DNA of 64,000 bases from a virus: IMG/VR virus record IMGVR_UViG_3300007522_000367, positions 23,059 through 87,058 of that record. One strand, written 5' to 3'. The position numbers and the translations under genes are program-made. Each line of letters opens with the position of its first letter. Position 1 is the first letter of the stretch. The notes beneath the pieces were generated by a model, which was not told the origin of the DNA, made no database searches, and saw only the letters and a list, made by a program, of their open reading frames with translations. Below are positions 1-64,000 of the stretch, piece by piece.

Positions 1-405
1 ATTACAGAACACAATAGAAATGCTACTTCAGTAGACGATTTTTATTATAGAGGAACTGAATTTGAGCACAGCGGTGGCACAGGTATCCGTTCATTAGCTA
101 TGCAGTATCTTCGAGACAGGAAAATTATAGATAGAAGACTTATCTTAAAGAACAATGGCAATACCCTAGAAATTACAACTATGTTCGTAAACAAACAGTA
201 TTACTTAGAATTTTTACAAGATGATTTACAAAAAGAAGCAATGCAATTTTTTACACAGCGTCAATGGGAAACAAAGACTGAAACTTACGAGGCACAAGAC
301 GAACTTAGTATACTAGCAAATGCACATAGAAACATTATTGATAGTTTTAAAAATATGTCTTTAGAACAAATAGTAGAACGAATTAAACAACTACAAGGCA
401 AATAA
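1..405 (+). CDS. C-terminal part of an unrecognised protein (5' end outside window)
   Basis: The reading frame is open from base 1 to the TAA at 403-405, so the gene begins before the window; the ATG at 100 is internal. The visible 134 residues start ITEHNRNATSVDDF and end in a charged helical tail (KNMSLEQIVERIKQLQGK). I do not recognise a family and see no transmembrane segment or catalytic motif. The next gene starts one base after the stop, so the two are probably co-transcribed. Confidence 0.7.
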   Translation: MTEHNRNATSVDDFYYRGTEFEHSGGTGIRSLAMQYLRDRKIIDRRLILKNNGNTLEITTMFVNKQYYLEFLQDDLQKEAMQFFTQRQWETKTETYEAQDELSILANAHRNIIDSFKNMSLEQIVERIKQLQGK

Positions 406-406
406 A

Positions 407-1153
407 ATGAATAAATTTCTTATAACTGGTATACCGCGAAGTGGAACAACTATAATTGTCAAGACATTAGCTAAATTAAATGATGTCGAAGTATACAATG
501 ACCAGGATGGTTTTGGAGAACCGTTTAAAATAGTTAACAAAAAATTAGATTTAAATCCATATTTACGTCTAACAGCAGTTGAAGATAAATGTAATTCAAA
601 ATATTTTGGATTTAAATGTTTCCCCGGCGACTTATTAGATATTAATCAATTAAATGAACAACGTAATTATAAAACATTTGCAATTATAAGAAAAGATATT
701 TGGAAGGCTTTATTCAGTTATTGTGTTGCTAAAACAAAATTTGTCAGAGATAGTACAGACATATTTAAACATAGTTCAACATTACACACACAGCGTCCTT
801 TACAAATTTATATCGATGACTGGCAAAGTCCACTAAATCAAATGATAAGACATTCTTATTTTTGGAGAGTAAAATCGTGTTATGAATTTGAAACACAGTG
901 GAAAAATACAGATATAATTTATTTTGAAGATTTAATCAAACCAAATGCAAGCTTCGAGTGTTTAAATGAGTACTTTGGACAAGAAATAATTTTCAATTTA
1001 GATTACGACGATAGTCATGACACCGAGTCGTATTACGCTAACTTTAGTCCAGAAGTTTTATCTAAATTGTCTAAACATATGTTAAGTACGATAGTTCTTC
1101 CATATGACTGTCCTGACTATATTAAACAGTCTATATATAAATTTATAAAATAA
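407..1153 (+). CDS. Sulfotransferase-like protein
   Basis: This 248-residue protein would transfer a sulfo group from PAPS to an unknown acceptor. Seen: an N-terminal P-loop-like motif GIPRSGTT at residues 8-15, which matches the 5'-phosphosulfate-binding loop of the sulfotransferase family, and a later segment AIIRKDIWKALFSY that fits the 3'-phosphate-binding strand and helix (usual form R-D/N-P-x-D-x-x-x-S-x-Y). Length is normal for the family. The ATG lies one base after the preceding stop. The acceptor could be a glycan, lipid or small molecule; nearby glycosyltransferase-like and ATP-grasp genes are compatible with any of these. A kinase with a similar P-loop is the main alternative. Confidence 0.72.
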   Translation: MNKFLITGIPRSGTTIIVKTLAKLNDVEVYNDQDGFGEPFKIVNKKLDLNPYLRLTAVEDKCNSKYFGFKCFPGDLLDINQLNEQRNYKTFAIIRKDIWKALFSYCVAKTKFVRDSTDIFKHSSTLHTQRPLQIYIDDWQSPLNQMIRHSYFWRVKSCYEFETQWKNTDIIYFEDLIKPNASFECLNEYFGQEIIFNLDYDDSHDTESYYANFSPEVLSKLSKHMLSTIVLPYDCPDYIKQSIYKFIK

Positions 1154-1156
1154 TAC

Positions 1157-1185
1157 TTGACAATATATTGCAGATCAAGTATAAT
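1157..1185 (+). promoter_or_regulatory. Sigma70-type promoter of panD, TTGACA-N17-TATAAT
   Basis: The -35 hexamer TTGACA is at 1157-1162 and the -10 hexamer TATAAT at 1180-1185, both perfect consensus with a 17-base spacer. The panD ATG begins only six bases after the -10 box, where transcription is expected to start, so the message is probably leaderless. The promoter starts just after the stop of the sulfotransferase-like gene. Confidence 0.85.
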
Positions 1186-1191
1186 AAATGT

Positions 1192-1542
1192 ATGAAAGAA
1201 TACATACACGGTAAAATACATAATATAAGCGTAACTGCTAAATCAATTAACTATCATGGTAGCGTAACTGTTTGCTCGTATCTGTTAGAACAAGCAGGTA
1301 TAGACCACTATCAAAAAGTAGATATTGTAAATCTACATAATGGACTTAGATGGACTACATATACTGTCCCAGGTCCTTTAGGATCATTTGAACTAAATGG
1401 TGGTGGCGCTAGGTTAGGTGAAATTGGCGATAAATGTGTAGTTATCGCATACGAGATGAAAGAGCAATTCGTTGGTTCAAAGGTAATTTTTTGTACTACC
1501 TACAACGGAGTAGAAGAAGTTATTGACTACCCTTTGCTTTAA
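1192..1542 (+). CDS. panD: Aspartate 1-decarboxylase
   Basis: Pyruvoyl-dependent enzyme that makes beta-alanine from L-aspartate, the precursor of pantothenate and coenzyme A. The 116 residues align along the length of bacterial PanD from memory: MKEYIHGKIHNISVT at the N-terminus with the catalytic lysine (K8), the self-cleavage site NYHGS with the G23-S24 bond where serine becomes the pyruvoyl group, and the active-site segment NGLRWTTY (R53, T56, Y57; R54, T57 and Y58 in E. coli). An NGGGARLGEIGD segment stands where bacterial PanD has NGAAAH. A TTG at 1168 would extend the N-terminus, but that start lies inside the promoter, so I use the ATG at 1192. The 3' end overlaps the convergent desaturase gene by 23 bases. 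Confidence 0.88.
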   Translation: MKEYIHGKIHNISVTAKSINYHGSVTVCSYLLEQAGIDHYQKVDIVNLHNGLRWTTYTVPGPLGSFELNGGGARLGEIGDKCVVIAYEMKEQFVGSKVIFCTTYNGVEEVIDYPLL

Positions 1543-2278
1543 TAAACGGTAAAAAGATTACACTAGGGTCAAATTCGTTTTTTGAAGCAAAACTATAATT
1601 GCTAGGAGTGTTGTGATGATTATTATGTAATGCTTGTCCCCATGTAAGCAATCCTAATAGTTTAAGATTATAAGAATTATCTGTAGTTTCATGACTTCTA
1701 TAACCAAACCACCCACTGTGGCAACTAATATTAACAATTGCTTCTTGATGGAAACTCCATGCTGCTGGTACTATCCAAAACCATAAAGTAAAGGTAGGAA
1801 CAGTTAACAGTCCTACTACTAATACGCTCCAAATAATAAAAATATAATATTTGTTTAAGAATAGATGAAATGAATTTTTATATATGTCTTTGACATGTCT
1901 AGGATTTATGTTATCTATACTTTTAGAATGAAGCCATCCAATGTACGCATGAAACAATCCGTCTTTGGGACTATGCGGATCGCCCTTAGCGTCTGCATGT
2001 TTGTGATGCATGCCTCTATGAACACCCGCCCACCATATTGGTGTTCCTTGAGCACATAATGTTGCTAATACTAATAAAGGTTTTTCTAACCAAGGTTTTA
2101 GTTCTATTGATTTGTGAGATACGTACCTATGTAATATAGTTGCGGATCCTAATCCGCAAAATGTAATCCATCCTAGTAGTAAGTAAATCCAGTTAATTTC
2201 TGTAAAAAATATTGCAAATAGTGCAACTAACTGCACGACATAAAATACAAAAAATAAACTACTATTTTTCTTTGACAT
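1520..2278 (-). CDS. Fatty-acid (acyl-CoA/acyl-lipid delta-9 type) desaturase
   Basis: Membrane di-iron desaturase of 252 residues that would introduce a double bond into fatty acyl chains. Seen: hydrophobic segments at about residues 8-45 and 135-175, and three histidine boxes: HRYVSH at 50-55, HRGMHH at 87-92 and HNNHH near 217. WVxAxVHRxHH-like spacing places it in the stearoyl-CoA/DesC family. Box two carries an extra residue (H-x3-HH) compared with the usual HRxHH, which may matter for activity. The ATG overlaps the stop of the upstream radical SAM gene by one base (TAATG). A second desaturase lies at 10389-11141; the two are clearly different in sequence. Confidence 0.85.
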   Translation of the reverse strand: MSKKNSSLFFVFYVVQLVALFAIFFTEINWIYLLLGWITFCGLGSATILHRYVSHKSIELKPWLEKPLLVLATLCAQGTPIWWAGVHRGMHHKHADAKGDPHSPKDGLFHAYIGWLHSKSIDNINPRHVKDIYKNSFHLFLNKYYIFIIWSVLVVGLLTVPTFTLWFWIVPAAWSFHQEAIVNISCHSGWFGYRSHETTDNSYNLKLLGLLTWGQALHNNHHNTPSNYSFASKNEFDPSVIFLPFIKAKGSQ

Positions 2279-3105
2279 TAGTATCCACCTTCGTTGTCTT
2301 TGATGTGTTGTAAAAACGGAACAACGTCAAATTGTTCAGTCATTCTTCCTCTTATAGAATTAGTGTCTTCGTCGAACCCGTCAGACACTCCGTTCCAATT
2401 AGTTAAATTTATTCTAAATCCTTTATGCTTTATAGCATAACTATATTGGTTATCTTCTAAAGTTCTAATATTTTCAATTTTTAATTTTTCACAAACTAAG
2501 TTCTTAAGTTCTGTAAATTTATAAGTATCGTTGGTCATGTACCGACCAACCTGTCCAATGTTCCTATATTCTATACTTGTACCAGACTTTACATTTCTCT
2601 CTTTTAAATAATTAAATATTTTTTCTATTAGATGTTCGTTAAGACCTTTAACAATAATACAACCAATTGACAATCTTAAATTTAGATCAATTACATTATT
2701 AAGTGCTTTCATTTTTCCTTTAGCACATTTAGCAAGATCAGTTATTTCATATACACTGTCTTCGTCAAACCCAGTCATACTTAAATAAACAGTTTTTAAT
2801 CCTGCATCTTTTAATAGATTTAGATATGCTTTGCTTGCTATTTTTAATCCGTTTGTCGCAATACTAGTACGATGTCCTTTTTCAACAGCATAAGCAATAA
2901 TTTTATCCAAGTCGGGATGAAGTGTAGGTTCACCGCCTATAAATCTAAATTCAGTTGGATAATCAAATTTATCAATAAAGGAAAACATTTTTTCTTTATC
3001 TATATCTGGATAAAGTCTATTGGGAAGATAACAGTTAGCACATTCCATATTACATCTATGAACAATATCGCAGTATACTGATCTATATTTTAAATTAGTT
3101 ATCAA
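2278..3105 (-). CDS. Radical SAM enzyme (short, no SPASM domain seen)
   Basis: A 275-residue radical SAM protein. The [4Fe-4S] cluster motif CNMECANC gives C18, C22 and C25, and the SAM-binding GGEPT follows at 57-61. The C-terminal third has no cysteine cluster, so an auxiliary SPASM/twitch cluster is unlikely. The start is an unusual TTG at 3103-3105, chosen because AAAGG lies six bases upstream and the in-frame codon four positions earlier is a stop. It follows a 20-codon micro-ORF in the same frame, separated only by a TAA stop and three sense codons. Substrate unknown; it forms an operon with the downstream desaturase. Confidence 0.85.
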   Translation of the reverse strand: MITNLKYRSVYCDIVHRCNMECANCYLPNRLYPDIDKEKMFSFIDKFDYPTEFRFIGGEPTLHPDLDKIIAYAVEKGHRTSIATNGLKIASKAYLNLLKDAGLKTVYLSMTGFDEDSVYEITDLAKCAKGKMKALNNVIDLNLRLSIGCIIVKGLNEHLIEKIFNYLKERNVKSGTSIEYRNIGQVGRYMTNDTYKFTELKNLVCEKLKIENIRTLEDNQYSYAIKHKGFRINLTNWNGVSDGFDEDTNSIRGRMTEQFDVVPFLQHIKDNEGGY

Positions 3106-3114
3106 TTTGCACCT

Positions 3115-3177
3115 TTAATAATTTAACTGATCTTTATCATCATATCTTAGTTCTGGAATTTCAAAAAAAGTTTCCAT
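3115..3177 (-). CDS. Micro-ORF, 20 residues, possible leader or substrate peptide
   Basis: ATG at 3175-3177, stop TAA at 3115-3117. The peptide METFFEIPELRYDDKDQLNY is acidic with an aromatic N-terminal half. It starts six bases after a TATAAT box, the same geometry as two other genes in this window, and ends ten bases before the TTG of the radical SAM gene. It fills an otherwise empty gap in a compact genome. It could be a substrate peptide for the neighbouring enzyme (PqqA-sized), a translational leader, or chance. The EIP core resembles the ELP core of the micro-ORF at 12589-12645. Confidence 0.45.
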   Translation of the reverse strand: METFFEIPELRYDDKDQLNY

Positions 3178-3183
3178 AGGATC

Positions 3184-3211
3184 ATTATACGCCTTTTTGA
3201 TTATATGTTAT
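3184..3211 (-). promoter_or_regulatory. Probable sigma70-type promoter, ATAACA-N16-TATAAT, leftward
   Basis: On the minus strand a perfect TATAAT (3184-3189) is preceded after 16 bases by ATAACA (3206-3211), four of six matches to the -35 consensus. The ATG of the micro-ORF begins six bases after the -10 box. It would drive the micro-ORF, radical SAM and desaturase genes. A CTAAATA late-promoter-like sequence lies on the same strand at 3218-3224. Confidence 0.5.
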
Positions 3212-3214
3212 GAT
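3206..3214 (+). promoter_or_regulatory. Weak candidate extended -10 promoter for the ATP-grasp gene
   Basis: TGTTATGAT reads as an extended -10 element (TG-N-TATGAT) about 37 bases before the ATG at 3252. No convincing -35 box precedes it. It is offered only because the rightward operon starting here has no better promoter. Confidence 0.25.
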
Positions 3215-3251
3215 AAGTATTTAGTAATCATGAAAAGAGGTGTTAGCAGTT

Positions 3252-4496
3252 ATGAAACAAAAAATACTAGTTCCGAATCAAGGCATGCCTAATCAATTTT
3301 TTTTAAAAAGTTGTAGAGATCGCGGCATAGAATTAGATATTATTGTTGATTTAAGTTACGTGCTCCTTACTGACGATGTGTTAAAACACGAACAAGTACT
3401 AGGTAATAAAATTGTTTTAAATGAAAAATTAAACAAACTTGTTATAACAGATAAAATTAAAGAACACTATCAAGACACACAGTTAGATTATATCTACCCT
3501 AGTTGGTTTGATTTTCGAATTATGGCTATGGCGCACATAAACGAAAAACTAAACATACCGGGACTAGGCCTTGATGCTGCGTTAAAGATTTTTGACAAAT
3601 TAACGTATCAAACTATTCTAGAAAAAGAAGGAATAACGCTACCTAAAATTATTTCATGCTTAGATCCATATAGTGAGCAATATTTTTACAACAATGCCGT
3701 GTTTCCTCTAATTGCCAAACCAGTAAAAGGTACAGGTAGTTTAGGTGTAAAAGTATTACAAAGTACTAAAGAAGCAACTGACTTTTTTAAAGATTACGAT
3801 ACTCCGTTTAACTCTTTTTGCGAGAAAGGACAAACCGGATACAAGCACTACGACTATCATTGTTTAGGTAGTTGCTATATACTACAGGAATATATAGACG
3901 GTGATCTAGTGAGCGTGTCAGGGCATGTAATAAACAACAAAGTAAATGTAGACCTAGTTTATGATATAAAAAGTTCAGAGCTTCCGTATCGAGCGGAAAT
4001 AGGATTTACGTATCCAAGCAAACACAATAAAGAAAAATTAACTACTATTATTAAAAAAATAATAAAAACGTTGGAGATAGATAACAGTCCCTTTATGATG
4101 GATTTTATTTACAAAGATACTACATTTTATTTGATAGACTTTTCTGCGAGGTTTAGTACTAGTACACAATATATTATGAACTATTTAGGCGAAAAAGATT
4201 ATGCGTTTAACGTTGTAAATAAAATTTTAAACAATGTAGATTTTGATATTGATTTGCAAAACTGTATCAGTATAAGACACTTGCCTATTGAAAAAGGTAA
4301 AATCAAGTATATTAACATAGATACTACCGAATGTGTAACAGCACAGTTGCCAAAAACGGGATCCCAGCACTATAGTTCAAGGATAGATGCTTACGCAGGA
4401 AACAAAGGATTTATAGTTGCAGAATCTAACGACTTATTGTCTTTAGAAGAAAAAGTTAATAGGATACTAAAAACATTGGAGGTAGAGTATGTTTAA
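3252..4496 (+). CDS. ATP-grasp ligase
   Basis: A 414-residue ATP-grasp protein that probably forms an amide or ester bond through an acyl-phosphate. Seen: a pre-ATP-grasp N-terminal domain, the segment PGLGLDAALKIFDK, the nucleotide-binding strand FPLIAKPVKGTGSLGVKV at about 151-168, and the metal-binding end FMMDFIYKDTTFYLIDFSAR at about 280-300. These features match PylC/carbamoyl-phosphate-synthase-like ATP-grasps; the specific substrate cannot be read. The frame is open to a GTG at 3240, but AGAGG at 3236-3240 sits at normal distance before ATG 3252, so I use that. Its stop overlaps the next gene by eight bases, with a strong GGAGG for that gene inside this one. Confidence 0.78.
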   Translation: MKQKILVPNQGMPNQFFLKSCRDRGIELDIIVDLSYVLLTDDVLKHEQVLGNKIVLNEKLNKLVITDKIKEHYQDTQLDYIYPSWFDFRIMAMAHINEKLNIPGLGLDAALKIFDKLTYQTILEKEGITLPKIISCLDPYSEQYFYNNAVFPLIAKPVKGTGSLGVKVLQSTKEATDFFKDYDTPFNSFCEKGQTGYKHYDYHCLGSCYILQEYIDGDLVSVSGHVINNKVNVDLVYDIKSSELPYRAEIGFTYPSKHNKEKLTTIIKKIIKTLEIDNSPFMMDFIYKDTTFYLIDFSARFSTSTQYIMNYLGEKDYAFNVVNKILNNVDFDIDLQNCISIRHLPIEKGKIKYINIDTTECVTAQLPKTGSQHYSSRIDAYAGNKGFIVAESNDLLSLEEKVNRILKTLEVEYV

Positions 4497-5058
4497 GTTA
4501 AAAGTGTTAGACAAGTCGCATTTACTCGACATATTAAAATTAAACAACGATAGTAAAAAAGTGTATGGTAGTACTAAAACTTCCTTGTACAATCGCGAAT
4601 ACGAAAACTGGATAATCGAAATTCTAAATTTTAATAATAAAGAGTCTGAGATACTAGGAATATTTAATGAAGGAAACGAATTAATACAGTATGCGTTATA
4701 TTATCACATAAGTACATGGCCTGCTGTTGTAGTAGACCATTGGCGTAGCTCAACTGCTCACAAACATAAAGGTGTATTAGCAGCAACAGAATGGACTAAA
4801 ATGTTTGCTGAATACATAGCAAAAAAAGACATATTTGTTTGGTACATTGTTGTTGAAAAAGATATGTGGGATAGATACACTACGCTACAAAAAGATCGAT
4901 TCAACAAAGAACCTCCAAATTATAGATTTTTATTAGAAGAAGTTCCGGCAGGTGAAAGAAGCAAGTTTTTATCGTTTAATACATACTTATTAAAAAATCA
5001 AACATATGATAAAGCCATGTATGTATTTCAAATGGTAAATAAAGATAAATATTACTAG
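4489..5058 (+). CDS. Unrecognised protein, possibly GNAT-fold acyltransferase
   Basis: A 189-residue protein. Its N-terminus (FKLKVLDKSHLLDILKLNND) and the central beta-strand region (ILGIFNEGNELIQYALYYHI) resemble the start and core of GNAT acetyltransferases, and KHKGVLAATEWTKMFAEYIAKKD sits where the acetyl-CoA-binding loop and helix would be, but the classic Q/R-x-x-G-x-G/A loop is not evident. It is tightly coupled to the ATP-grasp gene (eight-base overlap, GGAGG at a good distance), so the two products probably act together. Confidence 0.45.
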   Translation: MFKLKVLDKSHLLDILKLNNDSKKVYGSTKTSLYNREYENWIIEILNFNNKESEILGIFNEGNELIQYALYYHISTWPAVVVDHWRSSTAHKHKGVLAATEWTKMFAEYIAKKDIFVWYIVVEKDMWDRYTTLQKDRFNKEPPNYRFLLEEVPAGERSKFLSFNTYLLKNQTYDKAMYVFQMVNKDKYY

Positions 5059-5067
5059 GAGATAATT

Positions 5068-5478
5068 ATGCAAAAACATACTATAAAAGTTGAAATACCG
5101 ACAACAGTAACTACCCACTTACAATGTCAGATCGCAGTATTAGACATGCTAGGCGAACAAGGCGGTAAAGACTTCACTAATCTTATTATTAAATATAAAC
5201 ACAATGGAGATATTTGGTTCTATAACTTAGATATCCAAGCCGAAGGTGATCAAAAATTTATGTATGCAACACGAGTCTTTGATTCAGCAAAAGCTAAAGA
5301 ATCCTTTGTCACCGAAGCTGCTGAGTATTTTAGCGGTATTGGTGCAACAGTAGTAAGTGACGAAGCAATAACGTTCGAAGCGTTTGCCGCATATGCTGCT
5401 GACAAAAATGAATCTATAGGTATTCCGGCTAAGTTTGCGCCGCCTGGTACGGAGCCACATCCAGAGGAATTGGAGTAA
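5068..5478 (+). CDS. Small unrecognised protein
   Basis: A 136-residue protein with a strong ribosome binding site (AGGAG, eight bases before ATG). The N-terminus HTIKVEIPTTVTTHLQCQIAVLDMLGEQ is soluble; the middle is alpha/beta; the C-terminus is a proline- and glutamate-rich tail ending HPEELE. No family recognised. It is the third gene of the rightward ATP-grasp operon and overlaps the convergent PhyH-like gene by 50 bases, which is long for a chance arrangement but leaves both frames intact. Confidence 0.65.
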   Translation: MQKHTIKVEIPTTVTTHLQCQIAVLDMLGEQGGKDFTNLIIKYKHNGDIWFYNLDIQAEGDQKFMYATRVFDSAKAKESFVTEAAEYFSGIGATVVSDEAITFEAFAAYAADKNESIGIPAKFAPPGTEPHPEELE

Positions 5479-6178
5479 GAACAATATAGTTGGGCCTAGT
5501 AGGCTGTGTGATTGCGTTATTTGTTTTATTATAACAAACGAATAATACATTCCTATCTACTTCACTAGTATTACGCCCGCTGTAGTGCAATGTATTTGCA
5601 TGCATACATATTACGTCTCCTGCCTTGCCAGTCAACTGTATCGCACTACAATTAGTCTTAGACACCATATCGTCGTCAAGTATTCCTTGCGATTCATCAG
5701 CACTATGCTTTATGGTCCACTTAGAGTCGTTAATTTTTGGTACCGGTAAGTTTTGACTTTTTTCTAAAACAGTTAACGGACCATTGTTTTTTGTCATATC
5801 ATCAAGTAAAAACAATACGCTGATAGCATCAGGATTGTTCATTCCATCAAAATTTTTCCAATATGTGTAGTCACTATGCCAAGCATATTCGCCGCCAGTT
5901 TGTGCTTTTTTATAATTAATATGACATTGGTGAATGTATATGTCTTGTCCTAATATTTCTTTAACAAAATCAATTACATTGTTATTATAGATAAACTCAT
6001 TTATTGTCTTGCTCTTCCAATGCGGCGCAAATAAACTTCTAATTGTATTGTTGTCTTCTATAATGTAAGTTTCATCTAATGGTTCGTTTTCTAAACGGAT
6101 AGCTTCTTTTTTTAATTCCGTTGCATCAAATACCTCTTTCAAAATTAAATATCCGGTTTGTAAATATCCGTTGATCAT
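5429..6178 (-). CDS. PhyH-family 2-oxoglutarate/Fe(II) dioxygenase
   Basis: A 249-residue oxygenase of the phytanoyl-CoA dioxygenase family, which hydroxylates small molecules or side chains with 2-oxoglutarate and Fe(II). The facial triad is clear: H101-x-D103 in the segment YAWHSDYTYW and H198 in NTLHYSG, with R209 as likely 2-oxoglutarate ligand. The segment SVLFLLDDMTKNNGPLTVLEKS is the typical PhyH core strand pair. Its ATG overlaps the end of the upstream PP-loop gene by four bases (ATGA-type), so both are one operon. Confidence 0.85.
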   Translation of the reverse strand: MINGYLQTGYLILKEVFDATELKKEAIRLENEPLDETYIIEDNNTIRSLFAPHWKSKTINEFIYNNNVIDFVKEILGQDIYIHQCHINYKKAQTGGEYAWHSDYTYWKNFDGMNNPDAISVLFLLDDMTKNNGPLTVLEKSQNLPVPKINDSKWTIKHSADESQGILDDDMVSKTNCSAIQLTGKAGDVICMHANTLHYSGRNTSEVDRNVLFVCYNKTNNAITQPTRPNYIVLTPIPLDVAPYQAAQT

Positions 6179-7041
6179 TTTTCTACCTCTAATAGTTTTG
6201 TTAATTTGTGTGCTTCTAATGTAAAGACACCATTATGATATTTTTTCAAGTCATCAAATTTTTTAAGAACTTCATTCATTAACGGTGTTTTCTCAATTTC
6301 TTCCCATCCTGTATATTTTGGACGATCATTAAATGTATAATGTTTTGAATATATTATAGGCTTACTAGTTCGTGTACTTAGCTTGCCCGGGTGCTTATTG
6401 GCTATAAGTTCCCGCACTCTAGGCTCTTGTAAAAAGCTCAATGTCATTTCAGGAGTGTATCTTAAAAAATCTGGAGTACCGTCTATGCTTTCATTAGCAT
6501 ACCATTTCATGTAGCTATTTACTCGTTCAGTTTCTTCATACGTCCATATTGAATCAAAGTTTTTAAGGTAAGGCTCGCCATTTGCCATAACAATAGTCCC
6601 ATCTAATTGTAAAATTCCATACATGATGCTAGGTATTTGGTATGCGCAACACTTTACACTATTAGCAATGTCGAATATTTTTTTAGAACTTATAAATTTT
6701 TCAATATCAACATTAACTACTATAGGTGTAATATTGTGTAATTTACAATAATCAAACGCAAATGCAGTATCGTGTGCGTTATAATGTCCGTAACTTATTA
6801 TGGCAGTCTTAAAAGGAACTTTTGCTGTCTTAAAAACATTTAACATAAATTCACTGTCAAGTCCTCCACTAAACATTAATGTTATAGGAGAAGACGAATT
6901 TTCATAGAGTATTTGAGCTGCAAAAACAGCTTCGTCATGAAAGTTTTTTATATCACTACGGGTACATTTTTTAATGTTTACTGACCAACTATCACCTGTT
7001 CCGCTAGTTGTAAAATAATCATTATACGTTGTTGCTGTCAT
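6175..7041 (-). CDS. Asparagine-synthetase-like PP-loop ATP pyrophosphatase
   Basis: A 288-residue protein with the PP-loop signature SGGLDS at 58-63, which binds ATP and releases pyrophosphate while activating a carboxylate or carbonyl group by adenylation. The surrounding segment ITLMFSGGLDSEFMLNVFKTAKVPFKTAIISYG matches the synthetase half of asparagine synthetases, but the N-terminal glutaminase domain is missing and the length is about half. Lasso-peptide cyclases and beta-lactam synthetases are known relatives with the same core, so an amide-forming role is possible. ATG at 7041 has GAGG at normal distance. Confidence 0.75.
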   Translation of the reverse strand: MTATTYNDYFTTSGTGDSWSVNIKKCTRSDIKNFHDEAVFAAQILYENSSSPITLMFSGGLDSEFMLNVFKTAKVPFKTAIISYGHYNAHDTAFAFDYCKLHNITPIVVNVDIEKFISSKKIFDIANSVKCCAYQIPSIMYGILQLDGTIVMANGEPYLKNFDSIWTYEETERVNSYMKWYANESIDGTPDFLRYTPEMTLSFLQEPRVRELIANKHPGKLSTRTSKPIIYSKHYTFNDRPKYTGWEEIEKTPLMNEVLKKFDDLKKYHNGVFTLEAHKLTKLLEVEK

Positions 7042-7050
7042 ACTTACCTC

Positions 7051-7057
7051 ATAAATA
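7051..7057 (+). promoter_or_regulatory. Late-promoter-like ATAAATA before the 7062 gene
   Basis: CATAAATAC lies four bases before the ATG at 7062. The core matches the T4 late consensus TATAAATA. With normal late-promoter geometry transcription would begin at or next to the ATG, giving a leaderless message. No ribosome binding site is visible for this gene, which fits. Confidence 0.4.
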
Positions 7058-7061
7058 CGTT

Positions 7062-7733
7062 ATGAATCATTTTAAACCTATCAATTTTGATTTTGACCAA
7101 GAACAAATCTATAACGATCTTGTAAACATGGATATCTTTGATAAAAGTTTTCTTGCTACAGTTATTTACAACAATGGTCGTAGCAAGTACGACCAAGATG
7201 GCTTTTTTAACGAGTACAACGACGTTGTACACTATAACGAAAATAAAGAAATAGTTAACGGAAAATTTAATACATTTGTGACTTATAACTTTACACACTT
7301 ACCCGGAATTGAAGAAACTAACAACAATAGTTTTATAGATACTCCTGAAGGAAGACGGCCTATATGGCAAGTGTATGATACAGCATGGGAGTGGAAAAAG
7401 GATACTCCAAAATCACTTAAGGCTGTAGTAGAACAATTAAATTTAAAATATATAAGCTGTGTGAGATTAGTAGGACAAACTCCTCCTAGTAAAGGAATTG
7501 TACATGTAGATTCAGGAATAAAAGATAATTTAAAATATTATCGAAACGGAGGTGTAAGTATTACACTAAACGTATCTGACGGAGGAGGTAATTTACAATT
7601 TAAGTCTCCTGGAGGATTAGAAACTGTAGACGAAAGTAAACATAAAGCATGGCACTTTAATGATGCGTTGCCGCACTGTACAACTGAAATTACTAGTCCT
7701 AGAATACAAGTAAGAGTGTTTGGAAAACAATGA
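7062..7733 (+). CDS. 2OG/Fe(II) oxygenase-like protein (Asp/Asn hydroxylase-like)
   Basis: A 223-residue protein. The likely metal triad is H148-x-D150 in GIVHVDSG and H205 in FNDALPHCTTE, with R214 or R218 as 2-oxoglutarate ligand. The line WHFNDALPHCTTE resembles the FDDSFxHEV end of aspartyl/asparaginyl beta-hydroxylases. A TTG at 7029 would add 11 residues but lies inside the opposite gene, so I use ATG 7062. Its stop overlaps the next gene by four bases (ATGA), so the two are coupled. Confidence 0.6.
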   Translation: MNHFKPINFDFDQEQIYNDLVNMDIFDKSFLATVIYNNGRSKYDQDGFFNEYNDVVHYNENKEIVNGKFNTFVTYNFTHLPGIEETNNNSFIDTPEGRRPIWQVYDTAWEWKKDTPKSLKAVVEQLNLKYISCVRLVGQTPPSKGIVHVDSGIKDNLKYYRNGGVSITLNVSDGGGNLQFKSPGGLETVDESKHKAWHFNDALPHCTTEITSPRIQVRVFGKQ

Positions 7734-8344
7734 CAGTATTATACACACCTTTAGACTTACCTACACTAGACTTTAATAGAGAAGAATTTATAAAGTGGCA
7801 CGAAGAAAAGCGTCATAAGAATAGAGATAATATCAATTACGATAAAAAAAACTTCATTGCTCCGTGGCTAGTTAGCCTTGCATATCACGTCGACTACGGC
7901 TGGTGTAATAGATTTTTAAAAGTTATTCCTAATTTTCAAGACATACTGTATAATCATTTACCATATACTGATATTACATATGTTAACTTCTTAGAACAAA
8001 AGATTCCTTGTCAGTTACACCAAGATGTAGGATCAAGACCAGATAGAGAAAACGAGCCAGGTGCGTATAAAGCATTTATAGTATATGATGCTCCGTTAAT
8101 GTATTTTCAAGAAGGTAAAACTAAAGATACAATTAAAGAAGAAAAGTTATATATTAATCATCCAACTCACTTAACAAAGTGGTTTGCAATTAACAATTAC
8201 GATGCATATCATGCAGCTGATTTACCGCAAGAAGGACAGCGTAAGATTATCATGACAATACTTGGTAAATTAGATAAAGAAAAACATGCAACTATACTGG
8301 AGCGCAGTTTATCCAAATACAAAGATTACATAATAGAAATTTAA
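7730..8344 (+). CDS. 2OG/Fe(II) oxygenase-like protein
   Basis: A 204-residue protein with a likely H97-x-D99 pair (CQLHQDVGS), H161 (AYHAAD) and R171 (GQRKIIMTI), in the order and spacing of the double-stranded beta-helix oxygenases. The rest of the sequence is not close to a family I can name. It is translationally coupled to the preceding oxygenase-like gene and its stop overlaps the stop of the convergent gene at 8341 around a TTAA. Confidence 0.58.
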   Translation: MTVLYTPLDLPTLDFNREEFIKWHEEKRHKNRDNINYDKKNFIAPWLVSLAYHVDYGWCNRFLKVIPNFQDILYNHLPYTDITYVNFLEQKIPCQLHQDVGSRPDRENEPGAYKAFIVYDAPLMYFQEGKTKDTIKEEKLYINHPTHLTKWFAINNYDAYHAADLPQEGQRKIIMTILGKLDKEKHATILERSLSKYKDYIIEI

Positions 8345-8910
8345 ACTAACAACTCGCCCGCAGTGTACATATCATAAATTTTTTCAAATGTCCATGCTTC
8401 TTTAAAACTTATTGTTAAAATGTATCTATCTTCTAATGACGTATTAGTAACACCGTGAATTTCTTGTGTATTAAAACAAATAGGAACATTATAACTAACT
8501 TGATAATCTAATTCAGCGTCAGGATAAACCATGCCGCCACCGCGATGTTCTTCATTGTCATTTAGGGCAACTGCCGGAACACCAATAGAAGGTTTGTAAA
8601 AATCTAGATAACTATGTTTAAAGTCTCCTTTTAAAGGAACATTAATTGTTACATACCTATGATGATCAGTATGCGGCATAACAACACCCATTTTCCCTAC
8701 CTTGTTAAGTTCCATCTTAAAGAACAAGTCTTTAGGATTTTTAAATTTCTTTGCTAACGGTAATATAAGTTCTCTATTAGGAAGAAGACCAATGTATAAT
8801 TTGAATCTGCCCCTTCCGTAAGAAGACCAACTATCTGTATTTACAGCATAGTCTATTAGCTCTTTAGTCTCTTCTTTTATTATAAAGTCCGTTAATAGAA
8901 AATGTTTCAT
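8341..8910 (-). CDS. 2OG/Fe(II) oxygenase-like protein
   Basis: A 189-residue protein with H80-x-D82 (MPHTDHHRYV), H152 (EIHGVTN) and R162 (EDRYILTISF), the ordered triad and arginine of the 2-oxoglutarate oxygenase fold. The C-terminal strand FNTQEIHGVTNTSLEDRYILTISF is close to the Asp/Asn beta-hydroxylase pattern. It starts eight bases after the end of the 8919-10388 gene and is the last gene of the long leftward operon. Substrate unknown. Confidence 0.62.
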   Translation of the reverse strand: MKHFLLTDFIIKEETKELIDYAVNTDSWSSYGRGRFKLYIGLLPNRELILPLAKKFKNPKDLFFKMELNKVGKMGVVMPHTDHHRYVTINVPLKGDFKHSYLDFYKPSIGVPAVALNDNEEHRGGGMVYPDAELDYQVSYNVPICFNTQEIHGVTNTSLEDRYILTISFKEAWTFEKIYDMYTAGELLV

Positions 8911-8918
8911 GAAAATAT

Positions 8919-10388
8919 TTAGTACAAATTATTTTTAATATATGTTGTTATAAGTTCTTGTTTTTTTTCTCTTAACATTTTAGCAGGCAGTTTATTTCGC
9001 AATCCTTGATGCTTAGAATAATGATCATCTAAGTCTAATCCTAAGCTAGTAACGCCGCCACAACTCCATCCAGCAACTTTCTGATATTCGTCGTCCATGT
9101 TACGTAAATCTTCAGCAAGTCTTCCTGCACCAATTGCATTCATTTGATCGTTTTTCCAAACAGTCATCCAAGCATTTGTTTTACGAGCAATCGTTGTTTT
9201 TAATAAACGCTTTTCATGATGGACTTTATAACCAAATTTTTCAGGATTTCTATCAATAGGTGAATGATACTCGTGGTGTTCTTTTGAATGTATTAGCAAC
9301 GGATACCAATACCACAAATCAATGTTAGGATCTGCTACTACTCGCTCTCTACTCGCTCTAATATTTTCTTCACTTTGATGTGGAAGTCCAACAATAAGAT
9401 TAATTTGTATTTTTACTCGATCTTTGCTTTTTTGTTTCATAGAAGCAATAGCATCAAGTACTTTGTCTATATCTGCACCTTTTTGAATTGCTTGTCTAGT
9501 TTCTTTATTATAACTTTCTACACCAAAACTTGCGCCACGGAGTCCGCTTTCAATAAGTAAATCTATTTGATCGGGCCATCGCACTAATAGCTCAGGTTTA
9601 ATATAAGTGTCAAAGTTAATTTTAAAAGGTAGGCTTGTAATTACTTCATGCATTAATTCTAGTTTAACCATACTATCATTATATGTGTCATCCATGAACC
9701 AATAATTAGTTGTACCAAATTGTTCATAGTTACGCATAAACTCCGCATACATATCTTCTTTAGCACGAATATAATCAAATTTGTTTTTATTGTTTAATGG
9801 GAAATTGCAAAAGGCACAATTAAAAATACAGCCCCTTGCAATTTCCATAGGTAAACTTTGCTGTGCGGTGATGCCGTCTTCAGGCTTCCATATTACTGGA
9901 ATGTTGCTAATGTCTTTTTTATCGTAATTATGATTGCTGTCAACAATCTTTTTGCCGTTAAAATCTTTAAAGATCAAATTAGTATCTTTTCCTGCAAGGT
10001 AATTTGTAATAGCAACAGTTGCATCATCTGCGTATCCAGTAACAAATATATCAGCAAAATCTAAAAATTCAACCATTCCTTTGGCACCGCCTATAACAAA
10101 TGGAACATTAAAGCGGTTTCTCAAATTAGTGTAAAACTTATTGTTATCTTGCAATAGCTCACTAGTGTTAAAAAATGTAGTACTAAATCCTACCCAAAGC
10201 GTTTCTTTGCTTACATACTTTTCAAATGCAAGTTCGATATCTTCTTCTGTTAAACTTTGAAAATAATCAATAACTTTTACTGAATATCCTTGCTGTTCTA
10301 GTTCTGTTCTAATGCGATAAGCACCAATGGATCTAAAATAAGTAGTTGAGCCTAAGTCAATGCCTGTAAATATTATTGCATGATACAT
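8919..10388 (-). CDS. Radical SAM protein with N-terminal B12-binding-like domain
   Basis: A 489-residue protein built like the cobalamin-dependent radical SAM enzymes. Residues 1-140 look like a Rossmann-type B12-binding domain (VGFSTTFFNTSELL, then FVIGGAKGMVEFLDFADIFVTGYADDATV), but the DxHxxG cobalamin motif is not visible, so cobalamin may not be bound base-off or at all. The cluster motif CIFNCAFC gives C187, C191 and C194. Family members methylate unactivated carbons or rearrange substrates. The desaturase stop lies immediately before its ATG (no bases between), so they are co-translated. Confidence 0.78.
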   Translation of the reverse strand: MYHAIIFTGIDLGSTTYFRSIGAYRIRTELEQQGYSVKVIDYFQSLTEEDIELAFEKYVSKETLWVGFSTTFFNTSELLQDNNKFYTNLRNRFNVPFVIGGAKGMVEFLDFADIFVTGYADDATVAITNYLAGKDTNLIFKDFNGKKIVDSNHNYDKKDISNIPVIWKPEDGITAQQSLPMEIARGCIFNCAFCNFPLNNKNKFDYIRAKEDMYAEFMRNYEQFGTTNYWFMDDTYNDSMVKLELMHEVITSLPFKINFDTYIKPELLVRWPDQIDLLIESGLRGASFGVESYNKETRQAIQKGADIDKVLDAIASMKQKSKDRVKIQINLIVGLPHQSEENIRASRERVVADPNIDLWYWYPLLIHSKEHHEYHSPIDRNPEKFGYKVHHEKRLLKTTIARKTNAWMTVWKNDQMNAIGAGRLAEDLRNMDDEYQKVAGWSCGGVTSLGLDLDDHYSKHQGLRNKLPAKMLREKKQELITTYIKNNLY

Positions 10389-11141
10389 TTATAGTTTTAC
10401 CAGCTTGATTACCCATGCACTAGGATCAAGCTCCCACCAACGATGTTGAAAATTCCAGCGACCGGGTTTTGCGTGATGATTGTTATGCCATCCTTCTCCC
10501 CAAGTAATTACTGCTAGCCACCATGTGTTTCGACTATCTTCTTTTGTTACAAAGTTTTTGTATCCCCACATATGATTACCATAGTTACTTAGTACACTTG
10601 CCCATATTTGTATTCCCATAGGAATAATTCCGCCAAATATTAACACATTAACTCCGCCTAACACAAACAATACTGCACACCATATTAATAATATCAAGTA
10701 ATAATAGTTATGCAACACCAAATGGAACCTGTCTGTAATTAATCTACGCACTGCCCATTTGTTCATTTCAAAATTGTACTTGGGTATTAGTACATTCCAT
10801 AGTCCTAGGTGAGGACCGTGCGGATCACCTTCTTTGTCGCTGTGCGTATGATGCTGATTATGCACTGCGACCCATCCGATACTACTTCCAGTGCCGCCGA
10901 TTGCTCCAAAGAATGTAAACAAATACTCCATCCATTTATAACAAAACTTAAAACTGTTATGTGTAAGGTAGCGATGAAATGTTATTGTGATCCCTAAACA
11001 CCCTGTTAAGAAATATACGGCCAAACTAAGTAACCACCAGTGTGTAGATGGGGCAAAAAATACCATATACTCAATCATTGCTGTTGCAACTGCTTGAATG
11101 TATGGAAAATACGACGTGTTTGCTCTAAATAAGTTCTTCAT
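10389..11141 (-). CDS. Fatty-acid (acyl-CoA delta-9 type) desaturase, second copy
   Basis: A 250-residue membrane di-iron desaturase with canonical boxes HRYLTH at 56-61, HNQHH at 94-98 and HNNHH near 217, plus hydrophobic segments at about 10-55 and 140-185. It would desaturate acyl chains of host or phage-made lipids. It follows the family pattern more closely than the copy at 1520-2278, and WGEGWHNNHH is the usual context of box three. It sits between an oxygenase-like gene and the long radical SAM gene within one leftward operon. Confidence 0.87.
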   Translation of the reverse strand: MKNLFRANTSYFPYIQAVATAMIEYMVFFAPSTHWWLLSLAVYFLTGCLGITITFHRYLTHNSFKFCYKWMEYLFTFFGAIGGTGSSIGWVAVHNQHHTHSDKEGDPHGPHLGLWNVLIPKYNFEMNKWAVRRLITDRFHLVLHNYYYLILLIWCAVLFVLGGVNVLIFGGIIPMGIQIWASVLSNYGNHMWGYKNFVTKEDSRNTWWLAVITWGEGWHNNHHAKPGRWNFQHRWWELDPSAWVIKLVKL

Positions 11142-11144
11142 ACT

Positions 11145-11996
11145 CTATTTATCAACCTCTATATTGCCTATAAATTCTTTTGATAATATATCACCGTCTA
11201 ACAACATGTCGAACGGATGTTTTTTTCCAAAAAACTCATTTTTCACCCAAGCATTTTCTTCAGGAATATAATCTAACCAAGGACTACATCCTATTATTAA
11301 ATTTGTTCTTGTATTTTCTGTGCGATCATTTGCAAATACTCTATGTGCAATATTAGTGTCCCAACTGTATATATTTCCTAACTCAAGATTATAAGGTTGT
11401 ACATTATCCATTTCAAAGTAAAATTCTTTACTTGTAGTAATAGGAATATTAAGTCTTAAGTTTACAAATATTTCTTCATCTCTGTGCCAACCAGCCTTAG
11501 GATCGTTAGGTTGCTCACTTGCTATAATAGTGCTTATCCTGCTTCTTACTACTGTACGCTTAATATTTGATAAGAATTTACCAAGTTCGCCTTCTAAACT
11601 ACATGCAGTTGGTTTTATAAATCCGTAGGTGTCGTAATAACTGTCTTTTAAGTAAGAATAATTGTGAGTTTGATTATAAAAGAACTCACCTGGAATATTC
11701 TTCGGAGTGCCAACACTACTATAATTTTCATCCAAGTTATCTTGATGGTTAGGATTGTATCGCAAGCTAAGACTTTTATAATAACTTGTATTTTGAGTTT
11801 TAGTTTGCCAACCTATTGGCTTGTATTTTTCTAATACATCTGCAACAGATAGTTGTAATGATTCTAAATTATAGTTTAATTTTACACTAACATTTTTTAC
11901 GTCAGTATTTATTAAATTGCTGTTCATTCTTGTAACTCTGTACAACCATTCATGTACTGTAGAACTGTCGGGACACAATGACACTGGATATATCAT
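11145..11996 (-). CDS. 2OG/Fe(II) oxygenase-like protein
   Basis: A 283-residue protein with H171-x-D173 (GWHRDEEIFVNLRLNIP), H218 (NIAHRVFAN) and an arginine at 225 or 230 (DRTENTRTNLIIG). The strand LGNIYSWDTNIAHRVFAND is typical of the second metal-histidine strand of this fold. The first 150 residues have no recognised motif. ATG overlaps the stop of the upstream GNAT gene as ATGA, showing coupling. Confidence 0.65.
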   Translation of the reverse strand: MIYPVSLCPDSSTVHEWLYRVTRMNSNLINTDVKNVSVKLNYNLESLQLSVADVLEKYKPIGWQTKTQNTSYYKSLSLRYNPNHQDNLDENYSSVGTPKNIPGEFFYNQTHNYSYLKDSYYDTYGFIKPTACSLEGELGKFLSNIKRTVVRSRISTIIASEQPNDPKAGWHRDEEIFVNLRLNIPITTSKEFYFEMDNVQPYNLELGNIYSWDTNIAHRVFANDRTENTRTNLIIGCSPWLDYIPEENAWVKNEFFGKKHPFDMLLDGDILSKEFIGNIEVDK

Positions 11997-12568
11997 TGTT
12001 TGCTCCGCTTATATAATGCTATATCGAGTTCTGCAACTAGTTGTCTAGTGTATTGTATTTCTTTAGGCTCGTCGTACCATTTTAAATTTTGGTAAATTTC
12101 TCTCGGGCCGCCAAATGTGCTTGCACGACCTTGGCTCATGCGTTTTAGAAAATTTACAAGTTTATGATTGTATGTATTAAACGTTAGCCATACTTTACTA
12201 TACCCTTGATTTTCTGCCCAGTCTATTTGCTTAGGGAATATAGTCCTTGCCTGGCACCAATGGCCACCACCGCGATAGTCAGGGTGTGTAAAGGCACGTA
12301 CTCCTATAATAGGAATATCATTGTATACATATGCTCCGCTCATTGCAATCGGTCTATCTTTGTCACTGACAATATTAAATATTTCAAATCGTTTTTTAAT
12401 ATAAAATAAACGTAACAACGTGTGCGGTTTATTTTGCCAATCACTTATGTCATAATTGGCGTAAGCAGGTTCCTGCAGGTAATAAGCATCCTCACAAAGT
12501 TTTATTAGTTTGATATGCTGTTCTTCTGTAATAGTATCAGGTGTAAAAGTATCAACGTAATAGTTCAT
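11993..12568 (-). CDS. GNAT-family N-acetyltransferase
   Basis: An acetyltransferase of about 191 residues. The acetyl-CoA-binding region is visible as FTHPDYRGGGHWCQARTIFPKQIDWAE followed by the strand KVWLTFNTYNHKLVNFLKR, as in GNAT proteins (YRGxGxG/A then N-x-x-x-x-x-F). I use the ATG at 12568, which has GGAG eight bases upstream. An ATG at 12589 in the same frame overlaps the stop of the micro-ORF (TAATG) and would add seven residues; both starts are possible. Substrate unknown. Confidence 0.68.
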   Translation of the reverse strand: MNYYVDTFTPDTITEEQHIKLIKLCEDAYYLQEPAYANYDISDWQNKPHTLLRLFYIKKRFEIFNIVSDKDRPIAMSGAYVYNDIPIIGVRAFTHPDYRGGGHWCQARTIFPKQIDWAENQGYSKVWLTFNTYNHKLVNFLKRMSQGRASTFGGPREIYQNLKWYDEPKEIQYTRQLVAELDIALYKRSKQ

Positions 12569-12588
12569 TTTTTGCACTCCTATAGTCA

Positions 12589-12645
12589 TTAATGGTCTGC
12601 ATTTGTTAATCGCGGCCAAGGTAGTTCTACAAAATATTCAGGCAT
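12589..12645 (-). CDS. Micro-ORF, 18 residues, within the oxygenase operon
   Basis: The peptide MPEYFVELPWPRLTNADH starts at an ATG that overlaps the stop of the upstream gene (ATGCCTGA) and stops at a TAA that shares a base with an in-frame ATG of the GNAT gene (TAATG). These are the same junction types used by the real genes around it, and GAAGG lies about 11 bases upstream. The core YFVELP resembles FFEIP in the micro-ORF at 3115-3177. It may be a substrate peptide or a coupling leader; chance cannot be excluded for so short a frame. Confidence 0.5.
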   Translation of the reverse strand: MPEYFVELPWPRLTNADH

Positions 12646-13219
12646 ATTTTTTCATACCTTCGTATGTAACTGGTTCTTTTCCTCTAATATGTACCGTATA
12701 CCTAAAATCGCATACAGTTTCTTTCCATTTATAATGCCAAGAAGGGTCTGTAGGCACCATAAAGGCTTGACCTTTTGGAACTAATTTATGATACTCATCA
12801 TTTAGCGTATCATATGCTTCTAGGGGAGATTCAACAAATCCTCCTTGGATAGGAACTATAATGTCATATGTTCTAACGATACCGTTTGGACCATCTATTT
12901 CTGGATGTTGCATCAATGGACGCCATTCTGACTGGTATCCATTTCTACTACGTTTTATGTTTAATGTATACCATAACTTTTTAGGTCCTAACGAAAGCCC
13001 TTCGACAAGGTCCTTTATAGCATCACACTGTAATAGATCATAATCATTTTGTAACAGTGTCCAAAAACACCAGGCATCTTTTCTATTAGGATTTATCTCT
13101 TTAGTAGTATATTCTTGAAACCCTTGCCCTCGCCAATATTCTTCAGGCACAGACTCAATAAACTCTTTGATAGATTCTGCTTGTATTTTAATTTTAGGAA
13201 AATAATAAAACGGATACAT
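12638..13219 (-). CDS. Unrecognised protein, probably oxygenase-fold
   Basis: A 193-residue protein. Late in the sequence GGFVESPLEAYDTLNDEYHKLVPKGQAFMVPTDPSWHYKW and FRYTVHIRG look like the strands of a double-stranded beta-helix, with H152 and R163 in the right order for a 2-oxoglutarate enzyme. The N-terminal metal pair is unclear (H105-x-E107 is the best candidate). The frame is open to 13294, but ATG 13219 has GGAG eight bases upstream and shares one base with the upstream stop (TAATG), so I use it. Confidence 0.5.
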   Translation of the reverse strand: MYPFYYFPKIKIQAESIKEFIESVPEEYWRGQGFQEYTTKEINPNRKDAWCFWTLLQNDYDLLQCDAIKDLVEGLSLGPKKLWYTLNIKRSRNGYQSEWRPLMQHPEIDGPNGIVRTYDIIVPIQGGFVESPLEAYDTLNDEYHKLVPKGQAFMVPTDPSWHYKWKETVCDFRYTVHIRGKEPVTYEGMKKYA

Positions 13220-13713
13220 TAAAATGCTCCTACAGAAATTAATTTTTGAAACGTGTAAGGATACTTGCATTGTAGCATAAAAGCACTTCTCCATCCATCT
13301 GTATTATTTTCATAACCATGCATAACACTACAATCAAACGCTGTAGGACAGTCTGTAAGAACACTGTCTGCTTTTTCTCTATCTATGTAAAAGTCCAAAG
13401 GAGTATTATAGTTATCTAAAGGAAATAGAATATTTACAGTCCTTCTAATAGTTCCTGCTGCACTATCTTCGTGTGCTCCTACTACGCTGTGTGCTTCGGT
13501 CCTTATAAAACTACACGAATAAAAAATCTTAGGCATAACAAATTGGTCTAATATATTTTTTATTAAAAGATTGTCCATGTTGAAAGCTGAATGTACTTGC
13601 TGTGGTACTTTTCTGCCTAATTCTGCATAACCATCCGAGTAATTTAGACTGTTTGCAACATCTAATAAATCTTGTCTTGCATAATTTATATTTTCTAATT
13701 TTTTATAAATCAT
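13219..13713 (-). CDS. 2OG/Fe(II) oxygenase-like protein, short
   Basis: A 164-residue protein with H81-x-D83 (VVGAHEDSAAG), H132 (SVMHGYEN) and R142 (GWRSAFML), matching the order of metal and 2-oxoglutarate ligands. The strand pair RRTVNILFPLDNYNTPLDFYID is compatible with the fold. It is shorter than most family members and may be a minimal barrel. Start and stop overlap the neighbours by one base each. Confidence 0.58.
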   Translation of the reverse strand: MIYKKLENINYARQDLLDVANSLNYSDGYAELGRKVPQQVHSAFNMDNLLIKNILDQFVMPKIFYSCSFIRTEAHSVVGAHEDSAAGTIRRTVNILFPLDNYNTPLDFYIDREKADSVLTDCPTAFDCSVMHGYENNTDGWRSAFMLQCKYPYTFQKLISVGAF

Positions 13714-14447
13714 TAGCTTTCCCCAGCGTCTAACACATCTAATATGCGTAATACATTATCGTAAGTCTTTGGAATATTCATTACCAAATGTATACTATCT
13801 TGTGTATAACTATGTGTACGATGTGTTTTACGTGTATCAATGTAATATGCCCGGCCTTCGTCTATTTGTCTAATACGATGATCATGCTCCCATTCATACG
13901 CTGTATGATTTGTATTTGTTAAAAATATAACTATTCTAAATGTTCTTCTTTGCAGTAATATACCGTCTCGATGTTTCGGAAACCATGCTCCTGTGTTTAG
14001 TTTAACTAAACTGCAACGACCTAACTTAGGGAAATAGTCTACAATATGCTGTAAACTAGGAAGGTCTTTGTATAATTGTGTAGGAGTATCAAAGTCAAGT
14101 TCAGACAATTTGCGACCTGTTCGTCTCATTGCTTCAGGCATACTTAAACTATCTGTAGGAGTATCACCAGGCAGGCCTACTAAATTTAAACCTTGTCTAT
14201 CATTTAGCAATCCTTCTCTATGCAAATAAGGTATCCACATATTATCATACTGTTTAATCTCTTTTCTAAACTCGTTTAGATCAACTTTAAACTTCAATGG
14301 AACAAAATCACCAATAGCATCTAGCTGCAATTCGCATGCAATGTCCATAATTTTAGGGTTTGTAATAACTCCATCATTGTATAATTGAGTATAGTTTACT
14401 TTTAGTTTTGCTTGCTCTTCAGCAGTAACAATATGACTATTATCCAT
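13713..14447 (-). CDS. Aspartyl/asparaginyl beta-hydroxylase-like oxygenase
   Basis: A 244-residue protein. The segment LNTGAWFPKHRDGILLQRRTFRIVIFLTN carries H159-x-D161 in the context typical of the Asp/Asn beta-hydroxylase family, and YYIDTRKTHRTHSYTQDSIHLVMNIP supplies the second histidine (H209 or H212). Known family members hydroxylate Asp or Asn residues in proteins, so a peptide substrate would be consistent. ATG overlaps the upstream stop by eight bases. Confidence 0.68.
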   Translation of the reverse strand: MDNSHIVTAEEQAKLKVNYTQLYNDGVITNPKIMDIACELQLDAIGDFVPLKFKVDLNEFRKEIKQYDNMWIPYLHREGLLNDRQGLNLVGLPGDTPTDSLSMPEAMRRTGRKLSELDFDTPTQLYKDLPSLQHIVDYFPKLGRCSLVKLNTGAWFPKHRDGILLQRRTFRIVIFLTNTNHTAYEWEHDHRIRQIDEGRAYYIDTRKTHRTHSYTQDSIHLVMNIPKTYDNVLRILDVLDAGES

Positions 14448-15141
14448 TATAAATCTCCGTAAAAATACTTAGTCCAATTTTTTGTTTTATTCCAGCGGCC
14501 TTGAAATTACTAGAACAGTGAATTCTTAAACTATCAAATGCTATTATCGATCCAATAGTCCAAGGAAAATAAGAATGTACGCTAAGACATTCAAGCCATG
14601 TAGATTTTAAATGGCCAAGCATTTTAGTTTTTATATTTTTAGGAATACCGGTGTCAACTAAATTTTCAACATCAGTATATTCATAAAGGTGCTTATTGTA
14701 AAAAATAACTTCTTTATCAAATACTTCATCTTTAAAAAACTTTACAGGGCCGCCGTAATAGAATTGATCAAACATAACTAGTTTAATCTTATTGCAGTCA
14801 CCGCTTTCTACCCATAACGGAATAGTAAATGCTTTGTAGGTGTTTGGATAATCGTAACTATCATCTATGTGCAGTATGTGAGGAGTATCTACATCAAAAA
14901 AATGGCAAGCCCGAACTTTAAAGTTGCCAAATTGTTTACGCAAAGGAATTAGTATGTCGTCAATTATACCCGTTCCTTCTTTTACATAAACTACTTTTGG
15001 ACCTGTGTTTTTTTCTATTTTGTCTTGACTGTGATAGTAGTCTAATAGAAATTTAATCTTAGTTTTATCCAATGCGTTAACTATTTGCACAGGATCAGAA
15101 TGTGTTTTTTTAATTTCTTCTATTTGTGTACTACTACGCAT
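14440..15141 (-). CDS. 2OG/Fe(II) oxygenase-like protein
   Basis: A 233-residue protein with H91-x-D93 (HILHIDDSYDYPN) and H208 (LRIHCSSN) followed by lysines where an arginine or lysine would bind 2-oxoglutarate. FTIPLWVESGDCNKIKLVMFDQ fits the core strands. The frame extends to 15243, but the ATG at 15141 overlaps the end of the radical SAM gene by eight bases, the usual junction here, and has GAGAA upstream. Confidence 0.58.
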   Translation of the reverse strand: MRSSTQIEEIKKTHSDPVQIVNALDKTKIKFLLDYYHSQDKIEKNTGPKVVYVKEGTGIIDDILIPLRKQFGNFKVRACHFFDVDTPHILHIDDSYDYPNTYKAFTIPLWVESGDCNKIKLVMFDQFYYGGPVKFFKDEVFDKEVIFYNKHLYEYTDVENLVDTGIPKNIKTKMLGHLKSTWLECLSVHSYFPWTIGSIIAFDSLRIHCSSNFKAAGIKQKIGLSIFTEIYNG

Positions 15142-16249
15142 GTTTTCTCTTAGGTATCTTACTATCAGCACTTGATACACAACTCTTAGTAATACACGTC
15201 TTAGGTGTCTTAAACAGTGTAAAACCTGTTTCGATGTTACCAAGGGGTGCGTCGTGACAACTATAGCTTCTTTTTACACTACCGTCTGGCTCCCGTATTA
15301 TAATGCCACTGTAACCGGCATTGCAAGCCCATCCTTCAAAATTGTTGAAATTAAAGGCATTAAAGCGTTCTGCTTGGTCCATGTACCACGTTTCGCCTTT
15401 TGAGTCTTTTAATTCTACTTGCATATGCCACGGAACGCTGGCATCATTCTTGCCCATAATATCTCTAGGCACTTGAAAGTTTGGTTTAGGTCGACATTCC
15501 CACTTACGCTTGCTTTCTGTGTACGCACGTTGCGGCATACCGTTGTGTAAACGCTTTAGATTGTCTGCTGTATACCCATCTACTACTCGGCTTGCTGTAG
15601 GGTCGCTTTGAGGCTTTAGCGTTACGTTTATACCTTGTTCGTGAAAAAACAATGCGTTCTCCCAATCACGTTCAAACCAATCCGGCACCATAACCATGTT
15701 GATTGTAACTTGTACATCATGCTCTTGACAGAAGATTAGCTTGTCGGCAAAGTCCTGCATCTTCTCAATACTGTTTACGTGCTCTGTATGCAAACTTGCA
15801 GTTATACTAGCACGATGAAACGGCTTAACTGCTTCTACATATTCTTCATGCCACTTCATATTACGTGACATGTTTGTTGTCATGTGTACACTAGTATAAT
15901 TAGTGTTATTAACGTCATTAGCAAGATGAGAAAGAATATCAAGATACCCAGGGTGGAATGTTGGCTCACCACCACTAAGACTAAAGTGAAAACTGTTAAA
16001 ACCGTTATCACGTGCCTGTCTTTTTATTTCGTCAATTGTTTTGAGACATAGCTCGGTAGGCCTGTGGTCTTTTTTATCGCTTCTTGCATAAGGCCAGCAG
16101 TAGCTACACTTGTAGTTACAAAATCGTCCAAGTAACCAGCTGACCGTGAAGAGGTCTCGATATAAGAGAGTTCGTTGACCCACACTGACGATATCGTCGA
16201 ATGGTATCTTAGTGAAGTCATAATTACTCCATTTTAAATCTTCAGTCAT
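15134..16249 (-). CDS. Radical SAM enzyme with cysteine-rich C-terminus
   Basis: A 371-residue radical SAM protein. The cluster motif CNYKCSYC gives C44, C48 and C51, and SGGEPT is at 92-97. The last 80 residues contain WACNAGYSG, YSCHDAP and TCITKSC, a spacing like an auxiliary-cluster (twitch/SPASM) region. It is the first gene of the leftward operon 16249 to 8341 and begins six bases after a perfect TATAAT, so its message is probably leaderless. Confidence 0.85.
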   Translation of the reverse strand: MTEDLKWSNYDFTKIPFDDIVSVGQRTLLYRDLFTVSWLLGRFCNYKCSYCWPYARSDKKDHRPTELCLKTIDEIKRQARDNGFNSFHFSLSGGEPTFHPGYLDILSHLANDVNNTNYTSVHMTTNMSRNMKWHEEYVEAVKPFHRASITASLHTEHVNSIEKMQDFADKLIFCQEHDVQVTINMVMVPDWFERDWENALFFHEQGINVTLKPQSDPTASRVVDGYTADNLKRLHNGMPQRAYTESKRKWECRPKPNFQVPRDIMGKNDASVPWHMQVELKDSKGETWYMDQAERFNAFNFNNFEGWACNAGYSGIIIREPDGSVKRSYSCHDAPLGNIETGFTLFKTPKTCITKSCVSSADSKIPKRKHA

Positions 16250-16255
16250 ATTTTT

Positions 16256-16284
16256 ATTATACTACATTTTTTAAGTTTAGTCAA
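16256..16284 (-). promoter_or_regulatory. Sigma70-type promoter, TTGACT-N17-TATAAT, leftward
   Basis: Minus strand: -35 TTGACT at 16279-16284 (five of six), -10 TATAAT at 16256-16261 (six of six), spacer 17. The ATG of the radical SAM gene at 16249 starts six bases after the -10, as for panD. It heads the longest oxygenase operon. Confidence 0.82.
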
Positions 16285-16406
16285 GATATTTTGCTAAGTT
16301 AGGAATATAATTATTAATTCTAATATTTTGAGCAGTATCTGTTTTTTTAATATATTCTTTCAACTGTTATACATGCATGATTTTCTAAAAAATAACACTT
16401 AGGCAT
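16277..16406 (-). other. Candidate short gene in two frames (possible frameshift)
   Basis: The only larger gap in region 3-4 (16250-16398) holds two overlapping open frames. The first, 16347-16406, starts at an ATG overlapping the stop of the 16399 gene (ATGCCTAA) and encodes MPKCYFLENHACITVERIY. The second, 16277-16363, is one frame forward, begins TTG and encodes 28 residues ending NLAKYLD. A single +1 shift near 16360 would join them into a protein of about 42 residues. This could be a decayed gene, a sequencing error or chance. The second frame runs through the -35 box of the next operon. Confidence 0.3.
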
Positions 16407-17556
16407 CTTTAAACTCCTGTACAAGATCAAATAAGTTTTCACCTCTGCTTGCATCTAGCGCAGCAGTGTACGACAAGAACTTATCGTACTTAGCGGTCCA
16501 ATCCTCAGCATACATATAATCAATAATACCTTGCACTTTATCTAAATGCAAGTAAGGTTGCAACTGTGCAGCGGCTTGATCTTTTAAATGTTTAGGTAAT
16601 ACTCTAATGTTTAATTCTTCTGGATGATTGAGAATGTTGAAGTATATTCTATGTCCATACGGATTAGCCCAGTCTATTAGTTCAGGCAGTCTTAGTATAT
16701 TGTACATTTGTACTGTGCAGTGTATTTCAATGCCTGCGTTAGGCAGTTGCCTAACCTTTTCAAAGTTCTTTACAATCGTATCCCATTTACTAGGATGTCT
16801 AATATAATGATCTAATGCACCTGTTGCATCTATTGAACAATTAAGTTGTACTCGCTTAAAGTGAATCCATCGTTCAAGTAACCAAGGCGGTAGTTTAACT
16901 AGATTAGTATTGTACTTTAGACGTATATCCTTTGCAGTACCGTTGTCAATAAAGTAATCTAATAATTTCTGCTGTTCTTTAATAACTGTAGGTTCGCCGC
17001 CAGTTAAGTATATTTCGTCAACAGTGTGTGCAATACTAAACAAGTTTTCCCAAGTCTTTTCGTGCTCCGGCCAGTCCATACTACTAAGTCGCTTGTATTC
17101 GCTTTCACTTAGTGCAGTTTCAACTAGGTTCCATTCTTTAACCCACATGTTACTTGCATACGGATTACACATGCGACATTTTAAATTACACAAGTTTCCT
17201 AACCGTAGGTCAACATACTTTATGTTAAAGGGAGCATCAACAGTGTACTCTTTCTCTTCTTTCCACTTGTTGTTCCAACTTTGTCTAGCACTTTTAATGC
17301 CAACATCTTCTTCTCTAAAACAACGTGTACACATTTCAGGACGTTCGCCAGCAAGTAACTGCTTACGAATAGTAGTATATACTTCACTATTCCATGCTTC
17401 TTGTAAGTCGTCTCGTTGTAGTTTATAAGGGGTGCCGTCTTTTTTAGTGATAAAGTTTTTACCCGGAGTGCTGTTGCAGCACACACGAAGATTGCCGCTT
17501 GCATTAGTAGCAAGATGCATCCACGGTAATGCGCAGAATGTTTTAGATTGAGTCAT
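16399..17556 (-). CDS. Radical SAM enzyme with N-terminal twitch-like cluster domain
   Basis: A 385-residue protein of the type with an auxiliary Fe-S domain ahead of the radical SAM core. Seen: TFCALPWMHLATNASGNLRVCC (C8, C26, C27), then the pair CTRC (C76, C79), then the radical SAM motif CNLKCRMC (C123, C127, C130) and LTGGEPT. Paralogues with the same order lie at 17543, 19589 and 24640. A TTG at 17583 is in frame, but ATG 17556 lies within the overlap with the upstream gene and gives an N-terminus that aligns with the paralogues. Confidence 0.83.
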   Translation of the reverse strand: MTQSKTFCALPWMHLATNASGNLRVCCNSTPGKNFITKKDGTPYKLQRDDLQEAWNSEVYTTIRKQLLAGERPEMCTRCFREEDVGIKSARQSWNNKWKEEKEYTVDAPFNIKYVDLRLGNLCNLKCRMCNPYASNMWVKEWNLVETALSESEYKRLSSMDWPEHEKTWENLFSIAHTVDEIYLTGGEPTVIKEQQKLLDYFIDNGTAKDIRLKYNTNLVKLPPWLLERWIHFKRVQLNCSIDATGALDHYIRHPSKWDTIVKNFEKVRQLPNAGIEIHCTVQMYNILRLPELIDWANPYGHRIYFNILNHPEELNIRVLPKHLKDQAAAQLQPYLHLDKVQGIIDYMYAEDWTAKYDKFLSYTAALDASRGENLFDLVQEFKDA

Positions 17557-18730
17557 AATACTTCGATATCTCCATTGTGGCAAAACTTTGTTTTTTATAT
17601 GTGTCTTTTAATTTAGTTACTTCTATAAATTGTTTACTGTTATCTTCGTTAGTCGGTTGATTAATTTTATTTTTTACGTCTTTAAGAAACTTACTAAACT
17701 TTTTATTGTCTAACTCACTTAAAGTATTAATTTGTCTTAATGCTTCATCTTTAAGATCCTGCGGAACATTTCGCACATCTAAGTACGCAGGTGCATCCAA
17801 TGGAATAACATTAATATGGAAATTATATTGTTTAGCTAACTCTACTATATTTTTAATTTCAAGAATGTTATATGCTTGTAGTGTAAATGTAGTTGAAGTT
17901 ACCAACTGTTCAGTCTGCACTTTAGACAACTTTTGCAACTTACTGTTGACATCATTCCAATTTGCAGGATGTCTTATATATTCGAAAGTATCGCCTATAC
18001 CGTCTATACTACAAATAATGTTCACAAATTTAAATGCTTTAAATAGGCCAATCCATTCGTCATTTATTAGTGTTACATTTGTTATTATCATTAGATTAAT
18101 GTTTTTAGCAAAATCGTTATCAACACAATAGTCAATTAGTTTCTTTACGCTGGGAACCATTAGAGGTTCCCCGCCTGTAAATTTTAAATGACGCAACCCA
18201 TTTGCAATCATGTCTTTTATCGAATCTACAAACTCTTCTTGGAGATACCATTTGTTTTGAACAAAGGTTTTTTCGTGCTCGTCTAGTCCTAGATCAACAC
18301 CAGTTTCTTTAAGTATTTTTTGAAATTCATTTGCAACACCGCTACTACTATAACTATTGCACATTCTACAACTTAGGTTACAATAATTTCCTAATTTTAG
18401 ATCAAGTTCTACTGGATATTTTTTTGTTGTAGGAATGTCATCTACAAATTTATCCCAGATACCTTGATTCTTATAATTTTTAACAAACTGATCTCGTAAA
18501 CTAGATATTCCAGATTCTTCTTTTTTCCAACAACTTTTACAAATCTCTGGACGGTTGCCGGCCAACATTTCTTTCTTAACACCATCTCTTAGATCATTCC
18601 AGTGCTTGTCGAGATTGCCGATAAATTTATCTTTGTCCTGTGTAACAGCATTACAACATAAACGATTTTTCCCCATTGTGTTTACGCATAGGTGATCCCA
18701 TACAGCAGGACAAACGGTATCTAAATTCAT
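17543..18730 (-). CDS. Radical SAM enzyme with N-terminal twitch-like cluster domain
   Basis: A 395-residue paralogue of the 16399 gene. N-terminal cysteines C7, C25, C26 and the pair CKSC (C64, C67) precede the radical SAM motif CNLSCRMC (C117, C121, C124) and FTGGEPL. The line MLAGNRPEICKSCWKKEESGISSLR is nearly the same as in its neighbours. It overlaps the downstream paralogue by 14 bases and the upstream oxygenase-like gene by four (ATGA type). Confidence 0.83.
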   Translation of the reverse strand: MNLDTVCPAVWDHLCVNTMGKNRLCCNAVTQDKDKFIGNLDKHWNDLRDGVKKEMLAGNRPEICKSCWKKEESGISSLRDQFVKNYKNQGIWDKFVDDIPTTKKYPVELDLKLGNYCNLSCRMCNSYSSSGVANEFQKILKETGVDLGLDEHEKTFVQNKWYLQEEFVDSIKDMIANGLRHLKFTGGEPLMVPSVKKLIDYCVDNDFAKNINLMIITNVTLINDEWIGLFKAFKFVNIICSIDGIGDTFEYIRHPANWNDVNSKLQKLSKVQTEQLVTSTTFTLQAYNILEIKNIVELAKQYNFHINVIPLDAPAYLDVRNVPQDLKDEALRQINTLSELDNKKFSKFLKDVKNKINQPTNEDNSKQFIEVTKLKDTYKKQSFATMEISKYYDSI

Positions 18731-19605
18731 TTTATCTCTCTGAGAAACGTTAGTAACAGTCCCATTTTAGTTGTCCAATGATTATTCGGACGACCTTTAT
18801 TTGTTGCATGCAATTGCACAGCATCAAACACAATAGGAGCACGAGGTTTCCACTCGCAAGTTAGTTCAGGTGTTAATCCTGTTAAGCGTTTGTAAGGAGT
18901 GTAGTACAAATATTCATCGTAATGTTCTTTGTTATAGTTTATAAGATTTGATGTTTTATCTTGTACTGTGCCATCTAACAAATAAAAATTAATGTCAACA
19001 TGATTATCTACAATGGGATATGTTGTTGCAACAGTTTGTTCTGGTTTTTTACCGTGATGGTATACATGGGCAAAATCAACATGGCGCTGATCAAAAAACA
19101 CAGCATGGCTTTCTATGTTAGCAGGTGCAGTAAACAATGGAATAATAATATTACGCCAGGGTACATATTTGCGGCCCTTGTGATCTATAGGAGTTTTAGT
19201 TAAACTATTTTTCCAATCTGATTCTCTAGTACTATCGTTGTGTAACCCATACTGACTAGGCGTAATAAAGAAATTGCCTCCGACAACAGGTGATGTTTCT
19301 GCACCCGGTACCATTTGATTAATACGATCTGCAAACTTTTCGTATACTCCCTGTAGGTTACCGCTTATAAACATTGTACCGTTATCGTTGTGTCTTACTG
19401 TATTGCAACGACTAAATGCATATCCGTACATCCAACTAATTTCTTCTTCAGTAAATGCTTCATCAAATACTTCTGCTTTTTGAAAATGTTCTGCTATGTT
19501 TTGTTGTACGCTTGATTCCTTTAGATTAGCAAGCCAATGTTCATACTCAAGTTTATAACTTTTATGATTTGCAATGTCTTCTGCTCTATTAATATTCGCT
19601 AACAT
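18727..19605 (-). CDS. 2OG/Fe(II) oxygenase-like protein
   Basis: A 292-residue protein. YGLHNDSTRESDW supplies H122-x-D124; IVFDAVQLHATNK supplies H266; K280 or a nearby residue may bind 2-oxoglutarate. NFFITPSQYGLHNDS and RNIIIPLFTAP are typical core strands. It is the only oxygenase-like gene embedded among the twitch-type radical SAM genes, overlapping both neighbours, which suggests a joint pathway. Confidence 0.6.
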   Translation of the reverse strand: MLANINRAEDIANHKSYKLEYEHWLANLKESSVQQNIAEHFQKAEVFDEAFTEEEISWMYGYAFSRCNTVRHNDNGTMFISGNLQGVYEKFADRINQMVPGAETSPVVGGNFFITPSQYGLHNDSTRESDWKNSLTKTPIDHKGRKYVPWRNIIIPLFTAPANIESHAVFFDQRHVDFAHVYHHGKKPEQTVATTYPIVDNHVDINFYLLDGTVQDKTSNLINYNKEHYDEYLYYTPYKRLTGLTPELTCEWKPRAPIVFDAVQLHATNKGRPNNHWTTKMGLLLTFLREIK

Positions 19606-21004
19606 TAAAAATATCTTTCATTTCAGGAAATGTTTCTGCAAAAGTATTTCCACGCTGATTATCACATAGTCCTAAAAACTCCTGCATCTCAGGCAAGCGT
19701 TGGCTCCAGTCTTCGCTCTCCATAAAGCTAAGTATGCCGTCAAGGCGTTTAATGCCATATTCTGCACTGCGGAATTTTTCATAATCTACTTTACCTTTGT
19801 GCCATTCTGGAATGCCTAACTCCCAGTTTGCTTCCCACCAAGGATACCATGCTTCGTATTTTACTCTACACTTAGCTTTAAAATCTGCAGGCAAACTTTT
19901 AACATTTAAATGTGCAGGCCAATATACAAAGTGCTGACTAATTCCGCCTGCACCAAATGGCCACATGTTAACTTTCTTAAACTTCTGCTCTAGCTTCCAT
20001 TGAATAAAGTCTGGCAAGTAATATACATTTAGTGCTTGTACTGCACATGCAATAGTAACTTCGACATTGTCACTAGTTTGTGTATCTAACAAATGGAATA
20101 CTTCTTCTTGACGACTCCACTTACTAGGATAACGAATGTAGTCATTCATTTCTTTGATACTGTCTATGCTGTAATGGAAACGTACTAACTTAAATTCTTT
20201 CCACAAGTCAAACAAATCATCCCGCCACTCAACACCGTTTGAATTGTAACGAAGTTCTAGATCTTTTGCATAACCCATTTTAATAGCGTATTCGAGTATC
20301 TCGTAGTGTTCTTCAATAATGAGACTTTCGCCGCCAGCAAAGTAAATCTGTTGCATACTAGGCATTTGCTCGTAAAACTGTTTCCAAAATGTAGGATTCT
20401 GTTTGTGCCAGTTATAACTACTGCCGTTAGTACTACCTTTATCCTGCCACTGCATAATTTCTTTAAGTGATTCATTTTTTACACTAGGAAAGATTGCTTT
20501 ATAATCTTTAATCCATCCACTACTGTCATGTGGGCTACACATAATACATGCAAGTTGACACTTTGTCCCAAACCGCAAATCAATGTATGCTAAGTTGGGC
20601 GGTACTTCGCCGTCGGGCTGTGTATCAGAAAGTATTTTATCAAGATCAACACGTTGACTCCAATAGTGTGTTTCCCACTGTCGCTTACTACGGTGCCCGG
20701 CTGCTTCTTCTTTATAACATTTTAAACAGCTAGGTGGCTTTTCGCCTGCAAGCATTTGTTTGCGTACATTTTTCATGTATTTGCTGTTCCATGCTGTTTC
20801 AAAGTCACTAACGTTTAAGTTGTTGGGTTTGCCGTCGTCTGTTTTAAGGATGCCCACTTGGCCACCATGTTCTTTGTCATTAGTAGCACCGACACTACTA
20901 GCGTTAGCAGTGCAGCATACTCGCATACTACCATCAGGTCTCGTACTAAGGTGTACCCACGGTAGAAGGCAAAACGTCTTTGAAGGATACTTTTTATCTG
21001 TCAT
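19589..21004 (-). CDS. Radical SAM enzyme with N-terminal twitch-like cluster domain, long
   Basis: A 471-residue paralogue. N-terminal FCLLPWVHLSTRPDGSMRVCC gives C12, C30, C31; SCLKC gives C93, C96; the radical SAM motif CQLACIMC gives C149, C153, C156. The SAM-binding motif reads AGGES rather than GGEP. It is longer than its paralogues by an insert before the core and a C-terminal extension of tryptophan-rich sequence. Eight bases separate it from the upstream radical SAM gene. Confidence 0.83.
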   Translation of the reverse strand: MTDKKYPSKTFCLLPWVHLSTRPDGSMRVCCTANASSVGATNDKEHGGQVGILKTDDGKPNNLNVSDFETAWNSKYMKNVRKQMLAGEKPPSCLKCYKEEAAGHRSKRQWETHYWSQRVDLDKILSDTQPDGEVPPNLAYIDLRFGTKCQLACIMCSPHDSSGWIKDYKAIFPSVKNESLKEIMQWQDKGSTNGSSYNWHKQNPTFWKQFYEQMPSMQQIYFAGGESLIIEEHYEILEYAIKMGYAKDLELRYNSNGVEWRDDLFDLWKEFKLVRFHYSIDSIKEMNDYIRYPSKWSRQEEVFHLLDTQTSDNVEVTIACAVQALNVYYLPDFIQWKLEQKFKKVNMWPFGAGGISQHFVYWPAHLNVKSLPADFKAKCRVKYEAWYPWWEANWELGIPEWHKGKVDYEKFRSAEYGIKRLDGILSFMESEDWSQRLPEMQEFLGLCDNQRGNTFAETFPEMKDIFNVSEY

Positions 21005-21012
21005 GTAAGTAC

Positions 21013-22080
21013 TTATTTGAACTGTTCTGCAAAAGGATCAAACTCGGATCCGCATTTCATAGCACATACTTTTAGTTTGCCGTCTGCACAACTAGACTTG
21101 CTCCAACTGCTTTGTATACTATCAAATATACCTGTGTCAAATACTGCTGCTAATCCGTTACGTGCATCTAACGCACCCTTATTAGGAATAAAGTCCCATA
21201 TCTGTTCTACCTTAGGATCTTTGTGCCACCATTTGTACATTCGCCCGGCTGTCCAACAACAAGGCAATGCTAGACCTTCTGCTGTAATGAACAAGCTATT
21301 GTCTTTCTTTACTTTACAAATAATAGGAGCTCTATCATAGTATGCATCCATACTATTATATTTCTTTTCTACTTTTTCTTGAGTCTTTAATGCATTATTT
21401 TGGTATTTAATATCAGGTTTTTTTAATTCTGCCGCCACTTTTCCTTTTTTGTCAACTGCTTGGTGCGATTCTTTTTTCTTTGAATCTTGTGTAATAAAAC
21501 GGCCTGTCTTTTTCTTCATAAACTTTTCGCAGCCCCACGCATTAGCAAGTGTTTCTGCTTCTTCAACTTGATGTTGGTTGTGTTCAAATATTAAAAAGTC
21601 CCAACGAGCTCTGCCGCCTGCACTAATAAACGCCTTCATGTTACGCTCTACATTGTCCCATACAACGCCTTGACGATAGATATGGTTAGTATCGCGTAAG
21701 CCGTCAACACTAAAAATAACGGCTCCTGTCCTTCCAAAAACTCCTGCAAGTTCTTTCCACCATTGTTCATTCTTTGCTCCTGCATTTGTATTCATGCTCA
21801 GCCACATGTTAGTATTGTGTTCACGGAAGTACTTGAATATTTCTAAGGTATCACGAGCAACAATAGGATCACCTAAGTTTCCACACATATACATTGTGTT
21901 AAGCTGTGCAATAAACTCTGGCAAGAATATTTTTTTGCAATCTTCTAATGAAAGTTCATCTAAGTTGATATGAGGGTTTATACCTTTGCCATTCATATTG
22001 CGGTCGCACATAGGACAACTAGCTTGACAATTTTGAGTTACTTCAAGATGAATTGCTTTTATATCTTCATACTTATACAT
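21013..22080 (-). CDS. Radical SAM enzyme with C-terminal SPASM-like domain
   Basis: A 355-residue protein with the cluster motif CQASCPMC (C18, C22, C25) at the very N-terminus and a conventional C-terminal auxiliary-cluster region: LPCCWTAGRM followed by SCADGKLKVCAMKC. GNLGDP stands where GGEP is usual, a variant found in some SPASM enzymes. The middle (about 180-240) is lysine-rich. SPASM enzymes commonly modify peptides or aminoglycoside-like small molecules. It overlaps the upstream nitroreductase-like gene by eight bases. Confidence 0.83.
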   Translation of the reverse strand: MYKYEDIKAIHLEVTQNCQASCPMCDRNMNGKGINPHINLDELSLEDCKKIFLPEFIAQLNTMYMCGNLGDPIVARDTLEIFKYFREHNTNMWLSMNTNAGAKNEQWWKELAGVFGRTGAVIFSVDGLRDTNHIYRQGVVWDNVERNMKAFISAGGRARWDFLIFEHNQHQVEEAETLANAWGCEKFMKKKTGRFITQDSKKKESHQAVDKKGKVAAELKKPDIKYQNNALKTQEKVEKKYNSMDAYYDRAPIICKVKKDNSLFITAEGLALPCCWTAGRMYKWWHKDPKVEQIWDFIPNKGALDARNGLAAVFDTGIFDSIQSSWSKSSCADGKLKVCAMKCGSEFDPFAEQFK

Positions 22081-23023
22081 ATTTTATGTATTCTTCTATA
22101 GGAGGTTTTTTATGATTATTGCTATCTGGTATGCCAGCTTCGGCGTTATATACCGGGCAATGATATGTAAGAGCCTCAGATTTATAACCAATTCCTAAAT
22201 ATAATTGAGGATGTATTCCAATATCCTCGACCATGTCGTTATCATTTTGTATACAAGCACAAAATCCAACAGCCAATCCAACAGCAGGAGCAGCAAGACT
22301 AACATACATTGCTGCAAGCCCTATTTCAACTCCTGCTTCATAGAGATAGTAATTTTTATCAACTCCGTCTTGCGGAGTTCCTCTAATGCCAAAGGCAAGA
22401 ACATAAGGTGCAAGTACCTGAGGATTATATCTTGATTTTGGATTACCCGGATCTGCTTCAGTGCCTTTATACATCTTTTGTTGTAACTCAGGCAGCGTAT
22501 GTGTAGGAATAATACGCAAGTCATATCTAACTCGGCGTTGTTTACTTGGCACGTAGTTGTGTATACCTCTTACAATATCATCTATTAAATGCTGTTCAGG
22601 TATTTGATCTGTCCAATTATATGTATTGATTCTATTATTTGCGAGATATTCAAAAGACCCTAATTCATAAATTGGTTTATTTAAAATATTGTTTATTGTA
22701 ATAGATACTAAGCTATCAACTTCAACAGACGGACAAATTTCGTTTATCAAAGTATTAATTATTTTATAAGTTTTTACTTCAACATCAGTTGTTCTTAACT
22801 GAGACTTTCCTCTGTTCCAAAATCTACTGGTAATATTCTGTGTTCTAGTAGTATTAGTATTTTCTAAATCATATATCCATGCATCATACACATAACCAAT
22901 ATCTCTATAGCACTTTTCAAATTCAGTAGTACGATTAGGATAAGATTTTTTAATCCATTCTACTGATTGCTCAATTATAGATTTTTTATTTTCTTTTAAA
23001 ATTTTAATTATGTTCATTGTCAT
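22073..23023 (-). CDS. Chimera: phage structural-type N-terminus plus nitroreductase-like domain
   Basis: A 316-residue protein. Residues about 35-110 (KCYRDIGYVYDAWIYDLEN and the following helices) resemble a module I associate with structural proteins of marine T4-like phages. From about 150 onward HNYVPSKQRRVRYDLRIIP, LAPYVLAFGIRG and EAGVEIGLAAMYVSLAAPAVGLAVGFC follow the order of the FMN-binding nitroreductase fold (PSxxNxQPxR, then the GxAxQNLxLAAxxLGLG helix). Function unknown; a flavin-dependent oxidoreductase acting with the neighbouring enzymes is possible. Confidence 0.5.
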   Translation of the reverse strand: MTMNIIKILKENKKSIIEQSVEWIKKSYPNRTTEFEKCYRDIGYVYDAWIYDLENTNTTRTQNITSRFWNRGKSQLRTTDVEVKTYKIINTLINEICPSVEVDSLVSITINNILNKPIYELGSFEYLANNRINTYNWTDQIPEQHLIDDIVRGIHNYVPSKQRRVRYDLRIIPTHTLPELQQKMYKGTEADPGNPKSRYNPQVLAPYVLAFGIRGTPQDGVDKNYYLYEAGVEIGLAAMYVSLAAPAVGLAVGFCACIQNDNDMVEDIGIHPQLYLGIGYKSEALTYHCPVYNAEAGIPDSNNHKKPPIEEYIKYV

Positions 23024-23241
23024 TCCAGTACTAACACTACATCTTTGCCTGGACCTACTTTGCTAGGTAAGTCTCCATATTGCTCTACATACCATTTAAT
23101 AACCGCGGTGTACCAATTTTGACTATTATGATGTGCTTGTTTATTAAACTGATATATGTTATTGTTTGTAGCTTCCATAGTACTTATCGCACGGGCACTT
23201 TCGGTCTGGAGCTGTCTGAGTGTAAGATTACTTATATCCAA
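23020..23241 (-). CDS. Small unrecognised protein, 73 residues
   Basis: The protein begins MDISNLTLRQLQTESARA and ends in PSKVGPGKDVVLVLE. It is predicted to be helical and soluble, without cysteines. It overlaps the upstream methyltransferase-like gene by 14 bases and the downstream gene by four, so it is firmly within the operon. No family recognised; size and position would allow a carrier, adaptor or substrate role. Confidence 0.65.
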   Translation of the reverse strand: MDISNLTLRQLQTESARAISTMEATNNNIYQFNKQAHHNSQNWYTAVIKWYVEQYGDLPSKVGPGKDVVLVLE

Positions 23242-23989
23242 TTTTCATAAACCTAGTATAGTTGGAAAGAAATAATTCACCTTCAAATTTAACATCTGAC
23301 ATAGGAGCTGACTTACTAAATGTATCTAAGTCAGCACTACAATTTATATGATCTTCTATTTCAAAGTAATTGTTGCTTTGTAATACTACTAATTTGCCAT
23401 CCGGAATCTTTGAATACCATTCTTCGAAATTTTCTATGTGTTCGCAACTTGTGTTAATAATAGTATCAGGCGTATCAGCTAAAGGACACGTTGTTCCGTC
23501 AGCTCTAATTACTTCGTAGTTTTCGAACTCATAATTAATATCCATGATATCTTTTGTAGATGATTTAAATTGCCAGTTATCCTTAACCCACGGGTTATTA
23601 AATGTTTCAGCAATACTTCGGCAACTAGGATCAATGTCAAAACTTCTAACTTTATTTACTTTAATGTTACTTTCAAATAACATTGTAGCAAGTGTAGCAT
23701 ACCATCCTGCACACAAGAATACTGTGCCTAAATCAACTTTAAGTTCACTAAGTTCTTTTACTAACCATAGTTTGCTTTCTAGTTGTCCTCGGCTAAAACA
23801 GTCTGCATTAAAACTGTCATCGTCCTTATACTTACGCATACCTTCAATTAATTGACTGCCTGTTAATCCTTGTATAATTCTAAACAATGCAAACTTATCT
23901 TGACTTAATAAGGTTTTTCTAAGATCACTAAAGATAGAGTTATCCGGGTATAGTAATTCTAATCTATCTAGTATTTCAGCAATCTGCAT
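23228..23989 (-). CDS. SAM-dependent methyltransferase-like protein
   Basis: A 253-residue protein. VDLGTVFLCAGWYATLATMLFE at about 86-106 resembles the glycine-rich SAM-binding loop, although it has fewer glycines than usual; RSFDIDP at 116-122 gives the acidic residue that holds the SAM ribose; ADGTTCPLADTPDTIINTSCEHI fits motifs III-IV. It lies between a glycosyltransferase-like gene and a small unknown. It could methylate a sugar or small molecule, but that is inference. Confidence 0.6.
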   Translation of the reverse strand: MQIAEILDRLELLYPDNSIFSDLRKTLLSQDKFALFRIIQGLTGSQLIEGMRKYKDDDSFNADCFSRGQLESKLWLVKELSELKVDLGTVFLCAGWYATLATMLFESNIKVNKVRSFDIDPSCRSIAETFNNPWVKDNWQFKSSTKDIMDINYEFENYEVIRADGTTCPLADTPDTIINTSCEHIENFEEWYSKIPDGKLVVLQSNNYFEIEDHINCSADLDTFSKSAPMSDVKFEGELFLSNYTRFMKIGYK

Positions 23990-24647
23990 TGTATTTCTCC
24001 TTAAGCCAGTTAAAGTCGTTTATCAACCCAAGATCAGCCCCGCTAGAAAGCCCGTACTTCCTGCCAGCACAAGCACCTTTAATAGCATATTCGCCGAAGG
24101 GAGCATCTCCTCCCACTGTTGTCCATATTTTGAGTCTTTCATTTGTTTCTTCCTCGTTTTGTCTATCTATTATTTTACTTGCAAGTTTAGTACATTCTCT
24201 AAATGCACTACGCCATGTACTAAATTCATCTACATTAAATGCAGTGATATTACTAACTTGCTCCATAGGAATAAATTTAGTACTGATGCTTGTGGTCATA
24301 TCTGGTTTACTAGTGTCCATGTGTAATGTTGCTATTCTAGGAAGCAATTTTACACCACCGTATCCGTATTCTAGATCATTAATAGGATTGCGGCTACGCC
24401 ATACATGTACAGCATCTTTATTAGTTCGGTTTGGAACATAAGAAAAATCAAAGTCATCTACAATAAGTGCATCGGCGTCAACAATCCATACCATATAAGT
24501 AAATGCTTTTTTTGCTGCTTCAATATGTGCTTGATGTATTCCTTTAACTCCGTGAACACGCATAGCCCACGGCACTTGTGCTTTTAGGTTGTTCCAGTTT
24601 ACATCAGCTTGGATTTCGTTATAACTTATAAAAATTACATCATACAT
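23976..24647 (-). CDS. Glycosyltransferase-like protein (GT-A type)
   Basis: A protein of 223 residues. The N-terminal YDVIFISYNE strand and the DxD-type motif at D57-x-D59 (VWIVDADALIVDDF) fit a GT-A nucleotide-sugar-binding fold. It is paralogous to the 25989 gene (PWAxRVHGVxG and xxYGxGGxK lines shared). A GTG at 24659 would add four residues; I use ATG 24647. It overlaps the upstream radical SAM gene by eight bases. Confidence 0.6.
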   Translation of the reverse strand: MYDVIFISYNEIQADVNWNNLKAQVPWAMRVHGVKGIHQAHIEAAKKAFTYMVWIVDADALIVDDFDFSYVPNRTNKDAVHVWRSRNPINDLEYGYGGVKLLPRIATLHMDTSKPDMTTSISTKFIPMEQVSNITAFNVDEFSTWRSAFRECTKLASKIIDRQNEEETNERLKIWTTVGGDAPFGEYAIKGACAGRKYGLSSGADLGLINDFNWLKEKYNADC

Positions 24648-25992
24648 TGCTGTTCTCACATAGCTTGTAAAATTCTTTGTACTCTGGAAATACTTCTAAA
24701 AAGTTTTTATTTCTACGACGATCGTACTCATTTACAAATTGCACAAATCCAAATCTGTCTGCACTTACATTAATTTTCTTTTTGAAACGAGCAAGGCAAT
24801 CGTTGTATATTCTTTCTAATTTAAAAATCTCATCCATTTTAAATCGCTTGTTCTTTTTTCTTCGTTCGATCATAAAATCTATAGTAGTCTTTAGATATGT
24901 TTCAATCATTTCCTCAGTTGCAATTTTAATGTCAAGGAACTCTGGGTGCCTAACATATGCAAAATCCATAACTACTCGTTCGCCAAAGTCTCGTTTTAAT
25001 TTTTCTATATGACAAACAAACTTGTGGATTGTGGGCAAACTTAAAATATTAAATGCACTCATAAAACAAACCTTAATATCAGTAGTTTGTTCCAAAAAGT
25101 ATTTAATATTTGAATCAAATAATTTCCAATCCATTCCGTCTCTGCTGTATTCGGCTTGTCCTTTAACACTTTCTGCACTTGTATATAAACTAAATGATTT
25201 AATAGATTTTGAAACTTCTAATTCTTTTATAGAATTAACAAATTCTTTCCATAATAATTTTGGAGGACATGCATTACTGTTTATAGCAAAATCTAAATTA
25301 GGCTGAGGATTGTTAATTAAATATTGAATAACCCGTTTAGTGTGTTTACTTAATAACGGTTCGCCGCCTGTAATTCTGAATACGTGCATATGCTGTACTG
25401 CTTCAGGAAACCATTTCCAGAATGCTTCAATATACGGATTTTCTTCTCTTTCAAGAATAGGAATTTCTGTTTCCTTAATACTATTATAATGGTTGTTTTT
25501 TAATATGTAAGCACCATTTGCTTTTATTTCATCAGTCCATTTGCTACTAAATGCCGGGCCGCAGTATGTACATTTAAAATTACAAACGTTTGAGAAACTA
25601 ACTTCTACATATCTTGGATATATATTTTCGTCTCCTGTTGACGTGATTATTTTCTTTTTATCAGTCTGGCTCCATGTTTCAGAACTTTTAGTAATTCTAT
25701 CACTAAAGTTATTAGTATTATCTTCAATTCGCCAACAATAATCACATTCGGCAGGACGCTTGCCTGCAAGCATTTCTTTTCTAATTTCTTTTTTAAAATT
25801 AGTGTTATGTAATGCACTCGGATTAACTGCAAGTTCATCTAATGGAATTTTATGGGCACCTACATGATGACAACTATGTGTTATGCCAGATCCAAGATGC
25901 ATAGTTACTTGTGTCCATTTAGCCAGGCAAAATCCACAGCCAACAGCATCTAATTCTTTTTTAACTTGTGGTAAGGAATCTAAATTAATCAT
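24640..25992 (-). CDS. Radical SAM enzyme with N-terminal twitch-like cluster domain
   Basis: A 450-residue paralogue of the 16399/17543/19589 genes, with a divergent N-terminal cluster region (GCGFCLAKW, C19 and C22, then C41 in HSCHHVG), the shared line MLAGKRPAECDYCWRIED (C83, C86), and the radical SAM motif CNFKCTYC (C137, C141, C144) with ITGGEPL. It sits between two paralogous glycosyltransferase-like genes, overlapping both, which suggests a glycan- or glycopeptide-related role, unproven. Confidence 0.82.
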   Translation of the reverse strand: MINLDSLPQVKKELDAVGCGFCLAKWTQVTMHLGSGITHSCHHVGAHKIPLDELAVNPSALHNTNFKKEIRKEMLAGKRPAECDYCWRIEDNTNNFSDRITKSSETWSQTDKKKIITSTGDENIYPRYVEVSFSNVCNFKCTYCGPAFSSKWTDEIKANGAYILKNNHYNSIKETEIPILEREENPYIEAFWKWFPEAVQHMHVFRITGGEPLLSKHTKRVIQYLINNPQPNLDFAINSNACPPKLLWKEFVNSIKELEVSKSIKSFSLYTSAESVKGQAEYSRDGMDWKLFDSNIKYFLEQTTDIKVCFMSAFNILSLPTIHKFVCHIEKLKRDFGERVVMDFAYVRHPEFLDIKIATEEMIETYLKTTIDFMIERRKKNKRFKMDEIFKLERIYNDCLARFKKKINVSADRFGFVQFVNEYDRRRNKNFLEVFPEYKEFYKLCENSNV

Positions 25993-26900
25993 TCTGGATC
26001 AATTACAAATTGTTGTGCAGGATTTCTACTAGGATTTTGATATACTATTTTAAAGAATTTACTTTGTTGAGCACTTAATGGAGTTTCAGCAATTGGTATT
26101 TTTAACTCATTAATAAGTTTAATACCATACGTGTCTGTTTTGTGTTTAATATCTTCGATGCCTGCAAAGGAAGTAGTCCATAAGTCATTTAAATATTTAA
26201 AGTCTCTAACTTGAACAAAGTCCCAATCTGTACACATTGTCATATACAGACCCGCTCTTGCTCCTAATATAGCCCAGTCACCGTTTTGTACATCTGCACC
26301 TATCATTAACCAAATCCAAAGTCGGTGTAAGTTTTTCCAATGACCTTTTAATAACTGTTCTTTTGTAGGCTTTGCTCCTTGATCGAGTGCCATTTTAACA
26401 CCTTCGCGGAATCCAGCACGCCATGCTTGTTGTGCTGTAGTGTTGTTATGTACATCAGAGTAACAACTATTTTGTTGAATGTACTGTAAGTCCCAACAGA
26501 AGTCTACTTGAGCTGCTATATTATCAGCATCTGCATTTTCGTGTGTACGCATGTTAAGAACATATTCTTTGGGCCAGCATTTGAGACCGCCGTTGCCGTA
26601 CATCAATCCGTTAATTTCGTTTTTGCCACACCAACTAATAACACTAGATTCTAAATCACTGCCCTGCGGAATATCTAATATTTGTTCTAAAAAGCCAGGG
26701 CGTACAATATTGTCACCATCAACAGTAATAAAACGATCTGTTTCGCTTAATTCTGCACATGCTTTGTGTGCAGCATCTGAACCTTCTACACCGTGTACAC
26801 GTTTTGCCCACGGTGCTTTAGTAAGCAAGTCAGCATAGTTTTTTTCTGCATTGGGTTCGTCATATGACAGATAGATAATATCGTAATCAATAATTCTCAT
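25989..26900 (-). CDS. Glycosyltransferase-like protein (GT-A type)
   Basis: A 303-residue paralogue of the 23976 gene with the same opening (YDIIYLSYDE), the line PWAKRVHGVEG, and the DxD motif D61-x-D63 (FITVDGDNIV). It has a C-terminal extension of about 60 residues. The ATG follows the stop of the upstream gene directly. Sugar donor and acceptor unknown. Confidence 0.62.
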   Translation of the reverse strand: MRIIDYDIIYLSYDEPNAEKNYADLLTKAPWAKRVHGVEGSDAAHKACAELSETDRFITVDGDNIVRPGFLEQILDIPQGSDLESSVISWCGKNEINGLMYGNGGLKCWPKEYVLNMRTHENADADNIAAQVDFCWDLQYIQQNSCYSDVHNNTTAQQAWRAGFREGVKMALDQGAKPTKEQLLKGHWKNLHRLWIWLMIGADVQNGDWAILGARAGLYMTMCTDWDFVQVRDFKYLNDLWTTSFAGIEDIKHKTDTYGIKLINELKIPIAETPLSAQQSKFFKIVYQNPSRNPAQQFVIDPE

Positions 26901-27458
26901 TTATTGCTCCTGTACATTATGTATGTGTTTTACATGATGCTCGCTACACAAAAGGCTTACACGCTGTTTACACACTTCTACATTATAATTTTTTAATGTA
27001 ACCGTATCGCATAATGCAAGTGTTTTTAAATTAACTTGCAATGTATCTAATAGTATAAATCGATTGCTAGGATCAACTACATAGTACTCCTTAATATAAT
27101 TTTCTCCTTGTGCAAACATTGCACATACTATATCATCCATTGTACTTGTAGCTGTCCAAGTACAGTTAAACAAGTCTTGATTTAAAATAATTGCATTATG
27201 ATCTATTACTTGCTTAACAATAATACCCCTAGACTGTGCTCGGTCTTCTGCCTTGTCAATGTGTTTGAGTACAATGTGTATCTTACCTTTTATTTTTGCA
27301 TTTTCAATTACAATGTAATCTAATATTTGCTTGATGCCGTTTGAAAAGTCAGTATATGTTTGTAAATCAACTTCAATATAATATTCGCCAAAAGAATCGT
27401 CTGTTATATTAGCAACTGCTGTGATGTTACCGTCGTCGTTATAATAAATGTAATACAT
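26901..27458 (-). CDS. Unrecognised protein, 185 residues
   Basis: The protein begins MYYIYYNDDGNITAVANITDD and continues with alternating short strands and helices; no catalytic motif or membrane segment is visible. Its ATG shares a base with the stop of the upstream glycosyltransferase-like gene and it abuts the next one. A structural or assembly partner for the enzymes is possible. No family assigned. Confidence 0.65.
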   Translation of the reverse strand: MYYIYYNDDGNITAVANITDDSFGEYYIEVDLQTYTDFSNGIKQILDYIVIENAKIKGKIHIVLKHIDKAEDRAQSRGIIVKQVIDHNAIILNQDLFNCTWTATSTMDDIVCAMFAQGENYIKEYYVVDPSNRFILLDTLQVNLKTLALCDTVTLKNYNVEVCKQRVSLLCSEHHVKHIHNVQEQ

Positions 27459-28264
27459 TACACACGCTCCTCAAGCCATCCTAACATGTCTACTGTTAAA
27501 AATTCATCTTCAACATAATGCAATACGCCTGATTGTTTATATCCACCTATATAAAGTGTATCATTGCCAAAATCTATAGGTAACACATCAGTCCATTTAC
27601 TCGGTACATGACTCCAATTTTGTACTTGAGCTTTCATATGAGTAAATGTTAGATTATTATTAATTTTAGAGTCTAAAATCGTTAGTGCAACTGCGGCACT
27701 GAGATCTACACTATTCCAATTTTGCATGTCTTTAGGAGCATATTGTTGATAAAATACTTTCCAGTTTGTCATTATTACATCTAATAATTTAAAAAAATTA
27801 TGAGCTTCGTCGCATTTTGAAAATTTATACATGCCGGTGTATATATTAGGTAAATTGTTTGAATCAAATGTTTTTCTATAGTATCTATTAGTTACTAATT
27901 CGTTTCTATATGTAGTTACTTTATTTGTAAAAATAATAGGATCAATATTTTCCCATATTGGAGTAATATTATCTAATATTAACATATCAGCATCAAATAC
28001 TAGGGTATTTCTATAAGGAGTTAAATGGTAGATTTTCCAACGATTATCTATTTTCCAATCAGAGTTTTTTGCTAAATCGCCCCAAGGTATAGAAATAACT
28101 TGATCAAATACATCTTTATATGCTGTTGGAATTACTTCATCAGTTATAATACTAATATTTGTGCCAGGTGCGGTTGCAAGAATACTTAATGCCAATGCAT
28201 ATGCTTGTTGTACATAATCTGTTTTACTATTATTTTGTGCAAGTACACATACACCATTACTCAT
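27458..28264 (-). CDS. Glycosyltransferase-like protein (GT8-like)
   Basis: A 268-residue protein. NGVCVLAQNNSKTDYVQQAYALALSI is a typical first strand and helix, and LVFDADMLILDNI gives the metal-binding D91-x-D93 in the GT8-style context FDADxL. It is paralogous to the gene immediately upstream. The frame extends to 28282, but ATG 28264 overlaps the upstream stop by eight bases, the usual junction here. Confidence 0.62.
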   Translation of the reverse strand: MSNGVCVLAQNNSKTDYVQQAYALALSILATAPGTNISIITDEVIPTAYKDVFDQVISIPWGDLAKNSDWKIDNRWKIYHLTPYRNTLVFDADMLILDNITPIWENIDPIIFTNKVTTYRNELVTNRYYRKTFDSNNLPNIYTGMYKFSKCDEAHNFFKLLDVIMTNWKVFYQQYAPKDMQNWNSVDLSAAVALTILDSKINNNLTFTHMKAQVQNWSHVPSKWTDVLPIDFGNDTLYIGGYKQSGVLHYVEDEFLTVDMLGWLEERV

Positions 28265-29105
28265 TTGCAAACTCCTTGTCAATAAACGAGTTTAAGCTAA
28301 ACTTATTCATAATGTGAACAGTTGCATCTGTAAATTTTACTGGAAGATAATCATATGACTTATGTGCAAGTAATTTAATAACGTTATTATTAACATCTAT
28401 TAAAATATCGTTATCCGTTGATACCCACATATCACTAGGTAATTGTTTAGGCCACTCGGTGCTATTTTCAAATCCACGCATCATATGCATTGTAATACTG
28501 AATGCAAAATCGTTTCTAAATTTAGATTCAGTAATATCATATACTGTTCTATAATAATTGTAATTTTCTTTAATATGTTCTACTAAGTCAAATACTGTTT
28601 TTGCAGTATTGCTTTTTGTAAAATATAATATAGTAGCCCAATACATTGGAATAGTTTTATCACTTACTCTATCAAAACTTAGCTCTGTGCCTTGATTAAC
28701 TAAATTGTAATGATTTGCAATCATAAAATCTTCATTAGTATCAAAACATGCTAGTAACTTATCATTTGATACAAATAAATCAGTATCAATTACAATTGTT
28801 TTATCAAATACGCTTAACTCGTATACACTATTGCGAGAAGAGTTTTTCCATTCTAATTTTTTACTTGCATATAATCCGTCATTAAATGTTTTAACAGAAT
28901 TATTAATAGGTGCAGCAATGTGTGATACAACATCAATATAATTTTTATAAAACGGGTATTCTGATTCAAGGTAATCAACTGTATCTGTAATCAGTTGTAC
29001 AGGTAAGTTTAAATACTGTTTTACTCGCTTTGCACAATATACTGCTTGCTTTACATAATCAATACTGCTGTTGTTAAATGCAAAAAGTACAACACCTTGC
29101 TTCAT
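28257..29105 (-). CDS. Glycosyltransferase-like protein (GT8-like)
   Basis: A 282-residue paralogue of the 27458 gene: GVVLFAFNNSSIDYVKQAVYCAKRV at the N-terminus, IVIDTDLFVSND with D107-x-D109, and WATILYFTKSNTAKTVFDLV in the acceptor half. Sequence similarity suggests a tandem duplication. ATG overlaps the stop of the 29102 gene as ATGA. Donor and acceptor cannot be told. Confidence 0.62.
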   Translation of the reverse strand: MKQGVVLFAFNNSSIDYVKQAVYCAKRVKQYLNLPVQLITDTVDYLESEYPFYKNYIDVVSHIAAPINNSVKTFNDGLYASKKLEWKNSSRNSVYELSVFDKTIVIDTDLFVSNDKLLACFDTNEDFMIANHYNLVNQGTELSFDRVSDKTIPMYWATILYFTKSNTAKTVFDLVEHIKENYNYYRTVYDITESKFRNDFAFSITMHMMRGFENSTEWPKQLPSDMWVSTDNDILIDVNNNVIKLLAHKSYDYLPVKFTDATVHIMNKFSLNSFIDKEFANE

Positions 29106-29449
29106 AAATCAACCAATCCTTGTACTGATCTATTTTTTTTAATTGTTTCGTAGTCAACGGCATATTTACGTGATGCAACTGCATAGACTCCTATTAGTTC
29201 TTTTGCAAATTCGTTAACATCAGGAATCATAAAAGGAATACTGTTATCATCTAGTACAACTGCACCATCTGGAATTGTTTTTGACAACGTATAGACAAAA
29301 TTAATTAGTTCTTGTGTAACAGTAAACTTATGGCCGTGAATATAATGCACAAGGTTTTCTTTATACTGTGCAAGAAAAATACGTTTTTGGTTGTTTTGCG
29401 TTGCTAAAAAATTAGAAAACTCTAATGCTTTACTTAATCTTTCGTCCAT
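29102..29449 (-). CDS. Unrecognised protein, first gene of the leftward operon
   Basis: A 115-residue soluble protein (begins MDERLSKALEFSNFLATQNN). A segment TIPDGAVVLDDNSIPFMIPDV lies between two helical parts. It is the first gene after the promoter at 29472-29500 and is coupled to the glycosyltransferase-like genes. GAGG lies about ten bases before the ATG. No family assigned; a regulatory role is possible from its position only. Confidence 0.65.
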   Translation of the reverse strand: MDERLSKALEFSNFLATQNNQKRIFLAQYKENLVHYIHGHKFTVTQELINFVYTLSKTIPDGAVVLDDNSIPFMIPDVNEFAKELIGVYAVASRKYAVDYETIKKNRSVQGLVDL

Positions 29450-29471
29450 TGATGACTCCTCATATAGTATT

Positions 29472-29500
29472 AGTATATACTATAATTTGAAACCTGTCAA
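29472..29500 (-). promoter_or_regulatory. Sigma70-type promoter, TTGACA-N17-TATACT, leftward
   Basis: Minus strand: -35 TTGACA at 29495-29500, -10 TATACT at 29472-29477, spacer 17. The -10 box lies within the perfect 12-base palindrome TAGTATATACTA (29471-29482), which could be an operator. It would drive the operon from 29449 to 16399. Here, unlike panD, a normal leader with GAGG precedes the ATG. Confidence 0.8.
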
Positions 29501-29506
29501 GTAAAA

Positions 29507-30412
29507 TTAGAAAGTATTTGTTACGCCTAATGCAATTGTAGGAGCATCAACTTGAACATTTGAACCAGTTGGACGAATGTAGCTCATTGCACTAGTTAAT
29601 GTACCTTGCACGTTTTCGTCAACTGCTGGACCTGTACCAGTTTGGTCGCCAACGTCATTATCTTGATATTGCATACGGATTCTTACTCCGTTAGTAATTG
29701 CACTTGCAAAGATTTTATAACGATTTTCTGAGTACGGATTTGCACCGTTACGATTCATGATTTCTACTTCCCCAGCTAAATCATAATATCCGCTGCTATT
29801 AGTAATCGTGCCGCCGGCTCCTGATTTGGTCACATCAACATAATTCACTGTAATAGTACCCGGGTCCATCATTGTTTGCCAGTCTAATGTTTTCGCTTCG
29901 CCACCTCCATACGATAAAGTTGACGTAAGTGTAAGTTTGCCGCCAGCATTAAAAAAGGCCTTGGCAGCGTTTGCTGATGACCACGTAAATGTTACATCGT
30001 GTGTTTGTGTGCCGTTCCAATTTGTTTTAGTTCTACTGCTAGCAGATACTGTAGTAGACTGTCCAGCACCTAATGTAAATCTATTTCCTGCATCTTTTAC
30101 AAAATTAACTACATTTTCAAGTGCGTCATGAATGGCTTTAGTGATGCCGCTATCAGTGTTTACAGTAGTAAGTGCCGGACTAGGAGTTGAACCAACTTGG
30201 TGTGTATATGCTTTATCAACATCTGTTTTGAGTGCATTCCAGGCAGCAGCAGTAACTTTATCGCCAGGAACAACTGCTGGAGCAGTTGTTGCTTGATTAT
30301 ATCCAGCTGCACCTGTACCTGTACCAGTAGGAGTTCCCATAACAAGATTAATACCCGATCTTAATGTCGTATATTCTGCTTCGCCAATTGTTTGACCGAC
30401 TGTTACTGCCAT
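29507..30412 (-). CDS. Virion structural protein, probable tail-fibre component
   Basis: A 301-residue Gly/Thr/Ser-rich protein with beta-rich composition and no enzyme motif. AVTVGQTIGEAEYTTLRSGINLVMG opens it; the C-terminal half alternates strands with the text AMSYIRPTGSNVQVDAPTIALGVTNTF. It is the last gene of the late structural operon, immediately after the three paralogous fibre genes, and has its own perfect T4-type late promoter. Could be a tail-fibre tip or a head decoration protein. Confidence 0.6.
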   Translation of the reverse strand: MAVTVGQTIGEAEYTTLRSGINLVMGTPTGTGTGAAGYNQATTAPAVVPGDKVTAAAWNALKTDVDKAYTHQVGSTPSPALTTVNTDSGITKAIHDALENVVNFVKDAGNRFTLGAGQSTTVSASSRTKTNWNGTQTHDVTFTWSSANAAKAFFNAGGKLTLTSTLSYGGGEAKTLDWQTMMDPGTITVNYVDVTKSGAGGTITNSSGYYDLAGEVEIMNRNGANPYSENRYKIFASAITNGVRIRMQYQDNDVGDQTGTGPAVDENVQGTLTSAMSYIRPTGSNVQVDAPTIALGVTNTF

Positions 30413-30438
30413 GTTTATTCCTCTTTAACTATGTACTT

Positions 30439-30446
30439 TATTTATA
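30439..30446 (-). promoter_or_regulatory. Late promoter TATAAATA
   Basis: Perfect T4 late -10 sequence on the minus strand, 26 bases before the ATG at 30412 and followed by GAGGA as ribosome binding site. The TAA stop of the upstream fibre gene (30442-30444) lies inside the promoter, as at 36628-36634. Confidence 0.75.
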
Positions 30447-31953
30447 CTTTTAACACGCACTCAACTAGTTTCTCTGATTCGTCTGTGTTTGATTCTAGAG
30501 AAATACCTACTAACGCAGTTGTCGCAATAGTTGTACATACTCCATCGGCCATTGCATAAACTGCTTGACCTTTTTTAACAGCACCTTTAACACGCACAGG
30601 AAGACGACCTTTAAGACCAATATATTGTCCTTCACTATCACTGTTCATCATGTACGCCGGAGCTGTTGATACTACACCAATACAATGATCACTTGCTTTT
30701 GCAGGTTCTACATCGTGGTCCTCGCAAGCACATACTGCTACTGCGGTACCTGGTGCTAGTTCTTCTGCTGTTGAATATTTTTCTGCTAAGTCAGCATATC
30801 GAGCACTTGTTGCTGTACCTTGGAACAGTACTGCATTTAAGTTACCTGAGCCATCACGCACTGCAACACTGCTACTAGTACCTGTACCAATTGTGTCAAC
30901 TGCGCCAACTCGTGCAGTGCCCCCAACTATAAGCGCACTTGCTTTTTCTGAAGTTCCGTATATATTAGTTGCGTATACTGCTGCAAACTGATTACTAATA
31001 TCGCCTAGCGTAACTGATTCAGCTGCGGTTCCGGCAGCATTAAGGCCAGGTTTAACTACACCTGGTGTAAATACAATAATATTTTTAGATAGGCCGCCGC
31101 TTTGTTTAGTTCTAAAACGAATTTCGTCACCTTGCGCATTTTGTATAACACCCTGGTTGTCGTTTTCAATAAAGATTTTTAAATCTAGTCCTGCGCCGAT
31201 AGCAATACCTGCATCGGTTTGGAAGTTAGTGATCTCAGTAAATACACTCGGTTGTCCAGGTGATGCAGTAACATAATTAGCAGCTGATATGCCGTTTAGT
31301 TTGTCAGCGTTAGTAGCTGTACCGTGGAATCGTTGTGTTCCGCTAGTAATACCAGCTGTTGCGTTGAGTGTATTTTTAAGGGTTACTCCTGCACGTACTA
31401 CATCAAATCCAGAAATAGCATTTTCAGCATCGGCACTATCAATTGTAAATTCTACAGGACTAATAATAAACATTACTTCGTCGTTAATTGTTGCTGCAAT
31501 AATACTCTTACTAACTGCAAGATCATCACGAACTGATCTACTCTGCATTTGCGTAATACCAGAGCCAGCATCCTGCGGTCCAATCAGTACAAAATCTGTG
31601 CCGTTATATGAATATAGCTGTTCGTTAACAGTGTCCCACCAAAAATCGCCAGTTGCTAACCCTGCAGGGGCCGTAGCACTGATTTCGGCACCTCCTGTCG
31701 TGCGCCATTTAGCACTATCATAGAACTTTAGTTTGCTGTTTGCAGTATCAAACCAAAGTTGCCCTGTAACTGCTCTCGGTGGTTGATTGGCCCCAGCAAA
31801 GTTTTCTAGCAAAAATACAAAGTTTTCGTTTTGTATTTCACCGTAACCTGCATAGTTTTTACCAACTAGCTTGATATCAGTTGTTTGATCCAACGTACCA
31901 TCTTGTACGATGGTTAACTGATTTGTGTTGTATTTGTTAATTGTATACGCCAT
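30442..31953 (-). CDS. Tail-fibre-like structural protein with shared N-terminal domain
   Basis: A 503-residue protein. Residues 1-130 form a domain shared with the next two genes: a DIKLVGKNYAGYGEIQNENFVFLLENFA line, GQLWFDTANSKLKFYD, and GDFWWDTVNEQLYSYNG followed by LIGPQ. The C-terminal 130 residues (ATSARYADLAEKYSTAEELAPGTAVAVC then a small beta domain) resemble the end of many phage fibre proteins. The shared N-terminus probably docks to the baseplate and the rest varies. Confidence 0.72.
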   Translation of the reverse strand: MAYTINKYNTNQLTIVQDGTLDQTTDIKLVGKNYAGYGEIQNENFVFLLENFAGANQPPRAVTGQLWFDTANSKLKFYDSAKWRTTGGAEISATAPAGLATGDFWWDTVNEQLYSYNGTDFVLIGPQDAGSGITQMQSRSVRDDLAVSKSIIAATINDEVMFIISPVEFTIDSADAENAISGFDVVRAGVTLKNTLNATAGITSGTQRFHGTATNADKLNGISAANYVTASPGQPSVFTEITNFQTDAGIAIGAGLDLKIFIENDNQGVIQNAQGDEIRFRTKQSGGLSKNIIVFTPGVVKPGLNAAGTAAESVTLGDISNQFAAVYATNIYGTSEKASALIVGGTARVGAVDTIGTGTSSSVAVRDGSGNLNAVLFQGTATSARYADLAEKYSTAEELAPGTAVAVCACEDHDVEPAKASDHCIGVVSTAPAYMMNSDSEGQYIGLKGRLPVRVKGAVKKGQAVYAMADGVCTTIATTALVGISLESNTDESEKLVECVLKV

Positions 31954-31977
31954 ATTTAAATAACCCCTTGCTGTTAG

Positions 31978-31984
31978 TATTTAT
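31978..31984 (-). promoter_or_regulatory. Late promoter ATAAATA
   Basis: GCGATAAATAC on the minus strand, 24 bases before the ATG at 31953, with AAGGGG between as ribosome binding site. The flanking GCG and C match the site at 36628-36634. Confidence 0.68.
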
Positions 31985-31990
31985 CGCAAG

Positions 31991-33883
31991 TTAAGGATAA
32001 ACGCCTGTGCTGGTAAATGTCCAGGTAGCGCCCGTAACTGTAAATATCATTGTGTGGCGTGACGGAGTTAAAACTACCGTACCCGATGCCGGATTTGCTG
32101 CTGTAATATCTTGTATTACTGATTCGTTTTGAGTGCCGGCACTGTCAACTGCAATTGTAGATTTTTGTAATACCCCAGTGCCATTAGTGGTCACAGTTAT
32201 GTTAATACCAGTAACTGTGGCACCAGCGTAGCTAGTACAATGAATAGTAGCAACTGTGCCTTCTCTCGCACTATTTGCAGGGCTAATACTTTCTAATATA
32301 CTTCTAACATCTACAATCGGGCCGTTGCCTGTTCCTGCGGGATTAGGACTAGTTAGTCCTGTAATGTCTAAAGCAAATGCAATTGGAATTGTAGCGACTG
32401 ATGTATCAACATATGCTTTATTTGTTACATCTGTTGCAGTAGTAGGCGTAGCTACTCCTGTAATTTTTTGACTGTTAAGTGTAATTGTGCCGCCAGTTGT
32501 GATGCTTAATGCGCCTGGCGTCGATATACTACCTAATGTAACATTGCCAGTGACACTTAAACTTCCTAATGTACCTACTGTAGTTAGTCCGGCGGCAATT
32601 GTAACCGTGTCACCAAGTCGTGTTTTAGAAAGTACTTGTGTATTTTCAATTCTATATTCTTTGCCAGCAATTAAATCTATGTTTTGATTAAATGTCCAGT
32701 TTCCTGTTGACTGAACCCAATTAATAGTTTTATCGGTTGCGCCTTTTAGTGTGATGCCACCTTGATTTGCGGTTGTGTCTGTAGGAGTGTCTACTTTTCC
32801 TAATTCAATGTTAGGATCTTCCACTGTCATTGTTGCAGTGTTAACAGTAACAGTGTCGCCTTCGATTATTAGGTCACCTCCAACTGTAAGATTTCCAGTA
32901 AAGTTGCCGGCTCCAGTAACATCAAGTGCAACTGTCGGAGTATCTTGGTAGATACCTATACGACCTGTACTTGTGTCAAGAGTGAATGCTTCAATAAAGT
33001 CATTGCCTAGAGGCACTCTAATTGAAAAATCATAATTTAATTGTTTAAGTTCTATAGATGTTGTAGTTCCACTATCAACTGTTTTAAACGATGCATATTG
33101 TGTATCGCCATATCCTACAGTAACACCAGTATCGCCCTTAACAAACAATGCGCCTTCCATTTGTTGATCGACTACTGCATTTGAATTATCACGTTCGTTA
33201 GTTCGTATAAAATCAGTAGCAGAAAACGTATTTCCTTGAGCATCAATTAACAATTCTGCAGATAATGCAGTACCTTGATGTTTAAAATCTGAAACTACAG
33301 TTGGATTAAATCCAACTTTGATTGATCTGCCTGGTGTATAAGGAAGTATATTATAATCTACTCCTGGCGTAAATTCAAATCTACTATATATTCCAGCAAG
33401 TACGCCGCCTATATACATCGCTAACACAGTTTTAATCTTATTACTAGTATCTACCATAGTAACTGCTTCAAGACCTGTTTTGCCCTGAGTTGCGTTATAT
33501 TGTGGTCCAACTAATACTAAATCACTTCCGTCCCAAAAATATAATTTATTTTCAGCGTTATCGATCCACAAATCTCCTGATACAAGGTTAGTAGGTTGGC
33601 TACTACTTACCGTCGGCGAACCTGCTGTTCTAAAACTAATACCATCATAAATTTTTAATCTATTTTCGCTGTTATCATACCAAAGTTGGCCCTTTAGTGG
33701 ATTACTAGGAGCACTAGTTGATGCAAAATTTTCAACTATTTTAACAAAATTTTCATTAAATGCTTCGCCAAAACCTTTGTAATTACGTCCAACTAAAGTT
33801 ATGTCTGTAGATGCAGTATCAATTATGCCATCAGTAAGTTCTACTAACAGATCACCATTGGTCTTGTTTATTTTATAGCTCAT
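31991..33883 (-). CDS. Tail-fibre-like structural protein with shared N-terminal domain
   Basis: A 630-residue protein. The N-terminal 130 residues repeat the domain of its neighbours (ITLVGRNYKGFGEAFNENFVKIVENFA, GQLWYDNSENRLKIYDG, GDLWIDNAENKLYFWDG, LVGPQ). The middle contains repeated NLTVGGDLIIEGDTVTVNTATMTV-type beta strands common in trimeric fibre shafts. The C-terminus is beta-rich and alanine/threonine-rich. ATG overlaps the upstream stop (ATGA). Confidence 0.72.
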   Translation of the reverse strand: MSYKINKTNGDLLVELTDGIIDTASTDITLVGRNYKGFGEAFNENFVKIVENFASTSAPSNPLKGQLWYDNSENRLKIYDGISFRTAGSPTVSSSQPTNLVSGDLWIDNAENKLYFWDGSDLVLVGPQYNATQGKTGLEAVTMVDTSNKIKTVLAMYIGGVLAGIYSRFEFTPGVDYNILPYTPGRSIKVGFNPTVVSDFKHQGTALSAELLIDAQGNTFSATDFIRTNERDNSNAVVDQQMEGALFVKGDTGVTVGYGDTQYASFKTVDSGTTTSIELKQLNYDFSIRVPLGNDFIEAFTLDTSTGRIGIYQDTPTVALDVTGAGNFTGNLTVGGDLIIEGDTVTVNTATMTVEDPNIELGKVDTPTDTTANQGGITLKGATDKTINWVQSTGNWTFNQNIDLIAGKEYRIENTQVLSKTRLGDTVTIAAGLTTVGTLGSLSVTGNVTLGSISTPGALSITTGGTITLNSQKITGVATPTTATDVTNKAYVDTSVATIPIAFALDITGLTSPNPAGTGNGPIVDVRSILESISPANSAREGTVATIHCTSYAGATVTGINITVTTNGTGVLQKSTIAVDSAGTQNESVIQDITAANPASGTVVLTPSRHTMIFTVTGATWTFTSTGVYP

Positions 33884-35985
33884 GCAGTAACTCCTGTGTA
33901 GATAATATAATTAATAGTTTGGAATGGATTCATAATATCAATTGCTGCACCCACATTACTAAACCCACTGCCAGCAGGTACAAGTACATCACCACTATTT
34001 GGCAGTCGTTGAGATAAATCTTCTGCGCCGGTTTGTAAACTAGATCCTTCTGAACCTGTCGGCAAGTTGCTTCGGCCGTCAACTTCTCTATGTACATAAA
34101 ATTGTTGTCCGCCGGACGACTTTAAATTATGTTGGTGTTCTGGTAGATTTTCTAATCCTATAGTAGTTGTATCTGTTCCGTCTACTGCTCCTACTACACT
34201 TGCATTTGATCCTCTATTTCTAATGTCTGGATCGTCAACAGATGGACTTGTACCTCCCATTGATAAGTTACCTAGTGGGAACCTACCTCTTAGATCAGGT
34301 ATATTAAAATATCCCGAACTTGGAGTTGGTCCATAATTATTTCCAACTAGCTGAAATAATTGATTATATACACCAGTTGCTAGTTCTTGGCCGTTGCAAA
34401 ATTTCCATCCTGATGGTTCAGCAAGTCCTGCATACGGCATAATACTTCCGATAGGAGTTAACCCTGTAATACTATTAAATAATGTTGCCCTAGTTATACG
34501 TTTCAATCCTGTGGCTACGCCGCTTATTCTATCAATTAAAAATTCATCGCTTGATAAACTGTTAGATACTTGTTCTTTAGCACTAATAACAGTATTTTTT
34601 AATGTTAGTGCAAATGTTTTTACGCCGCCGCCGGTTTGTCCGTCAAATACATTTTCAACAGTTTCAACATCGCCGGTCATTCTAAAAGTTGTTGAACTTG
34701 TTAGTTTATCAGCACTACCTGATTTACCACTTACGTTGCCACTTACCTGTCCTTCTAAATTTCCCAAGAAGGTAGTTGCATATATTTTTTTCCAGCGCAA
34801 AGTTGCACTACCGATGTTTCTAGCGTTGTTAAGATCCGGTAGTACTAGATCACTTGCTGCGGTATCAACTACTAGATCGTTATTGCCTAATGTTATACCC
34901 TTTTGTACCATTATTGAATCACCAACATTTAATGCTTTAGCAACGCCAGCGCCACCTTTAACAATTAATGCACCATTACTAATAGTAGTACTTTGGACAG
35001 TGTTAGTTGTTGTAATAATTCCATTAGTTTTAATATTGCCAGTAACATCTAATGCTTCATCCGGAGCTTCGTTGTTAATACCAACTCGTAAACTTGAATC
35101 TATTCTTAAAACAGTATTACTATCTCCGGAATTTCTAACTCTAAAGTCAATATTTGAGCCTTCAATATTATGTTGAATAATTCCTGCACTGCCTTCAATA
35201 CCGATATTAAGCTCTGCATTGATACCGTATGCAATGCCGCTATTGTTTTGAACATTTAACGGAAATGATGTTGTCGATTCTATATCGCCTCTTAGAAAGT
35301 TAGCCGCAGGAATTGCTAAATTACTAACAATTAGACTTTCTGCTTTTTCAGCAGTACCATAAAACTTAACATCGTTAATGCCATCGGCATTTGTGTCTCG
35401 GTTTGCTAGGTTAATACCTGGACGAATTTGTACACCACTAAATCCGTTAATTGTTGCTTTAGGAGTAAATGTATTAAATGCAATAATGGCAACAATATTG
35501 GCATTAACTTGAATTTCAATAACTGTATATTCTGCGTTATCTTGACCAATAATAGTATTAGGTGTTGCTCCAGTTGTTAGGCCCTGACTAAAATTTGGAC
35601 CAACTAAAATCCAATTAGATCCTGTAAACAAATATAATTGTTGGTTATCAGTATCGGCCCATAAATCGCCAGTAAGTGCTTGGGTAGTGTCTGGCTCTGT
35701 GGAACTCTTTTTAAGTCCACTTGCAGATAGCCAAACAGTACCGTCATAAATTAATAATTGTCCGCTGTTATTATTATACCACAACTGGCCTTCGATAGCA
35801 TTATTAGGTTCAGTAGGACTTGCAAAGTTTTCTAATAAATGTAGCAAGTCTTCAGCAATAGCAGCGCCATAACCGGTACTATTCCTACCTGGTAATTTTA
35901 TACTTGTAGTTGTGTTGATTGTTTGATCTTCAATTACTATTGGATCTTTATCAGCACTATCAGTAAATTGTATTGTATATGCCAT
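33880..35985 (-). CDS. Tail fibre with collar domain, gp12-like
   Basis: A 701-residue protein with the shared N-terminal domain (SIKLPGRNSTGYGAAIAEDLLHLLENFA, GQLWYNNNSGQLLIYDG, GDLWADTDNQQLYLFTG, LVGPN) and a recognisable phage tail-collar domain near 505-560: PIGSIMPYAGLAEPSGWKFCNGQ then YFNIPDLRGRFPLG. The end EHQHNLKSS ... NPFQTINYIIYTG is the typical receptor-binding tip of short tail fibres. Probable adhesin that binds the host surface. Confidence 0.8.
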   Translation of the reverse strand: MAYTIQFTDSADKDPIVIEDQTINTTTSIKLPGRNSTGYGAAIAEDLLHLLENFASPTEPNNAIEGQLWYNNNSGQLLIYDGTVWLSASGLKKSSTEPDTTQALTGDLWADTDNQQLYLFTGSNWILVGPNFSQGLTTGATPNTIIGQDNAEYTVIEIQVNANIVAIIAFNTFTPKATINGFSGVQIRPGINLANRDTNADGINDVKFYGTAEKAESLIVSNLAIPAANFLRGDIESTTSFPLNVQNNSGIAYGINAELNIGIEGSAGIIQHNIEGSNIDFRVRNSGDSNTVLRIDSSLRVGINNEAPDEALDVTGNIKTNGIITTTNTVQSTTISNGALIVKGGAGVAKALNVGDSIMVQKGITLGNNDLVVDTAASDLVLPDLNNARNIGSATLRWKKIYATTFLGNLEGQVSGNVSGKSGSADKLTSSTTFRMTGDVETVENVFDGQTGGGVKTFALTLKNTVISAKEQVSNSLSSDEFLIDRISGVATGLKRITRATLFNSITGLTPIGSIMPYAGLAEPSGWKFCNGQELATGVYNQLFQLVGNNYGPTPSSGYFNIPDLRGRFPLGNLSMGGTSPSVDDPDIRNRGSNASVVGAVDGTDTTTIGLENLPEHQHNLKSSGGQQFYVHREVDGRSNLPTGSEGSSLQTGAEDLSQRLPNSGDVLVPAGSGFSNVGAAIDIMNPFQTINYIIYTGVTA

Positions 35986-35990
35986 TTAAA

Positions 35991-36605
35991 TTATCCCTCG
36001 TTAAAGCCAGATAAACTTTGTACTCTAACTGTATAATCAATTTGAATTAGTCTATTAAGTGATTTTTGTACAGGATGAAAAATAACATGTGTTAAAAGTC
36101 TACCATTGCCGCCTGCACTGTATGCTCTTAGTCCTAGTTCGTCAAATACATAAAGACTATCCGGACTTGTTGCAGTGTCAAATGCATCTTGGCCGTTTGG
36201 CTCGCCATAATCTAACAAACAAGTTACTAAAATATCAGTATAATTTGTACCACTCACATGGCGTGTTTCAATCTTGTTACGAGCAGGATCAAGATTGTTT
36301 ACACTTCTATCATCTACTACTTTAGTAAATGTTTCGTTGTATAAACTAGCATTTGTGCCTGTGCTGTTTGGCGTCAAGTATGTAATAATACCTGTAGGGT
36401 CAACACTAGTGCCACCGTTGCCAAATCCCATTTGATAAATCCAGCCTGTGCCTGCATTGCCTAAACTTTCTGCAAGACTAATACTCATATTTTCATAATG
36501 AATAGCGTTGCGTTTGTCTACAATAACCTCTCCAGTCTCTGGATTGTGTATTTTAATGTGTCCTTGAAGTAACACACCACTTTGTTCATTTAATTTATCT
36601 GTCAT
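35991..36605 (-). CDS. Virion structural protein, baseplate/fibre connector
   Basis: A 204-residue protein, with ATG 36605 chosen because the late promoter at 36628-36634 lies just upstream; the longer frame to 36692 would begin inside the giant gene. The sequence is beta-rich (GHIKIHNPETGEVIVDKRNAIHYENM, VFDELGLRAYSAGG, RLIQIDYTVRVQSL), typical of structural proteins of T4-like marine phages. It lies between the giant baseplate protein and the fibres, so a connector or gp8-like role is plausible. No enzyme motif. Confidence 0.62.
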   Translation of the reverse strand: MTDKLNEQSGVLLQGHIKIHNPETGEVIVDKRNAIHYENMSISLAESLGNAGTGWIYQMGFGNGGTSVDPTGIITYLTPNSTGTNASLYNETFTKVVDDRSVNNLDPARNKIETRHVSGTNYTDILVTCLLDYGEPNGQDAFDTATSPDSLYVFDELGLRAYSAGGNGRLLTHVIFHPVQKSLNRLIQIDYTVRVQSLSGFNEG

Positions 36606-36627
36606 TTGTTTTATATCCTGCTTATTG

Positions 36628-36634
36628 TATTTAT
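36628..36634 (-). promoter_or_regulatory. Late promoter ATAAATA overlapping the giant gene's stop
   Basis: CGCGATAAATAC on the minus strand, 22 bases before the ATG at 36605. The stop codon TAA of the giant gene (36631-36633) is part of the promoter. Confidence 0.7.
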
Positions 36635-39600
36635 CGCGGCAAGTCAACTGTTGCTGCACGTAAGAATCTACTAATGTCTGTATCTGATTCACCTAGAGGT
36701 GTCCCAAGTGCATTCCATACTATTCCGGTGTGTCTGACAATTGTTACTTTAACGTTTTCAATTGGTGTTTCCAATAATGTTAGTGCAGAACCGCTTATAC
36801 TAAATTCTGCCGGCAAAGTTACATCGCCCTCTGGACTATCTTGTGCTGTCGGATTTGGCATTACATAAGAACTAATTGTATTTTTACGTAAACGTCTGCC
36901 TCCTACAAATACTTCAAATTCATTAACACTATTTGGAACAAAGTCTAACGGATATGTTGCCGTAGTGCCATCCGCTAAAAATTGCGAAGTTAGAGTTTCG
37001 TCTTTGTATGGCATAGTTGCAGTTGGTCCTTGGTTATAAACATTTTCTCCTTCGAGATAAACTGTCTTAACACCAGTACCTAATGTACCTCTGCGTAGTT
37101 GACTTAGTACGTTACCATTTCTTACAAAGTATTCAATGCGTTCACCGTCTATAAACAATATTCCAGGAACACTGCTTGTTGGTGATGGTTCAGGTAAGGA
37201 AGATCCGTCTGTTACTGTAATACTCTGATCGTACCATTTTAGATCAGCGGCTAACATTACACCGTTTCTATCGTCAAGACGTTTGTAATGCGTTCTGTTG
37301 AGCATATCTTTAAATTGGCTCCATCCATATTTGTTAACTAATACAGGATCTGCAAAATGTAGTAATTCAACTACATCATTTGCAGTGATTTCTACATTAA
37401 TTTTAACATAACGCTTATTATTAGTTACATAATAATGTACACTAGGAATTAGCAAATCACCGTTAAGAGTTACCCAAACATATTGTGCATCTAATGCACG
37501 TCTTGATAATTCAATTAATCCAGCAGTTAAGTGATTGTACTGATACCAATCAGCTGTTCCTACAGTTAACGAAATTCTATCTACAATATCATATTGCTGT
37601 CTATCAAACCCTTGCGAATCATGGTTACTAAATTGATATACTGTAATAACATCGCCTTCGTTATATGCACTGTCAATATACAATGTACTCGGAGTTGAGA
37701 CAAATTCATTGCTCGAATCAAAATATCCATATCTATATTGACCATCACTAGTAATATAAACATTTAGTATATCACCGTCTTGTTGTTTAACTCGTGTTTT
37801 TAATCTAACAATACTTCCGTTACCAGTGTAAGTCCAATCGAGATTATATGCTAATTCTACATTATTTAAGAACACTTTCATCTCTTTGTTGCTAATAGCC
37901 CCCACCGGAACTTGGAATTCTTCTAGTCGGTATTCACGGCTTGCGGCTGTTGTAATAAAGCGGCGTGTATATCCTGCATTTAGAATTTTATTATTAACCT
38001 TTACAATACTAAACCAAGCACTTGGCTCATTATTAAACGGAGTCTGATTTAACTCAAATGCTACTGTACTTCCGTCTGCTGTAAATGTATCAATAGACAC
38101 TTCACTAAAGTTTTGTGTTGCACCACTAAAGAAAGCATAACTTATAACGCTTCCTGCTGCTGGTGGCGTAGCAAACGATATAACAACGTTGTTTGGATAC
38201 TCGTAGGTGTTATCACTTTCTTGGATTACGTTAGATAATGTTTCGCCATTTAGTGTAACAAAGTACTGAAGATTTTCTACAAATCTTACATTAGTTAAGA
38301 ATTTACTTGTAATTCCATCTGCAACAAAATTATCAATGTCTAATATATCTGTACCACTTACTCCTAGTACTGCTAAATGTATTTTAGCATTTAGTGCAGG
38401 TGCAGTATTAAACGTCACTAACTTGTTAGCATAGTTAATAGTGTAATCTTCTGCTAATACAATATTATATTCTACTTTTACAAATAAGCTGTTTGCTTGC
38501 AACGGTGCTATATCTAGACTGAACGTCGTAGTTACTCCATCGCCTGTATAATTTCTTGAAGTAATTTGACTACTGCCGTTTTTTGGTCTTTCATATACTT
38601 TAATATCAACTGTATCAAGCAATTGTCCTGGAACTAATTCTTCTGGACCGCTGCTTGTAGTAGCAGTTACAAATCCGTCACCGTCAATAGTAATATCTTC
38701 TGCTCTTAACCCAGTGGCAGTCGAATAATTAAGATTTCCACCAGTAAGTATAGTGTCATAACTATTAGGCTCTGGAAGGTATGTGCCGTCACTAGTTGTT
38801 TTTCTAATAATGATAATATCGCCTGCTTGGTTAGCAAGATCAAGTCCATCATTATCAAGGAATACAACAGTAGTAGTTCCGTCTCCTGTAATACTTTGAC
38901 ATATTGCATTTGGATTAGTTACTGGGGTTGCAGTGCCGTAGTTGACGTCATCAACTCTTACACCGTTTTTATAAATGTTATAAACAACACCGCTTGCTAA
39001 TGGTGCAGCAAGATCAAGACTTATAGTCGAACCATCAAGTTCAAAAATTTCATCTTCAAATGTAGTGTCATAACTATCCCACGTGTCTTCGTACCATCCA
39101 TCTGCATCCCATCCACGGCCGGGGCCGAAGCCAAAGCTCTTAACTTCAACACCGCCGTAATCTAACCCAGTCATAAGTTGATTTAGATCCTTGCCTGTCA
39201 TTCCAACTGTTGGAGTATAATAATTATTAATTCTGTCTTGTGCTTGCATTAAGCTAACAGTTTTTTTATACTCAACTCTTATTGATTTGCCGTTAGCCTG
39301 AGCTTCAGTAAACGAGATTTGTCCGTAATATCGATCATACCCTTTAGTAGTATCAAGTAAATTACTATAGGTATATTCACTGTTTAATGCTTCTTGAGTA
39401 TTAACGTATACATTTATAGTCGACCTTGATAAGTCCATTGGCCATACTAAGTTAAACTCATACTTGTTGCCACTTGCTGTAAATGTTTCTGTTTGACTTA
39501 TTATTGTATAAACATATGTTCCTGTAGTTCTATCAAACTTAACAGTAGAATGTATTCCTCTAACTAGTCCATTGCCTATTTGTACACTATATGTTGCTTC

Positions 39601-42600
39601 TTCTCCGCCATCGACGATATTGTTTAGTGCTGACACTGTAGGAGCACTGTAGTATCCGCTACCTGCATTAACTACATCAACTTTAGTTACTTTGCCGTTG
39701 GTTCCGATGTGTGCTTTTAACACGGCGCCTCCGCTGCCGCTTAATGTTAATTCAGGCGAACTTCTATATCCGCTACCCTGGTTTACTACTTTAACACTTG
39801 TAATTTTGTAACCGTTGTTATCTAACCAATTTTTATTTGGATAAGTTTCAACGTCAGCGTTGACACCAATTAATACACCATCTTGCACTTTAATGGACTG
39901 CGGAACAATGTTACCTTCAACTACATTGTATGACGGTGGCAAGTCAAAGTCAGTAACAACTGTACTTGTATTATCAAGACCTTCGTATGCACTTAGATAT
40001 TCTCTAATTTTAGTACCGAACGGTTTAACTTCTTTAATATAGGCTTCATAACTTGGAAGGTTATCGTTATTAAAAGTAATATCTTCTCTTAACATTCCAA
40101 CATTATGTTTTGCTTTAATAAAGCTAGTTTTGAATGCCCAATCGATATATGTTTGTTCACTAAATGCATATCTTAGACCTGCAAAGAATAATGCATTAAA
40201 ACTAACTAATAGTTCGTCAATAAACAAATCATCTTTAATTGATGTTAATATAGTTCTAAGTTCAATTACCGGTTCACTATCATAAATTTTAGTATCAAAA
40301 CTTATAGTATCAAAACCTGTAGAAGATTCAACAGTATCATATAGTGTAGATTTAAACTGTATTGTACCGTCTTGTCTACCAACAGTGTTGTAATTAACAG
40401 TGTAATCGCTAGTATTTTGATCATCTACTTTTTCTAATAATAACCAACCCCCTGTACCAACTGTTGATATCTTTACAACATCGCCAATGGTATCGTCTAA
40501 TGCAGTCAATTCATAGCTATTGTCAATTAGATAATCAATCTCAGTTAATGCACTGTAACTAGTTGCATACCAATCTGCATAATCCCAATACAGTCTTACA
40601 TTATAACTTTGACTTTGAATTCTATTCCAAGTTCTAGTTTCACTAATTCTTTCGTATAGTGCCCATTTACCTTGTATAGCACTATCGCTATTAACTAAAA
40701 CTGTAAATCTTCTTACAGTTAGTGTAGGATTAGTATTATAGTATTCACCTGGTTCTACAACCGTAACTTCAGTAATTCTACCTAGGGCATCAATTGTAGT
40801 CTGGAACTCTGCTCCTGTACCGGCGCCTGCAACTGTTACAGTTGGAGGCACTCTATAACCCCTACCCGGATTTACAATATCTACTCTTACAATCTTACCG
40901 TCTACAACTACAGGAGACACTATAGCTTGTGTTGCTTTTGCAACACCTATAAATGCTAAATCATCTATTGTATCTACAGTTGCATCCCATATGTTAGTTA
41001 CTTTTCCCGGTGCTGGATCCGCATTAAACAATGTAGTAAAGATCTTATCATCTACAATTAAGTTTTCTTTAAGGATAAGATTAGTGCGTTCAATGAATTG
41101 TTTTAAAGCTTCATAACGATTTGCAAACCAACTCTGTCTTGGTCTATTTAAAGAACCGTATTTTTGTTTTAGGCTTAACGTCGGATCAGGGACTACACGA
41201 TTTTGTTCATCGTATCCAACTAAGCTGTCGTACCATTTTCTAATAATATCTCTGTTAGGTTGACTTGTTTCAAGGCCTTCAGATATAATTTGATATTGTG
41301 TATGAACATTTTGATCTTGATTTTGAATTGTCCAGAATTGCGTACTTAATGCTACGTCAGTACCTTTGATATATCCTTCTACATTATAGAGTACAAAACT
41401 GCTTGGACTAATTAATCCAGCAAATGTATATCCTTTAGCAACAGGGTCAGCAATGTAATCTGCTACATCGCTAATGTTAATTTTTCTAAATTCTACATCG
41501 GGTGTAATCTTTTTGTTAGCTACCCAGAAATAATAAGTTGTTTTAAACGTACCTGCTATACTGTCGTATTTGCGCTTAGTGCTGTATGCACTGTCACTGT
41601 GTAGACTAGTTCCGCTATAGCCTTTTGCAAATCCGTTTTCAGTATCTGCTGCTGCATCCCACACACTAGGTAATACATCAGACTCTACCCATTCGTATAC
41701 ATCAATAGTGCTACCTTGAAATACTTTAGTCCAATTTTGTGTGCTATAAATCACATTACCTTGATACGGATTATAGAATTTAGCATTAGTTAAATTCCAC
41801 CATACTTCGCCAATATGGTCACTACCCCAGCTATTAGTTACATCAACAGTAGTTCCTCCAATTAGCGAAGTATCATATAATGCAGGATCATAATAAGTTT
41901 TAAATGTCAACTCTTGTTCAGCAACACCTGCTACTTTTCCTTGAATTGGATCAATATAATCGATATATGTTAATAATTCATTTTCCTTTGTATTGTAAAG
42001 GAACATCTTTTTAATCTTGTTAATATCAACTGTAGGTTTGGCAGCTCTATGAGTTGTCCACATAGTTGATAACTTGCTATTAGAAAAGTCTATTACTTGG
42101 CCAGTATAAATGCCAGAAACTTTGGTTGGTAACCCAACATACAAGTGATTGTTTTTAGCAAGAATATTTCTACCAAAGTAGTTTACATCACTATCTGGTA
42201 TTTGTATTGTTTGTGCAAATAATAATTCCGACTCTATCTTTTCGTAAACGTATACAACTCCCACATCTTTATTAACTGTTTTAAAATCTGTAAAGCCGCT
42301 ATCAAACACAGTAGTAAATGCGTCAAAGTACGTTTTAGTTTTTGAATCTGCACTTCTAGATGAAACGTGTAATTTTTCTCCGTCAAATTCTACTTTCCAA
42401 CCAAACATTTCAGCTCTCTCATTATTAGGACTGCTTAATGTTTGTGATTGAACAAATACTCCGTCAACTTGTTTATAGATATAGACAATGCCCTGATCTG
42501 CTTTGTAGTCGTCATTTAAAGGAGCGCTAATTGCAATTAACATTCCGTCAGTTGAGATTGACACTGAATACCCAAATGCCGATGTTTTATCAGGTGCATC

Positions 42601-45600
42601 TATTTCTTGCGATTTTTCAAAATGTCCTTTATTAGATCTATAAACTACTATTTGATTAGGCGACGTAACATCATATAATGCATTAACAACTAATACTTCT
42701 CCAGAAGTTGCAATATCAAATTGCGAACCAAATTCCTCAAGGCCAGTTTGATTTAATATAGTAAGTGTACTGTCGTCGCCTACACTAAGTCCAGTTGAGT
42801 TAGGAATAAATCCAACGTAATCAACTAAATCGCTTGTCAAATTCCAATCGTTAAAATTAAATGCTCCAGCGGCAATATTAGTTTTTGCAACATATAGATC
42901 ATTACTTAGATAAACAATGTCATTAGTAAAATAATTAAGACCAGGGCTAAATGTACCTTTAAAGTTTTTATTCTTTGCATAGTCCCAATTATAAGTTAGA
43001 CTATTTTCTTCACCCTTTTTAATGAAATACAATCTACCCGGTAAGCTAGATGTTTTAGATCCTTCAGCGTGAACAAATCCTCTGTAAAGATTTCCGTTTT
43101 TAGTAATTTTTATAGAACTACCAAGTTTAAAGTTTGCCTGTTTTTCAGGAACTGTGTAACTAGCTATACGATCGTATCTACCCGGTGCAGCTTTAGAATA
43201 TATAGTATAAAGACCTTCATTAGCTAGTCCGCTTGAAGTTCCCGTTGTTTCAGCTGGAATCTGATATACTTGTGTCCATTCGTTGTTAACTGCACTTGGA
43301 GAATTTGCAAGTCGAGGTATCCCTGACACAGTTGCAGTTGTATAAAACCAATATTCTATATCTAATAAACTAGATGATAGTGTTAGTGGTATAGTTGTTG
43401 GAGCTTCAAACACTAAAAGTTTGCCAATACCTTCGCTAGGTAAACCTAGGCTAACATATTGTATCTGTCCCATTGTTCTGTTGGCTTGATAAGTTGGACT
43501 AGGATCTCCAGGAATTAGGTTAAATCTAATTTCAGCATTTTGTCCATACACATCGCCTTCAGACCAAGTGCCTGTTAAACTCTTAATGAATACAGTTACA
43601 TTAAGGCCTTTTCGTTGGTAGAATGCAACTACGCCAGTAGCGCCGGTTGTTAAGTCTGCTACAGTCTGTCCTACTTTAGGTTCAAATGGATTGCCAGCAG
43701 CATCAAACTTTGTGTAGTTGAAGTTTATATAACCGTCCCATACATCATAAATTATCTGAGTAGCATTAGTAGTTGATGTTGATAATCCAATAGCTGTCAG
43801 GTCTCTAATAATACTAGTACCGTATTGAGGTAGTTGATTAACATATAACTCAATATTGTATCCTTGAACAAATGCATCACTGATTGCTTTAGGAGCTCTA
43901 ACTACATACAAGTTACTTAAGAACGGCGAGGTAGAACCATATGCACCTGGTAAACCTTGATAACTTAATTTTTGTATATAAGCATTATATGTATTTTGAC
44001 TGCTAGTTGTAGCAGTGTTATAATCTAATGAATTATAGAATACTGTAGAAGCGTGTGCTATATCTGTAATAACATCGTAAAATACTAAACCTCTACCTTG
44101 ATCTGTATTTTCAGTAATAGCCGTTGGTGTATAACTAGGAGTATCAATATACCAGAAGCCGCCCAGTTGTGTGCTAGTATCAATACTATCACTCGGACCT
44201 TGTAAAATATACTCACCAATAAAGTCACCGTCGTTACGGAATAAACTATCAGTACTGCTAAATGTACCATTAACGCCTGTTAAGTACATTACTACTTCCG
44301 CACCTACATTAAAAATATAATCAACTGTTCCAAGAGCAGTTTGAGTTTGCAGTATGTCGCCTAATTCTGGTTGAACAGTTGACGATCTAACATATAACAC
44401 TACATCAATTTTCTTTTGAATTGTGTGAGTTTGTTCTATAAATGCTGCATCAATCACTGCAAACGATCCGTTAAACGGTGAACGAGATGCAAGTGCTGCT
44501 AATCCTTGATTAGAGTATGTTGTTTGATTCCAGGCAAGTTTAATTTGATTGCCTACTCCGCTACCATCATACTGCGCTAAGGGTGCTCTAATTAATAGAT
44601 GTGTTACTGGCTGGTTTAAAAATGCTAAGGATGCTTCATTAGGATCTATTGCATAATTTCCAACAAGTAATGTTGGTATAGATTCTGTACTAGTATTTTC
44701 TATATTTAATACATCAACAATATATGTTATAGAATTAAAACTATTAAACTGAATACTTGCTTCTTCACCTTCTATATCAACTAATGATTTCCATAATTGT
44801 TGATCTTTAGCAACAATTGAACCTTTGCCGTAATCACTGCCAGGAACAAACGTACCGGCATATTTTGTTTTAACATTTGACGCATTTGGTGATCCAACAA
44901 TTACATATGCTCCGTCTGGACTAACTGCAACTGCCGCGCCAAATTGTTCTAAATCATTACCAAACTTAAAGGGTTCGATAACTTGTGTTTGTACAAAGTT
45001 TATTGAATCAGTGGCACGAGAATAAACATAAACTTTTCCGTCGCCCTGGTCTGGGGCTCCGACAATCAGTGTGGTATTTCTATCATCAACACTCATCGCA
45101 GTACCAAATGATACATCTGACGATGTTGATGGTTTTGTTAATCTTAATTGCTCTGTAAATAAGTTTTCATTCTTAAGTACTGACCATTTACCTAGACCAC
45201 TAACATTATCAATCCATAGATAATCATTGGTGTCAAGATTTTGTTGTAATATAGTATTTGCTGAGGAAATATTAGCAGCACGCACTTTTAAGAAACACGT
45301 AATAGAACCTACACATTTAGTAATTTCTGTTTGTACAGTGGGTGTGAGCAAAGTAATAACATTTTTATCTACAGCAGATACAACATAGAAGCCATCTAAA
45401 TCAAATTTTTCTGTAGTTGATGCTGCTGTAGAATCCTCAGCAATATATTCTACATAGTTACTAAAACTATGTAATCCAATTACATCATCAACTTCAATGT
45501 CAGTAACGTTAGTTGTAAGCGTTAGAGTAAACGAAGTAGTTCCAGCTGAAACTGCTTCAACTTCATAATCAGTGTCAACATGTTTATATACACCCCAATC

Positions 45601-48600
45601 AAGATTATCATTTCCAACCCAGATATAATCAGTTATTTTAACATCTACAAAATTAAAATCAACAATATTAGCATAACTTGTTGCAATACCACGAACATCT
45701 TCAGGATTTACATATCCTGCATTTTTTACATAACTTGTATCTACATACTTTTCAGGGAAAGGTTTATGGTTGTAGTTAGGAGTTTTTTGGTAAACTTCAT
45801 AAGGGAGTATTCTGTAGACTAGATCAGTTTCTGTTCCGGTTGTACTTGTTACTAAGTCAATTGGCTGAGGAGTTAATCTAAATTTACTTTCATCAAGTAA
45901 TAATTCATATTCTTCAAACCCATCACTTGCGCCGTATTGGCCGTCACGGATTGCCCATTCTTCGTAAAACTCTAAACTATCTTTATCAGCACTACTTAAT
46001 ACATCAAATAGTTTTGTTAATGCATTTTTAGTACCTTTGTCCTGTATCATACCTTGATAAAATTTATACTGACTCACATCATCATTAATAATATTTTCAA
46101 GGTATTGACGTTTCTGATAACCGATTAAGTGTTGCGCCATGCGCTGTTGCTCAGTATCAAAATTGTCTGAATCTAAGTCATAAAAATCTGCAAACTGATT
46201 AGTTTTGTATTCAAAGTTTGCATATAGTCCTGCTTCGGGTTTTTCGTTTAAGCGATTCCAGTCATTTGCATCAAAAGATTCTGCCCCAGATAATTTAGTA
46301 GATGCACTGTAGTAAAACTCTTTATATTTTACAATACTACCAATTGCATAATCCGTCCAAGACTCCCAAGTTGTTGCCTTAGCATCATCATATATAAATC
46401 CGGGAATATTTAAACTGCCGTCCCATTCTTGAGTAACATATCCAAGAACTTTAATTCTTTCCTGTCTGTAACCCGGTTGTGTATCATAAATGATATCACC
46501 AAATACAGTCTTATTATCAATCAATAACACATGCTCTTTTTGTACAAGAGGAAGTTTAACAGCAAACACACCGTCGGCGGTATTTCTTGGACGAATAATA
46601 AACTCGTTAGGCGAACGTCCTAATGTTGAAAATTCCTGTACTAATTTTGTACCGTCTGATTGAAGCAAACTGTATCCGTAGAAACTATCAAAGATATTAT
46701 CTACCATTGAATACTCTGATACAAATTTTAATTGTGTAGCTGCTGGGCTTAATGTAATAACACTGCCTTCGCCCCAGTTTTGTGTAGTCCAGAATAAGAA
46801 TTCATTTACACTGTGGCGCCAGTTTAATACAACCTTTGCATCGCCTTCGTAGTAATCAAATACAAATCCTTGGTCCATTAAGTACTCACCGTAGCCTAAT
46901 AGAAAGTCGACTACGTCTTGGATAGTAACAAATAATTGTCCGTAATCTGCTTCAAGAACAATAGTTTTATTAACCTTTCTTCTTACAAATGCAGTTCTGC
47001 CGCCAATTAACGGTAGCGCAGGTAGTTTAACAAGATTAGTTGTATCAAAATCTGTACTGCTTATAAAGTTAGATTTTACTCTATAATATGCACCCTGGTA
47101 TTCAATATTTTGTCCGGCAACATATTGTTTGCCGCTATCCCATATTAAGTAACTTTCACTAATTCCGCCAATGTTAATACTAGGATCTGATTGTGTAGAT
47201 ATTGCTGCATAATAATTAAAAGATGCAATTTCAGTATCATACCCTTTAATCACGTAGCCGTCACTTCTGCGCTCTACAATGACACCACTGTAAGAAACAG
47301 TTTTAATAGGAGTACTTGTGTTTAAGAATATTTTATAGTTTTCATCTGGAACAAATACATTGCCCTCATTTAACGGTGTGCGACTATCTAATATTAATCT
47401 AAACTTGTCCTTATCAGTAAATCCTGCTAGCTTGTATCCTAACTGATTTTTAATAGTTCTAATGTTTGATTTGTAGGCAGTGTACGATGTTGTTATATCA
47501 GCTGCCATATAATTTGCAATATAGTTTACAACACCACTAGTATAAACTTGAACTGTGTCTTCATATGTATTTGGAAATACAATATCAGATAATTTTATTC
47601 TAGTATTTGTTTTAGCATATATTAAATCGCCTGAAATGTTTCTTACTTGATTAATTCTATCAAACCCAGTAGCAAATAGCATATGTGGTTTGTTAATTGC
47701 AAATGCGGTAATAACACTAAACGGATATTGGCTACTTGCTCTCCAAGCACTTTCAATAGGGGCGCCATCGCCGAATACAAAACTTTCATCTAACAATTGG
47801 TTATCAAAATAATTGATATAGCCTGACTCAATAGGAGATAATAAATTACCTTCACTATTAACCGGCAAGTGGTTAGTTAACCCTGGACGTTTATAATTAT
47901 TAAGTATTTTATATTTTACGCCAGGTTGTCTTACAATACCTGCTTCGATATCTTGCCATAAAAGCAAGTTCTCTTTGGTGTAGGGAGCAGGGCCGTACTG
48001 TGTTTCCCACCACGTAGGCATAACTGTAAACCCAAGCATTTCCCAAGGGTGTGTATGCGGGCGATCAGTATCGTAGGCTTGCTGGTAAATCTGTCTCCAG
48101 AAGCCCGGTAATACCGCACCAGTAGGACCAGTACTACCTGCGTAGTTAAATGTAAACGAGTTAGCTCTATCAAAGAAATTATGTAATGTGTAATCTTGGT
48201 CAATTAGTTTTGTCCACTGCAAAAAGTCAGCTAGTATTACTCTATCAATTTGACGTTTACTAACTGCTGTATTTCTGTAGTCACCGCCGATAAGACTATG
48301 TATGTTTAAGAAATTAGTATCGTATCCTACTTTAATGTTATTAAAAATTCTTTTTTCAAGTTCTAGTAATAAGTCATCTCTATAATCATCAAACGCTGCA
48401 ATCTTACTACCGTCGTGTCCTTGAATAATATATCTCGGAGTTTGGTAGGTATCGTCTAAGTATTTTGCAGGCTCGTATGAAGGATACAGGCCTAGCTTGC
48501 TTGGCGTAGGTGGAACGTAACTGCCGTTAGTAGTTTCATATTCATATATATCAACTATATCATCAGGCTGTTTAGCCGCTGTAATTAAAACATAACCTTC

Positions 48601-51465
48601 AGTGTTAAACGTATAATCTCTACCTTGAACTAATTGTACTTCATTTAAGTATACTTGCACTGCTATTCTTGAAGGTGTACTTAATGAAAATGCTGTTGAC
48701 AACGGGTAATACAATTCGTCGGCATCAATTACGGCAGTAGTTAGTTTCTTAGTTGCACCGGTAGGAATCATGTCACTAAAGAAAAACGGTTGTGTAGAAG
48801 TTTTATCTTTATTAATTTCTGTTAGAATTGCATCTACATGTGATTTAATAGTACCGCTAAAACTTATATCTTCTGCTGTCTGTAAGAATAATCTTTTAAA
48901 AGTTGAGTATTGCAGCATTGCAAACTTTAAACTTTTTACAACATTTGCATCGTTATCTAACATATGATACATTGCAAGATTCATTGGTGAACTATGTTGT
49001 ACAAATCTACGACCTAGTTCTGTTACATTTCCAATATCTCTTAAATTACTTGTACCCGGATATGTTCCTACAAATTCATCATTTTGTTCTACAATAGTAG
49101 CAACGTGATCATTTACTTCGCCAAGCGTAAATTCTGTAATATTTTCATTTCCAGGATTTCTTTCTAAGGAAGCTGGAATTTCATAATACCCGTTTGCATT
49201 TTTTGTAGCTGCACTACGTGCCTTAATAAGAACTACGTCATTTAAAGTTAATGAATTTATAAATGTTACTATTGCATTATTATTAACATTAGTAGTAATA
49301 GTATAATCTGTACCTTCAAATTGTAATTTATTGTTTAAATATACTCTTGTCCAAAGATCAGTTAATAGGCCACTATTGTCATACATGTCAATAATAAACC
49401 CAACACTAGTATTGTCAAATATATATTGTCTAATTACTAGTTGTTCGCTAAGTACATTAATTTTTTTCCAACCTGATAAGGTAATATATGTATCTAATGC
49501 AGAATATTTTCTTAAAAATCCAATATCAGTATTTTTAGTAAAAGCGTTATTTACAGATGTGTAGGTAAACGAATCAAATAATAAATTAAAATCAAAAACA
49601 ATGTCACCGACATTATTAATACTTCTATAAGAAAGTGGAAACTTTAACTCGTCATCAGGTGTGCCATTTCCTACTCGATAACTAAACAGTTTGTTCCCTG
49701 CAAATGTTGAAGACGGGTATACAGTTGTGTCTGCATAAGATTTACCGTTAATATCAAAAATATCAAATAACGGAGGCTGATTAGCTTGTGTTTTATCTTG
49801 TGTAAGTTTCCACTCTATACCAGTATAATACAACATCTTACCTTTGTAAGTTGTGCCATTTAATACTAACACAACTTCATTAGTTTGTGGAACTGAATCA
49901 GTTTCTGGAATTAATGTGATTTGCCTGTTAGTTGCGGCACCACTTGCAAAGTTAATAAATTGAACTTTAAAAATTCGACCAGATACTAATATATCAGTGT
50001 CTGCTGTAAACATAATACGCATGCCGTCGGCAAGATCAATGCCATCAACGTTGTATCCTGGCGATCCTTCAATAGTTGAAAATGCATCTATCGTAAAATC
50101 ATCAACTAAATTAACATCTGTTTTAGCAACAGTACCAAATTGATTTAATTTTAGATCTGCTTCAAATTCAATAATAGGACGTTTAGCACGTTGTAACTGA
50201 TCTACATCAACAATTTGTCCATTTGCTGTTGCTGCTGTTTCAATAACACTTTTATGAAACCAACGGTTATAACGACTCCACAAGTTGCCGTCGATACTTG
50301 CACGATTGATTACGATGTAATCTTTATCTTCTGGATAGCCAATTGCTACGCTGTAAGGAAGTCTATCAAATCCTTGTGCATCAAATTCTACATCAATATT
50401 AGCAGTAAATGCTGTTGGAACATTTAAACTTGTTTCTGCAATAAGATTAATACGACTACCAACACCTTCAACATAAAATGTAACGTTTGCATAAGCAGCG
50501 GGTTCTACTTCGCCGGTAAACTCAATTTTCATTCCGTTTGATAGTTCTATACCATTACTACTTTTATAGAAACGCTTACCGACTACTTCTTTTTCAACAT
50601 CAATAAAAGTTGCTTCGCTAATGTCTTTAACAATAATAGTACCACTTGCTTCTAGGTCGTTTGCTGCTACATAGTATAATACTTCAGGGGTATCTGTACC
50701 TAATTGTAATGTACTAATACCTTTTTCTAGTCCCTGTACACTAACACCTTCAAGCACTAGAATACTTGAACTATCTAACTCAAATCCGTCTTCAAGTGTT
50801 CTCTTTGTCTTAATTGTAAATGGTAAGTTTGGAGTATCAATATCAAACTTGTAGGTAATTCCTCTATAAAGAGTAATTGTAGGGTTTTGTGTTAATCCGT
50901 CTGGACTGAATACATAAGTGTTATTATCAACATTATCACCGATGCGAACAGTGTAAGTACTTTCAACATCAACTGTATTCCCTGCAATTCCAATTGTCTG
51001 CGGACCTAAAGGTAACCAGTAGTATTCACGAAAGTTACTAAACTTATCCCAATCAATACTAGGATTCCATGCATATTGTTCTTGCTGGTTGAACACACTA
51101 TGATTGTCGTTAGATTTATTAAAATTGTTTAACTGATTAACAAAGTCGTTATAGTCTTTGTAAAAAGTAACATTATCTAAATTGTCTTTGATAACTGCCG
51201 CTGGTTCTAATTGATAGTTAAACCTATCAGCTGATACATCACCGATATAATTGTCACTCGCAGTAAATGCTCTAGCAGTTTCTCTACCAATATATCCGTT
51301 GAGTTTTTGAACTACGCCTGGCTGTATTAATTGGTCTAATGTACTATTTAAAAACTTCTTGTTTGGAATTGTTCTAAAAAATCTTGGAAGGAAAGATTCA
51401 CTGCTGCGTTTGTTAGTGCCGTCTGCTGGCAACGCTGATTCATTTTGGTCGTTATCGTAAGACAT
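36631..51465 (-). CDS. Giant 4944-residue baseplate-region structural protein (gp7 position)
   Basis: One uninterrupted frame of 14.8 kb following gp6, the place of baseplate wedge gp7 in T4 (1032 residues there). Modules by approximate residue: N-terminal attachment part with FFRTIPNKKFL and FSNFREYYWLPLGP (20-130); four modules with carbohydrate-binding-5/12-like pattern W-x-x-Y-x-x-G-x-I-V near 1440, 1700, 2205 and 2830; seven FG-GAP-like blades near 2119, 2175, 2780, 2912, 2966, 3022 and 3096, interrupted by about 580 residues; two pairs of GSGY repeats near 3517-3580 and 3886-3943; a GWDADGWYEDTWDS segment near 4130; and DGxTTxF repeats near 4190, 4302, 4379, 4457 and 4826. Probably an elongated baseplate wedge and fibre fusion. 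Exact role inferred from position. Confidence 0.72.
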   Translation of the reverse strand: MSYDNDQNESALPADGTNKRSSESFLPRFFRTIPNKKFLNSTLDQLIQPGVVQKLNGYIGRETARAFTASDNYIGDVSADRFNYQLEPAAVIKDNLDNVTFYKDYNDFVNQLNNFNKSNDNHSVFNQQEQYAWNPSIDWDKFSNFREYYWLPLGPQTIGIAGNTVDVESTYTVRIGDNVDNNTYVFSPDGLTQNPTITLYRGITYKFDIDTPNLPFTIKTKRTLEDGFELDSSSILVLEGVSVQGLEKGISTLQLGTDTPEVLYYVAANDLEASGTIIVKDISEATFIDVEKEVVGKRFYKSSNGIELSNGMKIEFTGEVEPAAYANVTFYVEGVGSRINLIAETSLNVPTAFTANIDVEFDAQGFDRLPYSVAIGYPEDKDYIVINRASIDGNLWSRYNRWFHKSVIETAATANGQIVDVDQLQRAKRPIIEFEADLKLNQFGTVAKTDVNLVDDFTIDAFSTIEGSPGYNVDGIDLADGMRIMFTADTDILVSGRIFKVQFINFASGAATNRQITLIPETDSVPQTNEVVLVLNGTTYKGKMLYYTGIEWKLTQDKTQANQPPLFDIFDINGKSYADTTVYPSSTFAGNKLFSYRVGNGTPDDELKFPLSYRSINNVGDIVFDFNLLFDSFTYTSVNNAFTKNTDIGFLRKYSALDTYITLSGWKKINVLSEQLVIRQYIFDNTSVGFIIDMYDNSGLLTDLWTRVYLNNKLQFEGTDYTITTNVNNNAIVTFINSLTLNDVVLIKARSAATKNANGYYEIPASLERNPGNENITEFTLGEVNDHVATIVEQNDEFVGTYPGTSNLRDIGNVTELGRRFVQHSSPMNLAMYHMLDNDANVVKSLKFAMLQYSTFKRLFLQTAEDISFSGTIKSHVDAILTEINKDKTSTQPFFFSDMIPTGATKKLTTAVIDADELYYPLSTAFSLSTPSRIAVQVYLNEVQLVQGRDYTFNTEGYVLITAAKQPDDIVDIYEYETTNGSYVPPTPSKLGLYPSYEPAKYLDDTYQTPRYIIQGHDGSKIAAFDDYRDDLLLELEKRIFNNIKVGYDTNFLNIHSLIGGDYRNTAVSKRQIDRVILADFLQWTKLIDQDYTLHNFFDRANSFTFNYAGSTGPTGAVLPGFWRQIYQQAYDTDRPHTHPWEMLGFTVMPTWWETQYGPAPYTKENLLLWQDIEAGIVRQPGVKYKILNNYKRPGLTNHLPVNSEGNLLSPIESGYINYFDNQLLDESFVFGDGAPIESAWRASSQYPFSVITAFAINKPHMLFATGFDRINQVRNISGDLIYAKTNTRIKLSDIVFPNTYEDTVQVYTSGVVNYIANYMAADITTSYTAYKSNIRTIKNQLGYKLAGFTDKDKFRLILDSRTPLNEGNVFVPDENYKIFLNTSTPIKTVSYSGVIVERRSDGYVIKGYDTEIASFNYYAAISTQSDPSINIGGISESYLIWDSGKQYVAGQNIEYQGAYYRVKSNFISSTDFDTTNLVKLPALPLIGGRTAFVRRKVNKTIVLEADYGQLFVTIQDVVDFLLGYGEYLMDQGFVFDYYEGDAKVVLNWRHSVNEFLFWTTQNWGEGSVITLSPAATQLKFVSEYSMVDNIFDSFYGYSLLQSDGTKLVQEFSTLGRSPNEFIIRPRNTADGVFAVKLPLVQKEHVLLIDNKTVFGDIIYDTQPGYRQERIKVLGYVTQEWDGSLNIPGFIYDDAKATTWESWTDYAIGSIVKYKEFYYSASTKLSGAESFDANDWNRLNEKPEAGLYANFEYKTNQFADFYDLDSDNFDTEQQRMAQHLIGYQKRQYLENIINDDVSQYKFYQGMIQDKGTKNALTKLFDVLSSADKDSLEFYEEWAIRDGQYGASDGFEEYELLLDESKFRLTPQPIDLVTSTTGTETDLVYRILPYEVYQKTPNYNHKPFPEKYVDTSYVKNAGYVNPEDVRGIATSYANIVDFNFVDVKITDYIWVGNDNLDWGVYKHVDTDYEVEAVSAGTTSFTLTLTTNVTDIEVDDVIGLHSFSNYVEYIAEDSTAASTTEKFDLDGFYVVSAVDKNVITLLTPTVQTEITKCVGSITCFLKVRAANISSANTILQQNLDTNDYLWIDNVSGLGKWSVLKNENLFTEQLRLTKPSTSSDVSFGTAMSVDDRNTTLIVGAPDQGDGKVYVYSRATDSINFVQTQVIEPFKFGNDLEQFGAAVAVSPDGAYVIVGSPNASNVKTKYAGTFVPGSDYGKGSIVAKDQQLWKSLVDIEGEEASIQFNSFNSITYIVDVLNIENTSTESIPTLLVGNYAIDPNEASLAFLNQPVTHLLIRAPLAQYDGSGVGNQIKLAWNQTTYSNQGLAALASRSPFNGSFAVIDAAFIEQTHTIQKKIDVVLYVRSSTVQPELGDILQTQTALGTVDYIFNVGAEVVMYLTGVNGTFSSTDSLFRNDGDFIGEYILQGPSDSIDTSTQLGGFWYIDTPSYTPTAITENTDQGRGLVFYDVITDIAHASTVFYNSLDYNTATTSSQNTYNAYIQKLSYQGLPGAYGSTSPFLSNLYVVRAPKAISDAFVQGYNIELYVNQLPQYGTSIIRDLTAIGLSTSTTNATQIIYDVWDGYINFNYTKFDAAGNPFEPKVGQTVADLTTGATGVVAFYQRKGLNVTVFIKSLTGTWSEGDVYGQNAEIRFNLIPGDPSPTYQANRTMGQIQYVSLGLPSEGIGKLLVFEAPTTIPLTLSSSLLDIEYWFYTTATVSGIPRLANSPSAVNNEWTQVYQIPAETTGTSSGLANEGLYTIYSKAAPGRYDRIASYTVPEKQANFKLGSSIKITKNGNLYRGFVHAEGSKTSSLPGRLYFIKKGEENSLTYNWDYAKNKNFKGTFSPGLNYFTNDIVYLSNDLYVAKTNIAAGAFNFNDWNLTSDLVDYVGFIPNSTGLSVGDDSTLTILNQTGLEEFGSQFDIATSGEVLVVNALYDVTSPNQIVVYRSNKGHFEKSQEIDAPDKTSAFGYSVSISTDGMLIAISAPLNDDYKADQGIVYIYKQVDGVFVQSQTLSSPNNERAEMFGWKVEFDGEKLHVSSRSADSKTKTYFDAFTTVFDSGFTDFKTVNKDVGVVYVYEKIESELLFAQTIQIPDSDVNYFGRNILAKNNHLYVGLPTKVSGIYTGQVIDFSNSKLSTMWTTHRAAKPTVDINKIKKMFLYNTKENELLTYIDYIDPIQGKVAGVAEQELTFKTYYDPALYDTSLIGGTTVDVTNSWGSDHIGEVWWNLTNAKFYNPYQGNVIYSTQNWTKVFQGSTIDVYEWVESDVLPSVWDAAADTENGFAKGYSGTSLHSDSAYSTKRKYDSIAGTFKTTYYFWVANKKITPDVEFRKINISDVADYIADPVAKGYTFAGLISPSSFVLYNVEGYIKGTDVALSTQFWTIQNQDQNVHTQYQIISEGLETSQPNRDIIRKWYDSLVGYDEQNRVVPDPTLSLKQKYGSLNRPRQSWFANRYEALKQFIERTNLILKENLIVDDKIFTTLFNADPAPGKVTNIWDATVDTIDDLAFIGVAKATQAIVSPVVVDGKIVRVDIVNPGRGYRVPPTVTVAGAGTGAEFQTTIDALGRITEVTVVEPGEYYNTNPTLTVRRFTVLVNSDSAIQGKWALYERISETRTWNRIQSQSYNVRLYWDYADWYATSYSALTEIDYLIDNSYELTALDDTIGDVVKISTVGTGGWLLLEKVDDQNTSDYTVNYNTVGRQDGTIQFKSTLYDTVESSTGFDTISFDTKIYDSEPVIELRTILTSIKDDLFIDELLVSFNALFFAGLRYAFSEQTYIDWAFKTSFIKAKHNVGMLREDITFNNDNLPSYEAYIKEVKPFGTKIREYLSAYEGLDNTSTVVTDFDLPPSYNVVEGNIVPQSIKVQDGVLIGVNADVETYPNKNWLDNNGYKITSVKVVNQGSGYRSSPELTLSGSGGAVLKAHIGTNGKVTKVDVVNAGSGYYSAPTVSALNNIVDGGEEATYSVQIGNGLVRGIHSTVKFDRTTGTYVYTIISQTETFTASGNKYEFNLVWPMDLSRSTINVYVNTQEALNSEYTYSNLLDTTKGYDRYYGQISFTEAQANGKSIRVEYKKTVSLMQAQDRINNYYTPTVGMTGKDLNQLMTGLDYGGVEVKSFGFGPGRGWDADGWYEDTWDSYDTTFEDEIFELDGSTISLDLAAPLASGVVYNIYKNGVRVDDVNYGTATPVTNPNAICQSITGDGTTTVVFLDNDGLDLANQAGDIIIIRKTTSDGTYLPEPNSYDTILTGGNLNYSTATGLRAEDITIDGDGFVTATTSSGPEELVPGQLLDTVDIKVYERPKNGSSQITSRNYTGDGVTTTFSLDIAPLQANSLFVKVEYNIVLAEDYTINYANKLVTFNTAPALNAKIHLAVLGVSGTDILDIDNFVADGITSKFLTNVRFVENLQYFVTLNGETLSNVIQESDNTYEYPNNVVISFATPPAAGSVISYAFFSGATQNFSEVSIDTFTADGSTVAFELNQTPFNNEPSAWFSIVKVNNKILNAGYTRRFITTAASREYRLEEFQVPVGAISNKEMKVFLNNVELAYNLDWTYTGNGSIVRLKTRVKQQDGDILNVYITSDGQYRYGYFDSSNEFVSTPSTLYIDSAYNEGDVITVYQFSNHDSQGFDRQQYDIVDRISLTVGTADWYQYNHLTAGLIELSRRALDAQYVWVTLNGDLLIPSVHYYVTNNKRYVKINVEITANDVVELLHFADPVLVNKYGWSQFKDMLNRTHYKRLDDRNGVMLAADLKWYDQSITVTDGSSLPEPSPTSSVPGILFIDGERIEYFVRNGNVLSQLRRGTLGTGVKTVYLEGENVYNQGPTATMPYKDETLTSQFLADGTTATYPLDFVPNSVNEFEVFVGGRRLRKNTISSYVMPNPTAQDSPEGDVTLPAEFSISGSALTLLETPIENVKVTIVRHTGIVWNALGTPLGESDTDISRFLRAATVDLPR

Positions 51466-51467
51466 TA

Positions 51468-54400
51468 TTAATAAGGCCCTCCAGTTATAGATAATCCACT
51501 GCTTGTTAAACCTGTGTTAACTGTTGTTGCATTTGTAGTAATAGCACCACTTGAACGAAGCCTTGTAGCAGTTACAGCGTCAATTAGTTCAATGTCAGCA
51601 ACAGTTGCTGCGCTTATAAAAATTTCATCAGACTCTGATTTTATTTCAAATAAACTACCAAACGTTTGTGCTGCTTGGTTTGGAACTATTACAAATGTTA
51701 CTAAGTTAGGTGTTAATTGTTGCATAACGTATGTGCTCAACTCTGTAAAATAGAACGGTTCTCCAAACTCCCAATTTTCTAGAGCAAAAAATTCATTGAT
51801 TGCTGCAATTACTCTAGTTTTAATGTCATTATCGTTAATCACAATATCAGGATTCTTTACAATTTTAAATTTTGCTTGTAGTGTTGCATCGGCTATTTCT
51901 CCAAACAGTATCTTATACTTAACTGGATGATAAATAATTTCGTCACTAATTGACTTAATTTTGTTAAGTGATTGTCCGTAATTTAAATACAATTGATCAC
52001 TACTCGGTGAAAGAGGTTTTGTACTTACTGTGCCGTCAATATAAAGCCTAAAGTTATTATCATATGACTTTGTTAATAGATACACATCTACAATATTACT
52101 TACACTTGGGTCAATTCTGCTACTTGCATCTGCTGCATGTACATAATGAAATTTAAGTTTATCGCGACCAATTTTAGCAAGATAGCTTTGTGTCGTAGTA
52201 AGAACGCCTGTTGTTTTATTTAAAATCTGAAATAAATCTTCTGCTATAAAATAAAATATTTGATTATTATCAGCCATTGTTGTATTAGATAAAGAAATCT
52301 TAGTATCAATTACTTGTATACTGCCTGTACCATCTGAGAATACATATTTTCCAAGGTCCGTTGAAACGGCTGTTGAAATATAATTATATTCTTCTACACC
52401 ATCAATAGTAGTTGTCTTTAATTGAAATACATACTTGGTTAACGGATTAACAGTTTCATTTACTATTTCATCAAATATTTGAGGATCATCAACTACACCG
52501 TCGTCGTCACCGTCAAAAAAGCTAACTTGAATTTTGCTACTGTCTACATAACCTTCGGCGTCTCTATATTCTTCAACGATTTCCCAATCAAAATCAACAG
52601 CAAACGGCGAAGTTAAATCAGGAGACTTATTAATGTTTAAAACTGAAATTTTATCTTTAATAATTTTACCAGTTCTATTGTTGTAAATTTTATCCGAGCT
52701 ATCAAAATAGAATCTAATTTCTTCAGCACTTTCAAATACATATCTACTAGCACGATATGTAATTGTATATGTTTCACCGTTTGTTTCAAACAGTAATAAC
52801 CAACTTGCATCTAATTGTTGATTAGTTGTATCACCAGTTTTACCAATACTAAAGAGACTGTCAATGTTTAAGTTGTTAGTTGTAACTATTCGCCATTCGC
52901 CTATATTAACGTCAAATCTTAAACCAAAGCTATTGTATGCAAATACTTGATCAATCAATTGTAGAGAAACAGCTGGTTGTAATTCTGTTGCTAGTCTAGG
53001 TATTATTTGTGTAAGCCTTGCACGATTTGCTACGTCCAGTAAATCACCTGGAATATTATCATTAAGCATTACTGGTCCGGTGCCGTCTGCATTTGTTGCT
53101 GTTCCGTCGCCTACTACACTGATAATTTTAGTCCATTTGTATAACGTGCCGCCTGACGGTATACCCGAACTAAGTATATTACCTAATTTATTATCATTTT
53201 CACTTTGAAAATACTTTCCTACCGGTGGTTCAAATTTAACAAGTGTTCCTGGTTTTAATAATTTCAATGTACTTGCAGTAAATGCACTTAGCTGAGAACG
53301 TGTGCCAACGGTGTTAGTAAAATATCCTGTATTTTGATTTGTATCGACTGTTTGACTATTCCAAGTTATTCCTAAGTCGCCTACTAGAGTTTTAGGAAAA
53401 CTATTATAGTAATAGTTTTTAATTTTTTTATCAGTGAGTATAGGTTCTATAATATTTGCAATTGCACCTTCAATATCAGTTTTAGAAATAAAACTAAATT
53501 TTAATTTAGGTATTAAAAACTCTTTTGTTATAATACCATCGATGCCAAACAAGTTAGTTTTAGAGTATTTTCCAGTTGCATCTACTAGATCTAGATAACG
53601 ACTAATTCCGCTTGCAGTTCTGTTAACACTTTTTACTTTAATAATTTCTTGACTAATACTTAACGGAGCAATTTGATAATCTTCAGCAGTTATCATTCTG
53701 TTCTGTGTGTAGTAAGTTGCAGGTGCATTGCGTTTAATACTTGCACTTGATTCGCTTGAACTTGCATTATCAACAGTATACTTTAATTGAAATACCATTG
53801 TAACCTGTTCTGTTTTACCAGTTTTACTGATGTACGGAACTTTAATACTAACACCGCGCATATCTGCCGGCTCAATTACGATACGCTGATTTTTACTTGT
53901 TCTGTAATATACTCTAAAATTACCTTGTGGCAAGTTACCAAATGTACCATCAGAGAATATTAAACTGATTCTATCATTTGCTCTTGTAAGTACACTGTAG
54001 ATGTTTCTAATACTTTTGCTTAAACTATTGTAGATTACGTTGTTGCCTTCAACAGCATCAACCTTTGACCATAGTTCTTCTTCAAGACCAAAGTTGTCAA
54101 CTTTATACAACCATACATCAGAGTTATTAATATTAGTTGCATCAATTGCAACAACTTGATTAGTACTCGGACTGTCAACTGTAAATGTACCTTGGTCCAT
54201 TGCACCTTGTCTAAAGTGACAGAAGTAACCAGTATTAGAACTTGCAGGACCTTTGCCGTCGTTTCTGTAAAGGAATGCAAAGTTGTTTCCTGGAAACGGT
54301 GCTTCTTCTTTAATTTCGCCGTTGTCTACATCAGTTGAGACAATTTCAAATCTACTAGTTGATCCGCTAATTGTTTTATTAAATCCGTATACTGGCAATT

Positions 54401-54983
54401 CAGTATTAGCACTACTTAATCTATACTGCTCTGTAGGTACACCTGCAACTGTATCTTTTTTTGCAGGGCGTCCAATACTAGAATTAACAGGCAGCGCTGC
54501 ATTTAAAATTTTAGTAAATTGTTCTTGCCAATTAGGGTTGCTTGGATCGTTCCAGATAACTGTTTGGTTTGCTAAGTTTATGTTATTTGAATCTCTAACA
54601 ACTTCTGTTGTGTTAACACTTTCAATTTTAAGCAACCCGTTTGCTGCTTGATTACGTTTAGGATTGTAGGAAAGCAAACGTGCAAGACGGAGAACTGATT
54701 CTCTACGTTCTGCAAGCTCTAAAAAGTTTTCACGTGCATTTAAGTCAGTACGGAAAGCAATGTTTTGACCTAGGAAAGCAATTAGATCAATAAGTGCAAG
54801 GTACTCTGAACTTTCAATGTAATCGTTAAAATCTTCTGGATAATTTTGACGAATGTAATTGATCATTGTTCGACGTAAATTGTCAAAGTCGTATGATTTG
54901 AAGTCGGCGTTTCTATAACTCTGATAGATACGCTTCCAATCTTCTGCTACTAATAAACGGTTTTGTCTGTCTGTACTTGACAT
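51468..54983 (-). CDS. 6: Baseplate wedge protein gp6
   Basis: An 1171-residue homologue of T4 gp6 (660 residues). The N-terminal signature MSSTDRQNRLLVAEDWKRIY, LRRTMINYIRQNYPEDFNDY and SSEYLALIDLIAFLGQNIAFRTDLNARENFLELAERRESVLRLARLLSYNPKR is the conserved gp6/baseplate-J-like region that forms the wedge ring. The C-terminal part from about 900 also looks like gp6. The extra length lies in the middle. It is followed after two bases by the giant gene. A late promoter and AGAGGAAAG precede the ATG. Confidence 0.88.
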   Translation of the reverse strand: MSSTDRQNRLLVAEDWKRIYQSYRNADFKSYDFDNLRRTMINYIRQNYPEDFNDYIESSEYLALIDLIAFLGQNIAFRTDLNARENFLELAERRESVLRLARLLSYNPKRNQAANGLLKIESVNTTEVVRDSNNINLANQTVIWNDPSNPNWQEQFTKILNAALPVNSSIGRPAKKDTVAGVPTEQYRLSSANTELPVYGFNKTISGSTSRFEIVSTDVDNGEIKEEAPFPGNNFAFLYRNDGKGPASSNTGYFCHFRQGAMDQGTFTVDSPSTNQVVAIDATNINNSDVWLYKVDNFGLEEELWSKVDAVEGNNVIYNSLSKSIRNIYSVLTRANDRISLIFSDGTFGNLPQGNFRVYYRTSKNQRIVIEPADMRGVSIKVPYISKTGKTEQVTMVFQLKYTVDNASSSESSASIKRNAPATYYTQNRMITAEDYQIAPLSISQEIIKVKSVNRTASGISRYLDLVDATGKYSKTNLFGIDGIITKEFLIPKLKFSFISKTDIEGAIANIIEPILTDKKIKNYYYNSFPKTLVGDLGITWNSQTVDTNQNTGYFTNTVGTRSQLSAFTASTLKLLKPGTLVKFEPPVGKYFQSENDNKLGNILSSGIPSGGTLYKWTKIISVVGDGTATNADGTGPVMLNDNIPGDLLDVANRARLTQIIPRLATELQPAVSLQLIDQVFAYNSFGLRFDVNIGEWRIVTTNNLNIDSLFSIGKTGDTTNQQLDASWLLLFETNGETYTITYRASRYVFESAEEIRFYFDSSDKIYNNRTGKIIKDKISVLNINKSPDLTSPFAVDFDWEIVEEYRDAEGYVDSSKIQVSFFDGDDDGVVDDPQIFDEIVNETVNPLTKYVFQLKTTTIDGVEEYNYISTAVSTDLGKYVFSDGTGSIQVIDTKISLSNTTMADNNQIFYFIAEDLFQILNKTTGVLTTTQSYLAKIGRDKLKFHYVHAADASSRIDPSVSNIVDVYLLTKSYDNNFRLYIDGTVSTKPLSPSSDQLYLNYGQSLNKIKSISDEIIYHPVKYKILFGEIADATLQAKFKIVKNPDIVINDNDIKTRVIAAINEFFALENWEFGEPFYFTELSTYVMQQLTPNLVTFVIVPNQAAQTFGSLFEIKSESDEIFISAATVADIELIDAVTATRLRSSGAITTNATTVNTGLTSSGLSITGGPY

Positions 54984-55011
54984 GGATTTGCTTTCCTCTT
55001 AACTTATAGTG

Positions 55012-55018
55012 TATTTAT
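55012..55018 (-). promoter_or_regulatory. Late promoter ATAAATA of gp6
   Basis: AATAAATACAC on the minus strand in the 60-base gap between gp25 and gp6, 28 bases before the gp6 ATG, with AGAGGAAAG between. Likely start of the message for gp6 and the giant gene. Confidence 0.7.
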
Positions 55019-55043
55019 TAATTTGAATAAACCACGTATATAA

Positions 55044-55493
55044 TTAATTGGCTAAAAATCCGTTATTTTGGTCAAATATTAATTGCATATTTTCTACAAT
55101 ATTGTAGGGTAAAAATATCAATGTTGCTTCTATTTGTAAGCCACTTTCGTACTGATCAACTACTATGTTAGTAACACTTACTCTAGGATCGTAGTTAATA
55201 ATAGTAGTTACATTTTCAGCAATAATCTGTTTGATATTTTCAGTTAATGGTTCATATAGAATGTCCCAAATAATTGTACCAAAATTAGGATTGCTTAAAA
55301 GTTCGCCTTGACGAATATGAAAGTGATTAATAATATCTTGTTTTACAATTTGTAAATCATACAGTTGAAATCCAACATTGTTTGGATTAACTGTAGAAAA
55401 TCCCCTATAGGTTTTTTCACCTATACCATAGTCAGGACGAGTAGTACCTTTTACAGTAATTTGTTTATAAAGATTTTTCTCTAGTGTGCTCAT
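55044..55493 (-). CDS. 25: Baseplate wedge protein gp25
   Basis: A 149-residue homologue of T4 gp25 (132 residues), the small wedge protein that joins the tail sheath to the baseplate. Seen: DIINHFHIRQGELLSNPNFGTIIWDILYEPLTENIKQII, the conserved GE-NP-x-FG core of the gp25/lysozyme-like family, and YDPRVSVTNIVV. The ATG lies four bases after TAAATAC, a possible late promoter with leaderless start; AAGG also lies nine bases upstream. Confidence 0.88.
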   Translation of the reverse strand: MSTLEKNLYKQITVKGTTRPDYGIGEKTYRGFSTVNPNNVGFQLYDLQIVKQDIINHFHIRQGELLSNPNFGTIIWDILYEPLTENIKQIIAENVTTIINYDPRVSVTNIVVDQYESGLQIEATLIFLPYNIVENMQLIFDQNNGFLAN

Positions 55494-55497
55494 ACTG

Positions 55498-55504
55498 TAT
55501 TTAC
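55498..55504 (-). promoter_or_regulatory. Weak late-promoter-like GTAAATA before gp25
   Basis: GTAAATAC on the minus strand ends four bases before the gp25 ATG. One mismatch to ATAAATA and unusual closeness to the start codon make it uncertain. Confidence 0.3.
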
Positions 55505-55505
55505 C

Positions 55506-57080
55506 TTAATCTTGTCGGCCTGTTCTAGACAGAGTACTAGTAACTGTTGCTGCTCCGGCTCTTGCTTGCCTTAAAATAGCATCATCATAAGGCGGTGTAG
55601 TAACTGCTCCTGCTCTTGCTTCTGCTTCTCCTGCTGCTCCTTCGGAACTTGCACCTGATGCATTTCTCGAAGGTGTGCTTGTAACAGTTGTATTACTTAT
55701 TGCTGCTCGTTCTGCTGACGTTGATCCCGATGCTGCAACTGTACCCGGAGCACATTTTTCATACGTATCTCCTAAAGGCACTGTAGCACCGTCTTTTACA
55801 GCAACCGGAGTTCCAGATGCACTTCCTGATCCGCTAGGTATTACCGATGGCGGAGACGGGGCCGCAGCAACTGCTGCCGCCGGCCCGTTCATATGTATAA
55901 CCGATGCAGTTTCGTAATGGCCTGCACTAGCAATATTACTAGTTCCTGCGCAAGTTAATCTACCGTCAGCGCCCACTAATAAATCCCAGTTTGCACCAGT
56001 TTGTGTTGCCATCTGATTTGCTGCAACTATATTAACATCTGCTCCAGCTTTTAAATTAATATTTTTTGCAGCAGTAAAATTTATATCATTATCTGATTTA
56101 AAACTAATATTGTTTTTTGAATAAACTTCTATTGCTCCGCCGGCTGTCATTTCAATCCAACTTTGACCACTTCCGTGTGCAATATACACTAAGTCTTCTG
56201 TATTGTGGAAAAGTATCTGATGTCCTGTACGTGTTCTAATTCTTACTAATTCGTTCATAGGCAGTGTTGGATCACCGCCTTGATCTAATGTTGCATATTC
56301 ACTAGGAGTTGTTGCAGCTGGGCCTTTTCTATACAAACTAGGATCGCCATCATCCATTACAAAAGTTGAACCAGTTAGTCTCGATGATGGAATTTCTGTT
56401 TGTGCATTTTCAGCACCTACTTTTACTTTAGGCTTTCCTGGTCTACGGTCTAGCGGGCCGGGTGTACTCATTCCAAATACCATACTAGGTACTTCTCGTC
56501 TAGCACTGGAACTAGTAGTGCCTCTAATTGGATCACTAAGTAAGCCGGCTTTAGTAAGTTGTGCTATTGCATCCGTGTTAACAGGTTTTAAAAACTGCGT
56601 AGGGTCGTTACCAACGCCTGGTTCATTTCTTTTGTTGTATTCTCCAACAGGAGAAATTGCAGTTTGATTTTCTTTGTTGTATTTTGTACTTGCATTTCCA
56701 GGTACCATAAAGTTCATAAACTTTTCTTGTACACAGCCGATCCAAAATCCTCGACTTTTATTTCCTTCTGCAAATATAACTAGTACTTGTGTCCCGACGT
56801 CCGGTGGCACTGCCCACATTCCGTAACTTTTTTGAGTATAATCAAATCCGTTGTTGTCGCTTGTTCCGTCGTAAGGTGTAATTCCGTAAAACGGACTTAG
56901 ATAACTTACTATTGCCATTTCGCCAGTAACGTCTGTGGTGTTTCCTTCAGTTGATGATTTTAACAATTCAACTTCTAGTGAACCCATGTACTCAGTGTCT
57001 AAGTGATTGCGCACCACAGCCAAAAAGGGACCAGGGCCTTCAAATATATTATCACCTGGGGTTCTTGCTTCTGTTGCCAT
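55506..57080 (-). CDS. 5: Baseplate hub/spike protein gp5 (OB-fold and beta-helix, no lysozyme domain)
   Basis: A 524-residue protein. The N-terminal OB-fold region (FLAVVRNHLDTEYMGSLEVEL, MWAVPPDVGTQVLVIFAEGN, GFWIGCVQE) and the spike-like part IRTRTGHQILFHNTEDLVYI ... IEVYSKNNISFKSDNDINFTAAKNINLKAGADVNIVA are typical of gp5/VgrG. T4 gp5 has a lysozyme domain between these; none is seen here. The C-terminal 90 residues are low-complexity (Ser/Ala/Gly) with a motif shared with the upstream hub protein. Confidence 0.82.
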   Translation of the reverse strand: MATEARTPGDNIFEGPGPFLAVVRNHLDTEYMGSLEVELLKSSTEGNTTDVTGEMAIVSYLSPFYGITPYDGTSDNNGFDYTQKSYGMWAVPPDVGTQVLVIFAEGNKSRGFWIGCVQEKFMNFMVPGNASTKYNKENQTAISPVGEYNKRNEPGVGNDPTQFLKPVNTDAIAQLTKAGLLSDPIRGTTSSSARREVPSMVFGMSTPGPLDRRPGKPKVKVGAENAQTEIPSSRLTGSTFVMDDGDPSLYRKGPAATTPSEYATLDQGGDPTLPMNELVRIRTRTGHQILFHNTEDLVYIAHGSGQSWIEMTAGGAIEVYSKNNISFKSDNDINFTAAKNINLKAGADVNIVAANQMATQTGANWDLLVGADGRLTCAGTSNIASAGHYETASVIHMNGPAAAVAAAPSPPSVIPSGSGSASGTPVAVKDGATVPLGDTYEKCAPGTVAASGSTSAERAAISNTTVTSTPSRNASGASSEGAAGEAEARAGAVTTPPYDDAILRQARAGAATVTSTLSRTGRQD

Positions 57081-57090
57081 TGTTTATTCC

Positions 57091-59838
57091 TTAGAACGAT
57101 CCTGATTGTTGTTGTGCAGAAATATTAGCTGCTTGTTTTGCTCTCAACGCTCTTAACGGTGCATCATCATACGTACTTCCAGCAGCCGGATTTGGCTTAC
57201 TAGCTAGTCGTTGTGCAGCAGCTTCGCCGGCGGTGCCTTCTGATTGTGTACCAGCTCCTGAGTTAGATGCTCCGTTTACATTTCTTCTTGCAGCAGCTTC
57301 GCCTGCTGTGCCTTCTGAACTTGCACCAACAGCTGGGTTAGCCGGAGTAGTAGTTATTTGTCCTCCTGCATTATCTGTATTAACTAGCGTGCTAGTAGCT
57401 GGTGCAAGATTATCGTCATCCTGCCTTGGTCTACGTATAGTTTGTAAAGTTTGTGTAAATTGTCCGTTACTAAATTTATTAGCACAAAATATTACTTTAT
57501 ATAATCCACTAAATTCTCCTACAGGAGTAGTGCCGCCGCCTGGAAATTCCATATAACCATTTGGACCGTAGTCTAATGGAGTTCTAAAGTTAAGTGCAAT
57601 ATCAACTTCCCCATTTTCATAATTCATTGTGCCGTCGGCTGTAATGTTTAGTACTCCTGGAACTTGCAATGCATTATAGTTGCCCATACCGCTATCACAA
57701 ATATAATATGGATCGCCTAGTATTTCTAAATCAACCATAACTAAATCAACACTACCATTAACTAATGCATCATTAAACATTCTAGCAACTTGCGATTCAG
57801 GATGGGCACCATCTAACGTAGTCTTATTTTTTTGAGTAACTACTCTATCTAGAGTTTTGCCAAGATTTCCTGCTGACGCATTTCCTTTAGAAGTACTAGG
57901 TGTTGCTCTTTGACCACTCGAAGTAGTTTCATTTTTAATAGCAGTTTTACTATCTGCACCTGCTTGACCAAGGTCGCCGGCAATACTTGAAAAGAATGCA
58001 GTATTAAATCTAATATCAAAATTAATAATATCTTTATTTTTTCCTGTATAGATATAATTGTATTCTTTAGCTACTTGGGTTTTTAATTGAGGAATGCCAG
58101 GGCTTTTTGCACTAGCAGATTGAAATATACTTATATGTACAAGATACGGCACAACTCTATAAACAAATATTCTTGACGGGGTTCCAGTTTGTGAAACTAC
58201 TTCGGGACTAGAGTCACTATTATAAACTTGCGTTTGAATTCTAAACCAAGGAACCATTCCATATTTGTCTGGCGTCTTAGATGCAATTGCTCTGCCGTAA
58301 TCACTAGCAATAATAACTTCTTCAATTATAGTTTGTATTTTTTGCCCTGCTGCAAATGTACCAGTGCGTACATCGCCCGATATTTGTATTTTGCATCTAT
58401 CTACTTTGCCTTTGATTGTTTCACTTTCTGAATTAGTAGGTGTTGCAAGTGGTCGTTTGCTACTGTCAAAATTAGATTTAGTAATCTTAGCTTTGCCAAT
58501 GTCGTTCATGTTTTGTGTTTTTTCGGCATACTCGCGAATATTTTCTCCAATACTAGATCGTTTAATTGTTATTCCGGCAGCATTTTTTATTTCATTTCTA
58601 TAATCAACTGGAACTTTTCCATTTATGTCTCCTGTTTGCGATATATAAAATTTTCTTATTTCTTCGTCAGTAAATTCTCGAGTAGTTGCAGTATCGTCTG
58701 CTGTCTCTTCCGGTTGTCCCATCATAAACTGTTGCGATTCTTCATTTGAAGATGAAGTGTTTGGAAACATTATAATATATTGATCAGCTTTTTTTGTTTT
58801 GCCGGCTTTTTCGCCTGCAAGTTGTCTATCGTTTATAATACGGGTTAAACTATTAGCTCCTGTTTGTAACATTTCAGCAACAGATGCTCCTGTAAAGGTT
58901 GTGTCAGTATGTGTTGTTTGTGTTTCGTCAGTTAATGCAGTTTCTTGATAAGGAATTGCAGTTACGGAATATACACTGCCTGATTCTGTTACATCAAATT
59001 CAATGTTTACCAGTTTTAAAGGAAACATTCTGCGTAAGTTACTTGCATGAATAAATTGTCCAGCATCATTGTATCCTTTAAATTCTACAGTAAGAAGATA
59101 CGGAGCATCAATGTAAGTAGGATAACCTGCTCGTATTGCTGATACTTGTAATGCTTGTAAAAATAACCCCATACTGTAAGGTTCGGTTACTTTAAAACTA
59201 ATACTTGTTGCATTTGTAGACCGAGTACCGTCATTGCCGGCGACAATAGTTGCAATTTCAACATCATCAATAAAGTATTCAATTTTTCCTTTTGCTTCAT
59301 ACAACGTTGCACTGCCGGGTGTTGGGCCGCCGCCGCTTCTAAGTATTACAATACTGGGATCCCTACGACGGTATGTGACATCTGGAAATGATAGTTCTTG
59401 TGCTGTTAGGCATCCCAACGTAAAGACATAATTGAAGCTGGTAAATTGTTCTAGCGGATTAGGAAGTACACTGCCGCTCATTCCGTTTGGTGATCCAAAG
59501 CCGCCACCGAACGATGCTCCTAAAAATCCGCCTAGGCCGCCTTTAATTCTATCCATTATGCCGCCGCCTAACCCACTAGCAATGTTACCAACTAAACTTT
59601 GTCCTATTCCTGGGCCAGTTAACCCATTTAAACTATTTGCAAGATTAACTGTTGCACCTTTTAAGTCTTGTACAGATCCCGATACAGAATCTAAAACTCC
59701 GTCAACTGAAATATTACCGCTTTGCGCAAACTTTTTAGCCGATGAAATTAGTTGCGGGGTAGCTGCATCAATAGTATCAGAAAAACTTTTTCCTGCTGCT
59801 TTTAATCTCGACGCTACATTTTGCGGAACTACTGCCAT
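57091..59838 (-). CDS. Baseplate hub-region structural protein, 915 residues
   Basis: Begins with a Gly/Ser/Ala-rich helical segment (GIGQSLVGNIASGLGGGIMDR) and then a beta-rich core: NYVFTLGCLTAQELSFPDVTYRRRDPSIVILRSGGG, IDAPYLLTVEFKGYNDAG and KLVNIEFDVTESGSVYSVTAIPYQE. A second half includes DIINFDIRFNTAFF and DLEILGDPYYICDSGMGNY. The pattern suits a hub or tube-end protein between gp53 and gp5; gp27-like is possible. The last 100 residues repeat SEGTAGEAAAR twice. Not confidently assigned to a T4 gene. Confidence 0.6.
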   Translation of the reverse strand: MAVVPQNVASRLKAAGKSFSDTIDAATPQLISSAKKFAQSGNISVDGVLDSVSGSVQDLKGATVNLANSLNGLTGPGIGQSLVGNIASGLGGGIMDRIKGGLGGFLGASFGGGFGSPNGMSGSVLPNPLEQFTSFNYVFTLGCLTAQELSFPDVTYRRRDPSIVILRSGGGPTPGSATLYEAKGKIEYFIDDVEIATIVAGNDGTRSTNATSISFKVTEPYSMGLFLQALQVSAIRAGYPTYIDAPYLLTVEFKGYNDAGQFIHASNLRRMFPLKLVNIEFDVTESGSVYSVTAIPYQETALTDETQTTHTDTTFTGASVAEMLQTGANSLTRIINDRQLAGEKAGKTKKADQYIIMFPNTSSSNEESQQFMMGQPEETADDTATTREFTDEEIRKFYISQTGDINGKVPVDYRNEIKNAAGITIKRSSIGENIREYAEKTQNMNDIGKAKITKSNFDSSKRPLATPTNSESETIKGKVDRCKIQISGDVRTGTFAAGQKIQTIIEEVIIASDYGRAIASKTPDKYGMVPWFRIQTQVYNSDSSPEVVSQTGTPSRIFVYRVVPYLVHISIFQSASAKSPGIPQLKTQVAKEYNYIYTGKNKDIINFDIRFNTAFFSSIAGDLGQAGADSKTAIKNETTSSGQRATPSTSKGNASAGNLGKTLDRVVTQKNKTTLDGAHPESQVARMFNDALVNGSVDLVMVDLEILGDPYYICDSGMGNYNALQVPGVLNITADGTMNYENGEVDIALNFRTPLDYGPNGYMEFPGGGTTPVGEFSGLYKVIFCANKFSNGQFTQTLQTIRRPRQDDDNLAPATSTLVNTDNAGGQITTTPANPAVGASSEGTAGEAAARRNVNGASNSGAGTQSEGTAGEAAAQRLASKPNPAAGSTYDDAPLRALRAKQAANISAQQQSGSF

Positions 59839-59839
59839 A

Positions 59840-60142
59840 TTATATTCCTAATACTTTTGATAATGCGGCGCCTTTGGGTACATAAATTTGTATTCCTGCT
59901 ATTAAATCAAATACAGGATCTTTAAGTATTTCCATATTGCGTTGGGCAAAAACCCACCATAAGTCTTTATCGCCATATAAGTCAAATGCTAACAGATCAG
60001 GGCGATGTGTATACTGAGGCTGTATTGTAACTAATACATCGTCTGATTCTGCAGGGATAGGTCGTATTTTTAAAATGTCAAGATACTGACCTTCTTGTGT
60101 AGGTGTGTTAAACCAAGGACTAGTTCCAATATAATTTGCCAT
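59840..60142 (-). CDS. 53: Baseplate wedge protein gp53
   Basis: A 100-residue protein with the gp53 core: YTHRPDLLAFDLYGDKDLWWVFAQRNMEILKDPVFDLIAGIQIYVP, in which RPD-x-LA, YGD-x-x-LWWV and the P-x-x-DL-x-x-G-x-x-I-x-P line resemble the LysM-like part of gp53. It is shorter than T4 gp53 (196 residues). It starts at a base shared with the stop of gp48 (TAATG), showing coupling, and ends one base before the hub gene. Confidence 0.82.
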   Translation of the reverse strand: MANYIGTSPWFNTPTQEGQYLDILKIRPIPAESDDVLVTIQPQYTHRPDLLAFDLYGDKDLWWVFAQRNMEILKDPVFDLIAGIQIYVPKGAALSKVLGI

Positions 60143-61026
60143 TAGATAAATCCTTGTCCGTTGCCTTTGGCATATCCGCCACTGACAAACTTGTCTAGGC
60201 TAAATTGTTGTACAGCTCGTCTGCTGTATGTCGGCATCAATACTACTGCTACGTTGCATCTAGTTGGTGCCCAGGTATCTAGTGAGGGTATGTAGATATA
60301 ATCTACATCTGGCGGCAGTTCGCAAGTAAATTGTTGAACTACAACTGGAACATTTTTAAAAACATAATCGCCGTAGCCGTTAAGTTGTACTACTGGTGGC
60401 GGACTACCTTGATTGCTTGAATTACCGTAGGACATTTTCGTAACACTTCTCAAGTAGTGTACCATTGCTACCCAATATACTCCTTCTGATTCATTTTCAA
60501 TAATAAAATCTCCACTGATCTGAATGTTATCAGGTTGACTACTTTGATAAACAGGAAAAGGATAGTTACTGTGTGTAGGTTTAACTTGGCTGTAAGTAGC
60601 ACTATGCGACATAATAATACTAGGCGTATACGGAAAAATCATTCCGTTTGTTTCTGCTAATGCTGCCGAAAGTGTTGGTTCTAAACCCATACCTGGTGGT
60701 AAAGAAAGTCGGACACGCCAGTCATCGTTATCAGCTCCTTGCCAGCTAACTTCTGAAAATCCAACAGCTCCTGGCATACCAAACTTAGGAAGGCCGCCGC
60801 CACGCAATAAACTCATAAAGTTTTTAGCACTAAATATATCCTCAGCAATGCCTTTTACTGCGTTACCAGCTTGTCCAATTAATCCTTGACCAAAACTAGC
60901 AGCACTACCTAATAGGTTGTTTACTGCTGCTGATGCTTGTGGAGACACTGAATTGCGAGCCTGCGATGCTGCTGACGAAAGTGCTGCTGATGCCTGTTGT
61001 TTTAGGCCGCCGAAATTAATTGCCAT
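60142..61026 (-). CDS. 48: Tail tube cap/baseplate protein, gp48-like
   Basis: A 294-residue protein: alanine/serine-rich helical N-terminus (1-75), then WRVRLSLPPGMG, MIFPYTPSIIMSHSATYSQVKPTHSNYPFPVYQSSQ, IQISGDFIIENESEGVYWVAMVHYLRSVTKM and YIYIPSLDTWAPTRCNVAVVLMPTYSRR. This order of segments matches the gp48 tail-tube cap proteins of marine T4-like phages as I know them; gp54 is the alternative. It starts the leftward structural module and has GGAGA as ribosome binding site. Confidence 0.65.
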   Translation of the reverse strand: MAINFGGLKQQASAALSSAASQARNSVSPQASAAVNNLLGSAASFGQGLIGQAGNAVKGIAEDIFSAKNFMSLLRGGGLPKFGMPGAVGFSEVSWQGADNDDWRVRLSLPPGMGLEPTLSAALAETNGMIFPYTPSIIMSHSATYSQVKPTHSNYPFPVYQSSQPDNIQISGDFIIENESEGVYWVAMVHYLRSVTKMSYGNSSNQGSPPPVVQLNGYGDYVFKNVPVVVQQFTCELPPDVDYIYIPSLDTWAPTRCNVAVVLMPTYSRRAVQQFSLDKFVSGGYAKGNGQGFI

Positions 61027-61047
61027 TATTTGTTGTCTCCTATATGT

Positions 61048-61054
61048 TATTTAG
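61048..61054 (-). promoter_or_regulatory. Late promoter-like CTAAATA before gp48
   Basis: CTAAATAAC on the minus strand, 21 bases before the ATG at 61026, in the divergent region shared with the gp55 promoter. One mismatch to ATAAATA. Likely origin of the baseplate message. Confidence 0.55.
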
Positions 61055-61083
61055 TTGACAAAATTAAGTATGTATATTATAAT
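61055..61083 (+). promoter_or_regulatory. Sigma70-type promoter of gp55, TTGACA-N17-TATAAT
   Basis: Perfect -35 (61055-61060) and -10 (61078-61083) with a 17-base spacer, 23 bases before the ATG at 61107 and followed by GGAGAG. This is a strong early-type promoter placing gp55 under host polymerase. The -35 box adjoins the opposite late-type site at 61048-61054. Confidence 0.88.
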
Positions 61084-61106
61084 GTATTATAACTATTGGA
61101 GAGTTC

Positions 61107-61934
61107 ATGAGAAAAGTTAACTATTTAAATAACAAAGATATACTTAAAGAAATACACAAATCAAAGAGTACATTTTGTAGCTTTGTATCAAATACTGATC
61201 ATCAGTTTGATCTTATTTTGCCTAATATTGACAAAATCAATATTAGAACTATTGCAGAAGCTAAAAGAGTACAAGCTAAACGCTTACAACACGAAGCATT
61301 TGAAGCTCGTAAACTAGCAGGAGAAAAAATTAAACTTGCTGAGTGCGAAATTGATTACAGAAAAATTAAAAAAACTTCATTAGTATTTCGCATTATGACA
61401 TTTGAGCATGTTCCAGACGAGCCGGGGCGCAAGAAGACACCAAAGACAGTTGCCGATCACAAAGTAAAACTTAACTTTCCACCTTTCCAACATTTTAAGT
61501 TTGATGAAGAAGATAATCTAAAGTGTGTGGGCAAAAGTCATTGGTCAAGCGGAATGGAAAACGGACATTTTAATCTAGGCGGCGGTATGGCTACAAATAA
61601 ACTTGCTCTTATGTGGATGAAACTATGTGATCGATATGCTACTCGTGGTAATGTACGTGGATACACTTATAACGATGAAATGCGCGGGCAAGCTATCCTA
61701 CAGTTAGCACAAATCGGGTTGCAGTTTGACGAATCAAAGTCAGATAATCCGTTTGCATACTATACAGCCGCAGTTACTAACAGTTTTGTGCGTGTTATTA
61801 ACATTGAAAAGCGTAATCAAAACATTCGTGATGATATTTTAGAAATGAACAACATGAATCCTAGCTTTACACGACAAAATCAAGGCGAGTGGGAAGCACA
61901 ACAACGTAGAGAAAAAGAACTAGGTAACAAATAA
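61107..61934 (+). CDS. 55: Late-transcription sigma factor gp55
   Basis: A 275-residue homologue of T4 gp55 (185 residues), the small sigma factor that recognises TATAAATA. N-terminal VNYLNNKDILKEI aligns with YNYVNNKELLQAI, and the conserved sigma region 2-like part NKLALMWMKLCDRYATRGNVRGYTYNDEMRGQAILQLAQIGLQFDESKSDNPFAYYTAAVTNSFVRVI aligns with the T4 segment containing [22 protein letters not shown]. Between them is an insert of about 100 charged residues. The C-terminus lacks the T4 end that contacts the sliding clamp in clear form. It fits the ATAAATA sites upstream of the structural genes. Confidence 0.82.
   Translation: MRKVNYLNNKDILKEIHKSKSTFCSFVSNTDHQFDLILPNIDKINIRTIAEAKRVQAKRLQHEAFEARKLAGEKIKLAECEIDYRKIKKTSLVFRIMTFEHVPDEPGRKKTPKTVADHKVKLNFPPFQHFKFDEEDNLKCVGKSHWSSGMENGHFNLGGGMATNKLALMWMKLCDRYATRGNVRGYTYNDEMRGQAILQLAQIGLQFDESKSDNPFAYYTAAVTNSFVRVINIEKRNQNIRDDILEMNNMNPSFTRQNQGEWEAQQRREKELGNK
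61222..61246 (+). repeat. Perfect inverted repeat within gp55 coding sequence
   Basis: CTAATATTGA, loop CAAAA, TCAATATTAG: a 10-base stem with a 5-base loop. In mRNA it would form a hairpin about 115 bases into the gene. It lies in the charged insert region. Not followed by a U-tract. Confidence 0.65.
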
Positions 61935-61938
61935 TCTC

Positions 61939-61967
61939 TTGACACTATTAACATTAACCTGTATACT
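61939..61967 (+). promoter_or_regulatory. Sigma70-type promoter of gp47, TTGACA-N17-TATACT
   Basis: -35 TTGACA at 61939-61944 and -10 TATACT at 61962-61967 with a 17-base spacer, 33 bases before the TTG start of gp47. It begins in the short gap after gp55. Confidence 0.82.
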
Positions 61968-62000
61968 ATAAAGATATACAAATTTATGGAGCAATAACTT

Positions 62001-63011
62001 TTGTTTAAAAAAGCAGCAGTCTTTACAGACATACACTTTGGATTAAAGGGTAATTCAAAGATTCACAATCAAGATTGTGAAGATTTTGTTGATTGGTTCA
62101 TCAAAACTGCAAAAGCCAACGGTTGTGAAACTGGTATCTTTTGCGGCGACTGGCATCACAATCGAAATTCATTAAATCTTACTACTATGGATGCAACTAT
62201 CCGTAGTATGGAGAAGCTAGGTGCTGCTTTTGAGCAGTTTTTCTTCTTTGATGGTAATCATGACCTGTATTACAAAGACAAGCGCACTGTTAATTCAACT
62301 GCGTTTGCTAAACACATTCCAGGTATTACATTTGTTGACGAAATTACCACCATAGACGATGTAACTATTGTTCCTTGGCTAGTAGGCGACGAGTGGAAAA
62401 AGCTAAAACATCTAAAAAGCAAGTATATATTTGGTCACTTTGAACTTCCTACGTTTTTTATGAACGCAATGGTACAAATGCCCGATCATGGTGAGCTACG
62501 TGCAGAAGATTTTGTTAATCAAAAGTATGTTTTTAGCGGACACTTCCACAAACGTCAACAACAAGGTGCAGTGCATTACATTGGTAATGCATTTCCGCAC
62601 AACTATGCTGATACATGGGACGATGACCGTGGTATGATGGTACTCGATCGTGAAAACGATAAGGAACCACAGTACATTAACTGGCCAGAGTGTCCAAAGT
62701 ATCGTACAGTTAAACTTAGCAAACTTATTGACGAGCAAACTACGTTTATTAAGCCCAATATGTACTTGCGTGTCAACTTGGACTTGCCTATCAGCTATGA
62801 AGAAGCAAGTTTCATTAAGGAAACATTCATTACTCAATACAACTGTCGTGAAATTAGTTTGATTCCACAAAAGTCACTAGAAGATATTAGTACTCAATTA
62901 GACATTGCACAGTTTGAAAGTGTAGATCAAATTGTTGCTGGCGAAATCGCTGCAATTGACTCAGATAACTTCAACAAAAAAACACTTATGGACATTTATA
63001 GCGAATTATGA
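62001..63011 (+). CDS. 47: Recombination nuclease subunit gp47 (Mre11/SbcD-like)
   Basis: A 336-residue metallophosphoesterase equivalent to T4 gp47 (339 residues), which processes DNA ends together with gp46. Motifs: D10-x-H12 (FTDIHFG), CGDWHHNR at 48-55, DGNHDLYY at 84-91, IFGHFELP and FSGHFHKRQ. The start is TTG at 62001: an in-frame stop lies two codons upstream, no ATG is available, and TGGAGC lies at 61988-61993. Stop overlaps the gp46 start as ATGA. Confidence 0.92.
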   Translation: MFKKAAVFTDIHFGLKGNSKIHNQDCEDFVDWFIKTAKANGCETGIFCGDWHHNRNSLNLTTMDATIRSMEKLGAAFEQFFFFDGNHDLYYKDKRTVNSTAFAKHIPGITFVDEITTIDDVTIVPWLVGDEWKKLKHLKSKYIFGHFELPTFFMNAMVQMPDHGELRAEDFVNQKYVFSGHFHKRQQQGAVHYIGNAFPHNYADTWDDDRGMMVLDRENDKEPQYINWPECPKYRTVKLSKLIDEQTTFIKPNMYLRVNLDLPISYEEASFIKETFITQYNCREISLIPQKSLEDISTQLDIAQFESVDQIVAGEIAAIDSDNFNKKTLMDIYSEL

Positions 63012-64000
63012 TAAAAATTAAGGATTTGACTGTGAAGAATTTTATGAGCGTGGGCAATCAGACCCAAGCTGTAAACTTTAATCGCGAGCAATTAACACTT
63101 GTGCTAGGTGAAAACTTAGATCAAGGCGGAGATGATAGTGGAAATCGTAATGGTACAGGTAAAACCACCATTATCAATGCATTATCATATGCATTATACG
63201 GACAAGCACTCACTAATATTAAACGTAACAATCTAATCAACAAGACAAACTCAAAGGGCATGTTAGTTACACTGCATTTTGAAAAGAACGGTGTTGATTA
63301 TCGTGTCGAGCGTGGTAGATCACCTAATGTACTCAAGTTCTTTGTCGACGAGCAAGAACAAGAGATGACAGATGAGTCACAAGGCGACAGTCGAAAGACT
63401 CAAGAGTATATTAACGACTTGTTAGATATGTCGCATGACATGTTTAAGCACATTGTTGCACTTAACACCTACACTGAGCCTTTCTTAAGCATGCGTGTTA
63501 ATGATCAACGTGCTATCATTGAGCAGTTGCTGGGTATTACTATCCTTAGTGAAAAGGCCGAAGCTCTTAAAGAACAAACTCGTCAAACTAAAGATGCTAT
63601 TACAAACGAAACACTAAAAATTAATGCTATTCAAGGTGCAAACGAAAAAATACAAACTACTATTGATAGCTTAGGTCGTACTCAACGTGCTTGGCTTGCT
63701 AAAAAGGAGCAAGACTGTGCTAAATTACAGCATGGTATTACAGAACTAGAGCACGTAGACATCGATGCTGAACTAGAAGCACATGAAAAATTGTCTAACT
63801 GGACGCAACATAACACTGCTATTTTGGCTCTTAATAAGGAGAAAAGCACATTAGAGACAGCACAGCTACGTGCTAAAGCTAGTGTTGAAAAGGTTGAAAA
63901 AGACATCTTAAATCTTGAAGATGCTACCTGTTACACTTGTAATCAGCTGCTGCATGCAGACAAGAAACAAGAAATTCTTGACAAAAAGATGAAAGAGTTA
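63008..64000 (+). CDS. 46: Recombination nuclease ATPase subunit gp46 (Rad50/SbcC-like), 3' end outside window
   Basis: 331 codons visible, open to the window end. The N-terminal ATPase head shows VKNFMSVGNQTQAV and the Walker A motif NGTGKTT (K52); coiled-coil sequence follows, and CYTC at 308-311 is the zinc hook typical of Rad50/SbcC proteins. The gp46-gp47 complex loads recombination factors and resects DNA ends in T4. Starts inside the last codons of gp47 (ATGA), so it is co-translated from the promoter at 61939. Confidence 0.93.
   Translation, partial: MIKIKDLTVKNFMSVGNQTQAVNFNREQLTLVLGENLDQGGDDSGNRNGTGKTTIINALSYALYGQALTNIKRNNLINKTNSKGMLVTLHFEKNGVDYRVERGRSPNVLKFFVDEQEQEMTDESQGDSRKTQEYINDLLDMSHDMFKHIVALNTYTEPFLSMRVNDQRAIIEQLLGITILSEKAEALKEQTRQTKDAITNETLKINAIQGANEKIQTTIDSLGRTQRAWLAKKEQDCAKLQHGITELEHVDIDAELEAHEKLSNWTQHNTAILALNKEKSTLETAQLRAKASVEKVEKDILNLEDATCYTCNQLLHADKKQEILDKKMKEL

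Follow-up and report, generated by a model that had tools for sequence, protein, structure and literature searches.

What does a phage make with eight radical SAM (rSAM) enzymes encoded beside its tail fibers, and where does the product go? The locus comes from an uncultured marine phage and was studied in a window of 64,000 nt of one strand (positions 23,059-87,058 of IMG/VR record IMGVR_UViG_3300007522_000367). Here a 29-kb block of modifying-enzyme genes (window positions 1-29449) adjoins tail-fiber genes and combines the eight rSAM genes with several probable iron oxygenases and four glycosyltransferases, which confirms the block observed in the initial annotation. Window coordinates are given below; genes lie on the minus strand unless marked plus.

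A conserved block behind the tail fibers

The virion-type fiber protein g38 (29507..30412) adjoins the cassette and also occurs in one Bdellovibrionales contig. Next to it lie the tail-fiber/collar module g39-g42 (30442..36692), syntenic in relatives and with a Phage Tail Collar domain in g41 (PF07484, 1.4e-17), and a giant virion structural gene of 4944 aa (36631..51465) that is in synteny with genes for virion structural proteins in PA5oct and Atu_ph07. These cultured jumbo phages are the nearest relatives of the tail genes, including gp6 and gp47.

The order of fiber g38, g37, two GT8-like genes (g36, g35), g34, glycosyltransferase g33 and rSAM is kept in 68-74 of 80 related viral contigs, and divergent relatives also keep the fiber-g37-GT8-g34-g33-rSAM order. 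The small conserved protein g37 (29102..29449), between the fiber and GT8 genes, is found at position -4 in 68/70 loci, and g34 (26901..27458) likewise holds a fixed position. The block is found again throughout a large group of marine phages; every large related record checked (15/15) has an rSAM array, with 4-20 genes each, and the cassette is under purifying selection (rSAM dN/dS ~0.03-0.2 against close relatives). That many independent contigs repeat the cassette in one order, and that it is under purifying selection, indicates that the block is real and not a product of chance.

Part of the block is shared with predatory bacteria. A core made up of the rSAM genes g22, g26 and g27, the glycosyltransferases g31/g33 and g30 is present in Bdellovibrionota chromosomes, where homologs of g22 are 62-69% identical, and the phage g26 clade is nested inside Bdellovibrionota sequences. 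The g31/g33 glycosyltransferases occur in 11/192 Bdellovibrionota genomes vs. 0/594 other genomes (three phyla sampled), a restriction that points to candidate hosts for a large clade of orphan phages. One Bdellovibrionales contig carries the order g38-g37-g36-g35-g33-rSAM beside trmD/rnhB/pheT-like housekeeping genes (named by eye), whereas no fiber gene was recognized within the 20 kb read at three Bdellovibrionota chromosomal copies of the core or part-core; these fiber-less copies indicate that the core can do without a fiber.

The initial annotation took the density of enzymes to mark a dedicated biosynthetic or modification pathway. This is backed by the fixed order, the purifying selection, the 15 related records and the matching Bdellovibrionota core, and it is the part of that interpretation that is supported; the supposed rarity of rSAM genes and part of the oxygenase count need correction.

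Enzyme families of the block

All eight rSAM genes initially listed (beginning at 2278, 8919, 15134, 16399, 17543, 19589, 21013, and 24640) match PF04055 and have an intact CxxxCxxC motif (CIFNCAFC in g14). The PF04055 search marked all eight above the curated cut-off, with g27 (21013..22080; 28.8-30.9 bits) just below it in per-protein scans (28.8 vs. 29.5 bits). Four share a family marked by a twitch/SPASM domain at the N terminus, N_Twi_rSAM (NF033640; curated full-length cut-off 170 bits): g23 (16399..17583; 402.6 bits, 1.9e-120; SPASM PF13186), g24 (17543..18730; 300.3 bits, 2.3e-89), g26 (19589..21004; 423.7 bits, 7.8e-127), and g32 (24640..25992; 311.8 bits, 7.3e-93). An N-terminal Cys set, C17/C35/C85/C88, is conserved in the N_Twi alignment. 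The remaining four score at most 46 bits against NF033640 and are other rSAM types. Besides g27, these are the MoaA/TrsS-like g05 (2278..3105; PF04055 1.9e-18), which reaches no NCBIfam cut-off, g22 (15134..16249; 2.1e-15), which has a C-terminal Cys set, and g14 (8919..10388; 6.8e-16), a B12-binding type with a weak B12-binding domain (E 0.001) N-terminal to its rSAM domain and PhpK/ladderane-type models as its nearest NCBIfam matches, below cut-off. Outside the window, a possible ninth rSAM gene, QueE-like by eye, matches weakly (22.9 bits).

About ten oxygenases had been proposed from an H-x-D...H triad; one is certain, about eight are probable and one is doubtful. The H-x-D...H-(R/K) pattern is shown by 31/92 similar-size ORFs of a relative and by 35% of the window's proteins after shuffling and is therefore poor evidence by itself, so that part of the count reflects a motif carried by a third of random proteins. 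Only g09 (5429..6178), a PhyH-type Fe(II)/2-oxoglutarate (2OG) oxygenase (PF05721, 2.4e-25), exceeds a family cut-off. The Asp/Asn-hydroxylase-like g19 (13219..13713) matches PF05118 (Asp_Arg_Hydrox) below cut-off (E 0.005), and the other eight have no match in the libraries searched. Triads testable in distant homologs are conserved: H171/D173/H218/R230 of g16 (11145..11996) are retained in a Bdellovibrionota homolog at 30% identity, and H159/D161/R171/H209 of g20 (13713..14447) down to 29% identity, also in a Bdellovibrionota homolog, making both probable Fe/2OG oxygenases. In the conserved oxygenase-like g25 (18727..19605), H121/D123/H265/K279 are kept in 8/8 relatives (66-93% identity); its structure model, the only one built among the oxygenase-like genes to look for the double-stranded beta-helix fold, is of low confidence (pLDDT 40). 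Oxygenase-like by motif only are g11 (7029..7733, plus; HVD...H...R), g12 (7730..8344, plus), g13 (8341..8910; HTD...H...R), which has one contig relative, 100% identical, and g21 (14440..15243; HID...H...K), with relatives 63-100% identical. The doubtful case is g18 (12638..13294), which has HPE in place of the HxD of the conserved triad and no family match.

The four glycosyltransferase-like genes are supported by fold or profile. Both g35 (27458..28282) and g36 (28257..29105) are GT8/glycogenin-like (profile vs. glycogenin, E 5e-4). For g33 (25989..26900), an AF2 model (pLDDT 76.5) gave Foldseek PDB matches whose top ranks are almost entirely glycosyltransferases (E 2e-4, probability 0.99), and g31 (23976..24659) is its homolog by alignment; as modeled, the two are members of a new GT-A family.

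Of the other functions initially assigned, Pfam upheld the fatty-acid-desaturase family members g04 (1520..2278; PF00487 1.9e-15) and g15 (10389..11141; PF00487 1.2e-15), the ATP-grasp ligase g06 (3240..4496, plus; PF02655 3e-10, above cut-off), and the GNAT acyltransferase g17 (11993..12619; PF00583, above cut-off); g07 (4489..5058, plus) is GNAT-like by eye and has no family match. The nitroreductase-like enzyme is g28 (22073..23023; PDB 3gbh, E 1.7e-5), fused to a virion-structural repeat domain, its N-terminal domain being otherwise found in giant cyanophage virion structural proteins. The PP-loop ATPase g10 (6175..7041; QueC/TilS-like) has weak matches only (QueC 0.0077, TilS_N 0.0015), and a weak match also lies within a Bdellovibrionota cluster. 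For g30 (23228..23989), a conserved core protein with Bdellovibrionota homologs that looks methyltransferase-like by eye, no library searched supports a methyltransferase or gives any family match. Also present are g29 (23020..23241), a 73-aa protein 62-95% identical in relatives, and g02 (407..1153, plus), a weakly sulfotransferase-like P-loop protein (Pfam Sulfotransfer_3, E 0.037, below cut-off). A PanD-like aspartate 1-decarboxylase, g03 (1168..1542, plus; PF02261 8.9e-27, above cut-off; TIGR00223 73 bits, below the cut-off of 106), had been overlooked; the product of PanD is beta-alanine.

Candidate products and acceptors

What could this collection of enzymes build? Tentatively, the best account is that the block belongs to a host-recognition module of a large, uncultured marine phage related to T4 and serves as its modification arm, which would place a glycan or glycoconjugate on a recognition surface; the product is probably an exotic glycan-type coat or tag. 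The two GT8/glycogenin-like and two GT-A enzymes would build a short glycan or glycoconjugate, which the rSAM enzymes would next alter at the C-H level, e.g., by epimerization, dehydration, methylation or cross-linking. The oxygenases would hydroxylate or desaturate the product, and the ATP-grasp, GNAT, and PanD proteins could attach amino-acid or acyl groups. The product would most likely be placed on a host-recognition surface, with the phage's own tail fibers slightly favored as acceptor because the block is order-locked behind the fiber genes g39-g38-g37. The initial annotation rightly left the substrate open, and sequence comparison now narrows it to a putative glycan-type, tail-fiber-linked one.

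Several observations argue for this reading: the fixed fiber linkage, the glycosyltransferase identities, the rSAM arrays, the purifying selection, the virion-type domain of g28 and the Bdellovibrionales contig with its fiber-glycosyltransferase-rSAM order. Glycosyltransferases of such clusters were read earlier as host-recognition or O-chain genes (PMC7029224). Many of the relatives' variable cassette genes with a Pfam name are likewise of nucleotide-sugar or glycan-decoration types (DegT, epimerase, GDP-mannose dehydratase, UDP-glucose dehydrogenase, RmlD, carbamoyltransferase, FkbM methyltransferase, hexapeptide transferase, GDSL). Against it count the fiber-less Bdellovibrionota core and the scarcity of nucleotide-sugar genes, which are a minority among the relatives' mostly unnamed variable ORFs; no recognized nucleotide-sugar enzyme is encoded in the window's own 29 kb.

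The same glycan-type pathway might instead rewrite the host envelope (lipopolysaccharide or capsule), blocking superinfection or hiding the cell, which is less likely but the strongest alternative. Such a role was proposed for pelagimyophage host-recognition-cluster glycosyltransferases (PMC7029224), the chromosomal core without fiber genes implies that the pathway can act on a bacterial surface, and membrane lipid is a possible target of the two desaturases. However, it does not require strict order behind fiber genes across divergent phages, and no export or ligase gene was recognized among the ORFs, most of which are unnamed. A more ambitious proposal is rather unlikely as a whole: that a new rSAM-based pathway for a heavily tailored surface glycan or glycoprotein is common to Bdellovibrionota and a large, almost wholly uncultured marine jumbo-related T4-like clade, that the phages acquired the core from Bdellovibrionota as their likely hosts, and that it is wired to tail fibers, both parties decorating recognition fibers by one shared, new chemistry.

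It is improbable that the system is RiPP-like, with rSAM enzymes and oxygenases modifying either a ribosomal peptide or a virion protein's C-terminal tail and glycosylation as a further step. Clusters of that kind resemble the block in rSAM/SPASM, B12-rSAM, Fe/2OG, ATP-grasp, and GNAT content, and known rSAM/SPASM enzymes act mostly on peptides, a bias that also counts against the favored glycan-based reading. A separate CHxS-tail/rSAM system was found in related phages: proteins ending in CHxSCHxSCHxSRxRR adjoin rSAM genes in Atu_ph07, Phosso, and 75/80 viral loci read, and two of three tested rSAMs beside CHxS proteins match peptide maturases and a SPASM model. Its occurrence at the matching place in the two cultured relatives suggests protein modification there and is a further point against that reading. 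Yet CHxS loci are nearly all without a g33-type cassette, and the window rSAMs are chiefly of the family with its twitch domain at the N terminus rather than of the C-terminal-SPASM type. Neither a CHxS/Cys-rich precursor tail nor a repeated or Cys-rich core beside an rSAM gene was found in this (incomplete) record, three large relatives or 80 g33 loci.

Very improbable is a pathway for a diffusible metabolite, lipid or cofactor (auxiliary metabolic genes) or for DNA modification; the desaturases, PanD, the PP-loop gene and FolE-, QueE-, and TGT-like genes (7-deazaguanine-type, by eye) elsewhere in the record fit it, but the cassette is linked to tail fibers and glycosyltransferases and no nucleotide-modification gene was recognized inside it. 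A misjoining of phage and bacterial contigs, which the bacterial look of enzyme genes beside phage structural genes might suggest, is refuted by the recurrence of these junctions in independent contigs.

Relation to known systems

rSAM enzymes perform changes beyond ordinary enzymes, and up to 20 in one phage record is extreme. If they act on fibers or envelopes, phage-host recognition in the ocean uses chemistry invisible to sequence-based host prediction.

The initial annotation called rSAM genes rare in marine T4-like phages, which is contradicted by rSAM cassettes in pelagimyophage host recognition clusters (HRC; PMC7029224) and by the 12 rSAM genes of the 183-kb T4-like genome TARA_ERS488813_N000010 (PMC5332604). 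Multi-rSAM T4-like phages and HRCs are thus previously reported, and what is new here is a variant of these. Like this block, the HRC is a variable island beside marine T4-like tail-fiber genes with GT8-type glycosyltransferases and rSAM cassettes (PMC7029224); both are structural-region islands. An HRC is defined by its place between VrlC and gp14 in a pelagimyophage. Unlike the HRC, the block has a fixed g37-g36-g35-g34-g33-rSAM core and probable oxygenases, its closest records carry 8-20 rSAM genes, its tail genes are nearest to PA5oct/Atu_ph07 and its core is matched in Bdellovibrionota. TARA_ERS488813_N000010, compared by description, shares the many rSAM genes in a marine T4-like genome; the part of the source consulted gives an Fe-S gene inventory and does not describe a cassette, a subfamily or a link to the tail (PMC5332604).

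Bdellovibrionota N_Twi rSAM arrays share homologous g22, g26, g27, g31/g33, and g30 with the phage but, except for the one contig with g38/g37/g36/g35, have no recognized tail genes. Polytheonamide-type RiPP pathways use a similar toolbox of rSAM, B12-rSAM, and Fe/2OG enzymes, whereas here no precursor peptide was found and four glycosyltransferases are present. In Agrobacterium phage Atu_ph07 and Sinorhizobium phage Phosso, rSAM genes follow immediately downstream of the homologous tail genes, but are of other types with C-terminal cysteines and accompany a CHxS-tailed protein; glycosyltransferases of the g31/g33 or g35/g36 families were not found in their rSAM cluster. Both phages are cultured, which makes the question of tail-linked rSAM chemistry testable now.

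Conserved gene order beside the tail module

The window spans bases 23,059-87,058 of a viral IMG/VR record that is 87,058 bases long and represents a genome fragment. Its modification-enzyme block (window 1-29449) is followed by a T4-related structural module (window 29.5-61 kb), in which homologues of gp6, gp25, gp5, gp53, gp55, gp47 and gp46 were recognized by eye, those of gp6 and gp47 being also supported by searches. The nearest kin of these two proteins are found in the cultured jumbo phages Atu_ph07, SCTP-2, Phosso and PA5oct (35-49% identity). The tail module also contains a single ORF of 4944 aa (window 36631-51465), placed between gp6 and the fibre genes and conserved in relatives at 3432-4960 aa. 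A chimeric assembly, raised beforehand as one possible refutation, is ruled out by matching gene arrangements in other contigs. Relatives of the oxygenase-like gene g25 are present on eleven IMG/VR contigs, of which ten have related neighbour genes, mostly in the same order, and one of these ten is essentially the same virus. In the larger relatives the conserved order runs gp46-gp47-gp55, baseplate, giant gene, fibre genes, the conserved cassette gene g37, glycosyltransferases and radical SAM genes.

A scan with the glycosyltransferase g33 alone returned at least 597 relatives. In the best 80 of these contigs, which were picked for g33 similarity and include some near-copies of one another, g33 is preceded by the GT8-like genes g35 (74/74) and g36 (72/72), by g37 (68/70) and by the fibre gene g38 (68/70), and is directly followed by a radical SAM gene in 72 of 80; as relatives were chosen by similarity, such frequencies hold for the chosen sets. 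Records carry from 3 to 20 radical SAM genes, the top counts coming from two near-identical records, one of 97.8 kb with 20 such genes and one of 57.3 kb with 19. Searches of 50,697 annotated phage records for relatives of g25 and of g33 found none. In one 192-kb relative (G006; L032-L041) the cassette genes are dispersed over 51-190 kb. The ORFs of this genome and two other relatives include tryptophan-halogenase-like and SbmA/BacA-like proteins, and one relative encodes its own S-adenosylmethionine synthetase.

Elsewhere in the window's own record, TGT-like, FolE-like and QueE-like ORFs were seen by eye (L009:6295-7902; L010:1102-1794 and 1791-2663), which suggests that DNA or RNA of the phage is modified with 7-deazaguanine. 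A DNA polymerase gene (L009:3-3279) has a YGDTDS motif apparently interrupted by a split intein, and a separate homing-endonuclease-like ORF lies between the intein halves, both again recognized by eye.

Enzymes of the cassette

All eight radical SAM genes proposed in the initial annotation match PF04055 and have an intact CxxxCxxC motif. Four of them (g23, g24, g26 and g32) score 300-424 bits against NF033640, “twitch domain-containing radical SAM protein” (cut-off 170 bits; hereafter N_Twi). Across an alignment of 17 divergent N_Twi members, four N-terminal cysteines (C17, C35, C85 and C88, numbered as in g23) are fully or almost fully conserved, and the auxiliary cluster of these enzymes is therefore probably intact. 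The remaining genes are of other types: g05 is MoaA-like, g14 has a weak match to a B12-binding domain, and g22 and g27 belong to neither of these two types. Those radical SAM genes with an orthologue in L012 or L021 and a measurable dS are under purifying selection (dN/dS 0.03-0.21).

The accompanying proposal of about ten oxygenases survives in part. Counting HxD...H motifs is too weak as evidence, as 35% of shuffled window proteins have the motif; a motif of this type is also present in 31 of 92 similar-sized ORFs of one relative. By family match g09 is a clear PhyH protein. Every expected ligand of g16 and g20, as well as the arginine, persists in Bdellovibrionota proteins that are only 30 and 29% identical to them, respectively, and g25 retains its residue set in eight relatives. 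A weak match to Asp/Asn-hydroxylase was obtained for g19; g11, g12, g13 and g21 are plausible oxygenases and g18 is doubtful. AlphaFold returned no usable fold model for g25, and hhalign comparisons of g20 and g25 with g09 and with each other gave no signal, the profiles being too shallow. Sequence searches of the PDB with g13, g16, g19 and g25 produced no relevant match, and a search of IMG/VR for further relatives of g13 and g16 recovered only a window-identical contig.

Among the glycosyltransferases, g35 and g36 match glycogenin (GT8). The PDB matches of the g33 model (pLDDT 76.5) are almost all glycosyltransferases (E 2e-4, probability 0.99). Their TM-scores are low, at about 0.3-0.4, and the model thus supports a glycosyltransferase fold class rather than close kinship to any PDB match; g31 is a homologue of g33. 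The nitroreductase-like assignment of g28 (window 22073-23023) is borne out by database match, and this protein has in addition an N-terminal domain akin to giant cyanophage virion protein repeats. Over the whole phage collection this domain gives 84 matches, nearly all cyanophage (E 0.003), and the match is stronger against two chosen proteins; it is absent from the phage's own giant protein. No library backs the suggestion that g30 is a methyltransferase. The g30 family (window 23228-23989 and relatives; 253-416 aa in total) carries N-terminal repeats of ~18 aa, DLRKAVxEENLHSIFR-like and of varying copy number. One gene overlooked initially, g03, encodes PanD.

A core common to phage and Bdellovibrionota

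When one genome for each prokaryote species was scanned with the g23 family, 65 loci were obtained, mostly in Bdellovibrionota, the best at 51% identity over nearly full length. Eight Bdellovibrionota genomes (G027-G034; loci L263-L327 and L334-L338) contain 8-33 NF033640 matches each, and matches over cut-off are present in all eight as against none of 14 control genomes. The N_Twi genes of these genomes are often arranged as tandem arrays. In four of the eight, g26- and g22-type radical SAM genes lie together with g31/g33 on chromosomal contigs, with the g27 type in three and g30 mostly present too. Window g22 is 62-69% identical to its counterparts in the core-bearing genomes. The g31/g33 family is present in 11 of 192 Bdellovibrionota genomes, in none of 399 genomes in the phylum of Methylocystis and in none of 195 in the phylum of a Verrucomicrobiota genome (Fisher p 1.5e-7). 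The glycosyltransferase and g22, each found in 11 of 192, occur together in 9 genomes (p 4e-12, a value inflated by genome kinship).

A tree of 48 g26-type proteins places the main phage clade, which has support 100/99, inside Bdellovibrionota. The two “bacterial” rows in this clade stem from MAG contigs, 13 and 47 kb long, that are probably phage. As the tree was rooted at its midpoint and the outgroup is distant, a direction from bacterium to phage is likely rather than proven. One Bdellovibrionales contig (L297/L337) has g38-g37-g36-g35-g33-radical SAM in phage order, adjoining housekeeping genes. A bacterial ORF of 1220 aa (L338:9895-13557) has a g31-type glycosyltransferase as its N-terminus. 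As the surface of Bdellovibrio bears phage-fibre-like adhesins (PMC10769870), a fibre-decoration chemistry common to phage and Bdellovibrio is conceivable.

Possible product and comparison with known phages

A glycan or glycoconjugate pathway is the simplest interpretation, given the four glycosyltransferases of the cassette (two of which belong to the core) and the named glycan genes of relatives. Many of the named variable genes of relatives are for nucleotide sugars and glycan decoration, most variable ORFs being without a name. Tailoring steps would be carried out by the radical SAM enzymes and Fe/2OG oxygenases. What is the acceptor? The strict linkage to fibre genes slightly favours the virion fibre, and glycan tailoring of this kind is tentatively preferred. 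The fibre-free bacterial copies of the core favour a cell-surface or secreted product; a glycan-type pathway directed at the host envelope is somewhat unlikely.

RiPP-like protein modification has a possible precedent in related phages. Beside radical SAM genes, Atu_ph07 gp170 (L125:21119-22009) ends in CHSSCHASCHNSRSRR and Phosso 289 (L127:22415-23335) in CHTSCHASCHSSRSRR. A DNA pattern for this CHxS tail found at least 120 stretches in IMG/VR, of which 80 loci were read (L128-L207). In 75 of the 80 there is an ORF of 106-309 aa with C-terminal CHxSCHxSCHxSR[GSA]RR, sometimes two in tandem, and in the loci read a radical SAM-like gene is nearly always at most four genes away. Of three adjacent radical SAM proteins that were searched, two resemble peptide maturases (PapB, DynA, HxsB) and exceed the cut-off of the SPASM model. 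From these sequences the CHxS-tailed proteins look like a widespread, RiPP-like family of radical SAM-modified phage proteins, a system apparently without description in the literature searched. Their resemblance to g38 is weak (hhalign probability 21%, P 0.001, 38 columns). Such modification is, however, improbable for the cassette, since CHxS tails are absent from the window's clade (the window's record, three large relatives and 80 g33 loci).

Among the cultured jumbo phages, PA5oct shares the tail module, with no annotated radical SAM genes adjoining it. In Atu_ph07 and Phosso, three or four radical SAM genes lie directly downstream of the module. None of them is closely homologous to the window enzymes and the other genes there also differ, so the shared position is a hint, rather than proof, of shared function. 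A limited search of openly accessible literature returned nothing on N_Twi enzymes in Bdellovibrionota or on radical SAM modification of virions. A T4-like marine phage with 12 radical SAM genes has already been described (PMC5332604), as have host-recognition clusters with radical SAM cassettes (PMC7029224). Relative to these systems, what is new is the identity of the radical SAM subfamily, the fixed order of the core, the scale and the link to Bdellovibrionota.
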